A stretch of 64,000 nt of DNA from Acutalibacter sp. 1XD8-33 (GTDB taxonomy: Bacteria; Bacillota; Clostridia; Oscillospirales; Acutalibacteraceae): the NCBI RefSeq assembly GCF_003612555.1, contig NZ_RAZF01000013.1:1-64000 (forward strand), written 5' to 3'. The first letter of the stretch is position 1; each line of letters opens with the position of its first letter. A program made the translations under genes and the position numbers. Shown here one piece after another: positions 1 to 64,000 of the stretch. The notes beneath the pieces were generated by a model that was given only the letters and a program-made list of their open reading frames with translations, had not been told where the DNA came from and did no database searches.

Positions 1-327
1 GAAGGCTCGGAGGGCGAAGAGGTCACCAACGTGGAAATCCGGTATCGGAACGAGAGCGAATATTATTATTCTGATTCGGACTGCCGAACCATTTATATCG
101 AGTACTGGTATGAGGATGCTTGGTACACTGTATACGATCCTCCAGGAAACGGCGAGGGTCCCCTCAATGAATTCGGAGGGTTAGGCAGAGACACTCGTAC
201 CTACGAAAAAGAGTACCAGCTGGAAGGAAATGTGTTTAAAGGAGACATTTTGTGCCGCAGCGGGCGCTATCGCTGGTATGACGATTGTTTCGGATACACC
301 GAATTTGACTGGGATCTTCCAGAATAG
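1..327 (+). CDS. C-terminal part of an unrecognised acidic protein (partial)
   Basis: The frame is open from the first base of the window and ends at TAG 325-327, so only the last 108 residues are visible. They are rich in Tyr, Asp, Glu and Gly (for example YYYSDSDC and YWYEDAWYTVYDPP) and have no hydrophobic segment. An internal GTG at 31 is not preceded by a convincing ribosome-binding site. The composition looks like a beta-rich extracellular or peptide-like domain, but I recognise no family. It precedes the exported protease by about 90 bp on the same strand, so the two could be cotranscribed. Confidence 0.55.
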   Translation, partial: EGSEGEEVTNVEIRYRNESEYYYSDSDCRTIYIEYWYEDAWYTVYDPPGNGEGPLNEFGGLGRDTRTYEKEYQLEGNVFKGDILCRSGRYRWYDDCFGYTEFDWDLPE

Positions 328-419
328 ACGTGTCAGGAATTCACAGGGAAGAAGGTGGGAATCTTTAGATAAGTTTCTTTCGTCCGAAGAAATATTCATT
401 TTTGAAAGGAGAAATCTGC

Positions 420-1436
420 ATGAAGAAACGTATTTTGAATTGGACAAAGCCTGCTTTCATTTGTCTGCTATGTGCGGTCATGCTTTGTGAAATAGGTTTA
501 ACCGCTTTTGCCGAGAGTGAGGGCGAGGTTATGCTTTCAAACTTGGCCGGGCAGTCCGGGGCCTATGAACTGAACCCTATAACCGGAGAATTTGAGGCGA
601 CCATGCATCCGGAGTTTTTTGACATGGAGCCAGAGGATGTTCCGCCGTCAGGAATTTTTCCGGAGGAGATTGAACCTAGAAGCGAGTCTGCGGTTGTTGA
701 CGACCGTGAACCGGTCTATTATCCCTCGGGCACCTCTGGAACAACTTGCAGAATCGCGGGCAGATATGGAAGCGGAACATATGACCTCAATAAGGGGACA
801 GGGTGGCTGTTAAACAAACAGTTTCTTTTAACATCAGCTCACGTTGTGTATCGATATGGTGTAGGTCCTTGCTCCCATGTGGGCATATATGTGGGCGCTT
901 CAGGAGAAAACCATTATAAGGAATACCGGCTGGGGCATGTGGTTGCATATAGCAAAACCTTTGAAGAAGCCAAGAACATGGTGTCATATGATGATTTTAA
1001 AAATTGGCACGAAGAGACAGGGATTTTCGAAGATTGGGCGGTTGTAAAATTGGACAAGCCGGTTTCGCTTGATTATGTTTACCTTGGCCGGGAAGCCGCA
1101 AATGGATTTAGTGATGTAAAAGGCCATACATATTATACGCAAGGGTATCCTCAAGATTTAAACAGCGATGTGACGTATTGGCCAAACGCGGTTATGTATA
1201 AATCCTCCGGAACCTTTACCGGCCCATTTACAAGACAGAAAGTTCCCGTGGTGAAATCCACCTTTTATGCCAGTCATGGACAGAGCGGCTCCCCGATTTA
1301 TTGGTTTAACGCCAACAAAAAAGGCTGGTATGCAGATGGAATTCTTGCGGGAGGATATGATGGCGCAACTTGCGTTGTCTTAATTAACAGCTGGCTATTA
1401 AGCGAGATCAATTACATCTTGCGGTCAAATTTGTAG
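420..1436 (+). CDS. Secreted V8/glutamyl-endopeptidase-like serine protease (S1B type)
   Basis: A 338-residue exported trypsin-fold serine protease. The ATG at 420 follows GAAAGGAGA with good spacing and begins a signal peptide (MKKRILNW, then a hydrophobic stretch ending LTAFA, residues 1-31); a TTG at 402 in the same frame would bury this signal. An acidic region of about 70 residues (31-100) looks like a propeptide. The catalytic triad is readable: His141 in TSAHVV, Asp205 in FEDWAVV and Ser289 in GQSGSPIYW. The GxSGSP form is that of staphylococcal V8 and bacillary glutamyl endopeptidases rather than GDSGGP of trypsin. It probably acts outside the cell; the preference for Glu is inferred only from this resemblance. 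Confidence 0.88.
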   Translation: MKKRILNWTKPAFICLLCAVMLCEIGLTAFAESEGEVMLSNLAGQSGAYELNPITGEFEATMHPEFFDMEPEDVPPSGIFPEEIEPRSESAVVDDREPVYYPSGTSGTTCRIAGRYGSGTYDLNKGTGWLLNKQFLLTSAHVVYRYGVGPCSHVGIYVGASGENHYKEYRLGHVVAYSKTFEEAKNMVSYDDFKNWHEETGIFEDWAVVKLDKPVSLDYVYLGREAANGFSDVKGHTYYTQGYPQDLNSDVTYWPNAVMYKSSGTFTGPFTRQKVPVVKSTFYASHGQSGSPIYWFNANKKGWYADGILAGGYDGATCVVLINSWLLSEINYILRSNL

Positions 1437-1483
1437 CTAGCCTTCGGCCCGGCCCCTTTGCCCTCAAATGCTCTTGATACTTA

Positions 1484-1645
1484 GAACCTGTATTCACAGC
1501 CTGCAAACACTGCCAAAGCGGTCTTTTTCGTGCCACTCGTCGTTAAATCCGCTTGCCATACGGCAAGTATGCCCGCGCGAATTTGCCTAAGATTGGCACG
1601 AAAAATCCTCACTTTGTCAGCATTTTCGGCTATGAATACAGGTTC
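1484..1645. mobile_element. 162-bp miniature element with IS5-type ends (MITE-like)
   Basis: The segment is bounded by perfect inverted ends GAACCTGTATTCA (1484-1496) and TGAATACAGGTTC (1633-1645), and flanked on both sides by the direct repeat TTA (1481-1483 and 1646-1648). It has no coding capacity. The same ends bound the decayed IS5-family element at 56815-57394, so this is probably a non-autonomous relative moved by that transposase. The right-hand TTA copy is the complement of the TAA stop codon of the adjacent minus-strand amidohydrolase gene, so insertion duplicated the stop codon and left the protein intact. Confidence 0.8.
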
Positions 1646-2503
1646 TTACTTTCCGCAACGTCCGCGCAAGAGCGCTTCGCCATTTCTGCCTAAAATGGCG
1701 GAAGTCTCCTCCTCTGTCAGGCCACAGCCGCGGATCCAGGAGAGGCTGTCCTTCTGACTGCTCCAAGGACTGTCGCTGCCAAAGAGCACCCGCCGGGCCC
1801 CAAAAGCCCGCACGAGCTTTACAAAAGCCCTTTCGTCCAGCAGGTTCAGATCCTCTTCTCTGTAATAATTGTCCGCAGGGGTCATCTTCCCAATGGAAAA
1901 GCTGGTGTCGATGGATACGGGCAGGCCTGAAAGCTGCTCCAATACCTGGTCCCAGCAACGCCACCCTCCCATGTGGGCCAGCACCAGCTTGACCGGCCCC
2001 ACCTGTTCTACCGCCCGGCGGATCATCTCAGGAGAACATTTCACCATTCCAGGGAAGCCCACGTCAAGGCCCGCGTGGGTGACGACAATCAGTCCCAGTT
2101 CCCCGGCCCTGTCCAGAATCCGCAGATACCGGGGATCGTCGAAATCCACGCCCTGATAGACCGGGTGGAGCTTGATTCCCTTTAGCCCCAGGGAGTGAAT
2201 CCGGGTCAGTTCCTCCCGCCAGCCGGGGAAATCCGGATGCATACAGCCAAAGGAGAGTAGCCCGGTTTCTTCCACCTGGGCGGAGACGGTCGCGGCGGAA
2301 TCATTGATATGCTCCACTTGGCGGGGCGCTGTGGCGACAGGCAGCACTATAGACAGATCCACGCCGGCTTCCGCCATAGAGGCAGTCAGCCCCTGGGCAG
2401 TGCCATTGGTAAAGGGCCGGGTGTGGCTGGCAGCGCTGAGCTTCTCTAAAGTACTGCCAGCTATCTTTTCCGGAAAAGTATGGGTATGAAAGTCGATAAT
2501 CAT
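1646..2503 (-). CDS. Amidohydrolase-2 family metal-dependent hydrolase
   Basis: 285 residues, a TIM-barrel hydrolase/decarboxylase of the amidohydrolase-2 type. The N-terminal metal motif HTHTF (MIIDFHTHTFPEK) is at residues 6-10, followed by a barrel with KLHPVYQ, THAG, LAHMGG and a C-terminal GSDSPW metal/catalytic motif, as in ACMSD-like enzymes. The substrate is not predictable. The start at 2503 is supported by GGGAGG six bases upstream. It is the last gene of a minus-strand run after bsh (48 bp gap containing a 12-bp perfect hairpin). The stop codon TAA 1648-1646 doubles as the target duplication of the miniature element at 1484-1645. Confidence 0.88.
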   Translation of the reverse strand: MIIDFHTHTFPEKIAGSTLEKLSAASHTRPFTNGTAQGLTASMAEAGVDLSIVLPVATAPRQVEHINDSAATVSAQVEETGLLSFGCMHPDFPGWREELTRIHSLGLKGIKLHPVYQGVDFDDPRYLRILDRAGELGLIVVTHAGLDVGFPGMVKCSPEMIRRAVEQVGPVKLVLAHMGGWRCWDQVLEQLSGLPVSIDTSFSIGKMTPADNYYREEDLNLLDERAFVKLVRAFGARRVLFGSDSPWSSQKDSLSWIRGCGLTEEETSAILGRNGEALLRGRCGK

Positions 2504-2518
2504 AGAAGCCTCCCAGAG

Positions 2519-2550
2519 CCAGGGAACAGCCCTGCAGAGCTGTTCCCTGG
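2519..2550 (-). terminator. Perfect 12-bp hairpin between bsh and the amidohydrolase gene
   Basis: CCAGGGAACAGC (2519-2530) and GCTGTTCCCTGG (2539-2550) form a perfect stem with an 8-base loop, one base after the bsh stop codon. No T-run follows in the minus direction, so this may be a transcript-stabilising or processing hairpin, or an inefficient terminator that separates expression of the two genes. Confidence 0.55.
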
Positions 2551-2551
2551 T

Positions 2552-3526
2552 CTAGTTCATAAATTTAATTTGCTGCGCCTCTTCCAGATCATACACGGTG
2601 AGCTGGGAGGCGTTTTTATTGGAATCGGTCATGCGCACGGCAGTAAGTTGGTTGTTGGAATAGGTTTTGTAGTAGTAGACTCCCTTGGTGGCGTTGGCGC
2701 AGCAGCTGTATGTGGTGAAACAGCACTGGCTATCCTGTAGAAGAGTAGAGCCCCGTACCATGGCCACAGCGTCAAGGATATGGAAAACCTGGGTGAGGGA
2801 TTCCATATCGCCGCTGCCGCAGACAGAATTCATCTTTAAAAAGCAGGCGCGGATAAACCGGGAGGTAGGGGAATTATCTCCAGGCAGACCGATGGCACCC
2901 ATTCCGCCTCCAAAGGCCTTGAGCTGTAAATGAGAGGAGAAGCGGTTCTCCGCCGGATGGCAGCTGAGATTCATGTAGGTGTTCAGGTTCATCTGGTGAT
3001 AGGGAAAGGCGGGGTTGTTGGTGAGAATTCCGGTCGGATTCTCATAGACGTGCAGCCCTTCTTTGACAGACTCTATCACCAGAGACTGCCGTCCGTCGCT
3101 GACCATCCAATGAAGCTCTGCCAGAGGCAGGTTTTGCGCAAAGGGTACATTGGTGATATTGACGTTTTCCAACTCCCGGCGCAGCTCCTGGATGCTGGCG
3201 AAATTTCCCATGGCCCAGGGGATCAGTTCATAGGGGGTGAGGTTTTCCCTGCCGGGGATAGGATCGCCATAAAAGGCGTTTCCGGGAAAATTCAGACCCG
3301 CGATGGACAGTCCCTTTTCGTTGGTGGCCTCGGCATAAAGGGGATAGCCCCCCGAAACGGAGGCCATCCCCATCATGGCATACCAGGTTTCAAAGCTGCC
3401 GCCGGATTTCAGGTCAAAGCGGTAATTCCTGGGGGCGACGGCTACCTTTTCGCCGAAGCGGTACTCAATGTCCAGCGTCCGGCCAAAGTAAACGTCCTGG
3501 GTTTTCATGGCGATACAAGTACACAT
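2552..3526 (-). CDS. bsh: Choloylglycine hydrolase (bile salt hydrolase)
   Basis: 324 residues of the Ntn-hydrolase family that deconjugates glycine/taurine bile salts or cleaves penicillin V. The start chosen at 3526 gives MCTC, because the mature enzyme uses Cys2 as N-terminal nucleophile; the longer frame adds 13 unlikely residues, and AAAGGGTG lies just upstream of this ATG. Visible catalytic residues are Cys2, Arg16, Asp19, Asn79 (in LNFPG), Asn170 or 171 (LTNNPAF) and Arg223 (SPTSRFIR). RTLDIEY, FHILDAVAMVRGST and GVYYYKTY closely match the clostridial bile-salt-hydrolase branch rather than penicillin acylases. Probably cytoplasmic (no signal peptide). It sits between the ACT gene and an amidohydrolase. 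A 9-bp inverted repeat covers the ribosome-binding region. Confidence 0.93.
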   Translation of the reverse strand: MCTCIAMKTQDVYFGRTLDIEYRFGEKVAVAPRNYRFDLKSGGSFETWYAMMGMASVSGGYPLYAEATNEKGLSIAGLNFPGNAFYGDPIPGRENLTPYELIPWAMGNFASIQELRRELENVNITNVPFAQNLPLAELHWMVSDGRQSLVIESVKEGLHVYENPTGILTNNPAFPYHQMNLNTYMNLSCHPAENRFSSHLQLKAFGGGMGAIGLPGDNSPTSRFIRACFLKMNSVCGSGDMESLTQVFHILDAVAMVRGSTLLQDSQCCFTTYSCCANATKGVYYYKTYSNNQLTAVRMTDSNKNASQLTVYDLEEAQQIKFMN

Positions 3527-3535
3527 GGCATTCAC

Positions 3536-3589
3536 CCTTTCGCAGGTTTTTACTTGAAAGCACACTAGTAATAGTATGAATGCGAAAGG
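3536..3589 (-). promoter_or_regulatory. Inverted repeat overlapping the bsh ribosome-binding site
   Basis: CCTTTCGCA (3536-3544) and TGCGAAAGG (3581-3589) are perfect inverted 9-mers in the 73-bp gap between the ACT gene and bsh. In the transcript the second arm runs into the Shine-Dalgarno sequence (GAAAGGGTG), so pairing would partly mask it. It could be a translational control structure or a repressor site; no function is known. Confidence 0.4.
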
Positions 3590-3599
3590 AGAACTTATT

Positions 3600-4034
3600 C
3601 TAGATCTGGGCGATGCTGTCTTGATTTACCAGCTTGATGCCCTTGGCGGAGAGGGCCGCGCCCGCCGCTTTCGTGTCCTGTACTCGGAAGATCATATAGG
3701 CGTGGTCCACATCGCCGCCGCCCAAAAAGGCATACATGTATTCTACGTTTACCCCAGCCTCCATCAGCACATCCAGCACCTTGTGCAGGCCGCCGGGCTC
3801 ATCGGGGATGAGCACCGCCAGCACGGGCGTCAGCTGGTGGATGAAGCCGCCATCCTTCAAAACTGTAGTTGCCTTGTACACGTCGTCCACAATAATGCGC
3901 ACAATGCCAAAGTCGTTGGTCTCCGCCAGGCTCAGAGCCCGCATGTCGATGCCGTTCTCAGCCAGCAGGCCGGTCATGGCAGTAAGAGTGCCGGGCTTGT
4001 TCTCCAAAAATACAGAAATTTGATTCACTGTCAT
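3600..4034 (-). CDS. Tandem ACT-domain amino-acid-binding protein
   Basis: 144 residues made of two ACT domains: residues 1-70 (MTVNQISVFLENKPGTL, an ACT start with NKPGTL) and 72-144 (VLIPDEPGGLHKVLDVL). ACT domains bind amino acids as regulatory ligands. No catalytic domain is attached. Stand-alone proteins of this type are commonly encoded beside phenylacetate-CoA ligase (paaK) and indolepyruvate oxidoreductase genes in anaerobes, and paaK is upstream here on the same strand, now separated from this gene by the SLH/RCC1 pseudogene. A role in sensing aromatic amino acids for that pathway is an inference. The start has AAGGAGGGT upstream. Confidence 0.9.
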   Translation of the reverse strand: MTVNQISVFLENKPGTLTAMTGLLAENGIDMRALSLAETNDFGIVRIIVDDVYKATTVLKDGGFIHQLTPVLAVLIPDEPGGLHKVLDVLMEAGVNVEYMYAFLGGGDVDHAYMIFRVQDTKAAGAALSAKGIKLVNQDSIAQI

Positions 4035-4064
4035 GGTGTTACCCTCCTTTATACTATCGTCAAT

Positions 4065-5642
4065 TCATTGTAATGTAATGCCGGTCCAGCCGTCCACATC
4101 ACACCGGCCGTCTCCCGTGTTTCCTGTAGCCAGAACCGTTCCGTCCCTGCGCAGGGCCACTGTATGCGTGCCGGTGGGGTTGACAGAGACCGCGACAATA
4201 TCCCGCCAGTCCGCAAAATCCATCTGACCATAGCCGTTGAGGCCGGTGCCCACCAAAGTCCCGTCCTTGCGCAGGCCCACGGTATAGACGCCTCCACCAG
4301 CCACAGCCACAATATCCGTCCAGTCCCCTACATTGAGTTTACCGGCGGCTTTTTCGCCCGTTGCAACCACGGTGCCGTCCGCCTTCACGCCGAATGTCGT
4401 GTACTGCCCGGTGGAGATGAACGTAATGCCGGTCCAGTCCTCCACGTCCAGGCACCCTTTGTGGAAGGTGTCCACGCCGGTGGCAACCACCGTGCCATCG
4501 TCCCGCAGGCCGATCAGATAGCCGGATCCACCGCAGATCTGCACAATGTTTGTCCAGTCCAGCTTTCTGGTGCTTTCGCTATTGATATACGTGACCGTTC
4601 CGTCCGAATGCAGGGCGGCTTTAAAGGAATTCATAATTCCGCCGCCACTGACAATGGAGACCACATCCCGCAAAGTGTCCAGTTCAGGCCCCCAGGAATC
4701 GCTATACGTACCTGTGCACACCACAGTGCCGTCCCTTTTCACCGCCACGGTGAAGTTCTTCAAGGAGGATAGGCTCACGATATCCGTCCAGCCCCCTACA
4801 TTCAGGCCGCCGCCTTCGTTCAGGCCCACAGCCCTCACCGTTCCGTCGGGGTTGATGGCCAGGGTCTGGTTGGGGCCCGCCACGATGGGCAGGGGCTTCT
4901 TCATGGAGAGCGGGAACACATCCGAGGGGATGGGCGTGGCCGTAGGTGTGGCGGTAGGCTCCGGAGTTGGCGTGGGATCCGGCTCTTTCCCCTCTTCTAG
5001 CACCCTGTCCAGGTTCTTCAGGAACTGGGCCAGCTGAGCCCGTGTGGCCGCCCGTGTGGCCGGGCCTGTGGGGTCCAGCGTGGTAGCGGAGGTGCCCTGC
5101 ATAAACCGGACCTTGTTGGCTCAGCGAAGAGCCTCCTTGGCATATCCGGGGACTTTGCCCCAGTCGGAGAAGATGCCGGGCATCTGGCTTTCTTCGGTCA
5201 TTTCAGCGGCTTTTCCGAGATATTTGGTATAATAATTGTACATCATCACGCAAATGTCCTGCCGCCTGACCTGGCCCATGGGGTTGAAGGTGGTGGCGCT
5301 GCTGCCGTTCACAATGTCGTTTGCCTTGCACCAGATGACAGGTTTCGCGAACCACTAGGAGCCCACGTCCGTGAAGGGGGTTGCTAGGCCGTCGACGCTG
5401 GGGCTCTTTTCCCGGTTATAGAGCACCTGGGCAACCTGCGCCCGGGTAACCGTTCCGCCGGGGTTGAACTTGTCCTCTCCCTCGCCCTTCATCAGGCCCT
5501 TTTCCAGGCAGTATTCAATGGCGGGCCGGACCCAGTTGTCGGGCACGTCGGTAAAGTCCGTGACGGTCAGGGCGCTGGCAGGCAGCGCGGCGGCGCACAA
5601 CGTCAGGCAGACCGCCAGCAGTACGGATACGACTTTTTTCAT
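4065..5642 (-). pseudogene. Surface protein with three SLH domains and RCC1-like repeats, two in-frame stops
   Basis: A single 526-codon frame encoding a signal peptide (MKKVVSVLLAVCLTLCAAALPASA), three S-layer homology domains, a Thr/Pro linker (TPTPEPTATPTATPIP) and about eight RCC1-like repeats of the form DGTVxATGxNxxG..W.DIV. The frame is interrupted at 5355-5357 (TAG) and 5121-5123 (TGA). Both stops fall where SLH domains usually carry Trp (GS-stop-WFAKPV; ALR-stop-ANKV), so both could be single G-to-A changes of TGG. The rest of the frame is intact, which implies recent inactivation. In working form it would be anchored to the cell-wall polymer with a beta-propeller outside. It interrupts the paaK-ACT gene pair. 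Confidence 0.85.
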
Positions 5643-5676
5643 AAACTAGACCTCCAGTTTTTAATTTCAGGAGTGA

Positions 5677-5932
5677 TTGACGGCCTCCGGCGGCTGGGGG
5701 GCTCCGCCCCCCGTCCCCCGCCAAACTTTTTGAAAAAAGTTTGGATCAAAAACTTTTGCCCTGGTTGGCTTTTGCGCACTCAGCTGACCAGTGTAAAAGT
5801 TTTGCTCGAGCTTTTTCAAAAGCTCGCAGGGTGTGGGACAGAGTCCCACGGTCTTGCCGGAATGCGCGAGAGTTCGCTTGCGAACTCTTCTGTGCGCATG
5901 AAGGCCACTCCGTATTACTCCCCAAAAACAGC
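5677..5932. repeat. Modular intergenic repeat, copy 1
   Basis: Begins GGCCTCCGGCGG and ends with GCGCATGAAGGCC plus CCGTATTACTCCCC, four bases before the paaK stop. It contains the blocks AACTTTTTGAAAAAAGTTT (hairpin), a CCCTGGTTGGCTTTTGCGCACTCAGC-type block, a long hairpin around GAGTTCGCTTGCGAACTC, and GTGGGACAGAGTCCCAC. All recur in other gaps of this window. Confidence 0.8.
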
Positions 5933-5935
5933 TTT

Positions 5936-7237
5936 TTAAATCTTCCTCTTGTCGATCACCCGCACGGCCTTGCCTTCGCTGCGGACAATGGACTTGGGGG
6001 CAACCAAAGTGACCTTGGCGGTGAGGCCCAGCATGGACCGCAGGCCCTCCACCAGCTCCTTCTGCCGGGCGGCCACGTCGCCCAGGTTGTCGGTGAACAT
6101 CTCCGGGGTCATCTCCACCTGCACGTCGAGGGTGTCGGTGTTGCGGACCCGGTCCACGATGATCTGGTAGTTGGCCGGGTAGCCGTGGTTCAGAAGCACG
6201 GTCTCGATCTGGGACGGGAACACGTTCACGCCCCGGATGATGAGCATGTCGTCCGTGCGGCCCTGGGGCTTGGTCATCTTTACGTGGGTGCGGCCGCAGG
6301 GGCAGGGCTCCCGGGTGAGGGTGCAGATATCCCGGGTGCGGTAGCGGATGAGGGGGAAGGCCTTCTTTGTGATGGAGGTGAATACCAGCTCCCCCTGGGA
6401 GCCCTCGGGCAGCACCTCGCCGGTCTCCGGGTCGATAATCTCGGCGATAAAGTGGTCCTCGTTGATATGCATCCCCGTCTGGGCGGAGCACTCGAAGGAC
6501 ACGCCGGGGCCGGAGAGCTCTGTGAGGCCGTAGATGTCATAGGCCCTGATGCCCAGGGTGTTCTCAATGTCCCGGCGCATCTCCTGGCTCCAGGCCTCGG
6601 CCCCGAAGATGCCCGCCTTCAGGGGGATGTCGTCGGGCCCCAGGCCCATCTCCTTCATGGTCTCGCCGATGTAGGCCGCGTAGGAGGGAGTGCAGCAGAG
6701 GATGGTGGCGGAGAGGTCCTGGATGAACATGATCTGCCGCTCGGTGTTGCCGGAGCTGGTGGGGATGGTGAGGCAGCCTACCTTGTGGCTACCGCCGTTG
6801 AGCCCAGGCCCGCCGGTGAACAGGCCGTAGCCGTAGCTCACCTGGCACACGTCCTCGTTGGTGCCCCCCGCCGCCATGATGGCCCGGGCGCAGCAGTCCT
6901 CCCACAGGTCGATGTCCGCCTGGGTATAGAAGGCCACTACACGTTTGCCCGTGGTGCCGGAGGTGGACTGAATACGTACGCAGTCCCGAAGGGGCACGCC
7001 CACCAGACCGTAGGGGTAGGCCTCCCGCAGGTCGGCCTTGGAGAGGAAGGGGAGCTTATGGAGGTCATCGCTGGACTGGATGTCCGCAGGGGTCAGGCCC
7101 TTCTCTTCCATCTTCTTCCGGTAGTAGGGCACGTTGTCCCACACATGCCGCACCTGCTCCACCAGACGCTGGTCCTGCAGGGCCTTGATGGTTTCCCGGG
7201 ATGCGCACTCGATCTCCGGCTGATAGTAATGTTCCAT
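5936..7237 (-). CDS. paaK: Phenylacetate-CoA ligase
   Basis: 433 residues, the usual PaaK length. It activates phenylacetate or a related arylacetate to its CoA thioester with ATP in the cytoplasm. The adenylate-forming signature QSTSGTTGKRVV is at about residues 91-102, YGLTELSGPGV near 236, and the C-terminal domain has GRTDDMLIIRGVNVFPSQIE, all typical. The start at 7237 (MEHYYQPEIECASRE) matches the family. With iorAB and the ACT protein nearby it fits the last or reverse step of aromatic amino-acid fermentation (arylpyruvate to aryl-acetyl-CoA to arylacetate). Its 3' end abuts intergenic repeat copy 1 and its 5' side faces copy 2. Confidence 0.95.
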   Translation of the reverse strand: MEHYYQPEIECASRETIKALQDQRLVEQVRHVWDNVPYYRKKMEEKGLTPADIQSSDDLHKLPFLSKADLREAYPYGLVGVPLRDCVRIQSTSGTTGKRVVAFYTQADIDLWEDCCARAIMAAGGTNEDVCQVSYGYGLFTGGPGLNGGSHKVGCLTIPTSSGNTERQIMFIQDLSATILCCTPSYAAYIGETMKEMGLGPDDIPLKAGIFGAEAWSQEMRRDIENTLGIRAYDIYGLTELSGPGVSFECSAQTGMHINEDHFIAEIIDPETGEVLPEGSQGELVFTSITKKAFPLIRYRTRDICTLTREPCPCGRTHVKMTKPQGRTDDMLIIRGVNVFPSQIETVLLNHGYPANYQIIVDRVRNTDTLDVQVEMTPEMFTDNLGDVAARQKELVEGLRSMLGLTAKVTLVAPKSIVRSEGKAVRVIDKRKI

Positions 7238-7267
7238 AGCGTTTCAGTCCTTTCGGGTTTTGATGTG

Positions 7268-7525
7268 ATATTTAAGACCTTGGAAAACCACCGCCACCTT
7301 TGAGAAAGGTAAGACTTCGTAAAACGAAGTCTACGAAACTTTTACCCACTCCTCACTTCGTTCGTCGTGAACATTTTGAGGGTTTCGCTCAGCTAACCAG
7401 GGTAAAAATTTTTGAGACTTACCGAAGGTAACGTCTTAAACTTCTTTCCAAAAAGTTTGCGTGGTGTGGAGCGGAGCTCCACGACCTTGCCGCAGCCGCG
7501 TCCTTTGCGGCGAAGGCCAAACTCA
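7268..7525. repeat. Modular intergenic repeat, copy 2
   Basis: Fills most of the 357-bp gap between paaK and the DUF1919 pseudogene; no gene is seen in the gap. It starts with AAGACCTTGG and ends with CACGACCTTGCCGCAG...AAGGCC, a mixture of the two end types found elsewhere. Internal blocks include the hairpin AGACTTCGTAAAACGAAGTCT and CACTCCTCACTTCGTTCGTCG, shared with the copies at 23.0, 31.8 and, inverted, 20.1, 58.8 and 60.7 kb. Confidence 0.75.
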
Positions 7526-7594
7526 TATTCTGAAATAAAGTATACTCTAATAAAAATGTATGGATTGGGATTTCGTCTGCAGGCTCGGTCTAAT

Positions 7595-8255
7595 TCAATT
7601 TCTTGGCCGCCAAGTCCCGTTCAGAAAGGAGACCCGGTCAAAGGCGTCCATATACCTCTTGATGCTATAAGGGTGGCGGCGTTGGTCAATAGTAGCTTGG
7701 CAGTCTGTTTGATAGATGGGAAGATTATAGCCATGGGGATATTTTTTCTGGTCGATACCGCCGGAAATCAACACTTTGTGCTGGTAAGGCAGCGCCTCGA
7801 AATCCTTTAAAAGCTCCTCCGTCAAGGCGCTTGGAGATTGGTGAAAGATGATCCGCAGGTTTTGGTAGTCTACCCGGCGGGCTCTCCGGCGCCAAGCGCG
7901 TTTTGCCTTTTCAAAGCTGGGGTAATGGACGAAAAACAAGGTGACGGTTCCATACTCGGTTGTCAGCTGGCCTGTAGGGTATTCCCTTCCAAGGGATTTC
8001 TCCTGGACATCCGCTTCCAGAAACTGGGGAAGATGCTGGCAGAAGCGGATGAAATCCTCCCCGGACATTCCAAAGATTTACTGTGGGGGAGAGCACTGCC
8101 AGTCTCAAGTCATGGCATAAGATGCCGCCTGTGCAGTCCCTGGAAATGGTGGTAGGGACCGCGCCCCGCAGGCGGAAGCGCCGCCATAGGGCATAGCCTG
8201 CGCGCGGACCGATGGCCAAAAGCGTTTGAAATTTTGCTAACACCGAAATTTTCAA
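7595..8255 (-). pseudogene. DUF1919-like polysaccharide-associated protein, frameshifted
   Basis: Two overlapping minus-strand frames together make one DUF1919-type protein of about 215 residues. The 5' part (from about 8255) reads TTISRDCTGGILCHDLRLAVLSPTVNLW; the 3' part starts MSGEDFIRFCQHL and runs to 7595 with ALTEELLKDFEALPY and YMDAFDRVSFLNG. In this family the SPTVNLW-type motif runs directly into the M-DDFIKF-type motif. Here an extra A at about 8067-8072 (TTTGGAATGTCC) shifts the frame. DUF1919 proteins occur in capsule and exopolysaccharide loci; the function is unknown. Either a true pseudogene or a one-base sequencing error. Confidence 0.7.
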
Positions 8256-8289
8256 TCCTTTTTATAGTAAGAATACTGACAGGGGGCTA

Positions 8290-8661
8290 TCAGGTACGCA
8301 GCCACCAGCATACGCCAAAACGGTCGGTAACCAGCGCCCCTACAGGGGCCCAGGGGTAGGAGCCAATGGAATGGCTGAGGCTGTCCCGGCTCAGAACTTC
8401 ATAGGCGTGGCGCAGTGCCTCCTCTTGGTCGAATAGGAACTCGCAGCACATGGCATTTTCCGTGGTTTTTTCCACCTTGCCGCCAGGGGCCAGCATAACG
8501 GCTAGGCCCTGAAAGTCCATCATAATATGGATGTCCCCGCCGGATGCAAAGGATTCTGAGAGCCGTCTTGCTCCAAAAGCCTCTTGGTACATGCGGCAGG
8601 CCTCCTCCCGTTCCTGATTGGTTCGGCCTACATTGAAGGCCATAGAGAATTTTAAAGTCAT
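8290..8661 (-). CDS. VOC-superfamily (PhnB/glyoxalase-like) protein
   Basis: 123 residues with the pattern of PhnB-type vicinal-oxygen-chelate proteins: KFSMAFNVGRTNQEREEACRMYQEAFGA at the N-terminus (residues 4-31), a central GGDIHIMMDFQG strand and a C-terminal SYPWAPVGALVTDRFGVCWWL. Such proteins bind metal-activated substrates or antibiotics; the true substrate is unknown. AAGGAAA precedes the ATG. It is part of a run of small minus-strand genes between the nitroreductase gene and the DUF1919 pseudogene. Confidence 0.85.
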   Translation of the reverse strand: MTLKFSMAFNVGRTNQEREEACRMYQEAFGARRLSESFASGGDIHIMMDFQGLAVMLAPGGKVEKTTENAMCCEFLFDQEEALRHAYEVLSRDSLSHSIGSYPWAPVGALVTDRFGVCWWLRT

Positions 8662-8723
8662 GTCTGCATTTTCCTTCTTTCTTGATTTCCCACGCTTGGG
8701 TAGAAGTTCCCGTTCAGACCAGA

Positions 8724-9236
8724 TTATAAATATCGCACCGTCTCCTCCAGTGCCTTCTTTTGACCGTGCAGGGGCGACGGCTCCGCGCCCTCCGCGGGAT
8801 AGCCCATTGCCAGCAGGTTCACGGGCTCCCAGGCCTCCGGCAGCTGGAACTCCTCCCGCACCGCCTCGGGGATGAAGTGCATCACCCAGGTGGACCCCAC
8901 CCCCAGGCTGGCCGCCTCCAGCATCATGTGGGTGGAGACGATGGCCGCGTCCACCTCGCCGCTGGTTTTGCCGTCATAGCTCCGGGTCCAGCACTGGGTT
9001 CTGTCATAGCACACCAGCAGGGCCAGGGGCGCGTGAAAATGGCTCAGGGTGCATTTTAGGTATTTTTCTAAGGCCTCCGGCGACTGGATGACCAGCACCC
9101 GCTGGGGCTGGAGGTTGCAGGCGGTAGGGGCGACCTGACCCGCCCGGAGGATCAGGTCCAGCTTCTCCCGCTCCACCGGGCGGCCGGAGAATTTGCGGAC
9201 GGAAAACCGACTTTCAGCCAGCTGATAAAAATTCAT
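8724..9236 (-). CDS. Nitroreductase-family flavoprotein
   Basis: 170 residues. The N-terminus MNFYQLAESRFSVRKF with RxSVRxF is the FMN-binding signature of the family. APTACNLQPQRVLVI (about 36-50) and the C-terminal LLAMGYPAEG are also typical. These NAD(P)H:FMN enzymes reduce nitro compounds, quinones or flavins, usually as cytoplasmic dimers. At 170 residues it is of the short class. It is separated by only 9 bp from the small membrane-protein gene upstream and so is probably cotranscribed with iorAB. The natural substrate cannot be read from sequence. Confidence 0.9.
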   Translation of the reverse strand: MNFYQLAESRFSVRKFSGRPVEREKLDLILRAGQVAPTACNLQPQRVLVIQSPEALEKYLKCTLSHFHAPLALLVCYDRTQCWTRSYDGKTSGEVDAAIVSTHMMLEAASLGVGSTWVMHFIPEAVREEFQLPEAWEPVNLLAMGYPAEGAEPSPLHGQKKALEETVRYL

Positions 9237-9245
9237 GAAGTTCGC

Positions 9246-9464
9246 CTACCTTTCTTCTAGCAGCTTTAGCGTCTGGGATGTGCCCAAAGAGAGCAGGCCA
9301 AAGCCGAACAGCTCGATTAAATTATAACCGCCGGAATGAAAGCTGAAAATAGGGCTGAGGGTGCTAACGAACTTCAGAATGGCGAAAAGTACCGCAACTG
9401 CCAGGGCAAAGACCCCGAAAGCGGCCAGCACATAGCGCAGCAGCCGGGTGTAAGTCATTTTCAC
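9246..9464 (-). CDS. Small two-helix membrane protein
   Basis: 72 residues starting at GTG 9464 (or ATG 9458), with AAGGAGAA nine bases before the GTG. A short basic N-terminus (MKMTYTRLLRY) is followed by a hydrophobic helix (about 10-33) and a second weaker helix (about 48-64, LIELFGFGLLSLGTSQTL). I recognise no family. It begins 18 bp after the iorB stop and ends 9 bp before the nitroreductase gene, so it looks like part of the iorAB transcript. Confidence 0.65.
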   Translation of the reverse strand: MKMTYTRLLRYVLAAFGVFALAVAVLFAILKFVSTLSPIFSFHSGGYNLIELFGFGLLSLGTSQTLKLLEER

Positions 9465-9482
9465 AGTGATGGTTCTCCTTCC

Positions 9483-10055
9483 TTAGGCCCCCTGCCCCAG
9501 GGCAAAAGCTTTCTTGTTTACATCCAAAAATTTGGGGGGCACGCAGGCCTCGATGGCCTCCTGCCAGACGGTTTCAGGAAAGTCAAAATAGTGGCTCAGC
9601 CGCCCCAAGAGCACCAGGTTCACGGCCTTCACGTTTCCGGCCTCCTCCGCCAGAGACAGGCAGTCAATGGTATCCACCCTGGCCCCGGCGGCGGTCATTT
9701 TCTCCACCAGGTTTTCCGGGTACTGGGCAGCGCCTGTAATGACGGGCATGGGGTCGATCTGCTGGATGTTGGTGACCACCCGGCCCCCAGGCTTTAAGAA
9801 GGCCAGCCAACGAGCGGCCTCCAACAGCTCGAAGGAGACGATAGCGTCCGCCTGGCCCTGGTCGATAATCGGCGAGGCAACCTTGTCCCCATAGCGCACA
9901 TAGGTGACCACGCTGCCGCCCCGCTGGCTCATACCGTGAACTTCTGAAACTTTCACGTCAAACCCCTGCTCCAGCAGCAGATGGCCCAAGAGCTTGCTGG
10001 CCAGCAGCGAACCTTGCCCACCTACGCCGGCAATCATAATGTTTTTCGTTTCCAT
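9483..10055 (-). CDS. iorB: Indolepyruvate:ferredoxin oxidoreductase, beta subunit
   Basis: 190 residues. The ATG at 10055 overlaps the iorA stop as ATGA; the longer open frame upstream lies inside iorA and is rejected. The protein is the gamma-domain type subunit of 2-oxoacid:ferredoxin oxidoreductases: NIMIAGVGGQGSLLASKLLG (residues 5-24), SEVHGMSQRGGSVVTYVR and the QADAIVSFELLEAAR block are all characteristic. Together with IorA it oxidatively decarboxylates arylpyruvates (indolepyruvate, phenylpyruvate, hydroxyphenylpyruvate) to aryl-acetyl-CoA while reducing ferredoxin. Confidence 0.94.
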   Translation of the reverse strand: METKNIMIAGVGGQGSLLASKLLGHLLLEQGFDVKVSEVHGMSQRGGSVVTYVRYGDKVASPIIDQGQADAIVSFELLEAARWLAFLKPGGRVVTNIQQIDPMPVITGAAQYPENLVEKMTAAGARVDTIDCLSLAEEAGNVKAVNLVLLGRLSHYFDFPETVWQEAIEACVPPKFLDVNKKAFALGQGA

Positions 10056-11791
10056 CACTCTACCTCCTTCAGCGCGCCAAATCCGCAGAGCTGCTGGCAT
10101 ACTCCGCAACCCAGGCATTGGGTGGGATCCACCACGGCCTTGCCATCCCGCAGGGAAATGGCCGGACAGCCGATCTTCATACAGGCCTTGCAGCCCCGGC
10201 ATTTGTCCAGGTCCACCACCAGGGCAGGCTTGTGTTTCACATATTTCAACAGGGCGCAGGGCCGCCGGGAGATAATTACCGAGGGTTCTTCTGCGGCCAG
10301 TTCCTCCTTGACGGCGGTTTGGCAGGCGGAGAGGTCATAAGGGTCCACCACCCGTACCCGGTTGATGCCCATGGCCCGGCACAAGGCCTCCAGATCGATC
10401 TTTCCCGCCGGGTCCCCCCGCAGGTTGAAACCCGTGGTGGGGTTTTGCTGGTGGCCGGTCATACCTGTGATGGAGTTATCAAGGATGATCACCGTGGAGT
10501 AGGATTGGTTATAGGCCACGTTGGCAAGGCCCGTCATGCCCGAGTGCACGAAGGTGGAATCCCCGATCACGGCCACGGTTTTTCCCTCGGCCTCTTTGCC
10601 CAGCGCCTTGTTGAAGCCGTGGAGCCCGCTGACGGAGGCGCCCATGCACAGGGTCATGTCCATGGCCGAGAGGGGCGGCATGGCCCCCAGAGTATAACAT
10701 CCAATGTCCCCCAGCACGGTGCAGCCCAGCTTCTGGAGGGTATAGAACAGTCCCCGGTGGGGGCACCCGGCGCACATCACCGGGGGACGGCCGGGCAGCG
10801 TTTCGTCCAGGACTTTTCCATCGGGTACGGGCAGTCCCAGCTTTCCGGCCACCAGATTCTGGCTCAGCTCCCCGGTAAGAGGAAACAGGTCTTTGCCAGA
10901 GAGGGCCAGACCCAGCCCCCGGCAGAAGATTTCGAGAAAGGAATCCCCCTCTTCCACTACCACCAGGCGTTCCACTCCGGCGGCAAAATCCCGGATGCGC
11001 TTTTCCGGCAGGGGCCAGACCATCCCCAGCTTCAGCACCGGGAACCGGTCCCCGCAGGCCTCTTTTACATACTGATAGCTGGTGCTGGAGGTAATGACGC
11101 CCAGGCTGTGGTCGCTGCCTTCCTCCACACGGTTGATCTCCGCCGTTTCGGCCCACTCCGCCAGCTTCCGAAGGCGCTCCTCCACCACGGGATGGCGGCG
11201 CACCGCATTGGCCGGGGCCATCACGTATTTTGCGGGGGTTTTTACATAGGGCTTTGCTTCTGGCTCCCGCCGCTCCCCCAGTTCCACGATGGACTGGGAA
11301 TGGGCCACCCGGGTACACATTTTCAAGAGTACAGGGGTGTCGAACTGTTCTGAGAGTTCATAGGCCAGCTTGGTGAAGCAAAGGGCCTCTTGGGAGTCAG
11401 AGGGTTCCAGCATGGGCAGCTTGGCGGCTTTGGCGTAGTGCCGGGAATCCTGCTCGTTTTGGGAGGAGTGCATGGCGGGGTCGTCCGCCACAGCGATCAC
11501 CAGCCCGGCGTTCACTCCGGTGTAGCTCATGGTAAAGAGGGGATCGGCGGCTACGTTCAGACCAACATGCTTCATGGCGCAGAATGCCCGCCTTCCTCCC
11601 AGGGAGGCCCCGAAGGCCGTTTCCATGGCTACTTTTTCGTTAGGAGCCCATTCGCAGTAGATTTCTGGAAATTTAGCGGCTTCCTCCGTAATTTCCGTGC
11701 TGGGCGTGCCAGGATAGCTGGACGCCGCCGCGCAGCCTGCCTCGTACAGGCCCCGGGCTACAGCGGCGTTTCCTAAGATCAATTTTCTCAT
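10055..11791 (-). CDS. iorA: Indolepyruvate:ferredoxin oxidoreductase, alpha subunit
   Basis: 578 residues, the normal length. The start at 11791 (MRKLILGNAAVARGLYEAG) has GGAGGT nine bases upstream; a longer open frame begins in the upstream region but has no support. Domains: pyrimidine-binding and transketolase-like domain (GTPSTEITEEAA, about 30-45), TPP-binding domain (MCAGCPHRG near 345; GDIGCYTLG; GDSTFVHSG; NSITGMTGHQ) and a C-terminal ferredoxin domain with two cysteine clusters, CRGCKACMKIGC and CLGCGVCQQLC, for two [4Fe-4S] clusters. The enzyme converts arylpyruvates plus CoA to aryl-acetyl-CoA, CO2 and reduced ferredoxin. It is co-directional with the Dabb protein and acyl-CoA ligase upstream. 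Confidence 0.96.
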   Translation of the reverse strand: MRKLILGNAAVARGLYEAGCAAASSYPGTPSTEITEEAAKFPEIYCEWAPNEKVAMETAFGASLGGRRAFCAMKHVGLNVAADPLFTMSYTGVNAGLVIAVADDPAMHSSQNEQDSRHYAKAAKLPMLEPSDSQEALCFTKLAYELSEQFDTPVLLKMCTRVAHSQSIVELGERREPEAKPYVKTPAKYVMAPANAVRRHPVVEERLRKLAEWAETAEINRVEEGSDHSLGVITSSTSYQYVKEACGDRFPVLKLGMVWPLPEKRIRDFAAGVERLVVVEEGDSFLEIFCRGLGLALSGKDLFPLTGELSQNLVAGKLGLPVPDGKVLDETLPGRPPVMCAGCPHRGLFYTLQKLGCTVLGDIGCYTLGAMPPLSAMDMTLCMGASVSGLHGFNKALGKEAEGKTVAVIGDSTFVHSGMTGLANVAYNQSYSTVIILDNSITGMTGHQQNPTTGFNLRGDPAGKIDLEALCRAMGINRVRVVDPYDLSACQTAVKEELAAEEPSVIISRRPCALLKYVKHKPALVVDLDKCRGCKACMKIGCPAISLRDGKAVVDPTQCLGCGVCQQLCGFGALKEVE

Positions 11792-11817
11792 TTGATATGT
11801 ACCTCCAGATACAAGGT

Positions 11818-12074
11818 TCAGGTTTCGGGCTCCGTGAGCCTGCGGAATTGCACAGTCCGGCTTTTTATGGAGATCTTTTCCATCTGCCAGCCGAACTGAG
11901 ACAGCTCCATTTTTATAGGTCGAGAAAGGAATGGTCCACCGGCCCCCCGGCAATCTCCGGGATTTTTTCAAAGTCCAGGGAGAGGTCCAAACCCGGAACA
12001 TTCTCCATATACTCCCGCAGGGCGCTGTACTTGCTCCTGCCGGAAAATCCACTGGCAAGCTGTGCGCGAATCAT
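11818..12074 (-). other. Two short tandem reading frames, possibly one broken small gene
   Basis: The 295-bp gap between the Dabb gene and iorA holds a 53-codon frame from ATG 12074 to TAA 11913 (MIRAQLASGFSGRSKYSALR..., ending PVDHSFLDL) and, two bases on in another frame, a 30-codon frame from ATG 11910 to TGA 11818 (MELSQFGWQMEKISIKSRTV). The amino-acid composition is protein-like. The two would join into one roughly 85-residue protein with a small frameshift. There is no strong ribosome-binding site before 12074. I recognise no family. Position inside the iorAB/ligase operon suggests a former or still-used accessory subunit. Confidence 0.4.
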
Positions 12075-12086
12075 TTCAGGATAAGT

Positions 12087-12377
12087 TTATATTTCATAGT
12101 CAATGCAGGCCCGGCTTTCCCGGATTCCCCCCACAAACCGGCCGAAGGCCACATGCTCGGGGCACACCTGATAGGCGTTCAAGTCCTCCAGAGTGTTGAA
12201 GTCGAAAATGAGGGCCACGTCATAGTTGGCGTTGGGTACGCCCTCGGTTTTGCGCACCACCTGGCCACTGTGGATTGTGGGGAGCTTCGCTAGCTCTTTT
12301 CCCCGGCGCAGAAACTCGGTAATGCTGGCCTCTTTATTTTCTTCCTTTATGGAAAACATGCAGATGTGACGAATCAT
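12087..12377 (-). CDS. Dabb-domain (stress-responsive A/B barrel) protein
   Basis: 96 residues with the Dabb ferredoxin-like fold pattern: MIRHICMFSIKEENKEASITEFL at the start, a central HSGQVVRKTEGVPNANYDVALIFDF and the C-terminal LNAYQVCPEHVAFGRFV, ending in conserved CIDYEI. AAGGAGG lies six bases before ATG 12377; the longer frame is discarded. Dabb proteins are small dimers, some of which are aldol-type cyclases, many without known activity. It starts only 10 bp after the acyl-CoA ligase gene, so it probably serves the same pathway. Confidence 0.88.
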   Translation of the reverse strand: MIRHICMFSIKEENKEASITEFLRRGKELAKLPTIHSGQVVRKTEGVPNANYDVALIFDFNTLEDLNAYQVCPEHVAFGRFVGGIRESRACIDYEI

Positions 12378-12387
12378 AGTTTCCTCC

Positions 12388-14022
12388 TTATGCTTTATTC
12401 TGTGCTTCCACCAGCCGCACCCCGCAGTATTGTTCCCGAAGCCTGGGCTTCTCAATCTTCCCGGTGGCGTTTCGGGGCACAGGGGCGAAAATCAGCTTTC
12501 TGGGGCGCTTGTACCGGGGAAGGCCCTGGCAGAAGTCCATGACTTCCTCCTCTGTACAAGACATACCCTCCTTCACCTGAACGATGGCCGCGGCGATCTC
12601 GCCCAGACGGGAGTCCGGCAGGCCGATGACCGCCACGTCGTGGATCTTCGGATGCCCGGCCAAAAAGGCCTCAATCTGCACAGGGTAGATGTTCTCGCCG
12701 CCGGAGATGACCACGTCCTTCTTCCGGTCCACCAGGAAGATGAAGCCGTCCTCGTCCTGGCGGGCCATGTCCCCGGTGTGGAGCCAGCCGTTCTGCAGCA
12801 CCTCTTCGGTGGCCTTCTCGTCATGGTAATAGCACACCATCACGCCGCCGCCCTTCACGCACAGCTCACCCACGTCACCCTGCTTTACAGGTTCGCCCTT
12901 CTCGTCCACGATCTTCACCCGCCAACCCATGCCGGGCACGCCGATGGCCCCCACCTTGTGGGGATTGTCCACCCCCAGGTGGACGCAGCCGGGGCCGGTG
13001 GATTCGGACAGGCCGTAATTGGTGTCATATTTGTGATGAGGAAAGTATTCCCACCAGTGCTTTACCAGACTGGGGGGCACGGGCTGAGCGCCGATGTGCA
13101 TCAGCCGCCACTGGCCAAGGGTGTAGTCCTCCATCTTCAGATCCCCCCGATCCAGAGCGGCCAGAATGTCCTGGGCCCAGGGCACCAGCAGCCAGACGAT
13201 AGTGCAGCGCTCTGTAGAGACGGCCTGGAAGATGGCCTCTGGGGAATTGCCCTTCAGCAGCACGGCCTTGCCCCCGGTGAACAGGGACCCGAACCAGTGC
13301 ATTTTCGCGCCGGTGTGGTACAGGGGCGGGATGCAGAGGAACACGTCCTCGTGGGTGGTTTCGTGGTGCACGGCCTCCATGCGGGCGGACTGCATCAGCG
13401 CGGAATGCCGCAGCAAAATGGCCTTAGGGAAGCCTGTGGTACCGGAGGAATAGTAGATCGCGGCTTCGTCCTCGTCATCGATGAGAACCTTGGGGGGCGC
13501 GCTGGAGCAGTTGGCTGCGGCCCGGTGGTAGTCCTCGGCGAAAGAGGGGCAGACCTCGCCCACAAAAAAGAGCAGCCGCTCCCGGCTGATGGATCCGGCA
13601 ATTTCCTCTATCCGGCCGATGAACTCCGGGCCAAAGAACAGGATATCCGCGTCCGCCAGGTGTACGCAGTATTCGATCTCCTCGGCGGTATAGCGGAAGT
13701 TCAGGGGCACGGCCACGGCCCCGGTTTTCAGGATGCCGAAGTAGATGGGCAGCCATTCCAGGCAGTTCATCATCAAGAGGGCCACTTTTTGGCCCTTGCC
13801 AATGCCCCGGCTGAGCAGCAGATTGGCGGCGCGGTTGGCCTTTTCGTCGAACACAGACCAGGTGATCTCCCGGCGGTAGGGCACGGGGCCTCCCGGCTGG
13901 ATGAGCTCGTATTCTCTCCAGGTGACCCGGCAGGGCTCCCGTACCTCGGGGTTGATCTCCACCAGGGCGGTCTCTCCGCCATACAATTTGGAATTGCGCT
14001 CTAATAGGTCGGTGATGGGCAT
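12388..14022 (-). CDS. Acyl-CoA synthetase (AMP-forming), class I adenylate-forming enzyme
   Basis: 544 residues. The ATP-binding loop YYSSGTTGFPKAILL is near residues 190-204, YGLSESTGP near 340, and WLHTGDMARQDEDGFIFLVDRKKDVVISGGENIYP near 420-455; the catalytic lysine region is RNATGKIEKPRLRE. This is the layout of fatty-acid/aryl-acid:CoA ligases. The acid substrate is not readable; next to iorAB an aromatic or short-chain acid is a reasonable guess. It is the first gene of the probable ligase-Dabb-orf-iorA-iorB transcript; upstream lies only intergenic repeat copy 3. Confidence 0.93.
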   Translation of the reverse strand: MPITDLLERNSKLYGGETALVEINPEVREPCRVTWREYELIQPGGPVPYRREITWSVFDEKANRAANLLLSRGIGKGQKVALLMMNCLEWLPIYFGILKTGAVAVPLNFRYTAEEIEYCVHLADADILFFGPEFIGRIEEIAGSISRERLLFFVGEVCPSFAEDYHRAAANCSSAPPKVLIDDEDEAAIYYSSGTTGFPKAILLRHSALMQSARMEAVHHETTHEDVFLCIPPLYHTGAKMHWFGSLFTGGKAVLLKGNSPEAIFQAVSTERCTIVWLLVPWAQDILAALDRGDLKMEDYTLGQWRLMHIGAQPVPPSLVKHWWEYFPHHKYDTNYGLSESTGPGCVHLGVDNPHKVGAIGVPGMGWRVKIVDEKGEPVKQGDVGELCVKGGGVMVCYYHDEKATEEVLQNGWLHTGDMARQDEDGFIFLVDRKKDVVISGGENIYPVQIEAFLAGHPKIHDVAVIGLPDSRLGEIAAAIVQVKEGMSCTEEEVMDFCQGLPRYKRPRKLIFAPVPRNATGKIEKPRLREQYCGVRLVEAQNKA

Positions 14023-14154
14023 AAGGATTCCTCCTGCGTTTTATACTTTCTAAAAAGAAAAGTATGCTTATTTGACAATTATATTCCTTTTTTGCTATCA
14101 AGTCAATATGATGAATCGCCGGGGGAGTACTCGGATATTCGCGTTTTGGGGACG

Positions 14155-14342
14155 ATGTTTACGGCCTCCGGCGGGGAGGGGCTTTGCCCCCTCCACCCCC
14201 ACCACCTTTTGAAAAAGGTGGACGAAAACTTTACCCTGGTTAGCTTGGAATGCTATAGTTAACAACATCGACCGGTCCAGCTGGTCGAAACTTGGCTTTG
14301 CCAAGTCTTGTGCGCCTGGAGGCCCACTATTACTTCCAAAAC
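14155..14342. repeat. Modular intergenic repeat, copy 3
   Basis: Runs from GGCCTCCGGCGGGGAGGGGC to GCCTGGAGGCCCACTATTACTTCC and ends next to the ogg stop codon at 14344. Contains the hairpin CACCTTTTGAAAAAGGTGG, the block CCCTGGTTAGCTTGGAATG, and GACCGGTCCAGCTGGTCG followed by the hairpin CTTGGCTTTGCCAAG. The last two are shared with copies at 16.0, 37.5, 50.1 and 52.0 kb. Confidence 0.8.
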
Positions 14343-14343
14343 A

Positions 14344-15150
14344 TTAAAATAGCTCCGGGTGCATCCTGCTGTAATGAAACAGGTACTGCTGGGCCAGCCC
14401 GGCGTTCCCGCCGAAGTCCTCCGGCCTTACCCCCGGCAGCAGCACCGCCATGGCCCGCTTCATCCACACGTCTAGGGGAAAGCACTCCGTCTTATGAAAG
14501 CCGTAGAGCAGGGCGCACTCCGCCACCTTGGGCCCCACCCCCTGGATTTTCCGCAGCTGCTCCCGGCCAAAATCAGGCTCCTCCTCCAGAATGCGGCAGA
14601 AAGGGATCTCCCCGGCGGCTGCCCTCCGGGCCGCGTCCAGCACATAGGGGGCCCGGTAGCCCATGCGCAGGGGGGCCAGATCCTCCAGAGACAGGGCGGC
14701 GACCCGCTCCGCCGATGGGAACCCCCGCAGAGGGGAACCGGGGATTTCCGGCCCAAACCGCCGGCAGAATGCCTCCACCAGCCCCTTGATCCGGCGGATA
14801 TTGTTGTTCTGGGACAGCACGAAGGTGCACAGGGCCTCCCAGGGGTCCTGGCGTAGGATCCGGATTCCCGGCGCGAACGCCGCCGCCTCCGCCAGAACCG
14901 GGCTCAGGTCCGCCAGCTCCGCCTGGATGCGGGTATAGTCCTCCTCCAGGTCAAAATATGGAGCCCAGATCCGCGCCCACTCCTCTGGGGAGCAGTCCGC
15001 CTCCAGCGCCCCGCCGGACTGGCTCAGGCGCAGGCTCCGGCCCAGGGCCGCGCCCTCCCACCGGCAAGAATCCCTCTGCCGCCAGCGGAAGGCCTGACCG
15101 CAGTCCAAAGTCTGGGCCAGGTCGAAGCAGGGGGGAAGGGGCAGGGTCAC
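14344..15150 (-). CDS. ogg: 8-oxoguanine DNA glycosylase/AP lyase (OGG1 type)
   Basis: 268 residues starting at GTG 15150, which overlaps the upstream stop as GTGA. It has the OGG1-type N-terminal domain (FDLAQTLDCGQAFRWRQ, residues 9-25) and the HhH-GPD domain: FVLSQNNNIRRIKGLVEAFC (110-129), the hairpin GVGPKVAECALL with the catalytic Lys208, and CFPLDVWMKR with the catalytic Asp227. It removes 8-oxo-7,8-dihydroguanine from DNA and nicks the abasic site. Many Clostridia use this eukaryote-like OGG instead of MutM. It is translationally coupled to the DUF6062-like gene. Confidence 0.92.
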   Translation of the reverse strand: MTLPLPPCFDLAQTLDCGQAFRWRQRDSCRWEGAALGRSLRLSQSGGALEADCSPEEWARIWAPYFDLEEDYTRIQAELADLSPVLAEAAAFAPGIRILRQDPWEALCTFVLSQNNNIRRIKGLVEAFCRRFGPEIPGSPLRGFPSAERVAALSLEDLAPLRMGYRAPYVLDAARRAAAGEIPFCRILEEEPDFGREQLRKIQGVGPKVAECALLYGFHKTECFPLDVWMKRAMAVLLPGVRPEDFGGNAGLAQQYLFHYSRMHPELF

Positions 15151-15854
15151 CGGTTTTTCTCTCCGGAATTCTGCTGGGCCACCGTGGGCCGGGCGGTGAG
15201 CCACTCCATGGCCCGCTCGATGGAGTCCCGGGAGTTGCCCCAGTCCCCACCGGCGCTGCGGTAGTCGAACATCCGGCAGAAATGGGTCACGTCGCCGCTC
15301 AGCTCCTCCAGATAGCCTTTGGCCAGCTTGGTGGTAGCCGCCTCAAAGGGGATGAAATTCTTTTTGGGCATTTTCTGGGCGGCCTCCAGCGAAAGGCCGT
15401 AGTGGGGCAGGCAGATGTAGGGCTGGGCGGCGTAGAGCTGGCGGAACTCCTCTTCGGCCTGCCAGAGGGTGACGGTGCTGTCCAGCAGGTGCTTCATGTT
15501 TTTGTCAATGTTCTCGCAGATGAAGCAGTTCTCCTGGCGGCTATGTACGGCGGCGGTGATTTTTTTCGCGGGGGTTTTGCCCTCTGGAAACACCTGGCCC
15601 TTCACCTCGGCCAGAAGGCTCTCCAGAATCAGGGCCACGGAGAGGCGGCTGCCCCGGGCCAGGATCTGGTTGAAGTGCTCGGCGCAGAAGCCCAGGCGGT
15701 TGGTCTCGATGCGCACGTCGGGCTCCATCATGGCTGCGCCGGTGATGTAGGTGGCCATCCGGTCCTCCAGCATATCCCGCATCCTGCAAAAGGGACAGCC
15801 ATCCTTGGGCTCGAACACTTCATTGACGGGAATTGAGCAGATGTCTTCTCTCAT
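15147..15854 (-). CDS. Cysteine-rich DUF6062-type protein
   Basis: 235 residues without signal peptide. Two similar metal-site-like arrangements are visible: CPFCRM (20-25) followed by CAEH (about 57-60), and CFICENI (about 110-116) followed by CLPH (about 146-149), that is two CxxC...CxxH sets, which suggests two zinc or iron-sulfur sites from an internal duplication. I believe this matches the DUF6062 family, of unknown function. It overlaps ogg by four bases (GTGA), so a link to DNA repair or redox sensing is worth testing. Confidence 0.78.
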   Translation of the reverse strand: MREDICSIPVNEVFEPKDGCPFCRMRDMLEDRMATYITGAAMMEPDVRIETNRLGFCAEHFNQILARGSRLSVALILESLLAEVKGQVFPEGKTPAKKITAAVHSRQENCFICENIDKNMKHLLDSTVTLWQAEEEFRQLYAAQPYICLPHYGLSLEAAQKMPKKNFIPFEAATTKLAKGYLEELSGDVTHFCRMFDYRSAGGDWGNSRDSIERAMEWLTARPTVAQQNSGEKNR

Positions 15855-15904
15855 GGGAAACCTCCTATGGCGAATTTGTTGTTTTTTGTTTTTTAAAAGT
15901 ATGT

Positions 15905-16172
15905 GTTGGCCTCCGGCGGTTCAGGAGTTCTTGTCACCTGCCGGTTCGGTCGGCGACGAGAAATCGCCACCGGCGATTGTCGCCCCCTGAACCCCCCACC
16001 ACCTTTGAAAAGGTGGACGAAACTTTTGCCCTGGACAGCTTTGACCGGTCCAGCTGGTCTTAAGCTGGTCGTCGTGTGGGGGCGAAACCCCACGACCTTG
16101 CCGGAATGCGCGCGAGTTCGCTTGCGAACTCTTCTGTGCGCATGGAGGCCACACAGTATTTCTACAAAAAAA
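15905..16172. repeat. Modular intergenic repeat, copy 4
   Basis: A nearly complete copy: GGCCTCCGGCGG at the left; the block CACCTGCCGGTTCGGTCGG with GCGACGAGAAATCGCC and GGCGATTGTCGCC; the hairpin CCACCTTTGAAAAGGTGG; GACCGGTCCAGCTGGTC; CGAAACCCCACGACCTTGCC; the hairpin GAGTTCGCTTGCGAACTC; and GCATGGAGGCCACAC at the right. It lies about 50 bp upstream of the DUF6062-type gene, on the 5' side. Confidence 0.82.
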
Positions 16173-16321
16173 GCATCCTTTCCGGCGGGAAGCCTACGCC
16201 TATATAATAGCACAATTTTCGCCAAAAAGGAAGGAGAATCTTTTGGCAGAGCGGCCTGTGGGGCGGCTTTGGAGCGGGTTTGGCCTCCCGCCGCGCCTGG
16301 ATTTGCAAAAATCATCTATTA

Positions 16322-16424
16322 TTATCCATCGCTTTACATAAAATAAGAGCTTGGGGAAACTTTTCCACGGCCCTTTTTCGGGTAGGACAAAGGGTTCTCA
16401 ACAGTTTCCACAGAGTTTTCAACA
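16322..16424 (+). other. Cluster of DnaA-box-like 9-mers in a 430-bp gene-free gap
   Basis: The gap 16173-16601 holds no convincing gene. It contains TTATCCATC (16322-16330), TTTTCCACG (16361-16369), TTCTCAACA (16395-16403), GTTTCCACA (16404-16412) and TTTTCAACA (16416-16424), all on one strand and each about two or three mismatches from the DnaA consensus TTATCCACA. The last three are packed almost head to tail. This could bind DnaA weakly; it is not oriC by context, since dnaA/dnaN are absent. Confidence 0.3.
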
Positions 16425-16543
16425 TTCCACTCCTGCGCATAAACCAGGTTATGGCAACTGTGGGCGGCCATGCAAAGGAAAAGCCGTAAACAGTATTTTC
16501 GAAAAGGAACTCGCATCCGATTGTTTCCGGCAAAGCCGTCCGC

Positions 16544-16572
16544 TTTACTTTTCCTTGGGAATTTGCTATAAT
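16544..16572 (+). promoter_or_regulatory. Sigma-A type promoter of the NUDIX gene
   Basis: TTTACT (16544-16549), a 17-bp spacer, then TATAAT (16567-16572), giving a leader of only about 25 bases before the ATG at 16602. Confidence 0.65.
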
Positions 16573-16601
16573 TGTCAAATCTAGGAAAAGGGGGATGGAA
16601 A

Positions 16602-17039
16602 ATGGCGAATCTGTGCTGCCAGGTTTATGACTGGGACGAAAACGGAAGGAATAAATATGTAGTGGTATTTTCACGGTATAAGGGAAAACTGCTGTTGAGC
16701 CGCCACCAAGAGCGGGATACCTGGGAGACCCAGGGCGGGCACATAGAGCCGGGGGAGAGCGCGGAAGCCGCCGCCCGCCGGGAGCTCTGGGAGGAGAGCG
16801 GCGCGGAAAAATTTGCCATAGAGCCGGTGTGCCGGTATTATGCCTGGGAGGCAGGAGACAAGGAGGGCGGCTCCTGGGGCGCGGTGTTCTTTGCGGATAT
16901 CCAAAAGCTGGGGGCCCTGCCGGAAAGCGAGATGGCTCAGGTACAGGAGTTTGACAGCCTGCCGGAAGGTATTACCTACCCCGGCATTACCCCGTTCATC
17001 TTTGAGCGGGTGCGGGAGCGCTATGGACAGAAGTCATGA
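16602..17039 (+). CDS. NUDIX hydrolase
   Basis: 145 residues. The NUDIX box GGHIEPGESAEAAARRELWE (with EESGA following) is complete at about residues 46-68, so the Mg-dependent nucleoside-diphosphate-X hydrolase site is intact. The overall pattern (VVVFSRYKGKLLLSRHQERDTWE before the box) resembles YtkD/MutT-like members that clean oxidised or excess nucleotides. ATG 16602 follows GGGGGATGG. It is the first gene of a plus-strand run and has its own promoter. With an 8-oxoguanine glycosylase encoded 1.5 kb away, an oxidised-nucleotide role is plausible but unproven. Confidence 0.9.
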   Translation: MANLCCQVYDWDENGRNKYVVVFSRYKGKLLLSRHQERDTWETQGGHIEPGESAEAAARRELWEESGAEKFAIEPVCRYYAWEAGDKEGGSWGAVFFADIQKLGALPESEMAQVQEFDSLPEGITYPGITPFIFERVRERYGQKS

Positions 17040-17243
17040 GACGTTGCCGCAGGACGCGAAACAGCCGCACTGGTTGGAGGCGCCTTTTCAGCCAACTCTT
17101 CAGCCAACTCTGTTAGAAATTTGCACAGCAAGACGGAAAACAGGCCGGGACGTGTGAACGACAGTTTCGGCCCGGTGAAACCCAACGAGAACCTTTTGCC
17201 GTTCTTCGCGCCATGTGCTGCGAACGAAAGGGAGGAGAAAACG

Positions 17244-18128
17244 ATGAAAGCTAGAATTTTAGTCAACCCCAATGCCGGGAAACAGACCATTCTTCGAGAG
17301 ATGGAGGGGGTCCACCGGGCGTTTTCTGCCACGGGTAGTCAGCCGGTAATGGAGCTCACGGTAAATGCGGTTCATGCCCGGGAAGCTCTGGACCGGTCCA
17401 TAAAGAGCGGTCCAGACGTGCTGGTGTGCTGTGGAGGGGACGGCACCCTGAGCGCCACAGTGAACGAGCTGCTGCTGCGCGGGACCCGCCTTCCGCTAGG
17501 CTATATTCCCGCAGGAACCACCAATGACTTCGCCAACTTTCTGGGGCTGCCCAAGGACCCCAGTGATGCGGCGGAGCTCATTGCCAACGGCCATCCTTCG
17601 CCCATTGATGCCGGGCGCTTTGGGGACCGGTACTTTATTTATGTGGCCTCCTTTGGAGCCTTTACCCAGAGTTCCTATACCGCGACCCAAAGCCTGAAAA
17701 ACTCCCTGGGGCACCTGGCCTATGTGATCGAGGGCATCAAGGAGCTTCCGGCATTGAAATCCTATTCTGTCCGGGTGGAGACGGCGGAGGGCGGCATTTA
17801 TGAAGGGGAGTACATCTTCGGCGCTGTGAGCAATTCCACTTCGCTGGGCGGGGTGATTAAGCTGGATGCTGGAAAGGTGGATCCCGCGGATGGAAAATTC
17901 GAACTGTCCCTTGTGAAGAAGCCCAAGAATCTTCACGAGCTGAACCGGATCCTTTTAGCTCTGGGCGGCGGCAAGGGGGATGAGGAACTGATTACCTTTG
18001 TGCATACGGCAGGAGCTTCTTTTTCCTGTGCGGAGCCTATGCCCTGGTCTTTGGATGGAGAGTATGCCAGCGGGGGCACGGACGTGAGAGTAGAGGTGGT
18101 AGAGAACGCGCTGGATCTTTTCCGGTGA
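17244..18128 (+). CDS. Diacylglycerol/lipid kinase family protein
   Basis: 294 residues, starting at ATG 17244 behind GGGAGGAG; the longer frame from 17121 is not supported. N-terminal NPNAGK motif (residues 8-13) and the catalytic GGDGTLSATVNELL (about 68-81) with GYIPAGTTNDFANFLG are typical of the DAGK catalytic domain (YegS/DgkB/BmrU group); the C-terminal domain has SLDGEYAS. It probably phosphorylates diacylglycerol or another lipid at the membrane face to return it to phospholipid synthesis. The 200-bp gap before it contains no clear promoter. Confidence 0.92.
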   Translation: MKARILVNPNAGKQTILREMEGVHRAFSATGSQPVMELTVNAVHAREALDRSIKSGPDVLVCCGGDGTLSATVNELLLRGTRLPLGYIPAGTTNDFANFLGLPKDPSDAAELIANGHPSPIDAGRFGDRYFIYVASFGAFTQSSYTATQSLKNSLGHLAYVIEGIKELPALKSYSVRVETAEGGIYEGEYIFGAVSNSTSLGGVIKLDAGKVDPADGKFELSLVKKPKNLHELNRILLALGGGKGDEELITFVHTAGASFSCAEPMPWSLDGEYASGGTDVRVEVVENALDLFR

Positions 18129-18368
18129 GGGAGAGCGCCCGTCCGGTTCGCGGGCCGCCGGCCTTCGGGCTTCGCGGGACCGAGGGCGCGCTGCAAAAAA
18201 GTTCGCTGCGGTCCGGTGTTCGCCGGTGGGAAAAGTTAAGGAAATTGCGGCTTTTGTTTACAGTGTGTTCAACAACTTGGCCGCAAAATCCGCTACAATA
18301 ATCATGAAAGGCAGTCCCGCCCAAAATCAATGGGGATGGAGAAACCACCTGTAAAGAAGGATGAAACC

Positions 18369-19277
18369 ATGTTCGGCTATGTGCGCCCTTATAAACCGGA
18401 GCTTTTGGTGCGGGAGTACAGCCAATATAAGGCGGTCTACTGCCAGCTGTGCAAAATCCTGGGCCGGGAGTATGGGATCTTTTCCCGGTTCGCCCTGAGC
18501 TATGACTGCGCCTTTTATGCTCTTCTGGCCCTGTGCGCTCCCGGCGGACAGGTGGAGGAGTGCCGGGGACGGTGCGTGTGCAATCCCCTGAAGGCCTGCA
18601 CGTATCTGTCCAGTCCTGGAGAAGAGTACAAAAAAGCGGCGGCTCTGTGCGTGCTGCTCACCTATCACAAGTTGCGGGACAATCTCCAGGACGAGGGTTT
18701 TCTGAAATCCCTGGGAAGCAGGCTGCTTGTGCCCCTGGCCTCGGGACAGGCAAAAAGAGCCGCCAAACGTTATCCCTTTTTGGCGGAGACGGTGGAGGCC
18801 GCCATGGAGGGCCAGCGTCAGGCGGAGAAGAATTTGGAGGGCGTGGATGCCTGCGCCGAGCCCACCGCCCGTCTGCTGGAGGCGGTTTTCGGAGAGCTGG
18901 CAAAGGAAAATGAAAGGCAAAAGCCGGTATGGGCCCGGTTCGGGTATTTCCTGGGCCGCTGGGTCTATCTGATGGACGCGGCGGAGGATCTGGGAGAGGA
19001 TCTGCAGAGCGGGGCTTTCAACCCCTTCGTCAGGAAGTTGGGACTGGAGGAAAAGAAGGAGCTCTCCGGGGAGGAGCGTGCCTGGGCCGAGGAGGAGTGT
19101 AATGCCGTGCTCAACGCTACCGCCGCCCAGGTAGTTTTGGCGCTGAATCTGATGGAGCTGGAGCGGTTCGGGCCTATCATTCGAAATGTGGGGGAGAAGG
19201 GGCTGCCCCAGGTGCAGAGAGAGATCCTGTTTCTCCATGTGAAGGAAAAATCCAGACGGGAACTGAAAAGGCTATAG
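18369..19277 (+). CDS. DUF5685-type protein
   Basis: 302 residues; ATG 18369 (MFGYVRPYKPELLVREY) follows AAGGA. The N-terminus has YKAVYCQLCKILGREYG, and a cysteine group CRGRCVCNPLKAC at about residues 66-78, followed by a mostly helical body (KKAAALCVLLTYHKLRDNLQDEG; GRWVYLMDAAEDLGEDLQSGAFNPF). I believe it is the DUF5685 family, of unknown function. The ordered Asp-rich helices (KLRDN, DAAEDLGEDL) resemble the paired helices of isoprenoid-type or metal-binding folds, but this is only an impression. It is followed after 79 bp by a DnaJ-domain gene, a pairing I have seen in related Clostridia. Confidence 0.75.
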   Translation: MFGYVRPYKPELLVREYSQYKAVYCQLCKILGREYGIFSRFALSYDCAFYALLALCAPGGQVEECRGRCVCNPLKACTYLSSPGEEYKKAAALCVLLTYHKLRDNLQDEGFLKSLGSRLLVPLASGQAKRAAKRYPFLAETVEAAMEGQRQAEKNLEGVDACAEPTARLLEAVFGELAKENERQKPVWARFGYFLGRWVYLMDAAEDLGEDLQSGAFNPFVRKLGLEEKKELSGEERAWAEEECNAVLNATAAQVVLALNLMELERFGPIIRNVGEKGLPQVQREILFLHVKEKSRRELKRL

Positions 19278-19356
19278 AGCCTGCCTGAAAGCGAAAGAGG
19301 CGGCAGGATTTGGGAAAAGGACAATTCGAGGTAAAAGCAAGAAAGGGAAGGTTGCT

Positions 19357-19974
19357 ATGACGGATCCGTATAAGGTTTTGGGGGTGTCCCGTTCCGCCAC
19401 CGACGAAGAGGTTAAGGACGCTTACCGGGCGTTGGCAAAAAAATATCATCCGGACCAGTACTCGGACAGCCCGCTGAAAGATCTGGCCGATGAAAAGATG
19501 AAGGAGATCAACGAGGCCTATGACGCCATTACCGCCCAACGCAGAGGCGGAGGCTATTCCTACGGCGGAGCGCAGAATCCGGTGCATTCCAGTGGAAGTT
19601 CAGGCTTCAGCGATGTGCGCAGCTTCATTATGTCCGGCCGCATTGCCGACGCGGAGCAGATTCTGAACGGTGTGCCCGCCGGAAGCCGCAATGCCGAGTG
19701 GTATTTCTTAAAAGGCTCGGTGCTGTACCGCCGGGGCTGGCTGGAGGAGGCCAAGGACCACTTTTCCCGGGCCTGCCAGATGGACCCTGGAAACGGGGAG
19801 TACAGCGCCGCGTTGAACCAGGCCATGAACCAGCGGGGAGGCATGTACGGCGGGTATAATCCCAACCGGAATATGAGCGGCGGCGAGTGCAACACCTGCG
19901 ACATGTGCTCCGGACTGCTGATGGCGGACTGCTGCTGCGAGTGCATGGGCGGGGACCTGATCCCCTGCTGTTAA
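19357..19974 (+). CDS. J-domain protein with a cysteine-rich C-terminal tail
   Basis: 205 residues. The J-domain is at residues 1-65 with the essential HPD (KKYHPDQY), so it should stimulate an Hsp70. Next come a Gly/Ser linker, a TPR-like helical region (about 90-155: SGRIADAEQILNGV, AEWYFLKGSVLYRRGWLEEAKDHF) and a C-terminal tail with nine cysteines (CNTCDMCSGLLMADCCCEC...CC). It is not DnaJ itself: there are no CXXCXGXG zinc repeats. The tail could bind metal or a membrane partner, as in CCCEC-type J-proteins. It probably works with the DUF5685-type protein encoded just upstream. Repeat copy 5 begins directly after its stop. Confidence 0.85.
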   Translation: MTDPYKVLGVSRSATDEEVKDAYRALAKKYHPDQYSDSPLKDLADEKMKEINEAYDAITAQRRGGGYSYGGAQNPVHSSGSSGFSDVRSFIMSGRIADAEQILNGVPAGSRNAEWYFLKGSVLYRRGWLEEAKDHFSRACQMDPGNGEYSAALNQAMNQRGGMYGGYNPNRNMSGGECNTCDMCSGLLMADCCCECMGGDLIPCC

Positions 19975-19979
19975 TGATA

Positions 19980-20205
19980 GGGGGCTCGGATGGCGCGATG
20001 GCGCGTCCAGATTCCAGCTGGTGGGGAGTTTGAGGGGTGAGCGTCTGCCACTGGCGATTTTCCCCACCCCTGGACCGCGCAATGTGTTGTGGCTATGCGA
20101 AAACCGTAAATCGTTCACGACGAGCAAAGCGAGGAGTGGGTAAAAGTTTCGCCCGCCTTTTCAAAGGCGGTGGAGGTTTGGAGGCAGAGCCTCCAAGGTC
20201 TTAAT
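19980..20205. repeat. Modular intergenic repeat, copy 5
   Basis: Begins GGGGCTCGGATGG a few bases after the J-protein stop and ends CCTCCAAGGTCTTAA just before the ribosome-binding site of the next gene. Internal blocks: CGTCTGCCACTGGCG, GGACCGCGCAATGTGTTGTGGC, CGTTCACGACGAGCAAAGCGAG and the hairpin CGCCTTTTCAAAGGCG. Oriented opposite to copy 6, with which it shares several blocks. Confidence 0.75.
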
Positions 20206-20228
20206 CTCAAAAAAGGAAGGCGGAGAAC

Positions 20229-20774
20229 GTGAAGGACGCAAAGAAGCTGGCCCTCTGCGGCGTGATCGCGGCTATGTCCGTGGTGCTGATGCTCTTTGAA
20301 GGGCTGTTCTCTCTGGCCTCGGTGGCAGTTCCCGCCCTGGCCGGATGCCTGCTGATTCCCATCGTGGCGGAGGCCGGGCTGGGATACGCCTTCGGAACCT
20401 TTGGGGCCACAGGGCTTCTGTGCCTTTTCCTGGCTCCGGACCGGGAGGCCGCGCTGATTTATCTGTTGTTTTTCGGCTATTACCCGGCGCTTTACGCGGT
20501 ATTGAGCAAAATCAAGGGCGCCGTGCTCCGCTGGGCTGCAAAGCTGGCGCTGTTTAACGCTGCGGCGGTATCCGAGGCGTTGCTGACTATCTGGGTTTTG
20601 GGTGCGCCTGCGGAGGAATTTATGGAGATTCCCTTTGTTGGGGCATATGGGCCGGCGGTTTTGCTCCTGCTGGCCAACGGAGTGTTCGTGGTGTATGATA
20701 TTGCCCTGGCCGGGGTGATCGCCCAGTATTACCGGAGATTCCGGCGGATGATCGCCAAATACCTGCAAAAATAA
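20229..20774 (+). CDS. Integral membrane protein, ECF S-component-like
   Basis: 181 residues from GTG 20229 (AAGGCGGAG upstream). Five to six hydrophobic segments (about 6-25, 33-50, 54-72, 78-93, 105-125, 140-165) and a short basic C-terminus (RRFRRMIAKYLQK). The N-terminal KKLALCGVIAAMSVVLMLFEGL is the usual start of energy-coupling-factor substrate-binding subunits and of related DUF2232-like proteins. No substrate can be named and no ECF ATPase is nearby. A strong terminator follows. Confidence 0.7.
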   Translation: MKDAKKLALCGVIAAMSVVLMLFEGLFSLASVAVPALAGCLLIPIVAEAGLGYAFGTFGATGLLCLFLAPDREAALIYLLFFGYYPALYAVLSKIKGAVLRWAAKLALFNAAAVSEALLTIWVLGAPAEEFMEIPFVGAYGPAVLLLLANGVFVVYDIALAGVIAQYYRRFRRMIAKYLQK

Positions 20775-20787
20775 TCAAAAAAGCCAA

Positions 20788-20820
20788 AGCCTGCTCAGAG
20801 AGAGCGGGCTTTTTTGCTTT
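20788..20820 (+). terminator. Rho-independent terminator
   Basis: AGCCTGCTC (20788-20796) pairs with GAGCGGGCT (20802-20810), a 5-base loop between them, followed by TTTTTGCTTTT. It ends the transcript of the membrane protein gene and separates it from the rpiR-type gene. Confidence 0.85.
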
Positions 20821-20825
20821 TCGAC

Positions 20826-20854
20826 TTGATTTTCTTGCAGAAAAGACGTAAAAT
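20826..20854 (+). promoter_or_regulatory. Sigma-A type promoter of the RpiR-family gene
   Basis: TTGATT (20826-20831), 17-bp spacer, TAAAAT (20849-20854); the start codon is 40 bases downstream. Confidence 0.65.
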
Positions 20855-20894
20855 AAAGCTATTATTGTCTTTTTGGGAGAGGGAGGACATTTCC

Positions 20895-21767
20895 ATGAAC
20901 AACCAGCTTTCCGCCAGGATCCAGGACAGCAGCCGGGGCTTTTCCAAGAGTCAGCGGGCCATTGCCCGGTATCTTCAGGAGCACCCGGAGGAGGTGGCTT
21001 TTATGACCGCTTCCCGGCTGGGGGCCACGGTGGGAGTCAGTGAATCCACAGTGGTGCGTTTCGCCACGGAGATCGGGTACTCGGGATATCCGGCCATGCA
21101 GCAGGCCGTGCAGGAAATGATTCGCAACAAGCTCACCAGCTTTCAGCGGCTGGAAATGACTTCCCGGAACTTCCCTCAGGAAAGGCTTTTGGACGCGGTT
21201 TTGGGGCAGGACATCGACATCCTCCGCCACACCCGGGAAAGCCGGGATGAAGAGGCCTTTTACCGGGCGGTGGACGCTCTGGTGGGGGTCAGACGGGTGT
21301 TTGTTCTGGGAGCCGGGAGCTCTCTGGCCCTGGCCACCTTCCTGGCCCACTATCTCCGACTGGTGTTTGACACGGTGTTGCTGATAGAGGCCACCAGCGA
21401 GGCCTCCATTTACCAGCAGATGGTTCGGGCCAGGGCGGAGGACGCCATTATTGCCATCAGCTTTCCTCGGTACTCCAAAAAGGCTGCCAAGGCTCTGCAA
21501 TACGCATCCAGCCGGGGAATGACGGCTATCGCCATTACGGACAGCCGCCTGTCGCCTGTGGCGGAGAGCGCCTCCCATGTGCTTCTCGCCCACAGCGATA
21601 TGGTTTCTTTTGTGGATTCCCTGGTGGGACCATTGAGCCTGATCAACGCGCTGATCGTTACCGTGGCGATCCGGAAGAAGCAGGAGGTGGCGGAGACCCT
21701 GCGGCAGATCGAGTCCATCTGGGACGAATATGGAGTCTACGAAAAAGTGGAAGAGAGGAACGCTTGA
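20895..21767 (+). CDS. RpiR/MurR family transcriptional regulator
   Basis: 290 residues from ATG 20895 behind GGGAGGAC. The N-terminal HTH_6 domain (about 1-78) has SKSQRAIARYLQEHPEEVAFMTA and VGVSESTVVRFATEIGYSGY. The C-terminal SIS sugar-phosphate-binding domain (about 125-260) shows VFVLGAGSSLALATFLAHYL and IAISFPRYSKKAAKALQYA. Such proteins sense phosphosugars and control their catabolic genes. No sugar operon is adjacent; the next gene, overlapping by four bases (TTGA), is a flavoprotein, so its targets probably lie elsewhere. Confidence 0.93.
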   Translation: MNNQLSARIQDSSRGFSKSQRAIARYLQEHPEEVAFMTASRLGATVGVSESTVVRFATEIGYSGYPAMQQAVQEMIRNKLTSFQRLEMTSRNFPQERLLDAVLGQDIDILRHTRESRDEEAFYRAVDALVGVRRVFVLGAGSSLALATFLAHYLRLVFDTVLLIEATSEASIYQQMVRARAEDAIIAISFPRYSKKAAKALQYASSRGMTAIAITDSRLSPVAESASHVLLAHSDMVSFVDSLVGPLSLINALIVTVAIRKKQEVAETLRQIESIWDEYGVYEKVEERNA

Positions 21768-22987
21768 CGGGCGCGGCTGTGATTGGCGGTGGCGCGGCAG
21801 GGCTGATGGCTGCGGGCATGTGCGCCGCCCAGGGGATTCCAACTGTGGTTTTGGAGAAAAACCGCCGCTTGGGCCGGAAGCTGCGTATCACCGGCAAAGG
21901 GCGGTGCAATCTGACCAACCAGTGCCCGCCCCAGGACGTAATCGCTGCGGCCCACGGGGGGAAATTTCTCTATAGCGCGGTGAACGCTTTTTCTCCAGAG
22001 GCGGTCATGGCTTTTTTTGAGGGCCTGGGCGTGCCCCTGAAGGTGGAGCGAGGCCGGCGGGTGTTCCCCCAGTCGGACAGCGCCCACGATGTGGCGGACG
22101 CCCTGGGGCGCTTCGTGGAGAGATCCGGGGCGCGGGTCCTGCGGGAGACGGCCAGCCAGATCTTGGTGGAGGCGGGGACCGTGCGGGGGGTGGAGACAGA
22201 GTCCGGGGTCCATCCGGCGGACCGGGTGCTCGTCGCCTGCGGAGGCGCGTCCTACCCGTCCACTGGTTCCGACGGCTCCGGCTTCCGGCTGGCGGAGGCT
22301 GTGGGGCATACCATTGTGCCGGTGGGGCCCTCCCTGGTTCCCCTGGTGGAGGAGGGGGAGTTCTGCGCCCGGATGATGGGCCTCTCCCTGCGGAACTGCG
22401 GAGTGCGGGTGACGGAGGCCGGGAAGAAGAAGCCGGTATACGAGGACTTCGGGGAGCTGCTCTTCACCCATTTCGGCCTGTCCGGGCCCACGATCCTCAG
22501 CGCCTCGGCCCATATGCGAAAGCCGGGGAAATACACGGTCCACCTGGACCTGAAGCCCGCCCTGAGCGAGTCCCAGCTGGACGCCCGGCTGCTCCGGGAC
22601 TTGGAGGAGAACCGGAACCGGGTGTTCCAGAACTCCCTGGACCGGCTTCTGCCCCAGAAGCTGATCCCCGTGGCGGTGGAGCGCTCGGGGATTCCCGGGG
22701 AGACCCGGTGCCACTCGGTGACCAGGGAGCAGCGGCGAGGGCTTCTGGCCCTGCTGAAGGATTTCACCGTGGAGATCCGTGGCTTTCGGCCCCTGGAGGA
22801 GGCCATCGTCACCGCCGGGGGGGTGAGCCTCAAGGAGGTGGACCCCAGAACCATGGAGTCCCGGCTGGTGAAGGGGCTCTATTTTGCCGGGGAGGTGCTG
22901 GACGTGGACGCGCCCACCGGCGGCTATAATTTGCAGATCGCCTTTTCCACAGGACGGCTGGCCGGGATGAGCATGGGGACCCCTTAA
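21764..22987 (+). CDS. HI0933/YhiN-family FAD-dependent oxidoreductase
   Basis: 407 residues starting at TTG 21764, which overlaps the preceding stop codon. The dinucleotide-binding motif VIGGGAAGLMAAGMCA is at residues 6-21, then RKLRITGKGRCNLTN (about 42-56), a family hallmark; the FAD-binding end reads GLYFAGEVLDVDAPTGGYNLQIAFSTG. Members are flavoproteins of uncertain substrate (BaiN-like annotation is common in gut Clostridia, where one member was proposed as a bile-acid 7-dehydroxylation reductase). The presence of bsh in this window makes that link interesting but not established. Repeat copy 6 starts at its stop codon. Confidence 0.9.
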   Translation: MTGAAVIGGGAAGLMAAGMCAAQGIPTVVLEKNRRLGRKLRITGKGRCNLTNQCPPQDVIAAAHGGKFLYSAVNAFSPEAVMAFFEGLGVPLKVERGRRVFPQSDSAHDVADALGRFVERSGARVLRETASQILVEAGTVRGVETESGVHPADRVLVACGGASYPSTGSDGSGFRLAEAVGHTIVPVGPSLVPLVEEGEFCARMMGLSLRNCGVRVTEAGKKKPVYEDFGELLFTHFGLSGPTILSASAHMRKPGKYTVHLDLKPALSESQLDARLLRDLEENRNRVFQNSLDRLLPQKLIPVAVERSGIPGETRCHSVTREQRRGLLALLKDFTVEIRGFRPLEEAIVTAGGVSLKEVDPRTMESRLVKGLYFAGEVLDVDAPTGGYNLQIAFSTGRLAGMSMGTP

Positions 22988-23225
22988 GACCTTGGGGCGT
23001 TGTCTCACCTGCCGGCTCGGTCGGTTCGCGGCGTGTCTGCCACTGGCAGACGCTCACCCCCACACCCCACAAACTTTTTGAAAAAAGTTTGATCAAAAAC
23101 TTTTACCCACTCCTCGCTTTGCTCGTCGTGAACGTTTTACGATTTTCACATAGCCACAACATATTGCGCGGTCCAGGGGCGTTAGGCCCCTGGCAGGGTG
23201 TGGGACGGAGTCCCACGGTCTTTCC
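22988..23225. repeat. Modular intergenic repeat, copy 6 (A part of a composite)
   Basis: Starts directly after the flavoprotein stop with GACCTTGGGGCGTTG, then CACCTGCCGGCTCGGTCGG, the hairpin GTCTGCCACTGGCAGAC, the hairpin AAACTTTTTGAAAAAAGTTT, CACTCCTCGCTTTGCTCGTCG, CACAACATATTGCGCGGTCC, the hairpin CCAGGGGCGTTAGGCCCCTGG and GGGACGGAGTCCCACGGTC. It passes without a gap into the B part at 23226. Confidence 0.8.
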
Positions 23226-23480
23226 CTTGACCTTAACACCTGAGAAGCGCAATTTTGGTGGTGAATTGACGGGCGAAGCCCGGCAAGAGGCCCCTTTTTG
23301 CAAGAGAAAAAGGGGCCTAGTCCCGGAACCAGCCAGCGCTTTCAGGGATATCCCGACTGCGAAGCAGGCGGGACGAAACCCTTAGTCCCGGAACCTGCTA
23401 TCTGAGCGCACGAGCGTACCAGCCGAGAGCGCGCCCTGCCTGCTGAAATCTGGACCCGCTATTGCGCCCGCCGTTCCCCC
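23226..23480 (+). repeat. Composite repeat, B part (first copy)
   Basis: Begins TTAACACCTGAGAAGCGC, followed by a GAATTG...GGGCGAAGCCC hairpin, a near-perfect hairpin AGGCCCCTTTTT/AAAAAGGGGCCT, CCCGGAACCAGCC, TCCCGACTGCGAAGCAGGCGGGA, TCTGAGCGCACGAGCGTACC and CTGAAATCTGGACCCGC. The same blocks in the same order occur at 31986-32275 and, inverted, at 41735-41920 and 60340-60655. No protein is encoded in the 530-bp gap 22988-23519. Confidence 0.75.
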
Positions 23481-23519
23481 CATATAAATTATATATTATT
23501 TTAGAAAAGGAGAATCGTC

Positions 23520-24518
23520 ATGGACGACAGACCAATGCTCTCCCGGAAAGACGTGCTGGAGATTGTCCGGGGGCTGGATTTTATGGACAGCGGGGATTGC
23601 TGGCTCACTTCCGGGGCGGCCCTGGTGCTCTTCGGCGTGCGGGAGACCACCCACGATGTGGACCTGATCTGCACCAGCGCCCTTGCGGACCGCCTGGAGG
23701 CCCGGGGCGTCCCCTTCCGCCGGGACGGGCTGGGCGGCGCCCGGATTTTCGCCTATGGCCAGGATGTGGAGCTCCTGGAGGACTGGGACACCGAAGAGGT
23801 GGTCACGGTGGAGGGTCTGCGCTCCGCCAGCCTTCTGAGCATCCGGAAGCAGAAGGAGAAGCTGGGCCGGGAGAAGGACCTGCGGGACATCGCCCTCATC
23901 GACCGGTTTTTGCGAAAAAGCGCCGGGAAAATCCGCCTGGAGACGGAACGGCTGGTTTTGCGGGATTATCTCCCCCAGGATGAGGAAGAATACTATCAGC
24001 TGAAAAGCCACGAGGGGACCATGGGCCGCTATATGGGGGACATCATGGTCCACAGCCGGGAGGAGGCCCGGGCGGATTTCGCCAACGTGCTGGCTGACCA
24101 GAAAAAGCCAGACCGGACCTTCTATTTCCTCCGGGCGGAGCTGAAGGAGGGCGGCAGGCAGATCGGCTCCGTGGGCTACACCGTGGAGGGCCGCACGCCT
24201 GTGGGCAAGCTGGTCCACGGGGGCTACTTCTACTTCCCGGAGTTCTGGGGCAAGGGCTACGGTACCGAGGCCTTCCGGGAGGTGATCCGCTTCGCCTTTC
24301 TGGAGGACGGGGTGTACAGGTTCTCCACCGGCTGCCTCCAGGAGAACCGGGGCTCCGAGAGAATTATGCAAAAATGCGGCATGGTCCGGGAGGCGGAGCG
24401 GGTGGACTGGGTCTGGCACGGCGGACAGATGAAAACCCGCCTGGAATACCGCCTGCTGCGAAGAGAATATGATGCATGGAGGGAGATATTCCCCGAGAAA
24501 GGAGCGCCCCGCGTATGA
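23520..24518 (+). CDS. Nucleotidyltransferase-fold domain fused to a GNAT acetyltransferase
   Basis: 332 residues from ATG 23520 (AAAAGGAGAATCGTC). Residues 1-135 resemble the DUF6036/AbiEii-like nucleotidyltransferase fold: CWLTSGAALVLFGVRETTHDVDLIC gives the GGS-like helix start and the DxD-type metal pair (HDVDL), then KEKLGREKDLRDIALIDRFL. Residues 138-320 are a RimJ/RimL-type GNAT acetyltransferase (RLETERLVLRDYLPQDEEEYY; the acetyl-CoA loop EFWGKGYGTEAFREVIRFA; ENRGSERIMQKCGM). The pairing in one chain is unusual. Its substrate is unknown. A 44-residue membrane peptide gene overlaps its stop by four bases, and cmk follows. Confidence 0.82.
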   Translation: MDDRPMLSRKDVLEIVRGLDFMDSGDCWLTSGAALVLFGVRETTHDVDLICTSALADRLEARGVPFRRDGLGGARIFAYGQDVELLEDWDTEEVVTVEGLRSASLLSIRKQKEKLGREKDLRDIALIDRFLRKSAGKIRLETERLVLRDYLPQDEEEYYQLKSHEGTMGRYMGDIMVHSREEARADFANVLADQKKPDRTFYFLRAELKEGGRQIGSVGYTVEGRTPVGKLVHGGYFYFPEFWGKGYGTEAFREVIRFAFLEDGVYRFSTGCLQENRGSERIMQKCGMVREAERVDWVWHGGQMKTRLEYRLLRREYDAWREIFPEKGAPRV

Positions 24519-24649
24519 AAAAGCTGCTGACCGTTCTGATCATCTCCTCGGCCGCCGTGCTATGCGCCTGGCTGGTGCGGTTCGAGTTTGAGTTTACTCA
24601 GCCCACGGAGCACGGAAATTTCGTGTATAAATTCAGATATCGCAAGTAG
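24515..24649 (+). CDS. 44-residue single-pass membrane peptide
   Basis: A small gene, ATG 24515 overlapping the upstream stop as ATGA, with GAAAGGAG eight bases before it; ends at TAG 24647-24649. The product starts MKKLLTVLIISSAAVLCAWLV (one transmembrane helix or uncleaved signal, residues 3-21) and continues as a short polar tail rich in Phe, Glu and Thr (FEFEFTQPTEHGNFVYKFRY). I recognise no family. Translational coupling to the nucleotidyltransferase-GNAT gene argues that it is real. Confidence 0.7.
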   Translation: MKKLLTVLIISSAAVLCAWLVRFEFEFTQPTEHGNFVYKFRYRK

Positions 24650-24671
24650 GATTTGAAAGGAGAGAAAACGC

Positions 24672-25349
24672 ATGTTCGCCATTGCCATCGACGGCCCGGC
24701 CGGAGCGGGAAAGTCCAGCGTAGCCAAGGCGGCGGCCAAAGCTCTGGGCTTCACCTATGTGGATACCGGCGCGCTCTACCGTACCATCGCCCTATACATG
24801 CTGGAGACCGGGGTGGATCTGGAGGACCCCGCCGCCGTCATCGCGGCCCTGCCCGGGGTGGAGGTCTCCCTGGAATACGGCCCACAGGGCCAGCGTACCC
24901 TCTTGGGAGGCCGGGACGTCTCCGGGGAGATCCGCACCCAGGAGGTGTCCATCGCCACGTCCAGATGGGTGTCCCATATCCCGGAGGTCCGGGCATTCCT
25001 GGTGGACCTCCAGAGGGGGCTCGCGGAGCGGGCGGATGTGATTATGGACGGCAGGGACATCGGAACGGTGATTCTGCCCAAGGCCCAGCTGAAAGTTTTT
25101 CTCACTGCCTCCCCGGAAGAACGGGCCCGGCGGCGTACCGCCCAGCTGGAGGAGGCCGGGGAGCCAGCGGAGTTCCAGCAGGTGCTGGCCGAGGTTGTCC
25201 AGCGGGACCGGCAGGATGAGCCCCAGCTGAGGCTCACCGCCCCGGACACGGTGACTCTGGATACCACAGGGCTGGATTTTTCCCAGGTGGTGGAGGCGCT
25301 GGTAACTCTGGCCCGGGAGCGGATGGGCAGAGACGAAAAGGAGGGCTGA
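24672..25349 (+). CDS. cmk: Cytidylate kinase
   Basis: 225 residues, the standard length. It phosphorylates CMP/dCMP with ATP in the cytoplasm. The P-loop is DGPAGAGKSSVAKAAA (residues 6-21), followed by TYVDTGALYRTIAL, the NMP-binding insert with SGEIRTQEVSIATS and MDGRDIGTVILP (about 124-135), and the lid ASPEERARRRTAQ. AAAGGAG precedes ATG 24672. The cmk-plsC-ispH-rpsA gene order that follows is conserved in Clostridia. Confidence 0.96.
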   Translation: MFAIAIDGPAGAGKSSVAKAAAKALGFTYVDTGALYRTIALYMLETGVDLEDPAAVIAALPGVEVSLEYGPQGQRTLLGGRDVSGEIRTQEVSIATSRWVSHIPEVRAFLVDLQRGLAERADVIMDGRDIGTVILPKAQLKVFLTASPEERARRRTAQLEEAGEPAEFQQVLAEVVQRDRQDEPQLRLTAPDTVTLDTTGLDFSQVVEALVTLARERMGRDEKEG

Positions 25350-25353
25350 GGAA

Positions 25354-26037
25354 TTGAAGAGCAAACCAAAGCGCAAGGGTCTGGTCTATGCCATCGGGCA
25401 GTTCTTTCTCACGCTGTTCTACTATCCCGTGTTCCGCCTGCACGTGCGGGGCCGGGAAAACGTGCCCAGAACCGGGCCGGTGCTCCTGTGCTGCAACCAC
25501 ATGGCCAAGCGGGACCCGGTGATGCTGGGGGTGTCCGTGAGGCGGCAGGTGTTCTACATGGCAAAGGAGGAGCTCTTTGAGAACTGGTTCATCGGCGGGA
25601 TTCTCCGGAGCCTGGGGGCCTTCCCCGTGCGCCGGGGCACCGGCGGCGCGGACGCCCTGGCGGACGCCGACCAGCTTCTGGAGGAAAACGCCATGGTGGG
25701 GGTGTTCATTGAGGGCACCCGCTCCAAGGACGGCCGGCTGCAGAAGCCCAAAACCGGCGCGGCCCTGCTGGCCTACCGTAGCGGCGCCCAGGTGGTGCCG
25801 GTGTGCATCACTGCCGGGGACGGGGGGCTGCCCAAGAAGTTCAAGCGGCATATCGTGAACATCGGCAAGCCCATCCCCGCCGAGAAGCTGGCTATCCCCG
25901 ACGACTCCGGGATGCAGCTGCGCAAGGCCAGCCGGATGATCATGGCGGAGATCGCCGCCCTGCGGGAGGAGACCCTGAAGGAGCTGGGCCTGCCCTCCCA
26001 GCTGCCGGAGGAGGCCGCGCCGTCCGACTCAAAATAG
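25354..26037 (+). CDS. plsC: 1-acyl-sn-glycerol-3-phosphate acyltransferase
   Basis: 227 residues from TTG 25354 (GGAGGGCTGAG upstream), four bases after cmk. The acyltransferase motif HX4D is CCNHMAKRDPV (residues 48-58), and the glycerol-phosphate-binding motif is FIEGTRSKDGRL (about 117-128), followed by PKTGAALLAYRSGAQVVPVCI. One N-terminal hydrophobic stretch (about 11-24) would place it at the membrane, where it makes phosphatidic acid from lysophosphatidic acid. Confidence 0.94.
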   Translation: MKSKPKRKGLVYAIGQFFLTLFYYPVFRLHVRGRENVPRTGPVLLCCNHMAKRDPVMLGVSVRRQVFYMAKEELFENWFIGGILRSLGAFPVRRGTGGADALADADQLLEENAMVGVFIEGTRSKDGRLQKPKTGAALLAYRSGAQVVPVCITAGDGGLPKKFKRHIVNIGKPIPAEKLAIPDDSGMQLRKASRMIMAEIAALREETLKELGLPSQLPEEAAPSDSK

Positions 26038-26054
26038 GCTGGGAGGAAATGCAG

Positions 26055-27041
26055 ATGATATGTCCGCCTAACCTGAAACCTGGAGATACTGTCGGGCTGT
26101 TCACATCCTCCTATCCGTTGGCGGCGGAAGCGCCGGAGGCGGCAGGGCTGGCGGTTGCCCATCTGGAATCTCTGGGCTATAAGGTCAAACCGGGATTTCT
26201 GATGGATCAAAAGGACTGCTACCGCTCTGGCTCTATCCAGGAACGCGCCCGGGAGTTCAATGCCCTGTTGGCAGATGATTCGGTGAACTGCATGATGGCC
26301 ACTGTGGGCGGAATGGTCTCAAATTCCATTCTGCCGTATATTGATTATGAACAATTCAAAAAGACGCCGAAAATTATCCTTGGTCACTCGGACATCACGG
26401 CTATCCTGCTGGGTATCTATCAGATCACAGGAATCGTTACCTATTATGGGCCGAATCTGGTGACTACTTTTGGGCAGTACCCGCCGTTTTTAGAGGCAAC
26501 TGACCGGTGCATGAAGGATGTGCTGGAAGGATATACGCCGCCGTATTCCTATCGGATGCCGGAGGTTTTCTCTGAAGAAGTGACCGATTGGACCAGCGGA
26601 CCCACCCATAAGGAGCCCCGGCCCAATACCTGGACAACTGTCTGCGGCGGGAGAGCCACAGGCAGGCTGATCGGTGGGAACCTGAACACCCTCACTGGGA
26701 TTTATGGCAGCAGATATATGCCGGAAATCCGGCGGGGCGACATCCTGTTCCTGGAGGATACGGAGAAATTTGCCGCGCATGCGGAAAGATATTTTTCTTG
26801 GCTGAAGCTGTGCGGGATATTTAATAAAGTAGGCGGGCTTATCCTGGGAAAGCACCGCCGGTTCGACAAGCAGGAAACCGGCAAGACCCCTTATGAGATC
26901 CTGCTGGAAGTCATAGGCCGCCCGAATTTCCCAATCCTCGCGGAATTTGACTGCTGCCACACCGTCCCAATGCTCACCCTGCCTATTGGCAAGACGGTTG
27001 AGCTGGATGGAGACGGACAGACCGTCAGGCTCTTGGAATAA
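26055..27041 (+). CDS. S66 LD-carboxypeptidase / MccF-like peptidase
   Basis: 328 residues. ATG 26055 is eight bases after GGAGG; an ATG at 26049 lies too close to it. The S66 pattern is clear: LKPGDTVGLFTSS at the N-terminus, the nucleophile elbow ILGHSDITA with Ser112, GGNLNTLTGIYGSRY, the catalytic Glu in LFLEDTE and the His in DCCHTVPMLTLPIG. Relatives either trim tetrapeptides from peptidoglycan for recycling or cleave peptidyl-nucleotide antibiotics (MccF). The interposition of this gene between plsC and ispH is unusual for the operon and its slightly lower GC content suggests a later insertion. Confidence 0.9.
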   Translation: MICPPNLKPGDTVGLFTSSYPLAAEAPEAAGLAVAHLESLGYKVKPGFLMDQKDCYRSGSIQERAREFNALLADDSVNCMMATVGGMVSNSILPYIDYEQFKKTPKIILGHSDITAILLGIYQITGIVTYYGPNLVTTFGQYPPFLEATDRCMKDVLEGYTPPYSYRMPEVFSEEVTDWTSGPTHKEPRPNTWTTVCGGRATGRLIGGNLNTLTGIYGSRYMPEIRRGDILFLEDTEKFAAHAERYFSWLKLCGIFNKVGGLILGKHRRFDKQETGKTPYEILLEVIGRPNFPILAEFDCCHTVPMLTLPIGKTVELDGDGQTVRLLE

Positions 27042-27082
27042 GAGGGAAGGGGCGGCCAGGAAATCCCATAGAAAGGGGGCTT

Positions 27083-29095
27083 ATGATGAAAATAGAGCTT
27101 GCCGGGAGCGCGGGGTTCTGCTTCGGGGCCAAGCGGGCGGTGGACATGGTGTACGCCCTGCTGGAGGAGGGGAAGCGGGTGGCCACCCTGGGAGCGCTGC
27201 TCCACAACCCCCAACTGGTGGAACAGCTGGAGGCTCAGGGAGTAAAGGTGGTGGATTCTGTGGGAGAGGTTCCGCCAGGATATACGCTGGTGTTGCGGTC
27301 CCATGGAGTGCCCCTTGGGGTAGAGGAGGAAATCGGCCGCCTGGGAATCCCATTTGTAGACGCTACCTGCCCCTTTGTAAAAAAAATCCATCACTTGGCC
27401 GGGTGTTCCACAGAGCGCGGAGATACGTTTCTCCTGTTCGGAGATCCAGGGCATCCAGAGGTGCAGGGTGTAATCAGCCACTGTAAAGGGCCATATTTTG
27501 TGTGCTGTAATGAAGAAGAGCTACTACATCTGGTGAAGGAGAGGCCAGAATTGAAGTCGGCTCCAGTCACCGCCGCAGCCCAGACTACTTTCCATAAAAT
27601 TCTCTGGCAAAAATGTTCTGAAACTCTGAAAAAACTATGTACAAACGCCGCAATTTTTGATACAATATGTAATGCAACAGCGAAACGGCAGAAAGAGGCG
27701 CTGGATCTGGCCCGCAGATGCGACCGCATGGTGGTTGTGGGGGGCAGAAACAGCTCGAATACGGCCAAGCTGCGGGACATCTGCTCGCAGCACAGTGAAA
27801 CGTACCTCATTGAAAAGGCGGGGGACCTGGAGGATTTGCCCGTTTTTTCCGCCGGCCTGAGCGTTGGCATAACGGCGGGTGCGTCTACTCCCGCAAGCAT
27901 AATAAAGGAGGTACTAGTTACCATGGCTGAAGTCAACAGCACGGAACAAAATTTTGAGGAGATGCTTGAGGAATCGCTCAAGAGCATGAATACAGATGAG
28001 AAGGTACATGGCGTTGTCGTTGGCATCTCCCCCACAGAAGTCTATGTGGACGTAGGCAGGAAACAGGCCGGGTTCATTCCCGCGTCCGAGCTTTCCAACG
28101 ATCCGGCGGCTAAGCCCGAGGATGTAGTAAAAATGGGCGACGAGCTGGAGCTGCTCATCATGAAAACCAACGACCAGGAGGGCACTATTATGCTCTCAAA
28201 GCGCCGGGTGGACGCCATGAAGGGCTGGGACGTGATCCAGGCCGCTCAGGAGAGCGGGGAAATTCTGGAGGGTAAGGTAATTGAAGTGGTAAAGGGCGGC
28301 GTGATCGTCCTGCGGGATGCCATGCGCGTGTTTGTGCCCGCTTCTCAGGCCACCGCCAGCCGGGGGGAGGACTTGACCGCTCTGCAGGGCCAAGAGGTCA
28401 AGTTCCGCATTATTGAAGTGAACCGCCAGCGCCGCCGGGCTGTGGGCTCTATCCGCAGCGTGCTACGGGAAGAGCGCAAGGCCGCCCAGGCCAAGTTCTG
28501 GGAGCAGGTGGAAGAGGGCCAGAGCTACACCGGCAAGGTGAAATCCCTCACCAATTTCGGCGCTTTCGTGGATTTGGGCGGTGTGGACGGCATGATCCAT
28601 ATCTCCGAGCTCAGCTGGAACCGGGTGAAGCATCCCAGCGAAGTGGTGAACGTGGGCGACACCGTGGACGTATACGTAAAGGGCCTGGACCGGGAGAACA
28701 ACAAAATCTCCCTGGGATATAAGCGTCCTGAGGACAATCCCTGGGTAAAGCTGGAGCGGGAGTATCCTGTAGGCACTGTATGCGAGGCAAAGATCGTGGG
28801 CATGACCGCCTTTGGCGCTTTTGCCAGCGTAATTCCCGGCATTGATGGCCTGATTCATATTTCCCAGATTGCGGATCACCGGATTGACAAGCCCCAGGAC
28901 GTGCTGAAGGTGGGTGATACGGTAAACGTGAAGATCACCGACGTGGATCTGGAGCGCCATCGGGTTTCTCTATCCATCCGGGCTGTCCTGGAGGACGAGC
29001 AGGCCGCTGCCGATGCCGCCGCAGAGGGCGCGCCTGCCGAGGCGGTCGTGTTCAGCACGGAAGATCCCCAGGCAGAAGAACCTGTGGAGGACTAA
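27083..29095 (+). CDS. ispH-rpsA: Fused IspH (HMBPP reductase) and ribosomal protein S1
   Basis: 670 residues. Residues 1-280 are 4-hydroxy-3-methylbut-2-enyl diphosphate reductase, the last step of the MEP isoprenoid pathway: the three Fe-S cysteines are Cys13 ([10 protein letters not shown]), Cys96 (VDATCPFV) and Cys196 (TICNAT), with SHG and GHPEV as further landmarks. Residues 281-670 carry four S1 RNA-binding domains (starting near 302 VHGVVVG, 388 LEGKVIE, 475 [19 protein letters not shown], 560 [17 protein letters not shown]) and an acidic tail. This fusion is a Clostridia trademark. A strong Shine-Dalgarno sequence and ATG lie exactly at the domain junction, so S1 alone might also be made. 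Confidence 0.96.
27904..27925 (+). promoter_or_regulatory. Internal ribosome-binding site and ATG at the IspH/S1 junction
   Basis: AAAGGAGG (27904-27911) is followed 11 bases later by ATG 27923-27925, in frame, at residue 281 of the fusion, exactly where the S1 part begins ([17 protein letters not shown]). Initiation here would yield a free 390-residue S1. Confidence 0.5.
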
Positions 29096-29115
29096 TTACA
29101 ATTGGGATAATACAG

Positions 29116-29144
29116 ACAGGGTAGTTTCTGCTGCCCTGTTTTGT
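29116..29144 (+). terminator. Rho-independent terminator after ispH-rpsA
   Basis: ACAGGGTAG (29116-29124) pairs with CTGCCCTGT (29131-29139), followed by TTTTGT; 20 bases after the stop codon. Confidence 0.8.
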
Positions 29145-29244
29145 ATGTAATAAAGATCTGGCTCTGTCAATATAAAGTATAGGTCCCGCCGTGAGAATTT
29201 AGTCAATACAGTAAAAACGGACGGGAAATTGGAGGAAAAGAAAC

Positions 29245-31587
29245 ATGAGGCGAGTAAAGAAACCCGTATTCTTTGTGGTGCTGATTCTCATCGCCGCCCT
29301 GGTATATACGTCCCTGTTCGGCGTATATGGGCAGAACGGCGACTTCAAGGTCACCTACATCAAGGGGGCTGGGGATATCCGCTGGGGCATTGACATCCGC
29401 GGCGGCGTGGAGGCAACCTTCAGCCCGGCGGGCGGAATCAAGGCCACCCCCAGCGAACTGGAATCCGCCAAACAGATCATCGAAACCCGTATGGTTTCTC
29501 AGAACATTACCGACTATGAGCTCTACACCGACGAGGCGAATAACCGGATTATTGTGCGCTTCCCCTGGAAGTCGGATGAGACGGACTTCGACCCGGAGAA
29601 GGCCATTAGCGAGCTCTCCGCCACAGCTATGCTTACCTTCCGGGAGGGGGGCAGCTATGAGACCGAGACCTATGACGAGAACGGCAACCCCGTCTACAAA
29701 ACCCCCACAGGGACCACGGCGGAAACCATTATTCTGGAGGGTGTGGACGTGATCAGTGCCCAGGCCGGAGTCCAGCAGGACCAAGATACCGGCTCCACCC
29801 AGTATGTGGTGTCCCTGGAATTCAGCGAAGAGGGCAAGGAGAAGTTCGCCGAGGCTACAGGACGCTTGGTGGGCCAGACCATCTCCATCTGGATGGACGA
29901 CGTGCGGCTCTCCGCCCCCACCGTGAACTCAGTGATTAGCGACGGCAAGTGCATCATCGAGGGCAATTTCACCAGCGAAAGCGCTACCACCCTGGCCGCT
30001 CAGATCCAGGCAGGCGCTCTGCCCTTCGCCCTGGAGACCTCCAACTTTAACTCCCTGGCCCCCACCCTGGGCGGACAGGCTCTGGACGCCATGCTCATGG
30101 CGGGCATCATCGCCTTCGTGGTCATCGCGGTGCTGATGATCATCTGCTTCCGCCTGCCCGGCGTAGTGGCGGTCATTTCCCTGGCAGGCCAGATGGGCAT
30201 CTGCTTCGCGGCAATCACAGGCTTCTTCCCCAATATGAATTCCTTTACTATGACCTTGCCCGGTATTGCGGGTTTGATCCTCTCCGTTGGCATCGGCGTA
30301 GACGCCAACGTGATCACCGCCAGCCGGGTGCGGGAGGAGCTGAACAACGGCAAAACCCTGGACGGCGCTTTGCAGCGGGGCTTCCAGAGCAGCTTCTGGG
30401 CCATCTTTGACGGCAACATCACCACCGCCATTGTGGCGATTATGCTGATGATGGTGTTTGGGCCCAGCAATATCCTGTCCATGATCTTCGGGCAGTCCAC
30501 CACCGGCTCCATCTTCTCCTTTGGCTTCACCCTTCTGGTGGGCATCATTGCCAATTTTATCATGGGCGTGTTTGCCACCCGCCTGATGACTTTGTCCCTG
30601 GCGGCGTTTAAGCCCTTCCGCAGCCGTTGGATGTTCGGAGCAAAGGAGGGCAGTCAGGCCAAGCGCTTCGACTTTGTGGCCAAGCGTAAGACGTTCTATA
30701 TGATTTCCGCCGCTATTCTTGTGGTGGGCCTGATTGCCAGCGTCATCATGGGCCCCAAGCTGGACATCCAATTTGCCGGCGGCGCCATGATCCGCTACTC
30801 TGTAGACGGCACTGGCTACACGAATGACGAGATCCGCAATACCATTTCCGATAAGATGGGCCTGGACAGCTCCGTCTCCATCAACCAGGATATGGCTACC
30901 GGCAAGGAGAACGTGACCATCTCCTTCGCGGGGAACAAGAGCCTGACCCCGGACCAGCAGGCCCAGGTCGCCACGGAGCTCAGCAACGCCTTTGATCAGG
31001 CCACCTTTACCCTGCTGGAGTCCAACTCTGTGGACGCCACCATGGGCGCCAAGTTCTTCCAGAAATGCCTGGTGTGCTTCGCCCTGACGGCCATTCTGCT
31101 GCTGGTGTATATCGCCCTACGCTTTAAGAAGATCGGCGGCCTTTCCGCTGGTATTACCGCCATTGTGGCGCTGCTCCACGACGTGCTCATCGCATTCTTC
31201 GTGTTCGTGATCTTCGGCATGGCTATCAACGACATCTTCATCGCCGTTGTGCTGACCCTGCTGGGCTACTCTCTGAACAGCACCATCGTCATCTACGACC
31301 GGGTGCGGGAGAACAAGCGGAAGAACGGCCCCCGCGCGGAGTTCCTGGACACCATGAACCAGAGCCTGAGCCAGACTCTGGGCCGCACGCTGCTCACCTC
31401 CCTGACCACCTTCCTGGCCCTGGTGGTGGTGCTGGCCGTGGCCGGCGTGTTCTCCATCAGCACGGTGGTATCCTTCTCCCTGCCCATGATGGTGGGCGTG
31501 GTAGCGGGCTGCTTCTCCTCCCAGTTTATTGCCCCCAACCTGTTCGCCATGTGGCAGGTGCGCAAGGCGGAGAAAGAGGGCCGCTGA
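29245..31587 (+). CDS. secDF: SecD-SecF fusion protein translocase subunit
   Basis: 780 residues. The SecD half (1-470) has the first helix (FFVVLILIAALVYTSLFGV, 9-27), DIRWGIDIRGGVEATF with the conserved D-x-GG, periplasm-type P1 region to about 255, and five more helices with GVDANVITASRVREELNNG. The SecF half (about 480-780) has its own first helix, IQFAGGAMIRYSV, and the motif GYSLNSTIVIYDRVRENKR near the C-terminus. It uses the proton-motive force to pull secreted proteins through SecYEG. The fused form is common in Clostridia and Bacillus. AATTGGAGG lies 10 bases before the ATG. Confidence 0.96.
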   Translation: MRRVKKPVFFVVLILIAALVYTSLFGVYGQNGDFKVTYIKGAGDIRWGIDIRGGVEATFSPAGGIKATPSELESAKQIIETRMVSQNITDYELYTDEANNRIIVRFPWKSDETDFDPEKAISELSATAMLTFREGGSYETETYDENGNPVYKTPTGTTAETIILEGVDVISAQAGVQQDQDTGSTQYVVSLEFSEEGKEKFAEATGRLVGQTISIWMDDVRLSAPTVNSVISDGKCIIEGNFTSESATTLAAQIQAGALPFALETSNFNSLAPTLGGQALDAMLMAGIIAFVVIAVLMIICFRLPGVVAVISLAGQMGICFAAITGFFPNMNSFTMTLPGIAGLILSVGIGVDANVITASRVREELNNGKTLDGALQRGFQSSFWAIFDGNITTAIVAIMLMMVFGPSNILSMIFGQSTTGSIFSFGFTLLVGIIANFIMGVFATRLMTLSLAAFKPFRSRWMFGAKEGSQAKRFDFVAKRKTFYMISAAILVVGLIASVIMGPKLDIQFAGGAMIRYSVDGTGYTNDEIRNTISDKMGLDSSVSINQDMATGKENVTISFAGNKSLTPDQQAQVATELSNAFDQATFTLLESNSVDATMGAKFFQKCLVCFALTAILLLVYIALRFKKIGGLSAGITAIVALLHDVLIAFFVFVIFGMAINDIFIAVVLTLLGYSLNSTIVIYDRVRENKRKNGPRAEFLDTMNQSLSQTLGRTLLTSLTTFLALVVVLAVAGVFSISTVVSFSLPMMVGVVAGCFSSQFIAPNLFAMWQVRKAEKEGR

Positions 31588-31612
31588 GCCTCCTGCGTTT
31601 ATAAAATGAAAA

Positions 31613-31653
31613 GCCGCGAGTTTCCCAAAATCTGGGAGACCCGCGGTTTTTTG
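31613..31653 (+). terminator. Rho-independent terminator after secDF
   Basis: GCCGCGAGTTTCCCA (31613-31627) pairs with TGGGAGACCCGCGG (31632-31645, minor mismatches), followed by TTTTTTG. Confidence 0.85.
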
Positions 31654-31738
31654 CGGAAAAGGGATAATTTCGCCGCCGCCGCGCAGAATAGAGCATAGCC
31701 AAAGAGATGAAATCCGCTGTCTTTCAAAAAGCCTGTTT

Positions 31739-31985
31739 TAAGACCTTGGGGCGTTAGGTCTCGCCTGCCGGCTCGGTCGGCGACGGGAAATCGCCACAGG
31801 CGATTGTCGCCCCAAAACCCCACAAACTTTTTGAAAAAAGTTTGATCAAAAACTTTTACCCTGCTTCCTCACTTCGTTCGTCGCAGACATTTACGTTTTC
31901 TGGCTGAGCTAACCAACGTAAAAGTTTCGTCCACCTTTTCAAAGGTGGTGGAGGTTTGGAGGCAACGCCTCCAAGGTCTTGTCCC
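31739..31985. repeat. Modular intergenic repeat, copy 7 (A part of a composite)
   Basis: Starts AAGACCTTGGGGCGTTAGG and ends CGCCTCCAAGGTCTT, so the ends are inverted copies (AAGACCTTGG/CCAAGGTCTT). Inside are CACCTGCCGGCTCGGTCGG, ACGGGAAATCGCC with GGCGATTGTCGCC, AAACTTTTTGAAAAAAGTTT, CTCACTTCGTTCGTCG and the hairpin CCACCTTTTCAAAGGTGG. Together with the B part it fills most of the 715-bp gap between the secDF terminator and the DUF378 gene. Confidence 0.8.
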
Positions 31986-32275
31986 TAACACCTGAGAAAA
32001 CAACGCAGGAGGGTAGCATAAACGTCCCGGTGGGACGTTTTGCGTAGGGGACCCACGTATGGGGGCGCTGGTCTCCGGTGGAGACCGTCCAGCGCCGACC
32101 GAACCGGCAGGTGAGACCCCTATCCCGGCTGCGGAGCAGACGGGACAAAGCCCCCTGGAAACCGGAACCAGCCATCTGAGCGCACGAGTGTATCAGCCAA
32201 AAGGCGCGCCGCGCCCGCTGAAATCTGGACGCGCTGCCGCGCCCGCCCGGCCCCCATACTAATCAACAAAACATG
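31986..32275 (+). repeat. Composite repeat, B part (second copy)
   Basis: TAACACCTGAGAA at the left, then hairpins AACGTCCCGGTGGGACGTT and GTCTCCGGTGGAGAC, CCGACCGAACCGGCAGGTGAG, TCCCGGCTGCGGAGCAGACGGGA, CCGGAACCAGCC, TCTGAGCGCACGAGTGTATC, GCGCGCCGCGCCCGCTGAAA and CTGGACGCGCTGCCGCGCCC. No protein is encoded. Confidence 0.72.
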
Positions 32276-32368
32276 CTTTTTGAGAGACAGCGCGCAAGCC
32301 GCTGACCTCTCACAGGACACAAGGAGCGGGATCAGGTTTGAGACCGCTTCGGAGAAGGAGGGAATCTC

Positions 32369-32602
32369 ATGAACATCATCGACCGAATCGCTTTGGCGCT
32401 GACCGTGATCGGAGGCGTGAACTGGGGATTGGTGGGCATATTCCGCTTTGACCTGGTGGCCTGGATTTGCGGTGGTCAGACCTCCATGGTGGCGCGGATT
32501 ATCTACACGCTGGTGGGAATATCCGCCCTGTGGTGCCTGGCGCTGCTGTTCCGGGACTGGGACGGCGAGCGGGACATGCCCCAGAGCGCTCACTCTCACT
32601 AA
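32369..32602 (+). CDS. DUF378-family small membrane protein
   Basis: 77 residues with two transmembrane helices (about 4-26 and 40-62). The N-terminal NIIDRIALALTVIGGVNWGLVGIF with the invariant GGxNWGLVG, then FDLVAWICGG and RIIYTLVGISALWCL, is the DUF378 pattern. Function unknown. GGAGAAGGAGGGAATCTC precedes ATG. It is monocistronic between repeat copy 7 and the XRE pseudogene on the other strand. Confidence 0.92.
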   Translation: MNIIDRIALALTVIGGVNWGLVGIFRFDLVAWICGGQTSMVARIIYTLVGISALWCLALLFRDWDGERDMPQSAHSH

Positions 32603-32676
32603 GAGGCTCTAAGAAAACGGCCTGCGGTCCGGGGGATTCCTCCGGGCGGCAGGCTGTTTCTATGTTCTCATCGGCG

Positions 32677-32905
32677 TCACTCTTCAAATAACTTGGCCAC
32701 AGGCACCTCCAGCGCCTCCGCAAGGGCAAACAGGGTCTCCATGGAGACGCCGAAGGCCCTGGTAGGGCTCTCAATCTTTGCAAAGATGGGACCAGGAAAT
32801 CCCGGCTTTGTCCGCAAAAGCCTCTTGGGTCAGGCCCAGCAATTTCCGGTAGTATTGCACCTTGAGCCCCAATTTGATAAATTCCCTCTGGTATTTTGTC
32901 TGCAC
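32677..32905 (-). pseudogene. XRE-family helix-turn-helix regulator, frameshifted
   Basis: From GTG 32905 the frame reads QTKYQREFIKLGLKVQYYRK, LLGLTQEAFADKAGIS, then falls out of frame to a TGA after SWSHLCKD. One frame over, the typical second half follows: KIESPTRAFGVSMETLFALA, EALEVPVAKLFEE, ending at TGA 32679-32677. The two pieces join at the usual recognition-helix position (about 32795-32815), so a one-base indel has split a 75-residue Cro/CI-like repressor. Either a pseudogene or a sequencing error. Hairpins upstream (32943-33018) could have been its operators. Confidence 0.75.
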
Positions 32906-32942
32906 AAGAATCACCTGAATGCATGTGTTATAGTTAATGCAG

Positions 32943-33018
32943 TTCAAAAGAGGTAATACCCTCTTTTGAACCAAGCAGCGTAGCTGCTTAGCTTAGAAAT
33001 CGGTTTTTGCCGATTTTT
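32943..33018. repeat. Three consecutive hairpins between the XRE pseudogene and a hydrolase gene
   Basis: TTCAAAAGAGG/CCTCTTTTGAA (32943-32970, 11 bp, 6-base loop), AAGCAGC/GCTGCTT (32973-32989, 3-base loop) and AAATCGG/CCGATTT (32997-33016) followed by TT. They lie downstream of the 33031-33657 gene and upstream of the XRE start. The first could be an operator, the third a terminator. Confidence 0.5.
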
Positions 33019-33030
33019 AAGTGCGTTTTA

Positions 33031-33657
33031 CTATATATCCTGATGCAAGAGCTCCTGGAGAACCGCTCCTAGCTCCTGGGGGGCCTGAACGTTCACCTCA
33101 TGCCCAGCCCGGGGGATCAGGCGTAGCTGGCTCTTTGGCAGGAGACGGGCCAGCTCCCGGGCCGCCCCCAGGTTGGCCCGGTCCTTTTCCCCGCAGATCA
33201 CCAGCGCCGGGCAGGAGACCTCTCCCAGCCGGTCGCGAAAATTCAGAGAGGCCATAGAGCCGCAGAGGCGAACCACATCGACCTTGGCCAGGCCCATGGG
33301 TTCAAAGGCTTTGGCAGGCATCAGCCGGAAAAGGGTGTTCTGAAGGGCCAGCAGCTTTTTTGGCATGTCAAATTGCGGAGCGATCAGCGCCAGAGAGGAT
33401 AGTCGGTCTCCGTGCTCAATGGCATACTGCAAGGCCAGCACCCCGCCCAGGGACAGGCCGCAGAGGACAAACCGGCCGGGCACACCGTCCAGATACCCAC
33501 AGAGGGCGCGGTAGAGCCTGGGATAGTCCAGGGGGCCGTCTGTAGGCAGCTGAAAGATCTGGGGGCAGAGGGTCTCCCCGCCGTCCAGCTCCCTCAGCAC
33601 ATCCCGCCAGCTGTCCGCCGTCTGGCCCAGGCCGTGAAGGAGCACCATCCGGGTCAT
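33031..33657 (-). CDS. Alpha/beta-fold hydrolase
   Basis: 208 residues. LLHGLGQTADSW (oxyanion HG, residues 6-17), nucleophile elbow LCGLSLGGVLAL with the catalytic Ser near 70, the acid in VICGEKDRANLG and the His in AGHEVN (near 190) make a complete triad. The substrate is unknown; the small cap suggests a short ester or acyl thioester. Its start overlaps the stop of the next upstream hydrolase gene, so the pair is cotranscribed. Confidence 0.9.
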   Translation of the reverse strand: MTRMVLLHGLGQTADSWRDVLRELDGGETLCPQIFQLPTDGPLDYPRLYRALCGYLDGVPGRFVLCGLSLGGVLALQYAIEHGDRLSSLALIAPQFDMPKKLLALQNTLFRLMPAKAFEPMGLAKVDVVRLCGSMASLNFRDRLGEVSCPALVICGEKDRANLGAARELARLLPKSQLRLIPRAGHEVNVQAPQELGAVLQELLHQDI

Positions 33658-34577
33658 GCTAGCCTCTCCTTCAGCCAGCCCAGCACATCCTGATAGGCCT
33701 CCTCCTTGCCGATCTCGTTAAGGACCTCGTGACGCATTCCGGGATAGAGCTTTAGCTGTACATCCTGGATCCCGGCGTCTCGGAGCCAGCCTGCCACCTC
33801 CTGGGGCCCCGCGCCGTAATTGCCCACCGGGTCCTGGTCCCCTGCGATGAGGAAAACCGGCAGGCCCTTGGGCGCTTTCTGGGCCCACTGGGGAGAGGAG
33901 ATCTCTGAAAGCCCGGTGAACAGATCCCGATATCCGGCGGCGGTAAAGGGGAAATTGCTGAGAGGGTCCGCCTCGAAAGCCCGGCAGACCTTTTCGTCCC
34001 GGGAGAGCCAGGCGGAGGCGTTCACCGGGTTTTCAATACGGCTGTTGTAGGAGGCTGTGGCCAGGGTGTTGAGCTTTTTTCCGGTGGAGCGAGGCCCCAT
34101 CATCTTTGCCTGAAAGACGGCAAGGGCTTTTCCGGGGGCTACACCTGGATTTTTTCCCATAGTACCGCAGAGCACACAGCCGGAAAGCTCTTCTCCATAG
34201 CGGATCAGGTAGGAGCGGGCCAGAAAGGACCCCATACTGTGGCCCATGAGGAACAGGGGCAGGCCGGGAAACTCCTTCTTGGCCTGGTCCATCAGGGAGT
34301 GCAGGTCCCGGACCACGCACTCCCAGCCGTCTTTGTCGGCGAAATGCCCCTTGATCTGGGCAGAGCGACCGTGGCCCGCGTGGTCGTTCATGTAGACGGC
34401 GAAGCCGTTCTCCGCCAGAAACCGGGCGAAATGGTCATAGCGGCCGCTGTGTTCCGCCATGCCATGGGCAATCATGAGCACCGCGTTGACGGGGCCGCTG
34501 CTGGTCCAGCTGCGGGAAAAAATCTGTCCCCAGCCGCTGTTGGCTGGACGGAACCATTCGTGAACAGAAACTGACAT
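33654..34577 (-). CDS. Alpha/beta hydrolase of the lysophospholipase/monoacylglycerol lipase type
   Basis: 307 residues. LMIAHGMAEHSGRYDHFARFL (residues 38-58) with the HGxxEHxxRY motif, FLMGHSMGSFLARSYL with the nucleophile Ser near 118, LIAGDQDPVGNYG (acid) and GMRHEVLNEIG (His) match Hydrolase_4/PldB-like enzymes that cleave monoacylglycerols or lysophospholipids. It lies four bases over the following hydrolase gene and 27 bp after an Eis-like acetyltransferase gene, suggesting a three-gene operon. Confidence 0.92.
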   Translation of the reverse strand: MSVSVHEWFRPANSGWGQIFSRSWTSSGPVNAVLMIAHGMAEHSGRYDHFARFLAENGFAVYMNDHAGHGRSAQIKGHFADKDGWECVVRDLHSLMDQAKKEFPGLPLFLMGHSMGSFLARSYLIRYGEELSGCVLCGTMGKNPGVAPGKALAVFQAKMMGPRSTGKKLNTLATASYNSRIENPVNASAWLSRDEKVCRAFEADPLSNFPFTAAGYRDLFTGLSEISSPQWAQKAPKGLPVFLIAGDQDPVGNYGAGPQEVAGWLRDAGIQDVQLKLYPGMRHEVLNEIGKEEAYQDVLGWLKERLA

Positions 34578-34604
34578 AGAGATACCTCCTTGAAAAAACA
34601 GAGT

Positions 34605-35804
34605 TTAGAACAGGTCTAGGATATGACAGGGCTTCCGGTAGAAAACCTGGTCCAGGTCTGCGGCGGGGGTGTGGACCACAATGTCCGGGGTCATGGCAAT
34701 GGAAGAGGTGTCCCGGGCCCCGCCCAGCAGCACCGCCAGATTGCCCACGTCCAGGGTGACGTCTGGCTCGGCCGCAGTCCGCTCCACCTGATTTTCCTCC
34801 CCCGGCATAAAGGAGAGGGAGAAAGTGGCGTTGTTCTCTGACAGGATGGGGTCGGTGGTTTGAATGTTCAGGCGGCCTTGTCCCCGGCACTTGCAGAGCC
34901 TCAGAAGCGTTTCGGCGTTGACCGCCCGGGCCATGCCATTGAGCACTGGTTTGTAATTGATATCAGAGAGTTCGGGAAGCAGAGCGGTCAAGTCTATGTG
35001 GCTGGGTACCACAAAGTGGATCTCCCGGAAATTGGCCAGGAAGGCATGATGTACAAAATTCAGCAGTCCGGTCAAAGCCTGGGCGTTGGTGAAGAGCAGG
35101 GCGTTTTTCATGGCAAACTCGGGGACGCAGTGGAGAGCCTCCCCCTTGCGGGCGCACACCAGGAAGCCGCCGGGCACACCGGAGCTGTCTGACCAGAGGA
35201 AAGTCCAACGCTTTTGCGTGAGAGGATCTTTTTCCGTCAGTTCCTTGTCAAAGACATTCCGCAGGCAAGAAAAGTTTGTATCACCATACATTTGATTGTA
35301 GACGTCCAGAAGAGGGCTAAGGTCATCTCCGGGAAGAAGCTGGCGCACGGAGCCTCCAGCCTGAGGCAGGCGCTTTAGATCCTCCAGGTTTACGGTCCAC
35401 CGAAGGGTTTGGCTGGCAGGAGCATAGCCAAACTGCCGGTAATAGGCTGTGCTGAACGGATACAGATGGGAGAGGGCATAGCCTCCGTCATATAGGTCCC
35501 GGAGGGAGGCCTCCATGCAGGCCCGGATGGCCCCACCCCGGCGGTAGGAGGGCAGCGTGGCCACACCGCCGACTCCGCCCATTTTCAGGATATGCCCGTC
35601 AAAGCGGACCTGTTTCTTGTTCATGACCAGGGAGGCGGCAGGGGGCTCGCCCTCCTGGAGGAACGCGCCGTAGAGGTCCGCCAGGGGATCGGTCTGGGCT
35701 AATTTTTCCCGCTCCTTCTTCCAGTCAAACTCGCTTTCAAAGGCCACGGCCATATTCAGCTCTGCCCGCCAGAACTCATCAGGGCGAAGTTTTCGTGCAA
35801 ACAT
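34605..35804 (-). CDS. Eis-like GNAT acetyltransferase with SCP2-type C-terminal domain
   Basis: 399 residues, as in the Eis family. A first GNAT domain (1-145: KMGGVGGVATLPSYRRGGAIRACM holds the acetyl-CoA loop), a second GNAT-like domain (about 150-290) and a sterol-carrier-like C-terminal domain (about 295-399: LNIQTTDPILSENNATFSLSF) ending in a C-terminal Phe, whose carboxylate is catalytic in Eis enzymes. Relatives acetylate amines on aminoglycosides, peptides or polyamines; the substrate here is unknown. Confidence 0.9.
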   Translation of the reverse strand: MFARKLRPDEFWRAELNMAVAFESEFDWKKEREKLAQTDPLADLYGAFLQEGEPPAASLVMNKKQVRFDGHILKMGGVGGVATLPSYRRGGAIRACMEASLRDLYDGGYALSHLYPFSTAYYRQFGYAPASQTLRWTVNLEDLKRLPQAGGSVRQLLPGDDLSPLLDVYNQMYGDTNFSCLRNVFDKELTEKDPLTQKRWTFLWSDSSGVPGGFLVCARKGEALHCVPEFAMKNALLFTNAQALTGLLNFVHHAFLANFREIHFVVPSHIDLTALLPELSDINYKPVLNGMARAVNAETLLRLCKCRGQGRLNIQTTDPILSENNATFSLSFMPGEENQVERTAAEPDVTLDVGNLAVLLGGARDTSSIAMTPDIVVHTPAADLDQVFYRKPCHILDLF

Positions 35805-35900
35805 AGGGGGTCCTCCTCATGATAGGAATATTCTGTTCATGGTATACCATGAATTTGAAAAACTGTCAAGAGGAGGGAAAGGAGGGACGCGAAATAGAGA

Positions 35901-35935
35901 AGCCCCAGCCGCTCTTTCGAGGACGGGGCTTTTTG
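35901..35935 (+). terminator. Terminator-like hairpin between the acetyltransferase and M28 genes
   Basis: AGCCCC (35901-35906) and GGGGCT (35925-35930) with weaker internal pairing, followed by TTTTG on the plus strand. It could stop antisense transcription or act for the minus-strand M28 transcript; no plus-strand gene precedes it. Confidence 0.4.
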
Positions 35936-35941
35936 TGAAAG

Positions 35942-37219
35942 CTACTTATTTTCTTCCGCTTCCGCCAGTTCTTTCTTGTAGAGGTATTTCTCCACTTCTT
36001 CCACCATATTCTGAGGCACCTCCCGCTTTACCGGGAAAGCTGTAGCGTTGACCATATCCCTGGAGAAGGCCAGCACATACCGGGCGGTTTTCTCCAGAGC
36101 TTCGGGAGAGAGGAAGGAGAGGGTGTCAAAGCGGTTATGAATGTGGGCGGCACCGGGAGCGCCGAACCGGCAGAAGTTCACTGCGGGCACGCCGCTGTCG
36201 GCAAAGGGGATGGAGTCGCTGGAATAGATCCCCTGCTTCACTTCGGTGGAGTATCCCTGTACTTTGGTGGAGTACTGGATATAGTTCACCAGGCTCTCTT
36301 CGGCAGTAACACTGATGGTCTCCCGGCCCAGCACCGGGCCGCCCACGTCGGTGTTAATCATCAGCAGGTGGTCCTTCAGTTCATCCTTGTGGGCCTTAAC
36401 GAAAGCCCAGCTGCCCTCCAGACCGATTTCCTCCGAGCCGTACCACATGAATTTCACTGTGCGCTTGGGCGGGTTCTCCTTGAACCAGCGGAGGACCTCC
36501 ATGTTAATGACGGAACCGGCACCATTGTCATATACGCCTTTGGAGAAATCCACAGAATCATAATGGGCGCCAAAGGAGATGATCTCATCCGGCTTTTCCG
36601 TGCCCTCAATGACAGCGACCACGTTGTGGGAGATACGTTCCACGGTCTCGTTTTTCAGCACCAGCCGGGCTTTGCTGGCCCCGCGCTTTACCATGTCAAA
36701 GGCGTCCAGCACCCGGGTGTTTACCATGGGCACATTGCCGAAGGCCCGCAAAGTGCGGCGGAGTTTCCGGGTAGAAAGGTCCGTGCCCTCCCGATCGTCC
36801 CGCAGGTCGCCCTCCATAGTGACGATGCCCGCTACCTCGGCTTTTATCAGCTTGCGAAACAGCGGCAGGCGCAGAAAACCATTGATCAGCACGATCTTCC
36901 CGGCAGCGTTGCTAAGGTCTACGTCGTTGCCGGCTTCCACATAGAGGAACTCAGCCTCCAAGCCGCCCTGATAGGTGTTTTTTGCGCATTTGTAGCCGGT
37001 CACCGGGTACTCCTGACGATAGGGCTCCAGGATTTCCAGTGTGGCGGTTTCTATGTCTGCGTCCTCGATCTCAAAGCTCTCCAGCTCTGCCGGCACGCCG
37101 ATGGCTTCGCACTCGGCCTTGAGGATTTCAGCGGCTTTTAGTTCCTCAGGGGAACCGGCCGTTCGGGTAAACCCGATTTTTTCCAGGAGCTCCATGGCTC
37201 TCTTGCCCGATACTTCCAT
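35942..37219 (-). CDS. M28-family zinc aminopeptidase
   Basis: 425 residues from ATG 37219, eight bases after AAGGA; an ATG at 37225 is possible. The di-zinc ligands are readable: His and Asp in SFGAHYDSVDFS, Asp in VYDNGAGSVIN, Glu-Glu in WYGSEEIGLEGS, Asp in NTDVGGP and His in AAHIHNRFDT. A PA-like insert (about 100-170: VLINGFLRLPLFRKLIKAEV) precedes the metal sites. No signal peptide, so it probably trims peptides in the cytoplasm. The longer frame upstream runs into intergenic repeat copy 8 and is not coding. Confidence 0.9.
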   Translation of the reverse strand: MEVSGKRAMELLEKIGFTRTAGSPEELKAAEILKAECEAIGVPAELESFEIEDADIETATLEILEPYRQEYPVTGYKCAKNTYQGGLEAEFLYVEAGNDVDLSNAAGKIVLINGFLRLPLFRKLIKAEVAGIVTMEGDLRDDREGTDLSTRKLRRTLRAFGNVPMVNTRVLDAFDMVKRGASKARLVLKNETVERISHNVVAVIEGTEKPDEIISFGAHYDSVDFSKGVYDNGAGSVINMEVLRWFKENPPKRTVKFMWYGSEEIGLEGSWAFVKAHKDELKDHLLMINTDVGGPVLGRETISVTAEESLVNYIQYSTKVQGYSTEVKQGIYSSDSIPFADSGVPAVNFCRFGAPGAAHIHNRFDTLSFLSPEALEKTARYVLAFSRDMVNATAFPVKREVPQNMVEEVEKYLYKKELAEAEENK

Positions 37220-37261
37220 TGTCATTTCCTTCTTTTGTTTTTTATTATTTGAGTGTTTTTG

Positions 37262-37774
37262 TAGGAATACTATGTGGCCTCCACCGCAAAGGGCGCGGCT
37301 ACGGCAAGGTCGTGGAGCGCTGCTCCACACTTCGCCAGGGGTTACGCCACCCCTGGACCCGGCAATGTGCTCGGCTTTAGCGCACTCAGCTAACCAGCGT
37401 AAAAGTTTTGTCGTCTCACCTGCCGGTTCGGTCAGCGCTTGACGGTCCCCACCGGGGACCAGCACCCCCACACGACGACCAGCTGTAAACTTGGCGTTGC
37501 CAAGTTTTGACCAGCTGGACCGGTCGATGTTGTTAACTGTAACATTCCAAGCTAACCAGGATAAAAGTTTCGTAGACTTCGTTTTACGAAGTCTTACCTT
37601 TCTCAAAGGTGGCAAGGGTGTGGGGTGAGCGTCTGCCAGTGGCAGACATGCTGCGAACCGACCGAGGCGGCAGCCGAGACCAGAGTCCCACGGCCTTGCC
37701 GGAATGCGCGGCAGACTTGGCTTTGCGAAGTCTGCCGCGCATGGAGGCCACACCGTATTACTCCCCAAAACGTC
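37262..37774. repeat. Modular intergenic repeat, copy 8: a 510-bp unit with inverted ends
   Basis: Fills the gap between M28 and cysS. The left end (GGCCTCCACCGCAAAGGGCG then GGCAAGGTCGTGG) is an inverted version of the right end (CCACGGCCTTGCCGGAATGC then CGCATGGAGGCC). Between them are blocks in both orientations: CCAGGGGTTACGCCACCCCTGG, CCGGCAATGTGCTCGGC, the hairpin GGTCCCCACCGGGGACC, the hairpin AACTTGGCGTTGCCAAGTT, GACCAGCTGGACCGGTC, AGACTTCGTTTTACGAAGTCT and GTCTGCCAGTGGCAGAC. It ends one base before the cysS stop. Confidence 0.8.
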
Positions 37775-39193
37775 TTACCCCTCCAGGCGCCACTCCGTGC
37801 CCTGGGGCGTATCCTTCAGCACCACATGCTTCGCGGCCAGCTCATCCCGGATGGCGTCCGCCGTGGCCCAGTCCCTGGCCTTCTTCGCCTCCGCCCGCTT
37901 TTCGATCAGCGCCTGGATCTCCGCCGCCAGCTCCGAGGCAACTTCCTCTCTGGCGGGCTGGGCAAGCCGGTCCGCCGCGCCCAGCAGATCCAAAGACAGC
38001 ACTTGGTCGAAGTCGAGGATTAAGAAGCGCTTGCCGGCGTCGCTCAGGTCGGATTTCAGCATGTCGTATACGACGGTCAATGCCTGGGAGGTGTTCAAAT
38101 CATTGGCCAGCGCGGCCTTGAACTTTTCCTGCCAGGGTTTTGCCGCCTCCAGGTCGGGTTCGCCGTCTTTCCCCAGGGCAGCGATCCGGGCCGTCAGTTT
38201 TTGATAGGCGCTGACGGCGTTGTCCAGGCTTTCAAAGGAGAACACCAAGGGCTTGCGGTAATGAGACTGCAAGCAGAACAACCGGTAGCAGAGGGGATCG
38301 TAGCCCTTCTCTTCCAACAGGGAGACGGTCAGCTTGGCCCCCTTGGATTTGCTGATCTTCCCGCTGGCGTCTGTCAGATGCAGAATGTGGAACCAGTGAG
38401 CGCACCAGGGATGGCCCAGATAGGCTTCGCTCTGGGCAATCTCATTGGTGTGGTGGGGAAAGGCGTTGTCAATACCTCCGCAGTGAATGTCCAGATATTC
38501 TCCCAAGTGCTTCACACTGATGGCAGAGCACTCAATATGCCAGCCAGGATAGCCAAGGCCCCAGGGACTCTCCCACTTTAGCTCCTGGTCCTCAAACTTG
38601 GACTTGGTAAACCACAGCACAAAGTCCGTCTTATTGCGCTTGTTTTCGTCCGACTCCACCCCTTCCCGCACGCCAACCGCCAGGTCCTCGGCGTTCTGGT
38701 TGCCAAACACATAGTAGGTTTCCAGCCTGGAGGTGTCAAAGTAGACGTTACCTCCGGCCTGGTAGGCGAAGCCTTTCTCCAGCAAGGCTGAAACCATCTC
38801 AATGAAATCGCTGATGCAGCCAGTGGCCGGGACCACGATGTCCGGGCGGCGGATATTCAGTTTCTGGCAGTCGGCAAAAAAGGCCTCGGTATAAAAAGCG
38901 GCCAGCTCCAGCACAGATTTATGTTCCCGCTTAGCCCCTTTCAGCATTTTATCCTCACCGGTGTCCGCGTCAGAAGTGAGGTGGCCCACATCGGTAATGT
39001 TCATGGCCCGGTCCACCTGATAGCCCTCGTAGCGCAGGGCTTTTTCCAGCACATCCTCCATCAGATAAGACCGCAGATTGCCGATATGGGCATAGCCGTA
39101 TACCGTAGGGCCGCAAGTGTACATTTTAATGATGCCGGGCTGGTGAGGGATGACTTCCTCCTTCTTCATGGTGAGCGTATTGGTTAACTGCAT
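37775..39193 (-). CDS. cysS: Cysteinyl-tRNA synthetase
   Basis: 472 residues, class I synthetase. The HIGH-type signature is YGYAHIGNLRSYLMEDVLEK (residues 33-52) and the KMSKS-type signature is GKISKSKGAKL (about 268-278). Zinc ligands include the Cys in TCGPTVYGY (Cys27) and ECSAISVKHLGEYLDIHCGG, HTNEIAQSE. It charges tRNA-Cys in the cytoplasm. It begins 26 bp after cysE, in the common cysE-cysS order. The C-terminus ends at the border of repeat copy 8. Confidence 0.97.
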   Translation of the reverse strand: MQLTNTLTMKKEEVIPHQPGIIKMYTCGPTVYGYAHIGNLRSYLMEDVLEKALRYEGYQVDRAMNITDVGHLTSDADTGEDKMLKGAKREHKSVLELAAFYTEAFFADCQKLNIRRPDIVVPATGCISDFIEMVSALLEKGFAYQAGGNVYFDTSRLETYYVFGNQNAEDLAVGVREGVESDENKRNKTDFVLWFTKSKFEDQELKWESPWGLGYPGWHIECSAISVKHLGEYLDIHCGGIDNAFPHHTNEIAQSEAYLGHPWCAHWFHILHLTDASGKISKSKGAKLTVSLLEEKGYDPLCYRLFCLQSHYRKPLVFSFESLDNAVSAYQKLTARIAALGKDGEPDLEAAKPWQEKFKAALANDLNTSQALTVVYDMLKSDLSDAGKRFLILDFDQVLSLDLLGAADRLAQPAREEVASELAAEIQALIEKRAEAKKARDWATADAIRDELAAKHVVLKDTPQGTEWRLEG

Positions 39194-39219
39194 GGTTTTC
39201 GCCTTTCTGTTGTTTGAAT

Positions 39220-39900
39220 TTAAGGATGGAGGTCCGCGCTTCCCTTCATGTCCTCTACCTTTTTTTCCAGCCGTTCCAGCTCTCCCCGCAGGCGGCAGAG
39301 CTCAATGGAAACCGGGTCGGCCACATGAATCTGGTCCAGCTTCCGGCTGGGAGGCAGAGCGTCGGAAACCTCGGGAACTTTGTGGCCGTCGATGCGCACC
39401 ACCCGGGCGGGCACGCCCACAGCGGTAGCCCCCCGGGGGACGGCGTCCAGCACCACGGCCCCTGCGGCCACCCGGGCGTTGTCGCCCACGGTAAAGGGGC
39501 CCAGAACTTTGGCCCCGGCGCCCACCAGTACGTTATTGCCCAGCGTGGGATGGCGCTTGCCCTGGTCCTTGCCGGTGCCGCCCAGGGTGACGTTCTGGTA
39601 GAGGGTACAGTTGTCGCCGATCTCCGTGGTTTCGCCGATGACCACGCCCATCCCGTGGTCAATAAACAGTCCCCGACCGATTTTTGCTCCTGGGTGGATC
39701 TCAATGCCCGTCCGCCGCCGGGCGCTTTGGGAAATGGCTCTCGCGATGAACTTCAGGCCGTGGCGGTGGAACCAGTTGGCCCGGCGGTAGGCACGCACGG
39801 CTTTGAAGCCTGAATATAGAAAATATACCTCCAGCCGGGAGCGGGCCGCTGGGTCCCGCTCCATCACGGCGTCGATATCTTCCCGCAGTTTCTGAAACAA
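39220..39900 (-). CDS. cysE: Serine O-acetyltransferase
   Basis: 226 residues from TTG 39900 (GAGGTGA seven bases upstream). N-terminal helices ([39 protein letters not shown]) precede a left-handed beta-helix of hexapeptide repeats ([56 protein letters not shown]). The catalytic His/Asp of [11 protein letters not shown] are present. It makes O-acetylserine from serine and acetyl-CoA for cysteine synthesis. A helical tail ([20 protein letters not shown]) is longer than in short clostridial forms. Operon with cysS. Confidence 0.94.
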
Positions 39901-39984
39901 AGGCAGATCACCTCACGGTTGATGATGTGGATAGGGCAAGAGAATCTTGAATTTTCAGAAGAATTCCCTCATGGGGGACGTTCG

Positions 39985-40045
39985 GGCGGGCAGGCGCGGA
40001 AGCCCCCAGCTATGGGGACACCCGCGCCGCTCGTGCCTGCCATAT
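39985..40045 (-). promoter_or_regulatory. Long imperfect hairpin upstream of cysE
   Basis: In the 180-bp gap between prs and cysE, GGCAGGCGCGG and CCCC on the left pair with GGGG and CCGCGCC...CCTGCC on the right (39988-40042). It lacks recognisable T-box or SAM-riboswitch motifs by eye. It could be a leader structure of cysE-cysS or a terminator remnant for prs. Confidence 0.35.
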
Positions 40046-40080
40046 CCTATCCCCATCCTATGCGTGGGAGTTTTGAAATG

Positions 40081-41259
40081 TCAAAAGCTCAGCTGTTCAT
40101 GCTGGTATTTGCCGTGTTCCTCCCGGCGCCTTTCCAGTAGGGCGGTCATCTTTTCATGGGGATCGATCAGGCGGCTGATGGCCATGTCATGGTTCAACGC
40201 AGAGATGTAGTAGGAGATATATTTGGACATGTCCACCTCGTAGAACCAGGGGCGGTTCTTCAGCTCTTCCGTGCGGTAGGTGAGGTTGGTGCCGAATACC
40301 CCGTCCAGCATACCCTCCTGGTAAGCCTTGTCGAAAGCCTCCAGTCCCTTGGCAAAAATGGCGAAGGTGGCAAAGGCGAAGAAACGCCTGGCCCCCCGCT
40401 TTTTCACGTTGTAGGCAATGTCCAGCATGGATTCGCCGGAGGAGATGATGTCGTCCGCCACGAACACGTCCTTGCCGACCACGTCAGAGCCCAGATACTC
40501 GTGGGCCACAATAGGGTTGCGGCCGTCCACCATCCGGGAGTAGTCCCGGCGCTTGTAGAACATGCCCATCTCTACCTCCATCACAGAGGCATAGTACATG
40601 TTCCGGTCCAGAGCGCCCTCGTCCGGGCTGATAACCATGAAAGAATCCCGGTCTACCACCAGGTCTGGGAAGCTGCGGAACATCTTTTTCAGGACCTGAT
40701 AGGAGGGGCGAAGGTTGTCAAAGCCCATCAGAGGCACGGCATTCTGCACCCGGGGGTCGTGGGCGTCGAAGGTGACCACGTTTTCCACCCCCATGCGCTG
40801 GAGCTCCTGCAGAGCGAAAGCCCCGTCCAAGGATTCTCGGTAGTTCCGGCGGTGCTGGCGGCCGCCATACAGGGTGGGCATGATCACGCTGATGCGGTGG
40901 GGCTTGCCGCTGGCGGCCTGGATGATGCGCTTTAGGTTCTGGAAGTGGTCGTCGGGGGACATGTGGTTTTCCATGCCGAAATAGGGGTAGGTAAGGCTGT
41001 AATTGCCTACGTCTACCACAATGAACAGGTCGTAGCCCCGGACGGTTTGGCTGATGATTCCCTTGGCGTCGCCGGAGTTGAACCGGGGACAACTACTGTC
41101 CAGCCGGAAGGTATCCACCTCCATGCCGGCCTCCCTGGCCCAGCGGACTAAATGGGCGTCAATTTTCTCTGACAATTCCTCCGCGCCCTCCAAGGTGATG
41201 ATCCCCAAAGGCGCCACCCGGTTTTCCGGACTGAAAAAAAATTGTGCCGTCTGATCCAT
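40081..41259 (-). CDS. prs: Ribose-phosphate pyrophosphokinase (PRPP synthetase), long form
   Basis: 392 residues from ATG 41259 (GGGAGGG upstream; the longer frame has no site). It makes PRPP from ribose 5-phosphate and ATP. Landmarks are PTLYGGRQHRRNYRESLDGA (the flexible ATP loop with RQHRR), VENVVTFDAHDPRVQN, and the PRPP loop VFVADDIISSGESMLDIAYN (about 267-286). The family is usually about 315 residues; this one belongs to the longer clostridial branch with an extended C-terminus (FYEVDMSKYISYYISALNHD). A promoter about 260 bases upstream gives an unusually long leader. Confidence 0.92.
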   Translation of the reverse strand: MDQTAQFFFSPENRVAPLGIITLEGAEELSEKIDAHLVRWAREAGMEVDTFRLDSSCPRFNSGDAKGIISQTVRGYDLFIVVDVGNYSLTYPYFGMENHMSPDDHFQNLKRIIQAASGKPHRISVIMPTLYGGRQHRRNYRESLDGAFALQELQRMGVENVVTFDAHDPRVQNAVPLMGFDNLRPSYQVLKKMFRSFPDLVVDRDSFMVISPDEGALDRNMYYASVMEVEMGMFYKRRDYSRMVDGRNPIVAHEYLGSDVVGKDVFVADDIISSGESMLDIAYNVKKRGARRFFAFATFAIFAKGLEAFDKAYQEGMLDGVFGTNLTYRTEELKNRPWFYEVDMSKYISYYISALNHDMAISRLIDPHEKMTALLERRREEHGKYQHEQLSF

Positions 41260-41514
41260 AAATTTAGCCCTCCCTTTCTTCCAGCATGCAGCTGGAGCGG
41301 CGGGCGCGTCCTCTTGAATTCGCTGCCCGCAATATCTTTGACGGTTGAGACCCGTCGCCAGTGCCATAGCATAGGACAGGCAGAGTTTGCTCTGAATTTA
41401 GCGGAGCAAAACGAGAGCGCCGCGCGAAGGGAAAAGCGGAAGGATAGACCGCACTATGCAAACGTCTATCTCACGAAACGAGACCGCGTTCCCGCCTGGC
41501 GCGAGCTTGGCGTT
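41260..41514 (-). promoter_or_regulatory. Long untranslated leader of prs
   Basis: About 250 bases of RNA are predicted between the promoter at 41521-41549 and the prs start. A short hairpin TCTCGTTTCGTGAGA and several GC-rich stretches are visible, but I recognise no known riboswitch. A six-frame look shows no credible gene. It may control prs expression. Confidence 0.4.
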
Positions 41515-41520
41515 ATGTCC

Positions 41521-41549
41521 ATTATAGCATATGGGAATCTATTTGCCAA
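41521..41549 (-). promoter_or_regulatory. Sigma-A type promoter of prs
   Basis: On the minus strand TTGGCA (41549-41544), 17-bp spacer, TATAAT (41526-41521). Confidence 0.65.
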
Positions 41550-41734
41550 CCGGATTTTTTCCGTCACTGTGCTGAAATTGTACCCCATATTCTCTTTGAA
41601 ATCAAGGCGGAGCGAGAACCAAACCGGGATATTTCCGTAAAAAGCAGAAAATCTCCCGGACAAAAGCGGCCGGAAAAGGACAGGAATTTTCAGAGGAAAT
41701 ATGGTATGCTTTTTGAGAGTTTTATATGGGGGAA

Positions 41735-41920
41735 CGGCGCACAGGGCAGCTTGGCGACAAGCACATAGCTGGATGAGGACTTTGAGCTAAGATACCGCGC
41801 CTAGAGCTGGCTGGTTCCTGAATTAGGAAACTTTTTCTCTTGCAAAAAGTTTCCTCTTGGCACTACGTGCCAATTCACCTTCAAAAAATGCGCTTCTCAG
41901 GTGTTAAGTTCAAGGGTAAG
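41735..41920 (-). repeat. Composite repeat, B part (third copy, inverted)
   Basis: Shorter and diverged. It contains TAGAGCTGGCTGGTTCC, the hairpin GGAAACTTTTTC/AAAAAGTTTCC around TCTTGC, TTGGCACTACGTGCCAATTC and GCGCTTCTCAGGTGTTAA, which are the reverse complements of the blocks at 23.2-23.4 kb. Confidence 0.68.
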
Positions 41921-42090
41921 ACCGTGGAGCTCCGCTCCACACTACGCCACCTTTGAAAAGGTGGACGAAATTTTTACCCTGGTTAACCTTTATGCACTCA
42001 GCCAACCAGCGTAAAAGTTTCGCCAGCCTTTTCAAAGGCTGCAGGGCTTTCAGGGGTGGAACCCCTGAACCGCCGGAGGCCTGCGCAGCG
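41921..42090. repeat. Modular intergenic repeat, copy 9 (A part)
   Basis: GACCGTGGAGCTCCGCTCCAC, the hairpin CCACCTTTGAAAAGGTGG, CCCTGGTTAACC, GCACTCAGCCAACCAGCG, the hairpin GCCTTTTCAAAGGC, and AGGGGTGGAACCCCTGAACC with GCCGGAGGCC at the right. Lies between the B part and the transglutaminase-like gene; together they occupy most of the gene-free stretch 41740-42137. Confidence 0.75.
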
Positions 42091-42137
42091 AAGCGAGCAC
42101 CACTCTCAAAAAGCATACAAAAAACAGGAGGTGCGCT

Positions 42138-43040
42138 ATGTTGACCAACGAAATGAAAAACCACTATCTGGAGTTCGGGCCTTTTACCTATCCCGGCCTG
42201 TACCGGGAGTATTTCCGCGCCTTGCCCGACAGCCCCCGGGAACTGGGGGAGCTGATCTCCCATCAGATTATCCATCGGGTGACGCTGGCGGAGGGGAACA
42301 AAAATGCCAACGCCGACCTGCGCTACGGGGACATGAACCGCTGGCCCTGGTATCGCTCCCCCTGCGAGGACGATATCTATCTTACCGCCCCGGCCATAGC
42401 CGCCGGGCTCTTCCGGTTAGACGAGCGGGGTTTCGTGCCGGACAGGCTGGTGGAGCACAAGCTGGTGCTCACCTGCCGGTTTGTGTCCGTGCTGGTCAGC
42501 TCCATCTACAAGGCCAAGGGGATCCCCTGCCGCAGCCGCGCGGGCTTCGCCCCCTATTTCCAGCCGGGGCGAAGCATGGACCACTGGATCAACCAGCTCT
42601 GGCTGGAAGAGGAGGGCCGCTGGCTCACCTTTGACGCGGACGGCTTCTACGATGGCCTGCCCGTGCCTGTCACCCAGTACGATATGCGGGAGGGGGAGTT
42701 CGACTGGTCCGCCCGGTCCTGGCTGGACATCCGCAGGGGCAGAACGGACGGCGCCCGCTTCCTCTATGCCGATGGCCTGGGCACCAACGGCCTGCGGGCG
42801 GTGGGCCGGTATCTGGTCTACGACTTCCACGCCCTGATGAACCACGAGATCTCCTATGTGTTCCACCCCCGGTTTATGGACGCCTTCCTCCAGGGAGAGG
42901 GGGACCTGAGCCCGGAGGAGCTAGCCCTGCTGGACCGTCTGGCGGAGCTGCTCCTGGACCCGGACGGAAACTTCCCCGCCCTGCGGGAGCTGTGGGAGAG
43001 TGAACGAAAGTTGCGTTATCTCCGGAGCCCGCTGGTGTAG
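42138..43040 (+). CDS. Transglutaminase-like superfamily protein
   Basis: 300 residues from ATG 42138 (AACAGGAGG upstream), no signal peptide. The papain-like triad is readable: Cys in LVLTCRFVSVLVSSIYKAKG (near 112), His in SMDHWINQLWLEEEG (near 148) and Asp in WLTFDADGFYDG (near 165), a typical transglutaminase-core arrangement with RSRAGFAPYF between Cys and His. The N-terminal 90 residues and C-terminal 110 residues (ISYVFHPRFMDAFLQGEG, helical) are family-specific. Bacterial members are usually peptidases or amidases; the substrate is unknown. Confidence 0.82.
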   Translation: MLTNEMKNHYLEFGPFTYPGLYREYFRALPDSPRELGELISHQIIHRVTLAEGNKNANADLRYGDMNRWPWYRSPCEDDIYLTAPAIAAGLFRLDERGFVPDRLVEHKLVLTCRFVSVLVSSIYKAKGIPCRSRAGFAPYFQPGRSMDHWINQLWLEEEGRWLTFDADGFYDGLPVPVTQYDMREGEFDWSARSWLDIRRGRTDGARFLYADGLGTNGLRAVGRYLVYDFHALMNHEISYVFHPRFMDAFLQGEGDLSPEELALLDRLAELLLDPDGNFPALRELWESERKLRYLRSPLV

Positions 43041-43139
43041 GGAAGAGCCCGGAGATAGGCAGAGGTTTCCTGAATAAAGGCAAATTTGCTGCAAAATCAA
43101 CAATCATATTTGCAAATTTAATATACTAATTATTATATA

Positions 43140-43168
43140 TTGACAATATTCCTGGAGCGTGCTAGAAT
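43140..43168 (+). promoter_or_regulatory. Strong sigma-A promoter
   Basis: TTGACA (43140-43145), 17-bp spacer, TAGAAT (43163-43168), with AT-rich DNA just upstream (43105-43139). It drives the exported protein gene at 43243. Confidence 0.8.
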
Positions 43169-43242
43169 GATATCAGTTGGCAGAGGATTGACCAGGTTCC
43201 CTGATTCCTCTGTTAATAAAAATCAGGAAAGGAATGTTTTTT

Positions 43243-43851
43243 ATGAAAAAATTGCTTTCTTTGCTTCTGGCCATGCTGCTGATGGTTTCCTGCACAGGCG
43301 TGGCTTTTGCCCAGGCGGAAGAGCAGGAGGCCTTGACCTCCCAAGAAGCTGCTAGTGAGGACTTTGCTACCAAGGCGGAGGCAATGATGTATAAAATGAT
43401 GGATGAAATGGGCTATACCGAGGTGGAGGCCATTTCCGCTGCCCAGGCCCGCAGCCAGATCGATGTGGCCCCCGAAGTGATGGAGCTGGCCTATTCAGAC
43501 ATTGACGCCGCCGATGCCCGGCAGCGGGAGAAGATCCTGGCCGCTCGTCGGGTCATTATCTTCCAGTATTCCTGGCAGGCGGACGATGGTCTTGGCTTTA
43601 TGTATGATCCCACCACCAAAGAGTTCTCCTTCACCCCCAGGTTCAGCGACCTCTTCCCCGGCTGGGACCTGCCAGTAGAACCAGGATATCCCAAGAAAGC
43701 GCCTGTGGAGCCGGAAACTGTAGAGCCAGAATCTGTGACAGAGGAAGAAGCAGAGACAGGGCACGAGCCGGAGGAGCCAGAACGGCCGGATGATGCTGGG
43801 ATACAACCGCAGATACTGGGGGGCCTAGTTTTAAAAGTGCCTAGACTGTAA
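43243..43851 (+). CDS. Exported protein of unknown function
   Basis: 202 residues. ATG 43243 is chosen over ATG 43234 because it is better spaced from GGAAAGGA. Signal peptide MKKLLSLLLAMLLMVSCTGVAFA, cleavage likely AFA/QAEE; the Cys at 17 is not in a good lipobox. The mature part has an acidic start, a middle with EVMELAYSDIDAADARQREK and YSWQADDGLGFMYDPTTKEF, and a Glu/Pro-rich tail (VEPETVEPESVTEEEAETGH). I recognise no family. Strong promoter in front and terminator behind, so it is monocistronic. Confidence 0.8.
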   Translation: MKKLLSLLLAMLLMVSCTGVAFAQAEEQEALTSQEAASEDFATKAEAMMYKMMDEMGYTEVEAISAAQARSQIDVAPEVMELAYSDIDAADARQREKILAARRVIIFQYSWQADDGLGFMYDPTTKEFSFTPRFSDLFPGWDLPVEPGYPKKAPVEPETVEPESVTEEEAETGHEPEEPERPDDAGIQPQILGGLVLKVPRL

Positions 43852-43869
43852 AGGGAACTCGGCGCGGGT

Positions 43870-43906
43870 GGAGGCCGCTTTATGGCGGCTTCCGCCCTTC
43901 TTTTTT
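43870..43906 (+). terminator. Rho-independent terminator
   Basis: GGAGGCCGC (43870-43878) pairs with GCGGCTTCC (43885-43893), then GCCCTTCTTTTTT. Confidence 0.75.
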
Positions 43907-44050
43907 GCAAAAATTTTTCTTAACAGATTTTTCAGCCGATTCTCCCGGAACCTTCACATCCTTTTCACATTGGCGGGGGATAATAGAGCCACAACAAGGG
44001 AAAACGACAAGAGAGAACAAATCCCTATCAACGCGAAAGGAGCGGCTTTT

Positions 44051-45547
44051 ATGTATCATAACGATGAAATGGAAAACAAAACCAATTCCCCCACGGAAAA
44101 TGAAAAGACTGCCCAGGCGGGCCAGACCCAGCAGACCTACCAGACCCATTCTGCCCCCGCCGCCCCGGGCTATGGCGCCGGCCATTCCCCCTATACCGCC
44201 CAGACCGGGCCCCAGAGCCCCTACACGCCCTACCAGCAGTATCCTCAGCCAGGCCAGCAGAGCAGCTATAGCTGGGGGCCTCAAGCCCAGCAGAGCTATT
44301 ATACCCAGAGCGTGCAGCTTCAGCCCAAGCCCAAGAAAAAGCGCGGCGGCGGAAAAGCGGCCGCCAAGGTGCTGGCGGCTATCGCGGCCTGCGCGGTGAT
44401 CTCCCTGAGCTCGGTAGGCGTCTTTGCCGCCATGATCCAGAACGGCGTGGTGAACGTCCAGAGCCCCGAGGGCGCGGAGGATACTGCGGCTTTCACCCTC
44501 TATAAGCGGGCGGACTCCTCTAATACTACTCCCACTGCCACCCGAGGCGGCATGTCCACCCAGGAAATCGCCCAGAAGCTCATTCCCTCGGTGGTGTGCG
44601 TGCAGAACTATCAGGTGCGCCAGCAGAGCGTGAACATGGGCGGCTTTGAGTACTTTTTCGGCGGAGGCCAGGGCCAGGAGGACAGCGGCGAGCTCTCCCC
44701 GGCGGGCGAGGGTTCGGGCATCATCCTCTCTGAGGACGGTTATATCGTCACCAACCAGCATGTGATCAGCGGGGCCACCAACCTGACGGTGGTCACCTCC
44801 GACGGCTCCACCTATGAGGCAAAGCTCATCGGCGAGGACACCCAGACAGATCTGGCCGTGCTGAAGATCGATACGGATGATAAGCTGACTCCGGCGGAGT
44901 TCGGTAGCTCGGAGGACCTTCAGGTGACAGATATGGTGCTGGCCATTGGCAATCCCGGTGGCCTGCAGTTTAACTCCAGCGTCACCGTGGGCTATGTGTC
45001 CGCTCTGAACCGGCCTGTCACCAACAGTGAGACCGGCTTCATGGTGGACTGCATCCAGACCGACGCGGCCATCAATCCCGGCAACTCCGGCGGCGCCCTG
45101 GTGAATGCCGACGGCCTGGTGGTGGGCATAAACTCCTCGAAAATCGCCGCCACGGAATACGAGGGCATGGGGTTTGCCATTCCCTCCACAGTGGTGCAGC
45201 CTATTGTCTCCGACCTGATTGAGTACGGCTATGTGAAAGACCGGCCTATGCTGGGAATTCGGGGCGATTACGTGACCCGCGCTCTATCCAGCTATACAGG
45301 CCTGTCCCAGGGCTATTATGTGGGCGAGGCGGTTACGGAAAACGCCAAGGCCTCCGGCCTGCAAAAATATGATGTGATCACCGCCATTGACGGCGTGCAG
45401 GTGACCTCTGAGGGCACCATCGCCTCCTATATCGCCAACAAGAAGCCCGGCGACGTGGTAACCCTCACCATAGATCGCGCCTTAACCGGCCAGAGCGGCC
45501 TGGAGATTCAGCTGACCCTCTCGGCTAACACGGGCTCTTCTAACTAA
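44051..45547 (+). CDS. htrA: HtrA/DegP-like membrane-anchored serine protease
   Basis: 498 residues from ATG 44051 (GAAAGGAGCG upstream). Residues 1-98 form a cytoplasmic region rich in Gln, Pro, Tyr and Ser (SPYTPYQQYPQPGQQSSYSW) ending in a basic cluster KPKKKRGGGK, then one transmembrane helix (about 103-128). The trypsin-like domain shows His237 (VTNQHVISGA), Asp267 (QTDLAVLKID) and Ser346 (NPGNSGGALVN). A single PDZ domain follows (about 400-490: NAKASGLQKYDVITAIDGVQ). It degrades or chaperones misfolded proteins at the cell envelope. The long, disordered Gln/Tyr-rich N-terminus is typical of clostridial members. Confidence 0.95.
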   Translation: MYHNDEMENKTNSPTENEKTAQAGQTQQTYQTHSAPAAPGYGAGHSPYTAQTGPQSPYTPYQQYPQPGQQSSYSWGPQAQQSYYTQSVQLQPKPKKKRGGGKAAAKVLAAIAACAVISLSSVGVFAAMIQNGVVNVQSPEGAEDTAAFTLYKRADSSNTTPTATRGGMSTQEIAQKLIPSVVCVQNYQVRQQSVNMGGFEYFFGGGQGQEDSGELSPAGEGSGIILSEDGYIVTNQHVISGATNLTVVTSDGSTYEAKLIGEDTQTDLAVLKIDTDDKLTPAEFGSSEDLQVTDMVLAIGNPGGLQFNSSVTVGYVSALNRPVTNSETGFMVDCIQTDAAINPGNSGGALVNADGLVVGINSSKIAATEYEGMGFAIPSTVVQPIVSDLIEYGYVKDRPMLGIRGDYVTRALSSYTGLSQGYYVGEAVTENAKASGLQKYDVITAIDGVQVTSEGTIASYIANKKPGDVVTLTIDRALTGQSGLEIQLTLSANTGSSN

Positions 45548-45588
45548 GCGTACAAGTTTTCTTTTTCATAATCTCCTTTTTCTAGCGG

Positions 45589-45625
45589 AGGACCCGGGGC
45601 AATTGCTCCGGGTCCTTTGCTTTTG
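45589..45625 (+). terminator. Rho-independent terminator after htrA
   Basis: AGGACCCGG (45589-45597) pairs with CCGGGTCCT (45608-45616), followed by TTGCTTTTG. Confidence 0.85.
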
Positions 45626-45825
45626 TGCCGCCGGCGTTTTGTGGCCTAGAAGGGCGGGAAATTTCGTAGTAGGCGTCCGCTAGACCGCGCAGGTGGTTTC
45701 CCATATTTATTTGCATTTACATAAGTTTTTTTCAAACGCTTTTCGTCTTTTCTCCGTTTGGTTTGCGCTGAATCTGAAAAAATCCAAATGTTTTCCTGGA
45801 AACTTCTAGATTCCCCCATGCTGGA

Positions 45826-45859
45826 AACGACATTTATTTTTCTTTAAAAGAGGTATAAT
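45826..45859 (+). promoter_or_regulatory. Candidate spoIIE promoter with a possible Spo0A box
   Basis: TATAAT at 45854-45859 lies 57 bases before the spoIIE start, without a good -35 at 17 bp. AACGACA at 45826-45832 is one mismatch from the reverse complement of the Spo0A box TGTCGAA, in the region where Spo0A binds at such promoters in Bacillus. The rest of the 45626-45916 gap shows nothing further. Confidence 0.4.
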
Positions 45860-45916
45860 TTCACCGCTGCCCGCATACGGGTTTCCATAATTTTTGTTCA
45901 AGAGGCGGTGTTATCC

Positions 45917-48271
45917 ATGGAACGGATGAAGTTTAAGGAGGCTGTTTTCCAGTTTGGAGAGCAGCTGCGCACGGAAGGGGCTCGAAAGGGCATGATAGCA
46001 ACAGGGAGCTTTTTGGCGGGGCTGCTTTGTTCCCGGGGGCTGGTCTTTGGAAAGTATGCCCCCTTTGGGGTGGCCGCGGCGGCTGCGGCGCCGAAAGGGG
46101 GGCTCTGGGCCGGGGCGTTGGGAGCCTTTTTGGGGTATCTCATCCCCTCGCCGGTTTATGTGCCTGTACGCTACGCGGCGGCGCTGGTAGCGGTGACGGC
46201 GATCCGATGGGCCTTGTCCGAGCTGAAAAGCGTGAATACCCATCCGCTGTTTTCTCCGGCAGCGGCCTTTCTTCCTCTGCTGCTCACCGGTATGACCATG
46301 GTGTTCCTAAACGGTTCGGTGAGCTACACGGCGGCGCTCTATGTGGCAGAGGCCTTTTTAGGAGCAGGGACAGCGTATTTCCTCCGGCGGGCAGGGAACC
46401 TTCTAACAGGACTCACCGGCGATGGCCAGGGCGTTCGGGCTGGGGTGGGAGCGGCGGTGTTTGACAACGGAGACGTGGCGGCTCTCACGGCTAGCTTGGG
46501 CATTGTGGTGCTGGCCTTTTCCCAGGTGACGGTGGCGGGGGTTTCCCTGGGGCGGATTCTGGTGGTTCTGCTGGTGGTATACTGCGCCAGGGAGGGAGGT
46601 ATCTCCGGCGGGGCGGTGGCGGGCGTTGCCGCTGGAGCCATTCAGGGCCTTTCCACGGCGGGGCTTTCCTACTTATCCGGGGCTTATGGCCTGGGCGGAC
46701 TTATGGCCGGGGTTTTCGCGCCCATGGGCCGGGTAGCTGCTGCCGTAGCTTTTATCATCTCTCATGGGGTGGCCTCCCTACAGGTGGGGGCGGGAAACAC
46801 CCAGATCTTCACTGGGGCGGTCGAGGTGGCGGTGGCTACGGTGGCATATATGTTTTTGCCCAAAAGCAGGAGGATCGGAGAGCTATTTGGGATGCGCGGG
46901 GGGACTCTCAGCGGCGGGGCCCTCCGGGGAAACATTGTCATGCGGCTGAAGTATGCCGCGCAGGCTCTCACCAATGTTTCGGCTTCAGTAGATGAAATCT
47001 CGAAGAAGTTGAGCACAATATGCGCGCCCAATCTCCAGGGGGTTTATAACCGCTCTACGGAAACGGTCTGCGCCGGGTGCGGCCTGAGCACCGTATGCTG
47101 GCGGAAATACAAGGAGGAAACTTTGGAGAACTTTTCTCAGCTTTCCCGGCCCCTAAAAGAGAAGGAACGGCTGGAAACCTGTGATTTCACGAAGGAATTC
47201 TCCAGCCGCTGCTGCCGGGTGGGGGAGATGCGGGACGAGCTGAACAAAAATTACGCCCGCTACTTAATGAAGGAGGCAGCCGAACTGCGCACCGCTCAGG
47301 TGCGGGAGGTGGTGGAGGAGCACTTCCGTACCACAGCGGGAATTCTGGAAGAGATGGCGGGAGAGTTTTCTCTCTATCAGCAGTTTGACGAGGAGGCCGC
47401 TCAGCGGGTGGCGGGGATTCTTCGGGACAATGGCGTCACACCCCTGGAGGTCTGCTGCCGGGTGGACAAGTTTGACCGAATGACGATTGAGGCGGAAATC
47501 GCGCGGGAGCGCCAAAAGCGTCTAAACCGGTCCGCCTTTACCCGAGAGATTTCCGCGGCCTGCGGACGGGCCTTTTCTCCCCCCTGCGTGAGCAGCACCG
47601 AGGAGAAGTGCCGAATCCAGATGTGCCAGCGGCCTCTCCTGGACGTGGGCAGGGGGTTTGCCCAATACTGTGCCGGAGGCGGGGCCTTTTGCGGAGACAG
47701 CACCAACGTGTTCTACGATGGCTGCGGCCGGCTGATCGCGGTGCTTAGCGACGGCATGGGCACCGGAGGCCGGGCGGCCGTGGACGGAGCCATGACCTCC
47801 GCCATGGCGGAGAGCCTCTTAAAGGCGGGGATCGGCTTTGACAGTATGCTGCAAACGGTGAATTCCGCCCTGATCGCCAAGTCGGGAGACGAGTCTCTGG
47901 CCACTATGGATGTGGCCTGCGTTGATCTGTTTACAGGGAAAACGGAGTTCAAGAAGGCTGGAGCGGCCTGCACAGTGGTGCGCCGAGGTAGGCGTAGCGA
48001 GGTGATCGAGGCCTCCAGTGTGCCGGTGGGTATTATGCCGGGGGTGGAGTTTGCCAGCTGCCAGCGGGACCTGAGCGCCGGGGACATGATCGTGATGGTG
48101 TCCGACGGCGTGGTAGCGGCGGGCAGCGAGTGGCTGGTGGATATGGTGATGGCCTGGGATGAGGACGAAACCCCCAACCTTCTGGCCCAGCGCATCGCCG
48201 ACGAAGCCAAGAAACGCCGCAGTGACGGCCACGAGGACGATGTCACCGCTCTGGTGCTGGTGCTCCGATAG
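45917..48271 (+). CDS. spoIIE: Stage II sporulation protein E
   Basis: 784 residues from ATG 45917. The N-terminal half (about 25-320) has around ten membrane segments; the middle has a cysteine-containing oligomerisation region (VYNRSTETVCAGCGLSTVCW); the C-terminal PP2C phosphatase domain (about 580-784) shows VLSDGMGTGGRAAVDGAMTS, MDVACVDLFTGKTEFKKAGA and IVMVSDGV. SpoIIE dephosphorylates SpoIIAA to activate sigma-F in the forespore and helps place the polar septum. Its presence means the organism can sporulate. It is monocistronic, as usual. Confidence 0.96.
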   Translation: MERMKFKEAVFQFGEQLRTEGARKGMIATGSFLAGLLCSRGLVFGKYAPFGVAAAAAAPKGGLWAGALGAFLGYLIPSPVYVPVRYAAALVAVTAIRWALSELKSVNTHPLFSPAAAFLPLLLTGMTMVFLNGSVSYTAALYVAEAFLGAGTAYFLRRAGNLLTGLTGDGQGVRAGVGAAVFDNGDVAALTASLGIVVLAFSQVTVAGVSLGRILVVLLVVYCAREGGISGGAVAGVAAGAIQGLSTAGLSYLSGAYGLGGLMAGVFAPMGRVAAAVAFIISHGVASLQVGAGNTQIFTGAVEVAVATVAYMFLPKSRRIGELFGMRGGTLSGGALRGNIVMRLKYAAQALTNVSASVDEISKKLSTICAPNLQGVYNRSTETVCAGCGLSTVCWRKYKEETLENFSQLSRPLKEKERLETCDFTKEFSSRCCRVGEMRDELNKNYARYLMKEAAELRTAQVREVVEEHFRTTAGILEEMAGEFSLYQQFDEEAAQRVAGILRDNGVTPLEVCCRVDKFDRMTIEAEIARERQKRLNRSAFTREISAACGRAFSPPCVSSTEEKCRIQMCQRPLLDVGRGFAQYCAGGGAFCGDSTNVFYDGCGRLIAVLSDGMGTGGRAAVDGAMTSAMAESLLKAGIGFDSMLQTVNSALIAKSGDESLATMDVACVDLFTGKTEFKKAGAACTVVRRGRRSEVIEASSVPVGIMPGVEFASCQRDLSAGDMIVMVSDGVVAAGSEWLVDMVMAWDEDETPNLLAQRIADEAKKRRSDGHEDDVTALVLVLR

Positions 48272-48381
48272 GACTGATTATAGAGAGCCAGGGGCCATAC
48301 TCAAACCCATTCGTGGGGGCAGACGGACTGGATGACGGGCTCCACAGCGGTCAAAGACAGCGGCAAAAAAGAGGCTGGCTT

Positions 48382-49535
48382 CTATACATGAATGGGGAAG
48401 TTGGCATGATTGGGCGCCCACCAGCTAAAGTGAATCGCGGGTATCTCCGTCGCTTCCCCCTCTCCGGCAAACCGGCGGTAACATTGCCGCTGGGGCTCGG
48501 CCTTCAGAACCACGTTACAGAAATCCAAAACGGTGCGCCGTCTGAGGGCATTGAACTGGTGCCCGCCCTCAAAGAAAGCCAGAGCGTTACGGCCAGCTCT
48601 TCTTTGGGGCGTATTGGCACATCGGCAAAGAAGTGCCAGGGGGACACGCCCATCCACTGGCAGAAGGTGTAGATGCCGTAGACCGTCCCCCGCCGGCCGC
48701 TGCCGGTGAAGTCCAGGAGGGTATCAGCGGGCTCGTCCACCTCAAAGGTGAACCGGTAGAACCCTGGCAGGCCCGACTGCCAACCTTTTGAGAAGTCCAC
48801 CTTGTCCATATTGTCCAGGGGTAATGGGTACTGTTTCCAATGGCAGTGGATATGCCCATTTATCTGCACAAACTGGGCGATGCCCTTGCGCTGCTCCTCC
48901 AGCCGTGGGCCGAAGTTCACCCGGCCCATATTCTCCATCAAGATGTCAATTTCCGCACCGGGGGCGAAATCCACGCTCAGCGCCTTTTCTTCCAGCAGCT
49001 CCCGGTCGTAGAGGGTTGCAACAGGCTTCCGCTCCACGAAAATATTGGCCCGGTCGTTGGCCTTCCACAGCCGGAGCTTTTCCAGGCGCTCCTCTGTGTC
49101 CAGAGTGGAGTGGTACAGGATGTAGCCGTAACTCTGACCCAACTGCTCCATAGACTGGGGCCAGACGCTCTCGGTTGGGGTGCTCAAATCCTCCAGAATT
49201 GAGAACAAGCTGACCTTTTCCTGCACAGGCAGCGTGCCGTAGGCTCTCCGGGTGATTTTTGTGGTAAATTCCACCTGGGGAATCTCTCTGTAATGGCTGA
49301 TAACCTCCCGGTAGCGCCGGTACTTCTCGGTGAGTTGCCCGTCCTCGGTGAGTACGGCATCGTAGTCGTAGGAGGTCACGTCGGGGGTCAGGGCGTCGTA
49401 GTAGTTGGAACCGTTCATAAACCCAAAGTTGGTGCCGCCCTCGAACATGTAGATGTTCACATGGCCCAGCCGCAGCATGGCGTCCAGGTCCTTGTAGCCG
49501 CCTCCCTCTGCTGACCGGGCCAGAGGATGCGCTCC
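48382..49535 (-). pseudogene. 3' part of a GH35 beta-galactosidase, truncated and frameshifted
   Basis: Reading on the minus strand from about 49535, ARSAEGGGYKDLDAMLRLGH, VNIYMFEGGTNFGFMNGSNY and LTPDVTSYDYDAVLTEDGQL are signature sequences of GH35 beta-galactosidases, followed by their C-terminal beta domains. The 5' half, including the catalytic acid, is missing; the sequence is joined instead to an agarase-like fragment. Near 48600 a shift of frame is needed to keep the family-like ending (NALAFFEGGHQFNALRRRTV to FPIHV, stop 48382), since the first frame stops at 48504. The 110 bp to the spoIIE stop contain nothing recognisable. Confidence 0.75.
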
Positions 49536-49935
49536 ATATTGGCAAAGCGGATAAACTCCGGCTGGGACCAGTTGCCTACAGTGCTGAAGCCCTGCTCCAA
49601 GAGGTAGTCCTTCGCCAGCTTTGCCCAGGTCTCCTACCAGTTCACCCCGAAAGCGTGAATCAGATTGGCGATGCCAAAGTTTGCAAACTCCGTGGATCCC
49701 CGGCGGCTCCGGGCCGGGGTGAAGTCCTCGGTCTCCAACGGCAGATGGGGGATGAACTCCCGCATTACGTCCACCCCGGGGCCAACGCAGTCCACGCCGG
49801 TGGAGAGGAACGCATTGTCATCCGGGTCCGCAAGCCACCAGCGACCGTCCACTTTCTCCGCATGGAAGTAGCCGGTTTTCGTCAGGGGCTTCTGCTTCCA
49901 GCCGCCCCACTGGTCCAGCTCCGGGTCGGGGTTTA
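49536..49935 (-). pseudogene. Internal fragment of an agarase/GH50-like glycoside hydrolase
   Basis: The minus-strand frame from 49935 reads NPDPELDQWGGWKQKPLTKT, GYFHAEKVDGRWWLADPDDN and AFLSTGVDCVGPGVDV, then NW-stop-ETWAKLAKDYLLEQG, FSTVGNWSQPEFIRFANM. The GYFHxxxVDGRWWLxxPxxxxFLSxGVD and STVGNWS motifs resemble agarase-like (GH50 or related) enzymes. There is one in-frame TAG (about 49635), no start codon (intergenic repeat copy 10 cuts the 5' side at 49935-49950) and the 3' end is fused out of frame to the GH35 fragment. Two degraded carbohydrate genes have therefore been joined by deletion. Confidence 0.65.
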
Positions 49936-49947
49936 TAATGTTATGTA

Positions 49948-50258
49948 TTGGCCTCCGGACACACAGTTCGTGCCCTCCGGCGACTCAGGAGCATTAAGTC
50001 TCAGATGCCGCCTTGGTCGGCGACAAGAAATCGCCACCGGCGATTGTCTCCCTCTAAGAACCCTACCACCTTTGCGAAGTCTACGAAGCATTTTCCCCTA
50101 GACAGCTTTGACCGGTCCAGCTGGTCGAAACTTGGCAACGCCAAGTTTACCGCTGGCGCGGGTTTGGGGAGAGCATCTGCCAGTGACAGATAAGCCGCGA
50201 ACTGACCGAACCGGCAGGTGAGACTCGCGGAGGCCGCACCGTATCACTCTATAAAAGT
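49948..50258. repeat. Modular intergenic repeat, copy 10
   Basis: GGCCTCCGG at the left, GGTCGGCGACAAGAAATCGCC with GGCGATTGTC, a TACCACCTTTGCGAAGTC block, GACCGGTCCAGCTGGTCG, the hairpin ACTTGGCAACGCCAAGT, CTGACCGAACCGGCAGGTGAG and GCGGAGGCCGCACCGTATCAC at the right. It truncates the agarase-like pseudogene, so it or a rearrangement at it postdates that gene. Confidence 0.78.
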
Positions 50259-50294
50259 ATAAAATGTATCTGCCGTTATGCATGTAAGAATTTC

Positions 50295-50322
50295 TTTACA
50301 AAAAAGCGTACCACGATATCAT
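50295..50322 (+). promoter_or_regulatory. Possible promoter of the small protein gene at 50408
   Basis: TTTACA (50295-50300), 16-bp spacer, TATCAT (50317-50322). Confidence 0.4.
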
Positions 50323-50407
50323 TATGCGGAAAGGGCGTCAAGGTGGAGAGCATATTTCCCCTGAAGCCAGGGAACACTCCGGATGAGAAACCTTTGGGAG
50401 GCGAAGT

Positions 50408-50638
50408 ATGCGAAAAAAAGACGGTCGGAACAAAACCCAGGAACTCAGGCCGGAGATCGACTATCGGGAGCACGAAATGCCGGATCAGGAAGCATTCCCG
50501 GACATCTCTAACGTGGCCTCGGCTAACGAGTGCACGGGGCTCATGTACCGCTCACCGGTAGACGGGGCAGAACGGGAAAGCTACAAAGAACTCTCCTCTA
50601 TGGCGATTCCCAAGGAAGAACCGGAGGAGGAAGTGTAG
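50408..50638 (+). CDS. Small acidic conserved protein
   Basis: 76 residues from ATG 50408 with TTGGGAGGCG upstream. Highly polar, no membrane segment: MRKKDGRNKTQELRPEIDYR, then DQEAFPDISNVASANECTGL and MYRSPVDGAERESYKELSSM, ending in a Glu-rich tail. The SANECTGLM-P-P motif recalls short proteins found across related Clostridia, to which I can assign no function. A terminator follows 84 bp later, so it is monocistronic. Confidence 0.72.
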   Translation: MRKKDGRNKTQELRPEIDYREHEMPDQEAFPDISNVASANECTGLMYRSPVDGAERESYKELSSMAIPKEEPEEEV

Positions 50639-50721
50639 GCAGCGTTGTCCGGCGCGGCAGTGAACTAGGGAGTCGGTATCTTCCGGATTCCCAAGCACAC
50701 GGCTACGATAGAGCGCAAAAA

Positions 50722-50762
50722 ACCAGCCAAAGCTATAGCGGCATTGGCTGGTCTGCTTTTTT
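50722..50762 (+). terminator. Rho-independent terminator
   Basis: ACCAGCCAA (50722-50730) pairs with TTGGCTGGT (50744-50752), followed by CTGCTTTTTT. Confidence 0.85.
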
Positions 50763-50779
50763 AAAAGGCGGCTTCTATC

Positions 50780-51319
50780 CTAATTTCGGCCAAACTTTTC
50801 GAATTTCAGCGGCCGGGGGATGTACTTTTTGATGGCGTCCCGCAAGTCCTCGTCCGGATCGAACACCACCAGGGTTTTTCCGGTTTTGCCGCTACGAACA
50901 ATCATGTACCAGGAATCTCGGTGGTCGGCAAACTGAGTGGCAAATACCCGGGTGTCGAAGGAGCGGGTTTTTAGCCGGGCCTCGTTTTCGGTGTATTTGC
51001 CGATATCCTCGCAGGAATCGCACTCAAAAGAGGTCATCCGCTTGCGGGTAGAGCGGTTCATGATCTTGTCCACCGTGACGAAGCCGTTGGTGAGGCTGTA
51101 CTCGAATTCCAGCATCCGCATGGAGATCAGCTTGTAGCCGCCCCATATGGCGCCGGCGGCGATGAGCAGGGTGATCATGGGCATCCCTATGATCAGGAGC
51201 CCTACAAAAAAGCCCAGAAAGGTCACAACCGTAACGCCAATTACCACGCCGGCCACAACCAAAGCGTCTGTGCTCTCAAATTTTTTCTTTACCATGCGTT
51301 CTACAAAGACATCGCCCAT
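50780..51319 (-). CDS. Membrane protein, DUF6106-type
   Basis: 179 residues. MGDVFVERMVKKKFESTDA, then two adjacent hydrophobic helices (about 19-40 and 43-63: LVVAGVVIGVTVVTFLGFFV; ITLLIAAGAIWGGYKLISM), then a PH-like soluble domain (LEFEYSLTNGFVTVDKIMNR; MTSFECDSCEDIGKY; YMIVRSGKTGKTLVVFDPDE). I think this is DUF6106, of unknown function. AAAGGA precedes the ATG. Not linked to neighbours. Confidence 0.78.
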   Translation of the reverse strand: MGDVFVERMVKKKFESTDALVVAGVVIGVTVVTFLGFFVGLLIIGMPMITLLIAAGAIWGGYKLISMRMLEFEYSLTNGFVTVDKIMNRSTRKRMTSFECDSCEDIGKYTENEARLKTRSFDTRVFATQFADHRDSWYMIVRSGKTGKTLVVFDPDEDLRDAIKKYIPRPLKFEKFGRN

Positions 51320-51448
51320 TTTTACAAATCCTTTCTTTTGGGAAAATACATTACTAATTCGTCTGGAAAGACAAAGATCAAAAGCTGCTTCCTTCTAAAA
51401 AATTATACCATATTTTAGAGGGAAATCCAAGAGCGCGACGCTCATTTT

Positions 51449-51877
51449 TCAAATGTTTTTCCGGCGGGGGTTCCCTTCTTCGTCAAAGAAGCGCTTCAGC
51501 GCTCGCTCTACCGGGAAAATGGAGGCGATCAGCAGGACCAACTGTACGGCTGTAAGCCCCAGGCTCAGCCAGCTGAACGCGTCCGTGTACTCCTCCGCCC
51601 CCAGCTTGCCGGGGTTCCACCGGGCAAGGGCCAGGGAGCCCAGAAAAAACACCGCCGCAGAGAAACAAAGACTCCCGATTCCCCAAGCCCGCCAGATCCG
51701 CCCGATCTTTTGGTGAGCAAAATCCCAGGCGGCTTGACTTTTCGAGGACCGGGCGGTACGGTAGCCGTAGAGGCAATTTATATCCTTGGGCGGGCGCTTC
51801 TTCCAGAGAAAGCCGAAGAACACCATGGTCCCCGGGATAAGCAGGGTGAAACACAGAGTGGTAAGCCAAAGCCACAT
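51449..51877 (-). CDS. SdpI-family membrane protein
   Basis: 142 residues from ATG 51877 (AAAAAAGGAGG upstream); the longer open frame runs into repeat copy 11. Helices at about 4-24, 66-86 and 106-126. NCLYGYRTARSSKSQAAWDF is the hallmark of the SdpI family (immunity protein to the SDP toxin in Bacillus, but most members have unknown roles). No toxin gene is seen next to it. Confidence 0.85.
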   Translation of the reverse strand: MWLWLTTLCFTLLIPGTMVFFGFLWKKRPPKDINCLYGYRTARSSKSQAAWDFAHQKIGRIWRAWGIGSLCFSAAVFFLGSLALARWNPGKLGAEEYTDAFSWLSLGLTAVQLVLLIASIFPVERALKRFFDEEGNPRRKNI

Positions 51878-51964
51878 GGGATTTCCTCCTTTTTTACTAT
51901 GATACCATCCGGCGCAGGAGATGTCAAGCCGTCGGGGGGGGCTAAGGTGCGTGGCTTTTGGAGT

Positions 51965-52192
51965 AGTGATTTTTGGAGTAGTGGAAGGCCTTCGTTGCAA
52001 ATGGCGCGACTCCGGCAAGGTCGTGGGGTTTCGCCCCCACACGACGACCAGCTTAAGACCAGCTGGACCGGTCGACATGTCTGGCTTTACCGCACACAAC
52101 TAACCAGGGTAAAAGTTTCGTCCACCTTTTCAAAGGTGGTGGAGTTCTTAGGGGCAACGCCCCTAAGCCGCCGGAGGCCAAAACATCGTCCC
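51965..52192. repeat. Modular intergenic repeat, copy 11
   Basis: An inverted version of copy 4: GGCAAGGTCGTGGGGTTTCG, ACGACGACCAGCTTAAGACC, GACCAGCTGGACCGGTCG, ACTAACCAGGGTAAAAGTTT, the hairpin CCACCTTTTCAAAGGTGG, TTAGGGGCAACGCCCCTAAG and GCCGCCGGAGGCC. It fills the gap between the divergent sdpI-like and pheS transcripts and ends about 25 bp before the pheS promoter. Confidence 0.82.
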
Positions 52193-52219
52193 CAAAAGCG
52201 CGCTCCGGGGAAAAATTTC

Positions 52220-52248
52220 TTGAAACCCGGTGGGGAAAGTGCTATAAT
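52220..52248 (+). promoter_or_regulatory. Sigma-A type promoter of pheS
   Basis: TTGAAA (52220-52225), 17-bp spacer, TATAAT (52243-52248). Only about 40 bases of leader separate it from the ATG, so there is no room for a T-box element. Confidence 0.75.
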
Positions 52249-52293
52249 GGACGCATCTTATATATTGAATGCAACGAAGGAGAATCGGGCAAG

Positions 52294-53322
52294 ATGAAGG
52301 AAACAATAGACGGGCTGCGGGAGAGCTTTGAGCAAGAGCTTTCCAAAGCGGTCAGCAGTGAAGCGGTGGAAAAGCTGCGAGTGGCTTATTTGGGAAAAAA
52401 GGGTTCTGTCACCGAGCTGCTCAAGGGCCTGAAAAATGCCAGCGCTGACCAGAAAAAAGAACTGGGCCAGCATATCAACCAGCTGAAAAAACAGGTGGAG
52501 GAAAAACTCCTCCACCAGATTGAGGCCATTCAGGCGGCAGAGGAGCAGAGGGCTATCGATGGGGCGGAGCAGTACGACGTGACCCTGCCCGCAGGCGGCG
52601 ACCCGGGCTCTTACCATCCCATCACCATAGTACAGCGGCAATTGGAAGAGATTTTTACCTCCATGGGCTTTACAGTTGAGGATTATCCGGAGATCGTAAC
52701 GGATTACGAGTGCTTTGAAGCGGTAAATGTTCCTAAAGACCATCCCGCCCGGGATATGCAGGACACCTATTATCTGGAGAACGGCCAGCTGCTGAAAACC
52801 CAGACCTCCGCCGCCCAGAACGCTATTCTGCGCAAGTACGGCGCGCCCTGCCGGTCTATCTTCCCGGGACGGTGCTTCCGCAACGAGGCCACCGACGCCA
52901 GCCACGAGAACACCTTCTTCCAGATGGAAGGGATCATGGTGGACAAGGATATCTCCATTTCTAATTTGATTTATTTTATGAAAACCATGCTTAGCGAGGT
53001 CTTTGAGCGGGACGTGAAGGTGCGGCTGCGGCCGGGCTTTTTCCCCTTCGTGGAGCCGGGCTTTGAACTGGACATCAACTGTCTGATCTGCGGCGGCGAG
53101 GGTTGTTCCACCTGCCACCATTCCGGTTGGGTGGAGCTGTGCCCCTGCGGGATGATTCACCCCAACGTGCTGAAAATGGGCGGCGTGGATCCTGAAAAAT
53201 ACACCGGCTTTGCCTTCGGCCTGGGGCTCACCCGGCTGGTGATGATGAAATACGGCGTCAAGGATATCCGGGACCTGAACAGCGGCAATCTGAAGGCCCT
53301 CAGCCAGTTCCGGCACGAGTAA
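52294..53322 (+). CDS. pheS: Phenylalanyl-tRNA synthetase alpha subunit
   Basis: 342 residues, standard length. An N-terminal coiled coil for tRNA binding (1-90), then the class II catalytic core: SYHPITIVQRQLEEIFTSMG (motif 1), GRCFRNEATDASHENTFFQM (motif 2) and GLGLTRLVMMKYGVKDIRDL (motif 3). The zinc-like CGGEGCSTCHHSGW cysteines are present. Forms the alpha2-beta2 enzyme with PheT. Start ATG 52294 follows GAAGGAGAATCGGG. A 92-codon gene separates it from pheT. Confidence 0.97.
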   Translation: MKETIDGLRESFEQELSKAVSSEAVEKLRVAYLGKKGSVTELLKGLKNASADQKKELGQHINQLKKQVEEKLLHQIEAIQAAEEQRAIDGAEQYDVTLPAGGDPGSYHPITIVQRQLEEIFTSMGFTVEDYPEIVTDYECFEAVNVPKDHPARDMQDTYYLENGQLLKTQTSAAQNAILRKYGAPCRSIFPGRCFRNEATDASHENTFFQMEGIMVDKDISISNLIYFMKTMLSEVFERDVKVRLRPGFFPFVEPGFELDINCLICGGEGCSTCHHSGWVELCPCGMIHPNVLKMGGVDPEKYTGFAFGLGLTRLVMMKYGVKDIRDLNSGNLKALSQFRHE

Positions 53323-53334
53323 AAGGAGGACACG

Positions 53335-53613
53335 ATGCAGATAGACAATAAGACGATCACGGGAAATGTCAACCAATCCCAGCCCCAGGCCCCGGCTGGC
53401 AGGCCGGCCTCCGCAAGTATGAACCAGCTGTTTATGGCAATGGTGGAGAGCATGAAGCGTGCCAAGGATATGCGCCAGCTGAAGGAGGAGGACGAGACCC
53501 TGAGGATCCTGTATGAAACGCTGGACAGACAGATGGGCAAGGACAACGGGAAATCCACTGCTCAGCAGCTGCAGGAGATTTTAGACAAGCTGGCGCCTAA
53601 GACCGCCGGATGA
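53335..53613 (+). CDS. Small helical protein encoded between pheS and pheT
   Basis: 92 residues from ATG 53335 with AAAAGGAGGACACG, a near-ideal ribosome-binding site, 12 bp after pheS. Residues 1-30 are polar and probably disordered (NQSQPQAPAGRPASASMNQL); residues 30-88 look like helices (FMAMVESMKRAKDMRQLKEE; TLRILYETLDRQMGKDNGKS; AQQLQEILDKLAPK). No recognised family. pheS and pheT are usually adjacent, so an extra coupled gene here is unusual. Its stop codon abuts an IS5-type element end. Confidence 0.72.
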   Translation: MQIDNKTITGNVNQSQPQAPAGRPASASMNQLFMAMVESMKRAKDMRQLKEEDETLRILYETLDRQMGKDNGKSTAQQLQEILDKLAPKTAG

Positions 53614-53636
53614 TTGCAGATTGTGAATACAGGTTC
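53614..53636 (+). mobile_element. Solitary IS5-type element end
   Basis: TTGCAG then ATTGTGAATACAGGTTC begins at the base after the stop codon TGA 53611-53613. It matches the reverse complement of the left end of the miniature element at 1484 at 21 of 23 positions. No second end is nearby: a deletion remnant, or a one-ended event, between the small gene and pheT. Confidence 0.65.
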
Positions 53637-53687
53637 TTTAGAAGAGTCATTGGTTTTGACGCATGAAGTGAGGAAAGAAGGAAAACT

Positions 53688-56051
53688 ATGTTAATCTCAA
53701 TGAACTGGATAAGCGACTTTGTGGACCTCTCTGGCCTGGATCTGCCGGCCCTGATCCAGCGCTTCACCCTCTCTACCGCCGAGGTGGAGGAGGTTATGGA
53801 GATGGGCCGGGACCTGCGGGACGTGGTGGCGGGGAAGATCCTCTCCGTGGAGAACCATCCCGACTCCAAAAAGCTCCACCTCTTAAAGGTGGACGGCGGC
53901 GACAAGATCTACGACGTGGTCTGCGGCGCCCCCAACGTACGGGAGGGCCTCATCGTCCCCTTTGTGAAGGAGGGGGGCATGGTGGCGGGCCAGGAGATCT
54001 CCTGCGCGAAAATCGCCGGGTACGAGAGCCACGGCATGTGCTGCTCGGAGCACGAGCTGGGCATCTCCGCCGACCACTCCGGCCTGATGGAGTTGCCGGA
54101 GGACTCCCCCATTGGCAAGGATATCACCGAGATTTATGCCATCAAAGACACGGTGTTCGAGGTGGACAACAAGTCCCTGACCAACCGCCCGGATCTGTGG
54201 GGGCACTACGGTATCGCCCGGGAGTTCGCCGCCCTCACCGGCCGGGAGCTGCGGCCCCTGGAGACCGTCTCCCTGGAGGCCTTCGACCAGTTGGACCCCA
54301 TTGCCATCGACGTGCAGGATCAGGAGCTCTGCTTCCGCTATACCGGCCTGAAGGTGCGGAACATCACGAAAAATGTCAGCCCGGTGAACATGCGCATCCG
54401 CCTGTTCTACTGCGGCAGCCGGGCCATCAACCTGCTGGCGGACCTGACCAACTACCTGATGCTGGAGATGGGCCAGCCGATGCACGCTTTCGACTGCGCC
54501 AAAGTGGACCGCATTGAGGTGAAGCGCTTCCCCGAGGCCTTCTCCTTCACCACCCTGGACGGCGTGGAGAGGAAGGTGGACGAGAATACCCTGATGATCT
54601 GCTCCGGCGGCAAGCCCGTGGCCGTGGCGGGCATCATGGGCGGCCTGGACTCGGAGATTGAGGGGGACACCGACAGCCTGCTGCTGGAATCCGCCAATTT
54701 CGACGCGGCCAGCGTGCGGAAGTCCTCCACCCGGCTGGGTCTGCGCACGGATGCCTCCATGCGCTATGAGAAAACCCTGGACCCGGAGATGACCGTGCCC
54801 GCCATCGGCCGGTTTATGAAACTGCTTCTAGATGTGGACCCCGAGGCCCAAGTGATCTCCCGCCTGACGGACGTGTATGTGAAACATTACCCAGAGGTGG
54901 AGCTGACCTTTGACAAGGCCTACGTGGACCGGTATACGGGCATAGAGATTGAGAACAGCCGAATTCTCGATACCCTGCGCTCCCTGGGCTTTGGCGCGGA
55001 TTGCAGCGCGGACCGGTTTACCGTGAAGGTGCCCAGCTGGCGGGCTACCAAAGACGTAACCATTAAGGCGGACATTATCGAGGAGATTACCCGTGTTTAT
55101 GGCTATGACAACTTCGCGGTTTCCACCACCCTCAGCCCCCTCTATCCCCAAAAGAAAAGCCCCCAAAATAAAACCGACAATTTTGTAAAGGATATTCTGG
55201 TACAGAGCTATCAGCTTCATGAGGTACATTCCTATATTTGGGCGGATGCAAAAAAGGCAAAGAGCCTGGGGCTGGAACCGGAGGAGAACGTGCGGCTCAT
55301 CAACGCCCAGACTCCTGACCATGAGGTCCTTCGCCGGAGTATGGGCCCTACTCTGCTGGCGGTTTTGCAGGAGAATCGCTCCTTTGCGGCAGAATTCGGC
55401 GTGTTTGAAATCGGTCGGGTCTGCGAGGGGCTGCTTCCCGACGGTCTGTGCAGCGAGCGGAAAAAGCTGGGAATCGCCCTGTACAGCCGCGTTAAAACGG
55501 AAAAGGAGCTGTATTTCCAACTTATCGAAATGGTGAAAGCCCTGGGCCGCGGCGTGAAACGTCAGGAGTTCCAGCTGGCAAACGCCTCTGCCGCCTACGG
55601 ATGGCAGCATCCCCGGAACACTGCTGTGATTATGGCCGCGGGCAGGACCCTGGGCTGGCTGTGCGCCCTGAAGCCCTCTGTGGCAAAGAACATCGACAAG
55701 AAGGCTGCGGTGGTCTGCGCCCAGCTGGATATGGATGAGTTTGCCCTGCTGCCGGACGGCGGCCTGACCTATCAGGAGCCCTCCCGCTTTCCGGGAATCG
55801 ATATCGACTTGTCTCTGCTGCTGCCGGAAGGCATGCGCTTTGCGGATATGGAGTCCGCCTGGGTCGGCATGGGAGACAGCCTGAAAGACGTGTCTCTCAT
55901 CGATTCGTTCATCCAGAACGGTCAGAAGAGCCTGACCCTGCGGTTCGCCTTCTCCTCCAATGAAAAAACGCTTTCCAAGGAGGAGGTCCAGCCGGTGGTG
56001 GACGGTGTTGTGGAAAAGCTGGCAAAAGCCGGCGTGGCGCTGAGGGGTTGA
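53688..56051 (+). CDS. pheT: Phenylalanyl-tRNA synthetase beta subunit
   Basis: 787 residues. Domains in order: tRNA-binding OB fold (about 40-150: DVVAGKILSVENHPDSKKLH, LKVDGGDKIYDVVCGAPNVR), B3/B4 editing domain (about 210-390), B5 domain (about 400-470: VELTFDKAYVDRYTGIEIEN), class II-like core (about 480-680) and the C-terminal FDX-anticodon-binding domain (about 690-787). It edits mischarged Tyr-tRNA-Phe and completes the tetramer with PheS. AAGAAGGAAAACT is upstream. The ireB promoter overlaps its stop codon. Confidence 0.97.
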   Translation: MLISMNWISDFVDLSGLDLPALIQRFTLSTAEVEEVMEMGRDLRDVVAGKILSVENHPDSKKLHLLKVDGGDKIYDVVCGAPNVREGLIVPFVKEGGMVAGQEISCAKIAGYESHGMCCSEHELGISADHSGLMELPEDSPIGKDITEIYAIKDTVFEVDNKSLTNRPDLWGHYGIAREFAALTGRELRPLETVSLEAFDQLDPIAIDVQDQELCFRYTGLKVRNITKNVSPVNMRIRLFYCGSRAINLLADLTNYLMLEMGQPMHAFDCAKVDRIEVKRFPEAFSFTTLDGVERKVDENTLMICSGGKPVAVAGIMGGLDSEIEGDTDSLLLESANFDAASVRKSSTRLGLRTDASMRYEKTLDPEMTVPAIGRFMKLLLDVDPEAQVISRLTDVYVKHYPEVELTFDKAYVDRYTGIEIENSRILDTLRSLGFGADCSADRFTVKVPSWRATKDVTIKADIIEEITRVYGYDNFAVSTTLSPLYPQKKSPQNKTDNFVKDILVQSYQLHEVHSYIWADAKKAKSLGLEPEENVRLINAQTPDHEVLRRSMGPTLLAVLQENRSFAAEFGVFEIGRVCEGLLPDGLCSERKKLGIALYSRVKTEKELYFQLIEMVKALGRGVKRQEFQLANASAAYGWQHPRNTAVIMAAGRTLGWLCALKPSVAKNIDKKAAVVCAQLDMDEFALLPDGGLTYQEPSRFPGIDIDLSLLLPEGMRFADMESAWVGMGDSLKDVSLIDSFIQNGQKSLTLRFAFSSNEKTLSKEEVQPVVDGVVEKLAKAGVALRG

Positions 56052-56076
56052 CTTTCCCAGCAAAGTCTAGTACAAT
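56048..56076 (+). promoter_or_regulatory. Sigma-A type promoter of ireB
   Basis: TTGACT (56048-56053, overlapping the pheT stop), 17-bp spacer, TACAAT (56071-56076). Confidence 0.75.
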
Positions 56077-56121
56077 AAACGGTATATCATAAAAAATCTT
56101 ACCGATGTGGAGGTGGCGGAA

Positions 56122-56373
56122 ATGCCAGAGGACCACAATACGATTACCTTTTCCCTGGACGAGGTGCGCGAGGCTGACATGAAGCGCATCCTATTGACAG
56201 TCTATGACGCGCTTAAGGAGAAGGGCTACAATCCCATCAGCCAGATCGTGGGCTACCTGCTGTCAGAAGATCCCACCTACATTACCACCCACAACAATGC
56301 CCGTAGCTTGATCCGCCGCATCGACCGGGATGAATTGCTGAAAGCCATGGTGCGGACCTATCTGGGCGAGTGA
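56122..56373 (+). CDS. ireB: IreB family regulatory phosphoprotein (UPF0297)
   Basis: 83 residues from ATG 56122 (GGAGGTGGCGG upstream). The sequence [40 protein letters not shown] and [20 protein letters not shown] is diagnostic. In Enterococcus, IreB is phosphorylated by the PASTA kinase IreK and tunes cell-envelope stress and cephalosporin resistance. It is normally followed by ruvX and a DUF1292 gene; here a 100-residue unknown follows instead. Confidence 0.94.
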
Positions 56374-56405
56374 GAAAACTATACTATAAAAAGCGTGGTG
56401 ACTGA

Positions 56406-56708
56406 ATGAGCGAGCAGAAGAAAACCGCCGGGAACGGATTTCCCACTTATAAGGGCAAGCCTTTGGTGCGCAGCGGGGACACCATCTATTATGGCAGTAT
56501 GAAGGATAAATACGTTATCAAGATGGACGTGAAATCCAAGAAAAAGGTGGGGGATCTGGAGGTGGCTGAAAAGGTCACGGTGCAGCTGATGTACACCGAC
56601 CCAGAGATCCGGACCCGCAAACAGATCGTAAAGACCAGCGAGAAAGACGGTCTTTATCTGGCGCTGGACATTGCCGACGCGTGGCTGACCCGGGCGTTGG
56701 CCGAGTAA
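56406..56708 (+). CDS. Conserved small protein downstream of ireB
   Basis: 100 residues, soluble and basic: NGFPTYKGKPLVRSGDTIYY, MKDKYVIKMDVKSKKKVGDL, ADKVTVQ-type strand then RTRKQIVKTSEKDGLYLALD and a short C-terminal helix IADAWLTRALAE. The repeated YKGKPLVR/GDTIYYG pattern suggests a beta-rich fold. I do not recognise a family with certainty. It is 32 bp after ireB and precedes a strong terminator, so it is the second gene of the ireB transcript. Confidence 0.75.
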   Translation: MSEQKKTAGNGFPTYKGKPLVRSGDTIYYGSMKDKYVIKMDVKSKKKVGDLEVAEKVTVQLMYTDPEIRTRKQIVKTSEKDGLYLALDIADAWLTRALAE

Positions 56709-56731
56709 GAAAAACGAAATCAAGAATGAGA

Positions 56732-56768
56732 ACGGGCGTGCCGGAAAGGGCGGCGCCCGTTTTTGCTT
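56732..56768 (+). terminator. Rho-independent terminator after the ireB operon
   Basis: ACGGGCG (56732-56738) pairs with CGCCCGT (56754-56760), followed by TTTTGCTTTT. Confidence 0.8.
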
Positions 56769-56814
56769 TTCGGAAAGACTGAACCCGCTACGGTCAAATT
56801 ATATAGTTAATTAA

Positions 56815-57394
56815 GAAACTGTATTCATAAGCGCTTGAGTAAGATATGGAAATGGGAGATTTTGACCATAGCCTCAGCGGATGAGATGGAAATCTTATAT
56901 TCTTTACTCTAAGACGTCTGGAATGATTGAGCTAAGAGAGGGTGCGTTCAACCACCTATCATCAAGGAAGTTTTTTTCATTGGTGGGACTTGATTTTCTC
57001 TGAAATATCAACACCAAGGTCAAGCTGCTGCTTTAAATCAGAAACGAAAGTATCCCGATACCCAGCATCTGCACAGAACTTTTGAATAGATGGATATTGC
57101 TCATACGCTCGTTTAGCGGTGGATATTCCGCCTTTTGTGTCATGAATATTGGCGGCATGAACCACAACAAACAGCAAACAACCCAACACATCAACTACGA
57201 TGTGCCGTTTTCTGCCTTTCGCTTTTTCCCTCCGTCAATGCCCGTCTTACTCCATGTGCAGTTGCGCATCCTTGTATAGAGCGGGGCGATTTCTTCCCAC
57301 TGCTCATCTGTCAAGTCGCTCGGGTACGACTCTCACACTTTTTCTTCCATATCTCCATTTTACCGCAGACTTTTCCTCTTGTGAATACAGGTTC
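56815..57394 (-). mobile_element. Deleted IS5-family insertion sequence
   Basis: 580 bp with inverted ends GAAACTGTATTCA (56815-56827) and TGAATACAGGTTC (57382-57394) and a TAA direct repeat on both sides (56812-56814, 57395-57397). On the minus strand (about 57358 to 56825) it encodes a broken IS5-type transposase: SYPSDLTDEQWEEIAPLYTR, then a deletion joining WSK directly to TGIDGGKKRKA, a frame change to HIVVDVLGCLLFVVVHAANI and CADAGYRDTFVSDL (the second acidic-residue region), and after further shifts KEYKISISSAEAMVKISHFH ending at the terminal repeat. It cannot be active but probably marks the family that moved the miniature elements. Confidence 0.85.
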
Positions 57395-57395
57395 T

Positions 57396-57536
57396 AAGTA
57401 CCGGAATAGAGAGTTCTGGTGCCGAGGGTACTATGTAGACACAACGGGCAAGAATGCGAAAAAGATATAGGAGTACATCCGACACCAGTTGGACGAGGAT
57501 AAAGCCGGAGAAGAGCTGACGATGGGGAACTTCTAA
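57396..57536 (+). pseudogene. Remnant of an IS200/IS605 TnpA transposase
   Basis: The plus-strand frame reads KYRNREFWCRGYYVDTTGKN, AKKI-stop-EYIRHQLDEDKA, GEELTMGNF and stop at 57534. FWxxGYYVxTVGxN...I..YI..Q is the C-terminal hallmark of the small Y1 transposase TnpA of IS200-type elements. Only the last third remains, with one internal TAG. Its 5' side is cut by the IS5-type element, which therefore inserted into it or beside it. Confidence 0.75.
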
Positions 57537-57632
57537 AGAGCCCGTTTACGGGCCGCAGATAAGAACCGCACGCAGATGCGTGCCAACGCGACGTGACGCG
57601 TGGCTTGAATCATAGGGCTTTGCCCGCATATG

Positions 57633-57668
57633 AAATACCCCCGACTTCGCCGGGGGATTTCTATTTTT
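57633..57668. terminator. Terminator-like hairpin
   Basis: CCCCCG (57638-57643) pairs with CGGGGG (57651-57656), extended by AAAT/ATTT on the outside, then CTATTTTTG. It may be the right-end hairpin of the IS200 relic. The following 240 bp to 57910 hold no supportable gene. Confidence 0.5.
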
Positions 57669-57910
57669 GCCTTTCGGACGATCCTTTCCTTGTTTAACAC
57701 AGAGTTTTAGGAGCATTCTATGCTGTGTCACCATGGAGCAGGGGCATCCGACCAGAAAGCCGGGTGGATAAACTACTTTGCCCCTTACAGAATAAATTCC
57801 ATTGTCCTGCGGCCCCAATGCCACTATCTTTCGAACGGGCAACAGCTTACCGAAAGGCTGCTATATTATATAAGGAAAGCCCAATGGAGAGAAACTGCTG
57901 TGGGCCTTAA

Positions 57911-58067
57911 GCGACTGTGTTCACAGCCTGCAATCCCCGGGCTCTGTCAGAGTGGCTCCGCGTTAAATTTCTCTGCCATACCGTTAGAATCCGTGAAAAT
58001 GGATCGTTCTTGATCCGCTCTGAGAATTCTCGCTCATCCGGCAAACTTCCCTTATGAATGCGGATTC
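57911..58067. mobile_element. Diverged 157-bp miniature element of the IS5-end family
   Basis: Left end GCGACTGTGTTCACAGCCTGC and right end ATGAATGCGGATTC are diverged versions of the ends of the 162-bp element at 1484-1645. Internal similarity includes TTCACAGCCTGCAA and CGTTAAAT...TGCCATAC. Length is nearly the same. Its right end meets the stop codon of the ECF S-component gene, as the first copy meets the amidohydrolase stop. The flanks (TAA, TAG) no longer match. Confidence 0.6.
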
Positions 58068-58627
58068 TAGGCCATTTTATCCAGCAGATGGCTCTTCTTT
58101 AACGCCAGCCGTACCACCGCACACAGTGGCACTGAAACCACTACCGCGATCACCGCATTGATACTGGATGTCACCAGCTTGGTGGTTAGAGCGGTAAGCA
58201 CCGTGCCCAGCTCGCTGCCCAACAGAATTCCCTGGATAAAGGCCTTGCCCAGATACAGAATCATATAGGCCACACTGCCCGCAGCGGCCGCCAGGATATT
58301 CTGGCCGTGGTTCTCGGCCTTGGCTCCGTGGGCGTAGGCGGCCCAGCCGCACACCGCCGCCAGCAGGAACTTGAAGGCGAAGGTGAAGGGGGCGCTGGCG
58401 ATGTAGGCCGGGTTGGTCAGGTCGTAGAGGGCGGAGCCGATGCCCGCCGCCAGCCCCCCGCCCACGGGCCCCAGCACGAAGCCGGAGAGCAGGCAGAAGA
58501 TGTTGCCGAAGTGGATCCGGCTCACGTCGCCAATAGCCACGGGCACGGGCACGCTCATGTAGTTGGACACGAACACCAGCGCCGCAAAAACCCCAATGGC
58601 CGCGATTCTGTAGATTTTCTTTTCCAT
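58067..58627 (-). CDS. ECF transporter S-component
   Basis: 186 residues with six hydrophobic helices (about 5-24, 36-58, 62-80 region, 82-98, 108-130, 145-168). The start EKKIYRIAAIGVFAALVFVS contains the A-x-x-x-A type ECF-contact pattern, and FGNIFCLLSGFVLGPVGGGLAAGIGSALYDL is typical of vitamin-binding S-components (FolT/ThiT/BioY-like layout). The ligand cannot be told; shared ECF ATPases must be encoded elsewhere. GAAAGGACTGATTTC lies upstream. Confidence 0.82.
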   Translation of the reverse strand: MEKKIYRIAAIGVFAALVFVSNYMSVPVPVAIGDVSRIHFGNIFCLLSGFVLGPVGGGLAAGIGSALYDLTNPAYIASAPFTFAFKFLLAAVCGWAAYAHGAKAENHGQNILAAAAGSVAYMILYLGKAFIQGILLGSELGTVLTALTTKLVTSSINAVIAVVVSVPLCAVVRLALKKSHLLDKMA

Positions 58628-58672
58628 CTGAAATCAGTCCTTTCTGTTCATGAAAATCTTTTTTGAGTGTTG

Positions 58673-58927
58673 ACGGCCTCTGGCAGCTTAGGGGCGTTGA
58701 GTCTCAGCTGCCGCTTCGGTCGGCGACGGGAAATCGCCACTGGCGATTGTTGCCCCTAAGAACCCCACCACTTTTGAAAAAGTGGACAAAACTTTTACGG
58801 TTGTCAGGTTAGCTTGTCAAAACAATATGAAACGTTCACGACGAGCAAAGCGAGGAGTGGGTAAAAGTTTCGTCAACCTTTTCAAAGGTTGCAGGGTGTG
58901 GGACGGAGTCCCACGACCTTGCCGGAG
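58673..58927. repeat. Modular intergenic repeat, copy 12
   Basis: GGCCTCTGGCAGCTTAGGGG, CAGCTGCCGCTTCGGTCGG, GCGACGGGAAATCGCC/GGCGATTGTTGCC, the hairpin CCACTTTTGAAAAAGTGG, CGTTCACGACGAGCAAAGCG, the hairpin AACCTTTTCAAAGGTT and GGGACGGAGTCCCACGACC. It ends just before the malic-enzyme stop codon. Confidence 0.8.
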
Positions 58928-58928
58928 G

Positions 58929-60101
58929 CTATACCCGTGCCACCCCGGTAGACCGTGCCGCCTGGGCCACCGCCGCCGCGATGGCCGGTGCGACCCGCTT
59001 ATCGAAGGCGCTGGGGATGATATTGTCCTCCCGCAGCTCACTCTCGGGGATCAGCCCGGCCAGGGCCCTGGCCGCCGCCACCTTCATCTGGTCGTTGATC
59101 TCTCTGGCCCGCACGTCCAGGGCCCCTCGGAAAATGCCGGGGAAGGCCAGCACGTTGTTGATCTGGTTCATCCGGTCCGACCGGCCGGAACCCACCACAC
59201 GGGCTCCCGCCTCCAGCGCCTCCTCGGGGAAGATCTCCGGGGTGGGGTTGGCGCAGGCGAACACTATGGCGTCTTTGGCCATGGAGGCCACCATCTCCTC
59301 CGTCACGCAGCCCGGGGCGGAGAAGCCCATGAACACGTCCGCCCCCCGGATCACTTCCCTGAGGGGGCCGGTTTTCCTCTGGGGGTTGGTAGCTTCCGCC
59401 AGCTCCGCCTGGGCGGGGGTCATCCAGCTTTCGCCGGGGCAGAGGGCGCCCTGCCTGTCGCAGACCACCACGTTCCGCAGGCCCAGGGCCATGAGCAGCC
59501 GGGTGCAGGCGCTGCCCGCCGCCCCCGCGCCGTTTACCACGGCGGAGACCTCCCCGATCTCCTTGCCCACCAGCTTCAGAGCGTTGATCATGGCAGCCAC
59601 GGTGACCACGGCGGTGCCGTGCTGGTCGTCGTGGAACACGGGAATGTCCAGGCGCTCCTTGAGCTTTTGCTCAATTTCAAAACACCGGGGCGCGGCGATG
59701 TCCTCCAGGTTGATCCCCCCGAAGGATCCGGCGATGAGCTCCACCGTGCGCACAATCTCGTCCACATCCTTGGAGCGGACGCAGATGGGGAAGGCGTCCA
59801 CCCCGGCGAAGGCCTGGAACAGGGCGCATTTGCCCTCCATCACAGGCATTCCCGCCTCAGGGCCGATATCTCCCAGGCCCAGAACCGCCGTGCCATCGGT
59901 GACAACCGCCACCAGGTTTCCCCGGCGGGTATAGGCGAAGGACAGCTCCGGATCCTTCTGGATCTCCAGGCAGGGAGCGGCCACGCCGGGGGTGTAGGCC
60001 ACGGAGAGGTCGTCCCGGTTTTCCAGGGGGCAGGGGGTCTCCACCCGGATTTTCCCCCGCCACTTCTCGTGCATTTCCAGGGCTTTCTGCATATAGTCCA
60101 T
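58929..60101 (-). CDS. NAD-dependent malic enzyme
   Basis: 390 residues, the short bacterial form. It converts malate to pyruvate and CO2 with reduction of NAD(P). SVAYTPGVAAPCLEI carries the catalytic Tyr (near 35), MPVMEGKCALFQAFAGVDAF the catalytic Lys (near 90), IPVFHDDQHGTAVVT the metal Asp residues, and VNGAGAAGSACTRLL the Rossmann motif (about 190). GAGGGATC precedes the ATG. It is monocistronic with its own promoter and no PTA domain. Confidence 0.95.
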   Translation of the reverse strand: MDYMQKALEMHEKWRGKIRVETPCPLENRDDLSVAYTPGVAAPCLEIQKDPELSFAYTRRGNLVAVVTDGTAVLGLGDIGPEAGMPVMEGKCALFQAFAGVDAFPICVRSKDVDEIVRTVELIAGSFGGINLEDIAAPRCFEIEQKLKERLDIPVFHDDQHGTAVVTVAAMINALKLVGKEIGEVSAVVNGAGAAGSACTRLLMALGLRNVVVCDRQGALCPGESWMTPAQAELAEATNPQRKTGPLREVIRGADVFMGFSAPGCVTEEMVASMAKDAIVFACANPTPEIFPEEALEAGARVVGSGRSDRMNQINNVLAFPGIFRGALDVRAREINDQMKVAAARALAGLIPESELREDNIIPSAFDKRVAPAIAAAVAQAARSTGVARV

Positions 60102-60158
60102 GATGATCCCTCATAATTCTCTCTATAAATATGCGGCAGACAATCCTTTGTAATTCCG

Positions 60159-60187
60159 ATTATATCACTTTGCCCAGCTAAAATCAA
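60159..60187 (-). promoter_or_regulatory. Sigma-A type promoter of the malic enzyme gene
   Basis: On the minus strand TTGATT (60187-60182), 17-bp spacer, TATAAT (60164-60159). Confidence 0.75.
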
Positions 60188-60339
60188 TCGGGCCAATCTG
60201 CCAAACATCTCTCCGCATCGCCTTTTTCTTTTGTTGTGATTCCGCGCACACGGCCCGGAGCATGGCGGCGGAATCGAGCTGGGAGCAAAGCTGGAACGAC
60301 CCATTGATTTTTTCCGCCTGCGGATTTATAATATAATAT

Positions 60340-60655
60340 GGATTTTGTGGCGCGCGCCGGGCGAAGCGTGTTCGGCGGGCTTTCGGCCCGCGGAGTACCG
60401 CTGGGTGCTGGACACATAGAGCTGGCTGGTTCCGGTTTCCAAGGGATTGTCCCGTCTGCTCCGCAGCCGGGATAGGGGATCTCGCCTGTCGGCTCGCGGC
60501 GTGTGTGCCACAGGCACACGCTCACCCCCCGACGAAGGGCAGCTGGTTCCGGGACTAGGGGTGCTTTTTATTCTTGCAAAAAGCACCCCTCTTGGCGGAC
60601 TCCGTCCGCCAATTCACCCCGCAAAAATTGCGCTTCTCAGGAGTAAAGGTCAAAA
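60340..60655 (-). repeat. Composite repeat, B part (fourth copy, inverted)
   Basis: GGCGCGCGCCGGGCG, the hairpin GGCGGGCTTTCGGCCCGC, ACATAGAGCTGGCTGGTTCC, TCCCGTCTGCTCCGCAGCCG, the hairpin GTGTGTGCCACAGGCACAC, the hairpin GGGGTGCTTTTTATTCTTGC/AAAAAGCACCCC, GGCGGACTCCGTCCGCCAATTC and TTGCGCTTCTCAGGAGTAAAG. Same blocks as at 23.2 and 32.0 kb, in reverse. The gene-free stretch 60188-60856 consists almost entirely of this and the A part. Confidence 0.72.
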
Positions 60656-60842
60656 GATAAGACCTTGGGGCGTTGCCCCAAACCCCACAAGGGGCCTAAT
60701 GCCCCTTGACCGCGCAATGTGTTGTGGCTTTGCGAAAAACGCAAAACGTTCACGTGAGCAAAGCGAGGAGTGGGTAAAAGTTTCGTCAACCTTTTCAAAG
60801 GTTGCAGGGATTTGGGGACAGCGTCCCCAAGGTCTTAAAGAA
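60656..60842. repeat. Modular intergenic repeat, copy 13 (A part)
   Basis: Starts AAGACCTTGGGGCGTTG and ends GTCCCCAAGGTCTT. Inside are AGGGGCCTAATGCCCCTTGA, CCGCGCAATGTGTTGTGGC, GAGCAAAGCGAGGAGTGGG and the hairpin AACCTTTTCAAAGGTT. It ends 15 bp before the HAD gene start. Confidence 0.8.
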
Positions 60843-60856
60843 TCGAGGTAACTGAC

Positions 60857-61528
60857 ATGGAACACAAGTCCTACCGTGCCTGCATTTTTGATCTGGACGG
60901 CACCCTGGCCGACACTCTCCACTCCATTGCCCACTTTGGCAACCGCACCCTTGAGGCCTTCGGCCTGCCCTCCATTGACATCATGGAATACCGGCTGCTG
61001 GTGGGCAACGGCGCGGACCTACTCATGCGCCGTATGCTGAAACGGGTGGGGGCGGACCTCCCGGAAGAGGAGATCCGCCGCTTCCGTGCTGAATACGACC
61101 GCCGCTATGCTGCGGACCCGCTGGACTTAGTGGGCGCCTATCCTGGCGTTCCCGAAGGCCTGGTGCGCCAACATGACCGGGGAGTCCGGATGGCGGTGCT
61201 CTCAAACAAACCAGACGATATGACCCGGGCCATTGTGGCGGGGCTGTACCCAGGCATTTTTGACGCTGTCCATGGCCAGCGGAAAGGCATTCCCACCAAG
61301 CCGGACCCCACCGCCCTTCTCGCCCTGGCCGCTGAGCTGGGCGTTCCTCCCCGGGAGACTCTCTATGTGGGCGACAGTGGGGTGGATATGGATGCGGGCC
61401 GCAACGCTGGGATGGACACCTGTGGAGTGCTCTGGGGATTCCGTACCCAAGAAGAGCTGATTGCGCATGGAGCAAAATATTTGGCGGGGGATCCCGGACG
61501 ACTAATGAAAATTATCGAAAAACAATAA
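60857..61528 (+). CDS. HAD-superfamily phosphatase (phosphoglycolate-phosphatase-like)
   Basis: 223 residues. HAD motif I is CIFDLDGTLADT (nucleophile Asp near 12), motif II SNKPDD (about 117-122), motif III Lys in GIPTKPDPTALL and motif IV YVGDSGVDMDAGRNAG. A four-helix cap lies between (residues 20-95), as in Gph/PpaX. Typical roles are removal of phosphoglycolate or pyrophosphate; the substrate is not certain. GAGGT precedes the ATG, immediately downstream of repeat copy 13, so the repeat is likely part of or next to its leader. Confidence 0.92.
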   Translation: MEHKSYRACIFDLDGTLADTLHSIAHFGNRTLEAFGLPSIDIMEYRLLVGNGADLLMRRMLKRVGADLPEEEIRRFRAEYDRRYAADPLDLVGAYPGVPEGLVRQHDRGVRMAVLSNKPDDMTRAIVAGLYPGIFDAVHGQRKGIPTKPDPTALLALAAELGVPPRETLYVGDSGVDMDAGRNAGMDTCGVLWGFRTQEELIAHGAKYLAGDPGRLMKIIEKQ

Positions 61529-61535
61529 AAATATA

Positions 61536-61564
61536 TTGAAAAACGATATATCCTGCGGTATAGA
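61536..61564 (+). promoter_or_regulatory. Promoter with overlapping ATATAT inverted repeat
   Basis: TTGAAA (61536-61541), 17-bp spacer, TATAGA (61559-61564). ATATAT (61531-61536) and ATATAT (61546-61551) form a small dyad over the -35 region, a possible operator for the XRE regulator encoded downstream. Confidence 0.6.
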
Positions 61565-61599
61565 TAGAGACACAGAAATTTACCGGAGGTGTATCTGTT

Positions 61600-62190
61600 A
61601 TGACAAACCCAGAGAAAAATGAAGCCCGCATGAACGCCCTGACCAAGGCCGCCACATTCCTCTCCAAATTCATTGAAATCGCCTACACCATCGGGGCGGT
61701 GTCCATGGCGGTCTGCCTGATCCTCTTCCTGGTGGACCGTGAGCTGGTCTCCGGGTCCGGGGACCCCGGCCAAGAGCTGGCCGTCCACGGTTTTTCCCTT
61801 GTGTGCGTCAACCCGGACGGGACCCTGAATTCTGCTGCCTGCGTGATCTTTTTTGTGACCGCCGGGCTGATTCTGGAGCTAATGGCCTGGGTGTTCCGCA
61901 ATGTGAACCTGATCCTGCGCACCACCCAGGGGCTGACGAAATTCTCCAGGGGAAAAACCCCCTTCCAGAAGGACAATGTGCGGATGCTCCGGGAGATCGG
62001 GATTTTCTTCCTCTCTGTCACGGTGGTGGAGTTCGCGGCCAGTTCCCTGGTGTTTCTGCTGGTGGGACCGGAAAATGCGGAGGTCAGCGCGGGAGTGCAG
62101 AGCGCGGCCACAGGCATCCTCATGCTCTGCCTGTCCCAGGTGTTCGCTTTGGGGGTGTGGATGCAGGCGGATGTGGATGGATTGGTATAA
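61600..62190 (+). CDS. DUF2975-family membrane protein
   Basis: 196 residues with four helices (about 22-46, 75-100, 130-155, 165-188), the DUF2975 layout. Conserved stretch between helices 2 and 3: VNLILRTTQGLTKFSRGKTPFQKDNVRMLREIG, where GKTPFQ-x-N-x-x-x-LR-x-IG is characteristic. ACCGGAGGTG lies upstream of the ATG. The next gene, ten bases on, is a small XRE regulator; this two-gene pairing is widespread in Firmicutes, but the function of the membrane protein is unknown. Confidence 0.9.
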   Translation: MTNPEKNEARMNALTKAATFLSKFIEIAYTIGAVSMAVCLILFLVDRELVSGSGDPGQELAVHGFSLVCVNPDGTLNSAACVIFFVTAGLILELMAWVFRNVNLILRTTQGLTKFSRGKTPFQKDNVRMLREIGIFFLSVTVVEFAASSLVFLLVGPENAEVSAGVQSAATGILMLCLSQVFALGVWMQADVDGLV

Positions 62191-62199
62191 GGAGGCTGC

Positions 62200-62406
62200 A
62201 TGGGACGCATCATATTACGCCTGGACCGGATCATGCTGGAACAGAAAATATCGTTGAACCAGCTGGCGGAGCAGGTGGGAATTACAAACGCGAACCTTTC
62301 CAAGATCAAGAACAATCGGGTGAACGCCGTCCGGTTTTCCACCCTGGCGGCGTTGTGCGAGACGCTTCATTGCCAGCCAGGGGATATTCTGGAGTATGAG
62401 GAGTAA
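62200..62406 (+). CDS. Small XRE/YozG-type transcriptional regulator
   Basis: 68 residues, a single helix-turn-helix of the Cro/CI YozG type: IILRLDRIMLEQKISLNQLA, EQVGITNANLSKIKNNRVNA (recognition helix around residues 29-42), VRFSTLAALCETLHCQPGDI and LEYEE. ATAAGGAGG is eight bases before ATG. It probably represses its own operon at the dyad over the -35 region at 61531-61551; this is inferred from arrangement. Confidence 0.92.
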   Translation: MGRIILRLDRIMLEQKISLNQLAEQVGITNANLSKIKNNRVNAVRFSTLAALCETLHCQPGDILEYEE

Positions 62407-62550
62407 CGATTCCGGCGGAAAAGGCCCGGGACCTTCTCCCGCAAGGCTGAAGAAGAACGGCGTTCATCACTCGGAATTCAATCTGGTTCCGGAACCGGCA
62501 CGGTCTGTAGGCTATGCCGGTGTTCTGCTTAAATAAAGTATGCTTTCTAA

Positions 62551-62609
62551 GCGCATAATTTCCCGTTTTCCAGAGAAACTAATCGAAAAAGAAAACGGGA
62601 AGTGTGCGC
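62551..62609 (+). promoter_or_regulatory. Long hairpin covering the ribosome-binding site of the next gene
   Basis: GCGCATAATTTCCCGTTTTC (62551-62570) pairs with GAAAACGGGAAGTGTGCGC (62591-62609) over about 17 of 19 positions with a 20-base loop. The right arm contains GGGAAG, the only candidate Shine-Dalgarno sequence, and ends one base before the ATG at 62611. Confidence 0.65.
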
Positions 62610-62610
62610 G

Positions 62611-62886
62611 ATGAAAAGAGATAGAAGGCCCTTCTGGCTGGGGTTTGGGCTGGGACTGTTCGTGTTTCTCACCGGGGCGGGATTTCTGGCCGTGGATTAT
62701 CAAGGCCGGAAGCTCAGCTTTGGAGACAGCGATCCTCTGGCAAAGGTGGACAGGCTGGGCCCCCACACAGAACTGACGGTAAAGGCCTTTGGCAGGGAGA
62801 AGAGCTGGGATATTACCAGATTGGACAAGGCCTGGGAGTTCCTCTGTGATTTTGGCTGCATTCCCCATGAAAGAAGCAGGAGGTAG
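62611..62886 (+). CDS. Small single-pass membrane protein
   Basis: 91 residues: basic start MKRDRRPFWLGFGLGLFVFL (one helix about 8-28), then a soluble part DYQGRKLSFGDSDPLAKVDR, LGPHTELTVKAFGREKSWDI and LDKAWEFLCDFGCIPHERSR. No family recognised. The only ribosome-binding site lies inside the hairpin at 62551-62609. The next small gene begins four bases after its stop, so they are coupled. Confidence 0.7.
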   Translation: MKRDRRPFWLGFGLGLFVFLTGAGFLAVDYQGRKLSFGDSDPLAKVDRLGPHTELTVKAFGREKSWDITRLDKAWEFLCDFGCIPHERSRR

Positions 62887-62890
62887 GCAG

Positions 62891-63232
62891 ATGAAACGAG
62901 GGTTCTTCCACTGCATGCGGCTTCTGGGAATTCTGGCCGTGGCCATGGTCCTGGCTGCCGCCGGTCCCTGTCGGGAGGTAGAAGCGGGCGCGCCGGTTTC
63001 TAGAGGGGGCGCGCCGGATTTCCATCAGGTGGGAGTGGCTTGCTGGAGCCTGGTGGGAGCCGGAGCTATGGGGGTGGCGGCCGCTGCCTTGGCTGGAGGC
63101 AGGCCCAAAAGCGGAAAGCTACTGGTGCCGGCCTCTGTGGAGGGCCAGAATCCGGTAAAGCTGGACCATTCTACGCGATATGTTCCCCCGCCTCACCGGT
63201 GGAATTACCGCAGCAGCCAGCGGAGATGGTGA
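62891..63232 (+). CDS. Small exported or membrane protein
   Basis: 113 residues from ATG 62891 with GGAGGTAGGC upstream. N-terminal signal-like helix (RLLGILAVAMVLAAAGPC, about 10-27), a second hydrophobic segment (VACWSLVGAGAMGVAAAALAG, about 49-69) and a basic, Pro/Tyr-containing tail (RYVPPPHRWNYRSSQRRW). No family recognised. Cotranscribed with the preceding small membrane protein and placed 270 bp before a cell-wall hydrolase activator gene, so an envelope role is possible. Confidence 0.68.
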   Translation: MKRGFFHCMRLLGILAVAMVLAAAGPCREVEAGAPVSRGGAPDFHQVGVACWSLVGAGAMGVAAAALAGGRPKSGKLLVPASVEGQNPVKLDHSTRYVPPPHRWNYRSSQRRW

Positions 63233-63504
63233 GAAGATCCAGCCTCATTCACGATTTGTTTACACGATATTTCCAAAAGGGAAAAAACCGGACAGGCTTT
63301 TCCGGTATAATAAAGCGAGAGCTTAGGACTTATTTAAGAATTGAGAAAATGATGGATTTTGTTCAAGGGCAGTTCATTTTCGGGTTAAAAAGGGGCTGCT
63401 TTTGATCTTCACTTCGGGAAATCGGGCAAAGGACAGCATTTTCGACCTTTTAAACAAGCCCTCATGTCTATTGAATTTTCCCTTTTTGGAAAGGAAGGAT
63501 AAAT

Positions 63505-64000
63505 ATGAAGTCGCATTTCCGGTTCAGGCTACCCAAACGGATTGCCAGCGGGCTGATGGCCCTTCTCATGGTGGCGGCGGTTCCCGTTTCCGTCATGGCC
63601 CGCACAGCGGAAGAAGTGGAGGCCGAGCAGAAGCAGCTGGAGCAGGAACGCCTGGAATTGCAGGCCAAGCTGGAACAGCTGCGGGAAGATGAGGCCCAGA
63701 AACAGGAATATCAGGAGACGCTGGAGAAGAAAATTGAGGTGCTGGAAACACAGATTTCCACGGCCAACCGGGACATCGAAGAGCTGAACGGCAACATCAA
63801 TGAGCTGACGCTAAAACTGGACAAGTCGAAAGATGAAATGTCTGATACCATTGAGCAGTTCCGTCAGCGGGTGGCGGCGATTTATCGGGCTGGTTCGGTA
63901 AGCACTCTGGAGGTTTTGCTGAACTCTAACAGCTTCAGCGACTTTTCCATGCGCTCTGAGCTGCTGAACAGCGTAAGCCATCACGACCAGGAGCTCATTG
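63505..64000 (+). CDS. PcsB/EnvC-type murein hydrolase activator (partial, 5' part)
   Basis: Open to the end of the window (165 residues visible). ATG 63505 follows AAGGAAGGATAAAT. Basic start and signal peptide (KSHFRFRLPKRIASGLMALL then MVAAVPVSVMA, cleavage near residue 31), then a long coiled coil in heptads (AEQKQLEQERLELQAKLEQL; KKIEVLETQISTANRDIEEL; KLDKSKDEMSDTIEQF) and the characteristic RQRVAAIYRAGSVSTLEVLL, NSNSFSDFSMRSELLNSVSH. This is the N-terminal architecture of EnvC/PcsB/CwlO-like proteins, which sit at FtsEX and activate or carry out peptidoglycan cleavage at division. The catalytic M23 or NlpC domain would lie beyond the window. Confidence 0.88.
   Translation, partial: MKSHFRFRLPKRIASGLMALLMVAAVPVSVMARTAEEVEAEQKQLEQERLELQAKLEQLREDEAQKQEYQETLEKKIEVLETQISTANRDIEELNGNINELTLKLDKSKDEMSDTIEQFRQRVAAIYRAGSVSTLEVLLNSNSFSDFSMRSELLNSVSHHDQELI

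Follow-up and report, generated by a model that had tools for sequence, protein, structure and literature searches.

Intergenic foldback repeats and the small palindromic element M1 in Acutalibacter sp. 1XD8-33

Repeat clusters of the window

The stretch of DNA analysed here in full (the window, 64,000 nucleotides of the Acutalibacter sp. 1XD8-33 genome) contains exactly 13 clusters of repeated sequence, each holding at least 12 repeated 12-mers, at the places where a preliminary description had put about 13 loci. Together they amount to 3,723 bp, or 5.8% of the window, close to the 5% or so estimated before. In the window combined with 20 stretches from this genome (462,881 bases), 1,175 12-mers were present in at least six copies, as compared with 1, 0, 0, 2 and 0 in five first-order Markov simulations. 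The limits of all 13 loci were drawn by eye around the 12-mer clusters, and the features of the window are listed below; we refer to the foldback portion of each locus as the scaffold, to the GTCTC element as M1, and to a second repeat module (CACCTGAGAA...GGAACC) as M2.

5677–5929: scaffold locus 1, with GGCCTCCGGC ends, H1/H2 hairpins and an inner stem
7275–7520: scaffold locus 2, with left end AAGACCTTGG and right end GGCC
14150–14340: scaffold locus 3
15905–16160: scaffold locus 4, with one M1 within; its right half (about 16043–16150) is an empty site matched by L045
15931–15982, plus strand: M1 in locus 4, head partly mutated
20000–20204: scaffold locus 5
22985–23235: scaffold locus 6, with a AAGACCTTGG end and one M1
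23002–23056, plus strand: M1 in locus 6
23236–23500: M2 module adjoining locus 6
31740–31985: scaffold locus 7, with one M1
31758–31809, plus strand: M1 in locus 7
31986–32290: M2 module adjoining locus 7, carrying one M1
32066–32117, minus strand: M1 within the M2 module at locus 7
37260–37770: scaffold locus 8, with two M1
37413–37464, plus strand: first M1 in locus 8
37626–37680, minus strand: second M1 in locus 8
41740–42080: M2 module and scaffold locus 9
49948–50245: scaffold locus 10, with two M1
49998–50049, plus strand: first M1 in locus 10
50170–50224, minus strand: second M1 in locus 10
51965–52193: scaffold locus 11, upstream of pheS
58673–58930: scaffold locus 12, with one M1; counterpart absent in both congeners examined (G418 and G404)
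58701–58752, plus strand: M1 in locus 12, with an empty paralog in L049 (44 matching flank bases)
60425–60840: M2 module (60425–60655) and scaffold locus 13 (60656–60840)

The scaffold is built from an outer stem (GGCCTCCGGC or AAGACC), side hairpins H1 and H2, and an inner stem, and its ends are inverted repeats. The repeats are present throughout the genome, with 50 exact copies of GACCGGTCCAGCTGGTC (66 with at most one mismatch) and 196 M1 heads, each with a reversed control of 0. The pool of shared palindromic blocks previously proposed does exist and the shuffling of blocks is supported, with one correction to the list, in that AAATCGCC/GGCGATT beside CACCTGCCGGTTCGGTCGG is a separate inserted element, M1, and does not belong to the scaffold. 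The exact filled and empty pairs described below show that the loci look modular because M1 has inserted into scaffold hairpins and into itself. No Rfam family reached its gathering score against the window, and no paper on such an element was found, in agreement with the earlier view that no named element fits. By simple ORF calls no intact gene is interrupted within the window, as had been stated, but M1 does lie inside genes in other genomes. Of 90 clusters that reach 100 bp over all stretches, 3 are contained to 80% or more within a called ORF, and one of these (37295–37751) is probably an open N-terminal extension.

Hairpin arms co-vary, as anticipated in the preliminary description, both in the M1 stems (see below) and in the scaffold, where the H2 arms are fully complementary in 42 of 44 instances (shuffled mean 9.4, maximum 16). 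This strong co-variation favours a reading of the repeats as transcribed regulatory or terminator RNAs under selection. However, clusters are found in 48 of 136 tandem gene gaps (35%), 18 of 48 convergent gaps (38%), and 16 of 45 divergent gaps (36%), and this indifference to gene orientation counts against a terminator or leader role for the scaffold; that identity was rejected, and the plain reading of a selected RNA or DNA structure with a regulatory or terminator function is not supported. Presence that differs at the same gap between congeners, exact insertions, and the absence of an Rfam match also speak against the RNA reading, which we regard as extremely unlikely.

M1 inserts directly 5' of CC, without target duplication

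M1 starts with GTCTC, followed by a co-varying 3-bp stem-loop, TCGGTCGG, and one or more variable tail hairpins, and its two ends are asymmetric. The conserved head is 23 nt long, with the 3-bp stem closing mostly a TGCC loop, and the whole element is mostly 52–67 bp. Lengths determined by folding are mostly 51–55 in this genome and 52–54 or 61–67 at the named loci, with outliers of 45–82, and those determined from empty-site breakpoints are 52–57. Most of the 69 copies found locally have the GTCTC tag, some heads being mutated, and so do the named loci, the tag having been used to retrieve them. Some copies have an extra A at the 5' end. A bias of 48 to 21 copies towards the G-rich strand, with strand judged by local GC skew only, was set aside, and freedom from stops in all six frames was rejected as a general property (51% versus 25% shuffled for named copies; 10% versus 15% for this genome).

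The 3-bp head stem is fully Watson-Crick in 86 among the 100 heads listed, compared with a mean of 23.5 and a maximum of 38 over 2000 shuffles. For 13 stem pairs in 42 unique copies, 501 of 546 cells are Watson-Crick (shuffled mean 356, maximum 379, 1000 shuffles), where one of the 13 pairs, and a single side of two more, is set by the head pattern itself, with up to two substitutions allowed. The true partners are Watson-Crick in 92% of cells, and slid partners in 26–40%.

An exact empty counterpart was identified for 11 of the 69 local copies, the best pair having 68 + 40 identical flank bases, although the 11 are not all independent events as some share one site. None of the pairs has a target site duplication. 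The right flank starts directly with CC in ten, and in the eleventh after an ambiguous TG is shifted, CC not having been demanded in the search. These pairs show that M1 insertion is precise, duplicates no target sequence, and takes place immediately 5' of CC; the host CC completes the last stem of M1, which starts from the conserved GG in the head. Because the boundaries determined by folding required CC, the rule rests on the filled and empty pairs and not on folding.

M1 also nests in the head loop of other M1s. All seven local copies with GTC/GAC heads are nested, as compared with none of the 62 with other heads, and in a fresh sample the corresponding numbers are 8 of 11 and 0 of 13. M1 sites in this genome have more enclosing base pairs than controls (6.5 versus 4.3, p=0.0004), but a general preference for hairpins was rejected on other genomes (5.17 versus 5.14, p=0.6). 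Tandem arrays with a 63-bp unit are also found, and in these, as at L185, what follows an M1 is a further copy and not CC. A search for an autonomous element with M1 ends among the 42 of 148 named heads that have no recognised tail found none; many of these are contig ends, tandem copies, or have other closing stems.

Distribution of M1 and the search for an enzyme

M1 is patchily distributed across many genera of one family, with a common head of 22–26 nt. It was found in 57 of 398 family genomes with one mismatch allowed, and carriers and non-carriers occur within one genus; outside the family, a scan of 248 genomes from the phylum gave the exact head pattern once, in a member of the same class. 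The effective scan of genome contigs used the M1 head as query, an earlier pattern having given no match. The presence of repeats at the same gene gap also varies between congeners. Upstream of pheS a scaffold is present in both this genome and congener G418, with M1 copies only in G418; a common origin of the two scaffolds is likely, though their left halves are not alignable.

A RAYT with matching ends had been raised as a candidate for the mobilizing enzyme, and this did not bear out. The Y1 family (PF01797) is present in 13 of 25 M1-bearing entries (12 of 24 after correction for one genome counted twice) versus 15 of 25 genomes without M1, as defined by the one-mismatch family scan. The 32 Y1 loci fetched (3 from this genome and 29 from elsewhere, with several duplicates) contain a single M1 head at up to three mismatches, and it is not in the 29 from elsewhere. 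This sole instance is at a broken Y1 remnant in the window, and the head is that of the locus 12 copy, about 1.2 kb off on the far side of a transporter gene. The one full-length Y1 transposase found in this genome (L055) has no M1 head within its 3.4-kb locus, and its ends are IS200-like by eye and unlike M1. Four-mismatch head matches in L056, L057 (position 1410), and L201/L202 (one place) were taken as chance. No enzyme that moves M1 was found in these searches, and Y1 gene presence does not track M1.

These data bear on the possibility of M1 being an ordinary REP mobilized by a RAYT, a Y1 HUH transposase. REPs fall into GTAG and CGTC superfamilies by 5' tag, the latter likewise lacking a dedicated transposase (PMC3733652), and M1 is similarly small, 5'-tagged and palindromic, with hundreds of copies in the gene gaps of this genome. 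However, the M1 tag is neither of these two, its length exceeds the 20–40 bp expected of a REP, and it has two or more hairpins instead of one. Moreover, just 1 of the 32 Y1 loci has an M1 within reach, at a broken remnant, and carriers have Y1 genes no more often than non-carriers do. The RAYT link was rejected on the Y1 loci and the Y1 tally, and we consider the REP reading unlikely.

M1 within phage genes and one tRNA gene, and relation to known systems

Six M1 copies are located in five phage genes, and five of the six are in frame. In a phage methylase pair, a 21-residue block is present in one homolog and missing in the other, with both flanks aligned; in a phage holin, a 62-nt copy between model positions 28 and 30 shifts the frame. 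The chance of five in six is 0.018 for evenly distributed lengths, or 0.037 using the share of named copies whose length is divisible by three, but the count is weak: open frames were part of how the copies came to notice, two of them occupy one site in related genes, and the L226 boundary is ambiguous. M1 peptides matched no Pfam family and nothing in phage and plasmid collections, and viral matches at L227, L228, L229, and L223 look like chance.

M1 copies also lie inside tRNA arms. An M1-like insert in the tRNA-Ser gene of L155 is spanned by an Rfam tRNA match of 124 nt, and ARAGORN recovered this tRNA-Ser only with targeted joins; M1-free joins of all 233 copies gave no tRNA spanning a junction. 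Rfam searches of six M1-bearing loci at E≤1 gave three tRNAs and nothing else, and for seven further loci none of the matches listed is on the M1 head. A byp-like element is a stretch skipped by the ribosome, and the out-of-frame holin and the copies within tRNA arms could be tolerated if M1 were either so bypassed or removed from RNA as a tiny intron. Skipping does not need the frame to be kept, yet it is kept in five of the six in-gene copies; on this weak ground the proposal was rejected, and we regard it as very improbable.

Co-variation could also derive from template switching during replication, with one arm copied onto the other and neither enzyme nor selection involved. This would mend both arms of a palindrome together, and could explain the H1/H2 changes in the scaffold (42 of 44 for H2). 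It leaves unexplained the precise insertion of a 52-bp unit, the head common to many genera, and the occurrences within phage genes and in a tRNA gene, and as a sole cause is unlikely.

We favour as the probable explanation that composites of non-autonomous mobile palindromes form the 13 loci, a gene-gap foldback scaffold having been repeatedly invaded by the smaller M1, presumably moved in trans. Like HUH transposases, an enzyme supplied in trans would read single-stranded DNA in its folded form, and would recognise the M1 head and stem; the stems would then co-vary because the fold is the substrate, and phages may help to carry M1 between genera. A bolder proposal, which we put forward tentatively and with some doubt, is that M1 is the founder of a new minimal class of mobile DNA in which the target CC completes the last stem, such that target pairing is recognition; it would be moved between chromosomes and phages by a trans-acting enzyme that belongs to none of the known REP/RAYT pairings, and would have head-stem sublineages with preferred targets (for GTC/GAC, mostly M1 head loops). 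The composite explanation would account for the origin of a hairpin mosaic forming nearly 6% of the chromosome parts examined.

Non-autonomous elements derived from IS200/IS605 insert without target duplication and have subterminal hairpins, and their target pairs with a guide beside the hairpin foot. M1 is similar in lacking target duplications in the 11 exact pairs, in its subterminal hairpins and in pairing with its target, but the pairing is across the tail hairpin, and M1 ends were not found on a TnpA-coding copy (L055 and the 29 other Y1 loci). It differs from DDE-type MITEs, with their terminal inverted repeats and target duplication, in its asymmetric ends and in that no duplication was seen. 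Compared with REPs (PMC3733652), M1 is alike in its small size, 5' tag and hairpin, and many, mostly intergenic copies, and unlike in its GTCTC tag, several hairpins, co-varying 3-bp head stem-loop, stem closure by the target CC, self-nesting, and the RAYT link not having been found; unlike GTAG-type REPs, no RAYT gene is flanked by M1 at the 32 Y1 loci (duplicates included). Rickettsial palindromic elements (RPEs; PMC10969869) are about 150 bp and occupy in-frame positions in protein genes that are unrelated to one another, as well as other sites; M1 shares the palindromes and the in-frame positions (five of six viral copies), but is shorter, nests, has precise breakpoints, and is present also in phages and a tRNA gene. 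M1 works like REPs and RPEs but seems to fit neither.

M1 is one tiny element common to bacteria, a tRNA gene, and phage proteins, and it gives an exact insertion rule (5' of CC, stem closed, without duplication) for a mobile unit whose enzyme was not found. With the substrate, the target rule, carriers, and non-carriers now defined, it becomes testable what drives the movement of REP-like palindromes lacking a transposase. BOX elements and BIMEs are modular intergenic palindrome mosaics, as is the scaffold, but the scaffold is made of other blocks and a second mobile element nests within its mosaic.

Foldback scaffold of the repeat loci

Repeats were counted in the window, which is bases 1-64000 of contig 8 in a 3.62-Mb draft genome of 106 contigs, together with 20 further stretches of the same genome (462,881 bases altogether); the further stretches were picked largely around matches of one block and their repeat content is therefore biased, while that of the window is unbiased. 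In this sample 1,175 12-mers occur at least six times, compared with 1, 0, 0, 2 and 0 in five first-order Markov simulations, and these group into 570 clusters, of which 108 contain 12 or more repeated 12-mers. The window accounts for exactly 13 of those 108, all at the places where the preliminary description had put its approximately 13 loci, and they occupy 3,723 bp, or 5.8%, close to its estimate of roughly 5%. The share is also 5.8% in the 20 further stretches.

The loci consist of two separable layers, a foldback scaffold and an inserted element, M1. By eye, the scaffold's outer ends are GGCCTCCGGC...GCCGGAGGCC or AAGACCTTGG...CCAAGGTCTT, and each arm carries a side hairpin H1 (e.g. GTGGGACGGAGTCCCAC); there is also a side hairpin H2 of the CCACCTTTTCAAAGGTGG type, and either an inner stem GAAACTTTTACCCTGGTTAGC/GCTAACCAGGGTAAAAGTTTC or, in its place, alternative apex blocks such as GACCGGTCCAGCTGGTC and CACGACGAGCAAAGCGAGGAG, with ends and halves in varied combinations. 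The co-variation of hairpin arms proposed earlier is evident in H2: among 44 hairpins picked by loop and context only, 42 are fully complementary over 5 bases, in seven sequence types (arm shuffling: mean 9.4, maximum 16). Collecting copies genome-wide, as had been suggested, yields 133 occurrences of the scaffold half-site pattern (two mismatches allowed) and 196 matches to the M1 head TCTCNNCTGCCGNNTCGGTC, the reversed control of the head giving none. With the same two mismatches, 17 of the 29 genomes in the genus have the half-site, counting this one; no scaffold is present at the 58.7-kb gap in the two congeners compared, G418 and G404.

The scaffold is often flanked by a further module, M2, a multi-hairpin repeat CACCTGAGAA...GGAACCAGCC that often adjoins the AAGACCTTGG end.

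M2 copies in the window
23236-23500, M2
31986-32290, M2
41740-41910, M2
60425-60655, M2

A minus-strand open reading frame of 608 aa (35942-37768) is open across the entire repeat at 37295-37751.

Gaps with a repeat number 48/136 tandem, 18/48 convergent and 16/45 divergent (gaps of at least 60 bp, repeats of at least 100 bp, simple ORF calls). A terminator or leader role would bias gap orientation and was rejected on these counts; read most simply, the repeats spread selfishly and are tolerated in gene gaps.

Fold and insertion of M1

M1 is laid out as GTCTC - NNC TGCC GNN - TCGGTCGG - tail hairpin(s), and 69 local copies were identified. The block CACCTGCCGGTTCGGTCGG with AAATCGCC/GGCGATT in the preliminary description is real, but belongs to this second element and not to the scaffold. 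Its fold is conserved and co-varies. The 3-bp head stem is fully Watson-Crick in 86 of 100 listed heads (shuffled mean 23.5, maximum 38 of 2000), which fall into five types, GCC/GGC, ACC/GGT, GTC/GAC, AGC/GCT and GGC/GCC. Outside the tip, 13 stem pairs were scored in 42 unique copies (from 50 of the 52-nt class, chosen by head pattern and hairpin tip): 501 of 546 cells are Watson-Crick, against a shuffled mean of 356 and maximum of 379 of 1000. Of these pairs the head pattern itself determines one, along with a single side of two more, and the relatedness of the copies stays in the shuffles; the arm co-variation proposed earlier extends to M1. Sliding the partner by 1-3 columns lowers pairing to 26-40%, from 92% in true register. 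Tails in three stretches (L251, L254, L255) bear an extra hairpin module, GAGAGTTCATGC/GCATGAACTCT, perhaps another nested insert, and a sister head, GTCTMCGCTNCCGCTYCGGTCGG, adjoins M1 in four (L157, L161, L166, L111), perhaps a second M1 family.

Insertion of M1 is precise, duplication-free and 5' of CC. In the sampled part of the genome 11 of the 69 copies have an exact empty counterpart in which the filled-site flanks are joined with nothing gained or lost (for example 68+40 identical bases between stretch L045 and window 16043-16150), the 11 pairs being fewer than 11 events, as some share one site; for the remaining 58 none was found in 463 kb. No target duplication was seen in the 11 pairs. 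The search imposed no CC requirement, and 10 of the 11 right flanks start with CC, as does the eleventh once an ambiguous TG is shifted. The last stem closes through pairing of the host CC with the conserved GG that precedes the M1 tail; copies lacking CC exist within tandem arrays.

M1 also inserts into other M1 copies, in their head-stem loop. The nested copy is of the GTC/GAC type (7/7 such heads nested versus 0/62 others), as again in 20 new stretches (8/11 versus 0/13). In L089, from another species, one M1 appears by eye to be nested in the tail of another. A general preference for hairpins was rejected, as the apparent preference holds in this genome only.

Tandem arrays of the 63-bp M1 unit
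L125 7203-7460, four units
L127 near 5650-5860, four units

Candidate enzymes and known elements

We infer that M1 would be moved by a trans-acting enzyme reading folded single-stranded DNA. The obvious candidate, a Y1 transposase (PF01797), was rejected because, in the genomes and loci compared, neither its carriage nor its loci track M1. The genome has three PF01797 matches, one full-length, and at the locus of the latter there is no M1 head, so that the encoded transposase with matching ends sought by the preliminary description (e.g. a RAYT) was not borne out. PF01797 is no commoner in carriers (13/25 entries, or 12/24 as two are one genome) than in genomes scored M1-free by a family search with one mismatch allowed (15/25). 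Only one of 32 Y1 loci, duplicates included, has a nearby M1 head, that of the 58.7-kb locus, 1.2 kb from a broken Y1 remnant and beyond a transporter gene. The remnant (57100-57800) has an in-frame TAG and is seemingly interrupted by other IS-like sequence.

The earlier view that no named element fits is upheld by Rfam, with no match in the window at gathering score and, at E<=1 across six M1 loci, three tRNAs only, and by literature searches, including one for the sequence itself, which gave no description of the element among the matches listed. REPs bear GTAG or CGTC tags, those with CGTC having no dedicated transposase (PMC3733652), and M1 resembles REPs and RPEs (PMC10969869) in style but departs from REPs in tag, size and transposase. 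It is possible that M1 is a separate class, a stronger reading than a REP- or RPE-like variant.

Spread among genomes, viral genes and tRNA genes

M1 was found in 57 of 398 sampled family genomes and 28 of 135 genera (one mismatch allowed, two stem types), patchily, with 58, 35, 0, 0 and 0 copies in five genomes of one genus. Across 249 genomes sampled from the phylum, the exact degenerate head has two carriers, the present genome plus another from the same class. At least 110 named stretches carry M1, many from the same few assemblies; 108 of 110 titles name Clostridia or groups within (including Ruminococcaceae/Ruminococcus, Oscillospiraceae, Acutalibacter, Caccousia, Gallacutalibacter, Anaeromassilibacillus An200, Clostridiaceae, Lachnospiraceae and Oribacterium), one just Bacillota and one just 'bacterium'. 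The scaffold and M1 distributions are independent of each other; one genome (G125) bears no M1 but 13 scaffold half-sites.

In a viral collection the degenerate head gave 11 matches in ten stretches, that in L223 looking like chance. Six copies lie inside five genes, and in all six the strand that reads GTCTC is antisense to its gene; the remaining viral copies were judged extragenic by eye.

Viral genes containing M1
C5 cytosine methylase (two contigs, three copies)
DUF7768 protein
small unassigned protein
holin

Five of the six keep the reading frame, the exact boundary being ambiguous in L226, and the chance of such conservation is 0.018 to 0.037 for copies that were partly noticed via open frames and two of which share a site in related genes. 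From this conservation, the in-gene copies are predicted, and likely, to be translated. One protein of the methylase pair has a block of 21 residues that the other lacks, with flanks aligning on both sides. The holin copy shifts the frame, and the halves searched apart match holin positions 1-28 and 30-116, with 62 bases between.

ARAGORN identifies 21 tRNA genes on 8 kb of L155, where M1 lies in tRNA-Ser(AGA), found once M1 is omitted from the join, and another tRNA has an M1-like insert. This contig is titled as a Lachnospiraceae MAG and is phage-like by eye. By eye only, M1 is at tRNA-gene tails in L109, L129, L123, L139 and L220, the last a viral contig that also has an Rfam FuFi-1 RNA at 3324-3588 (85.5 bits).
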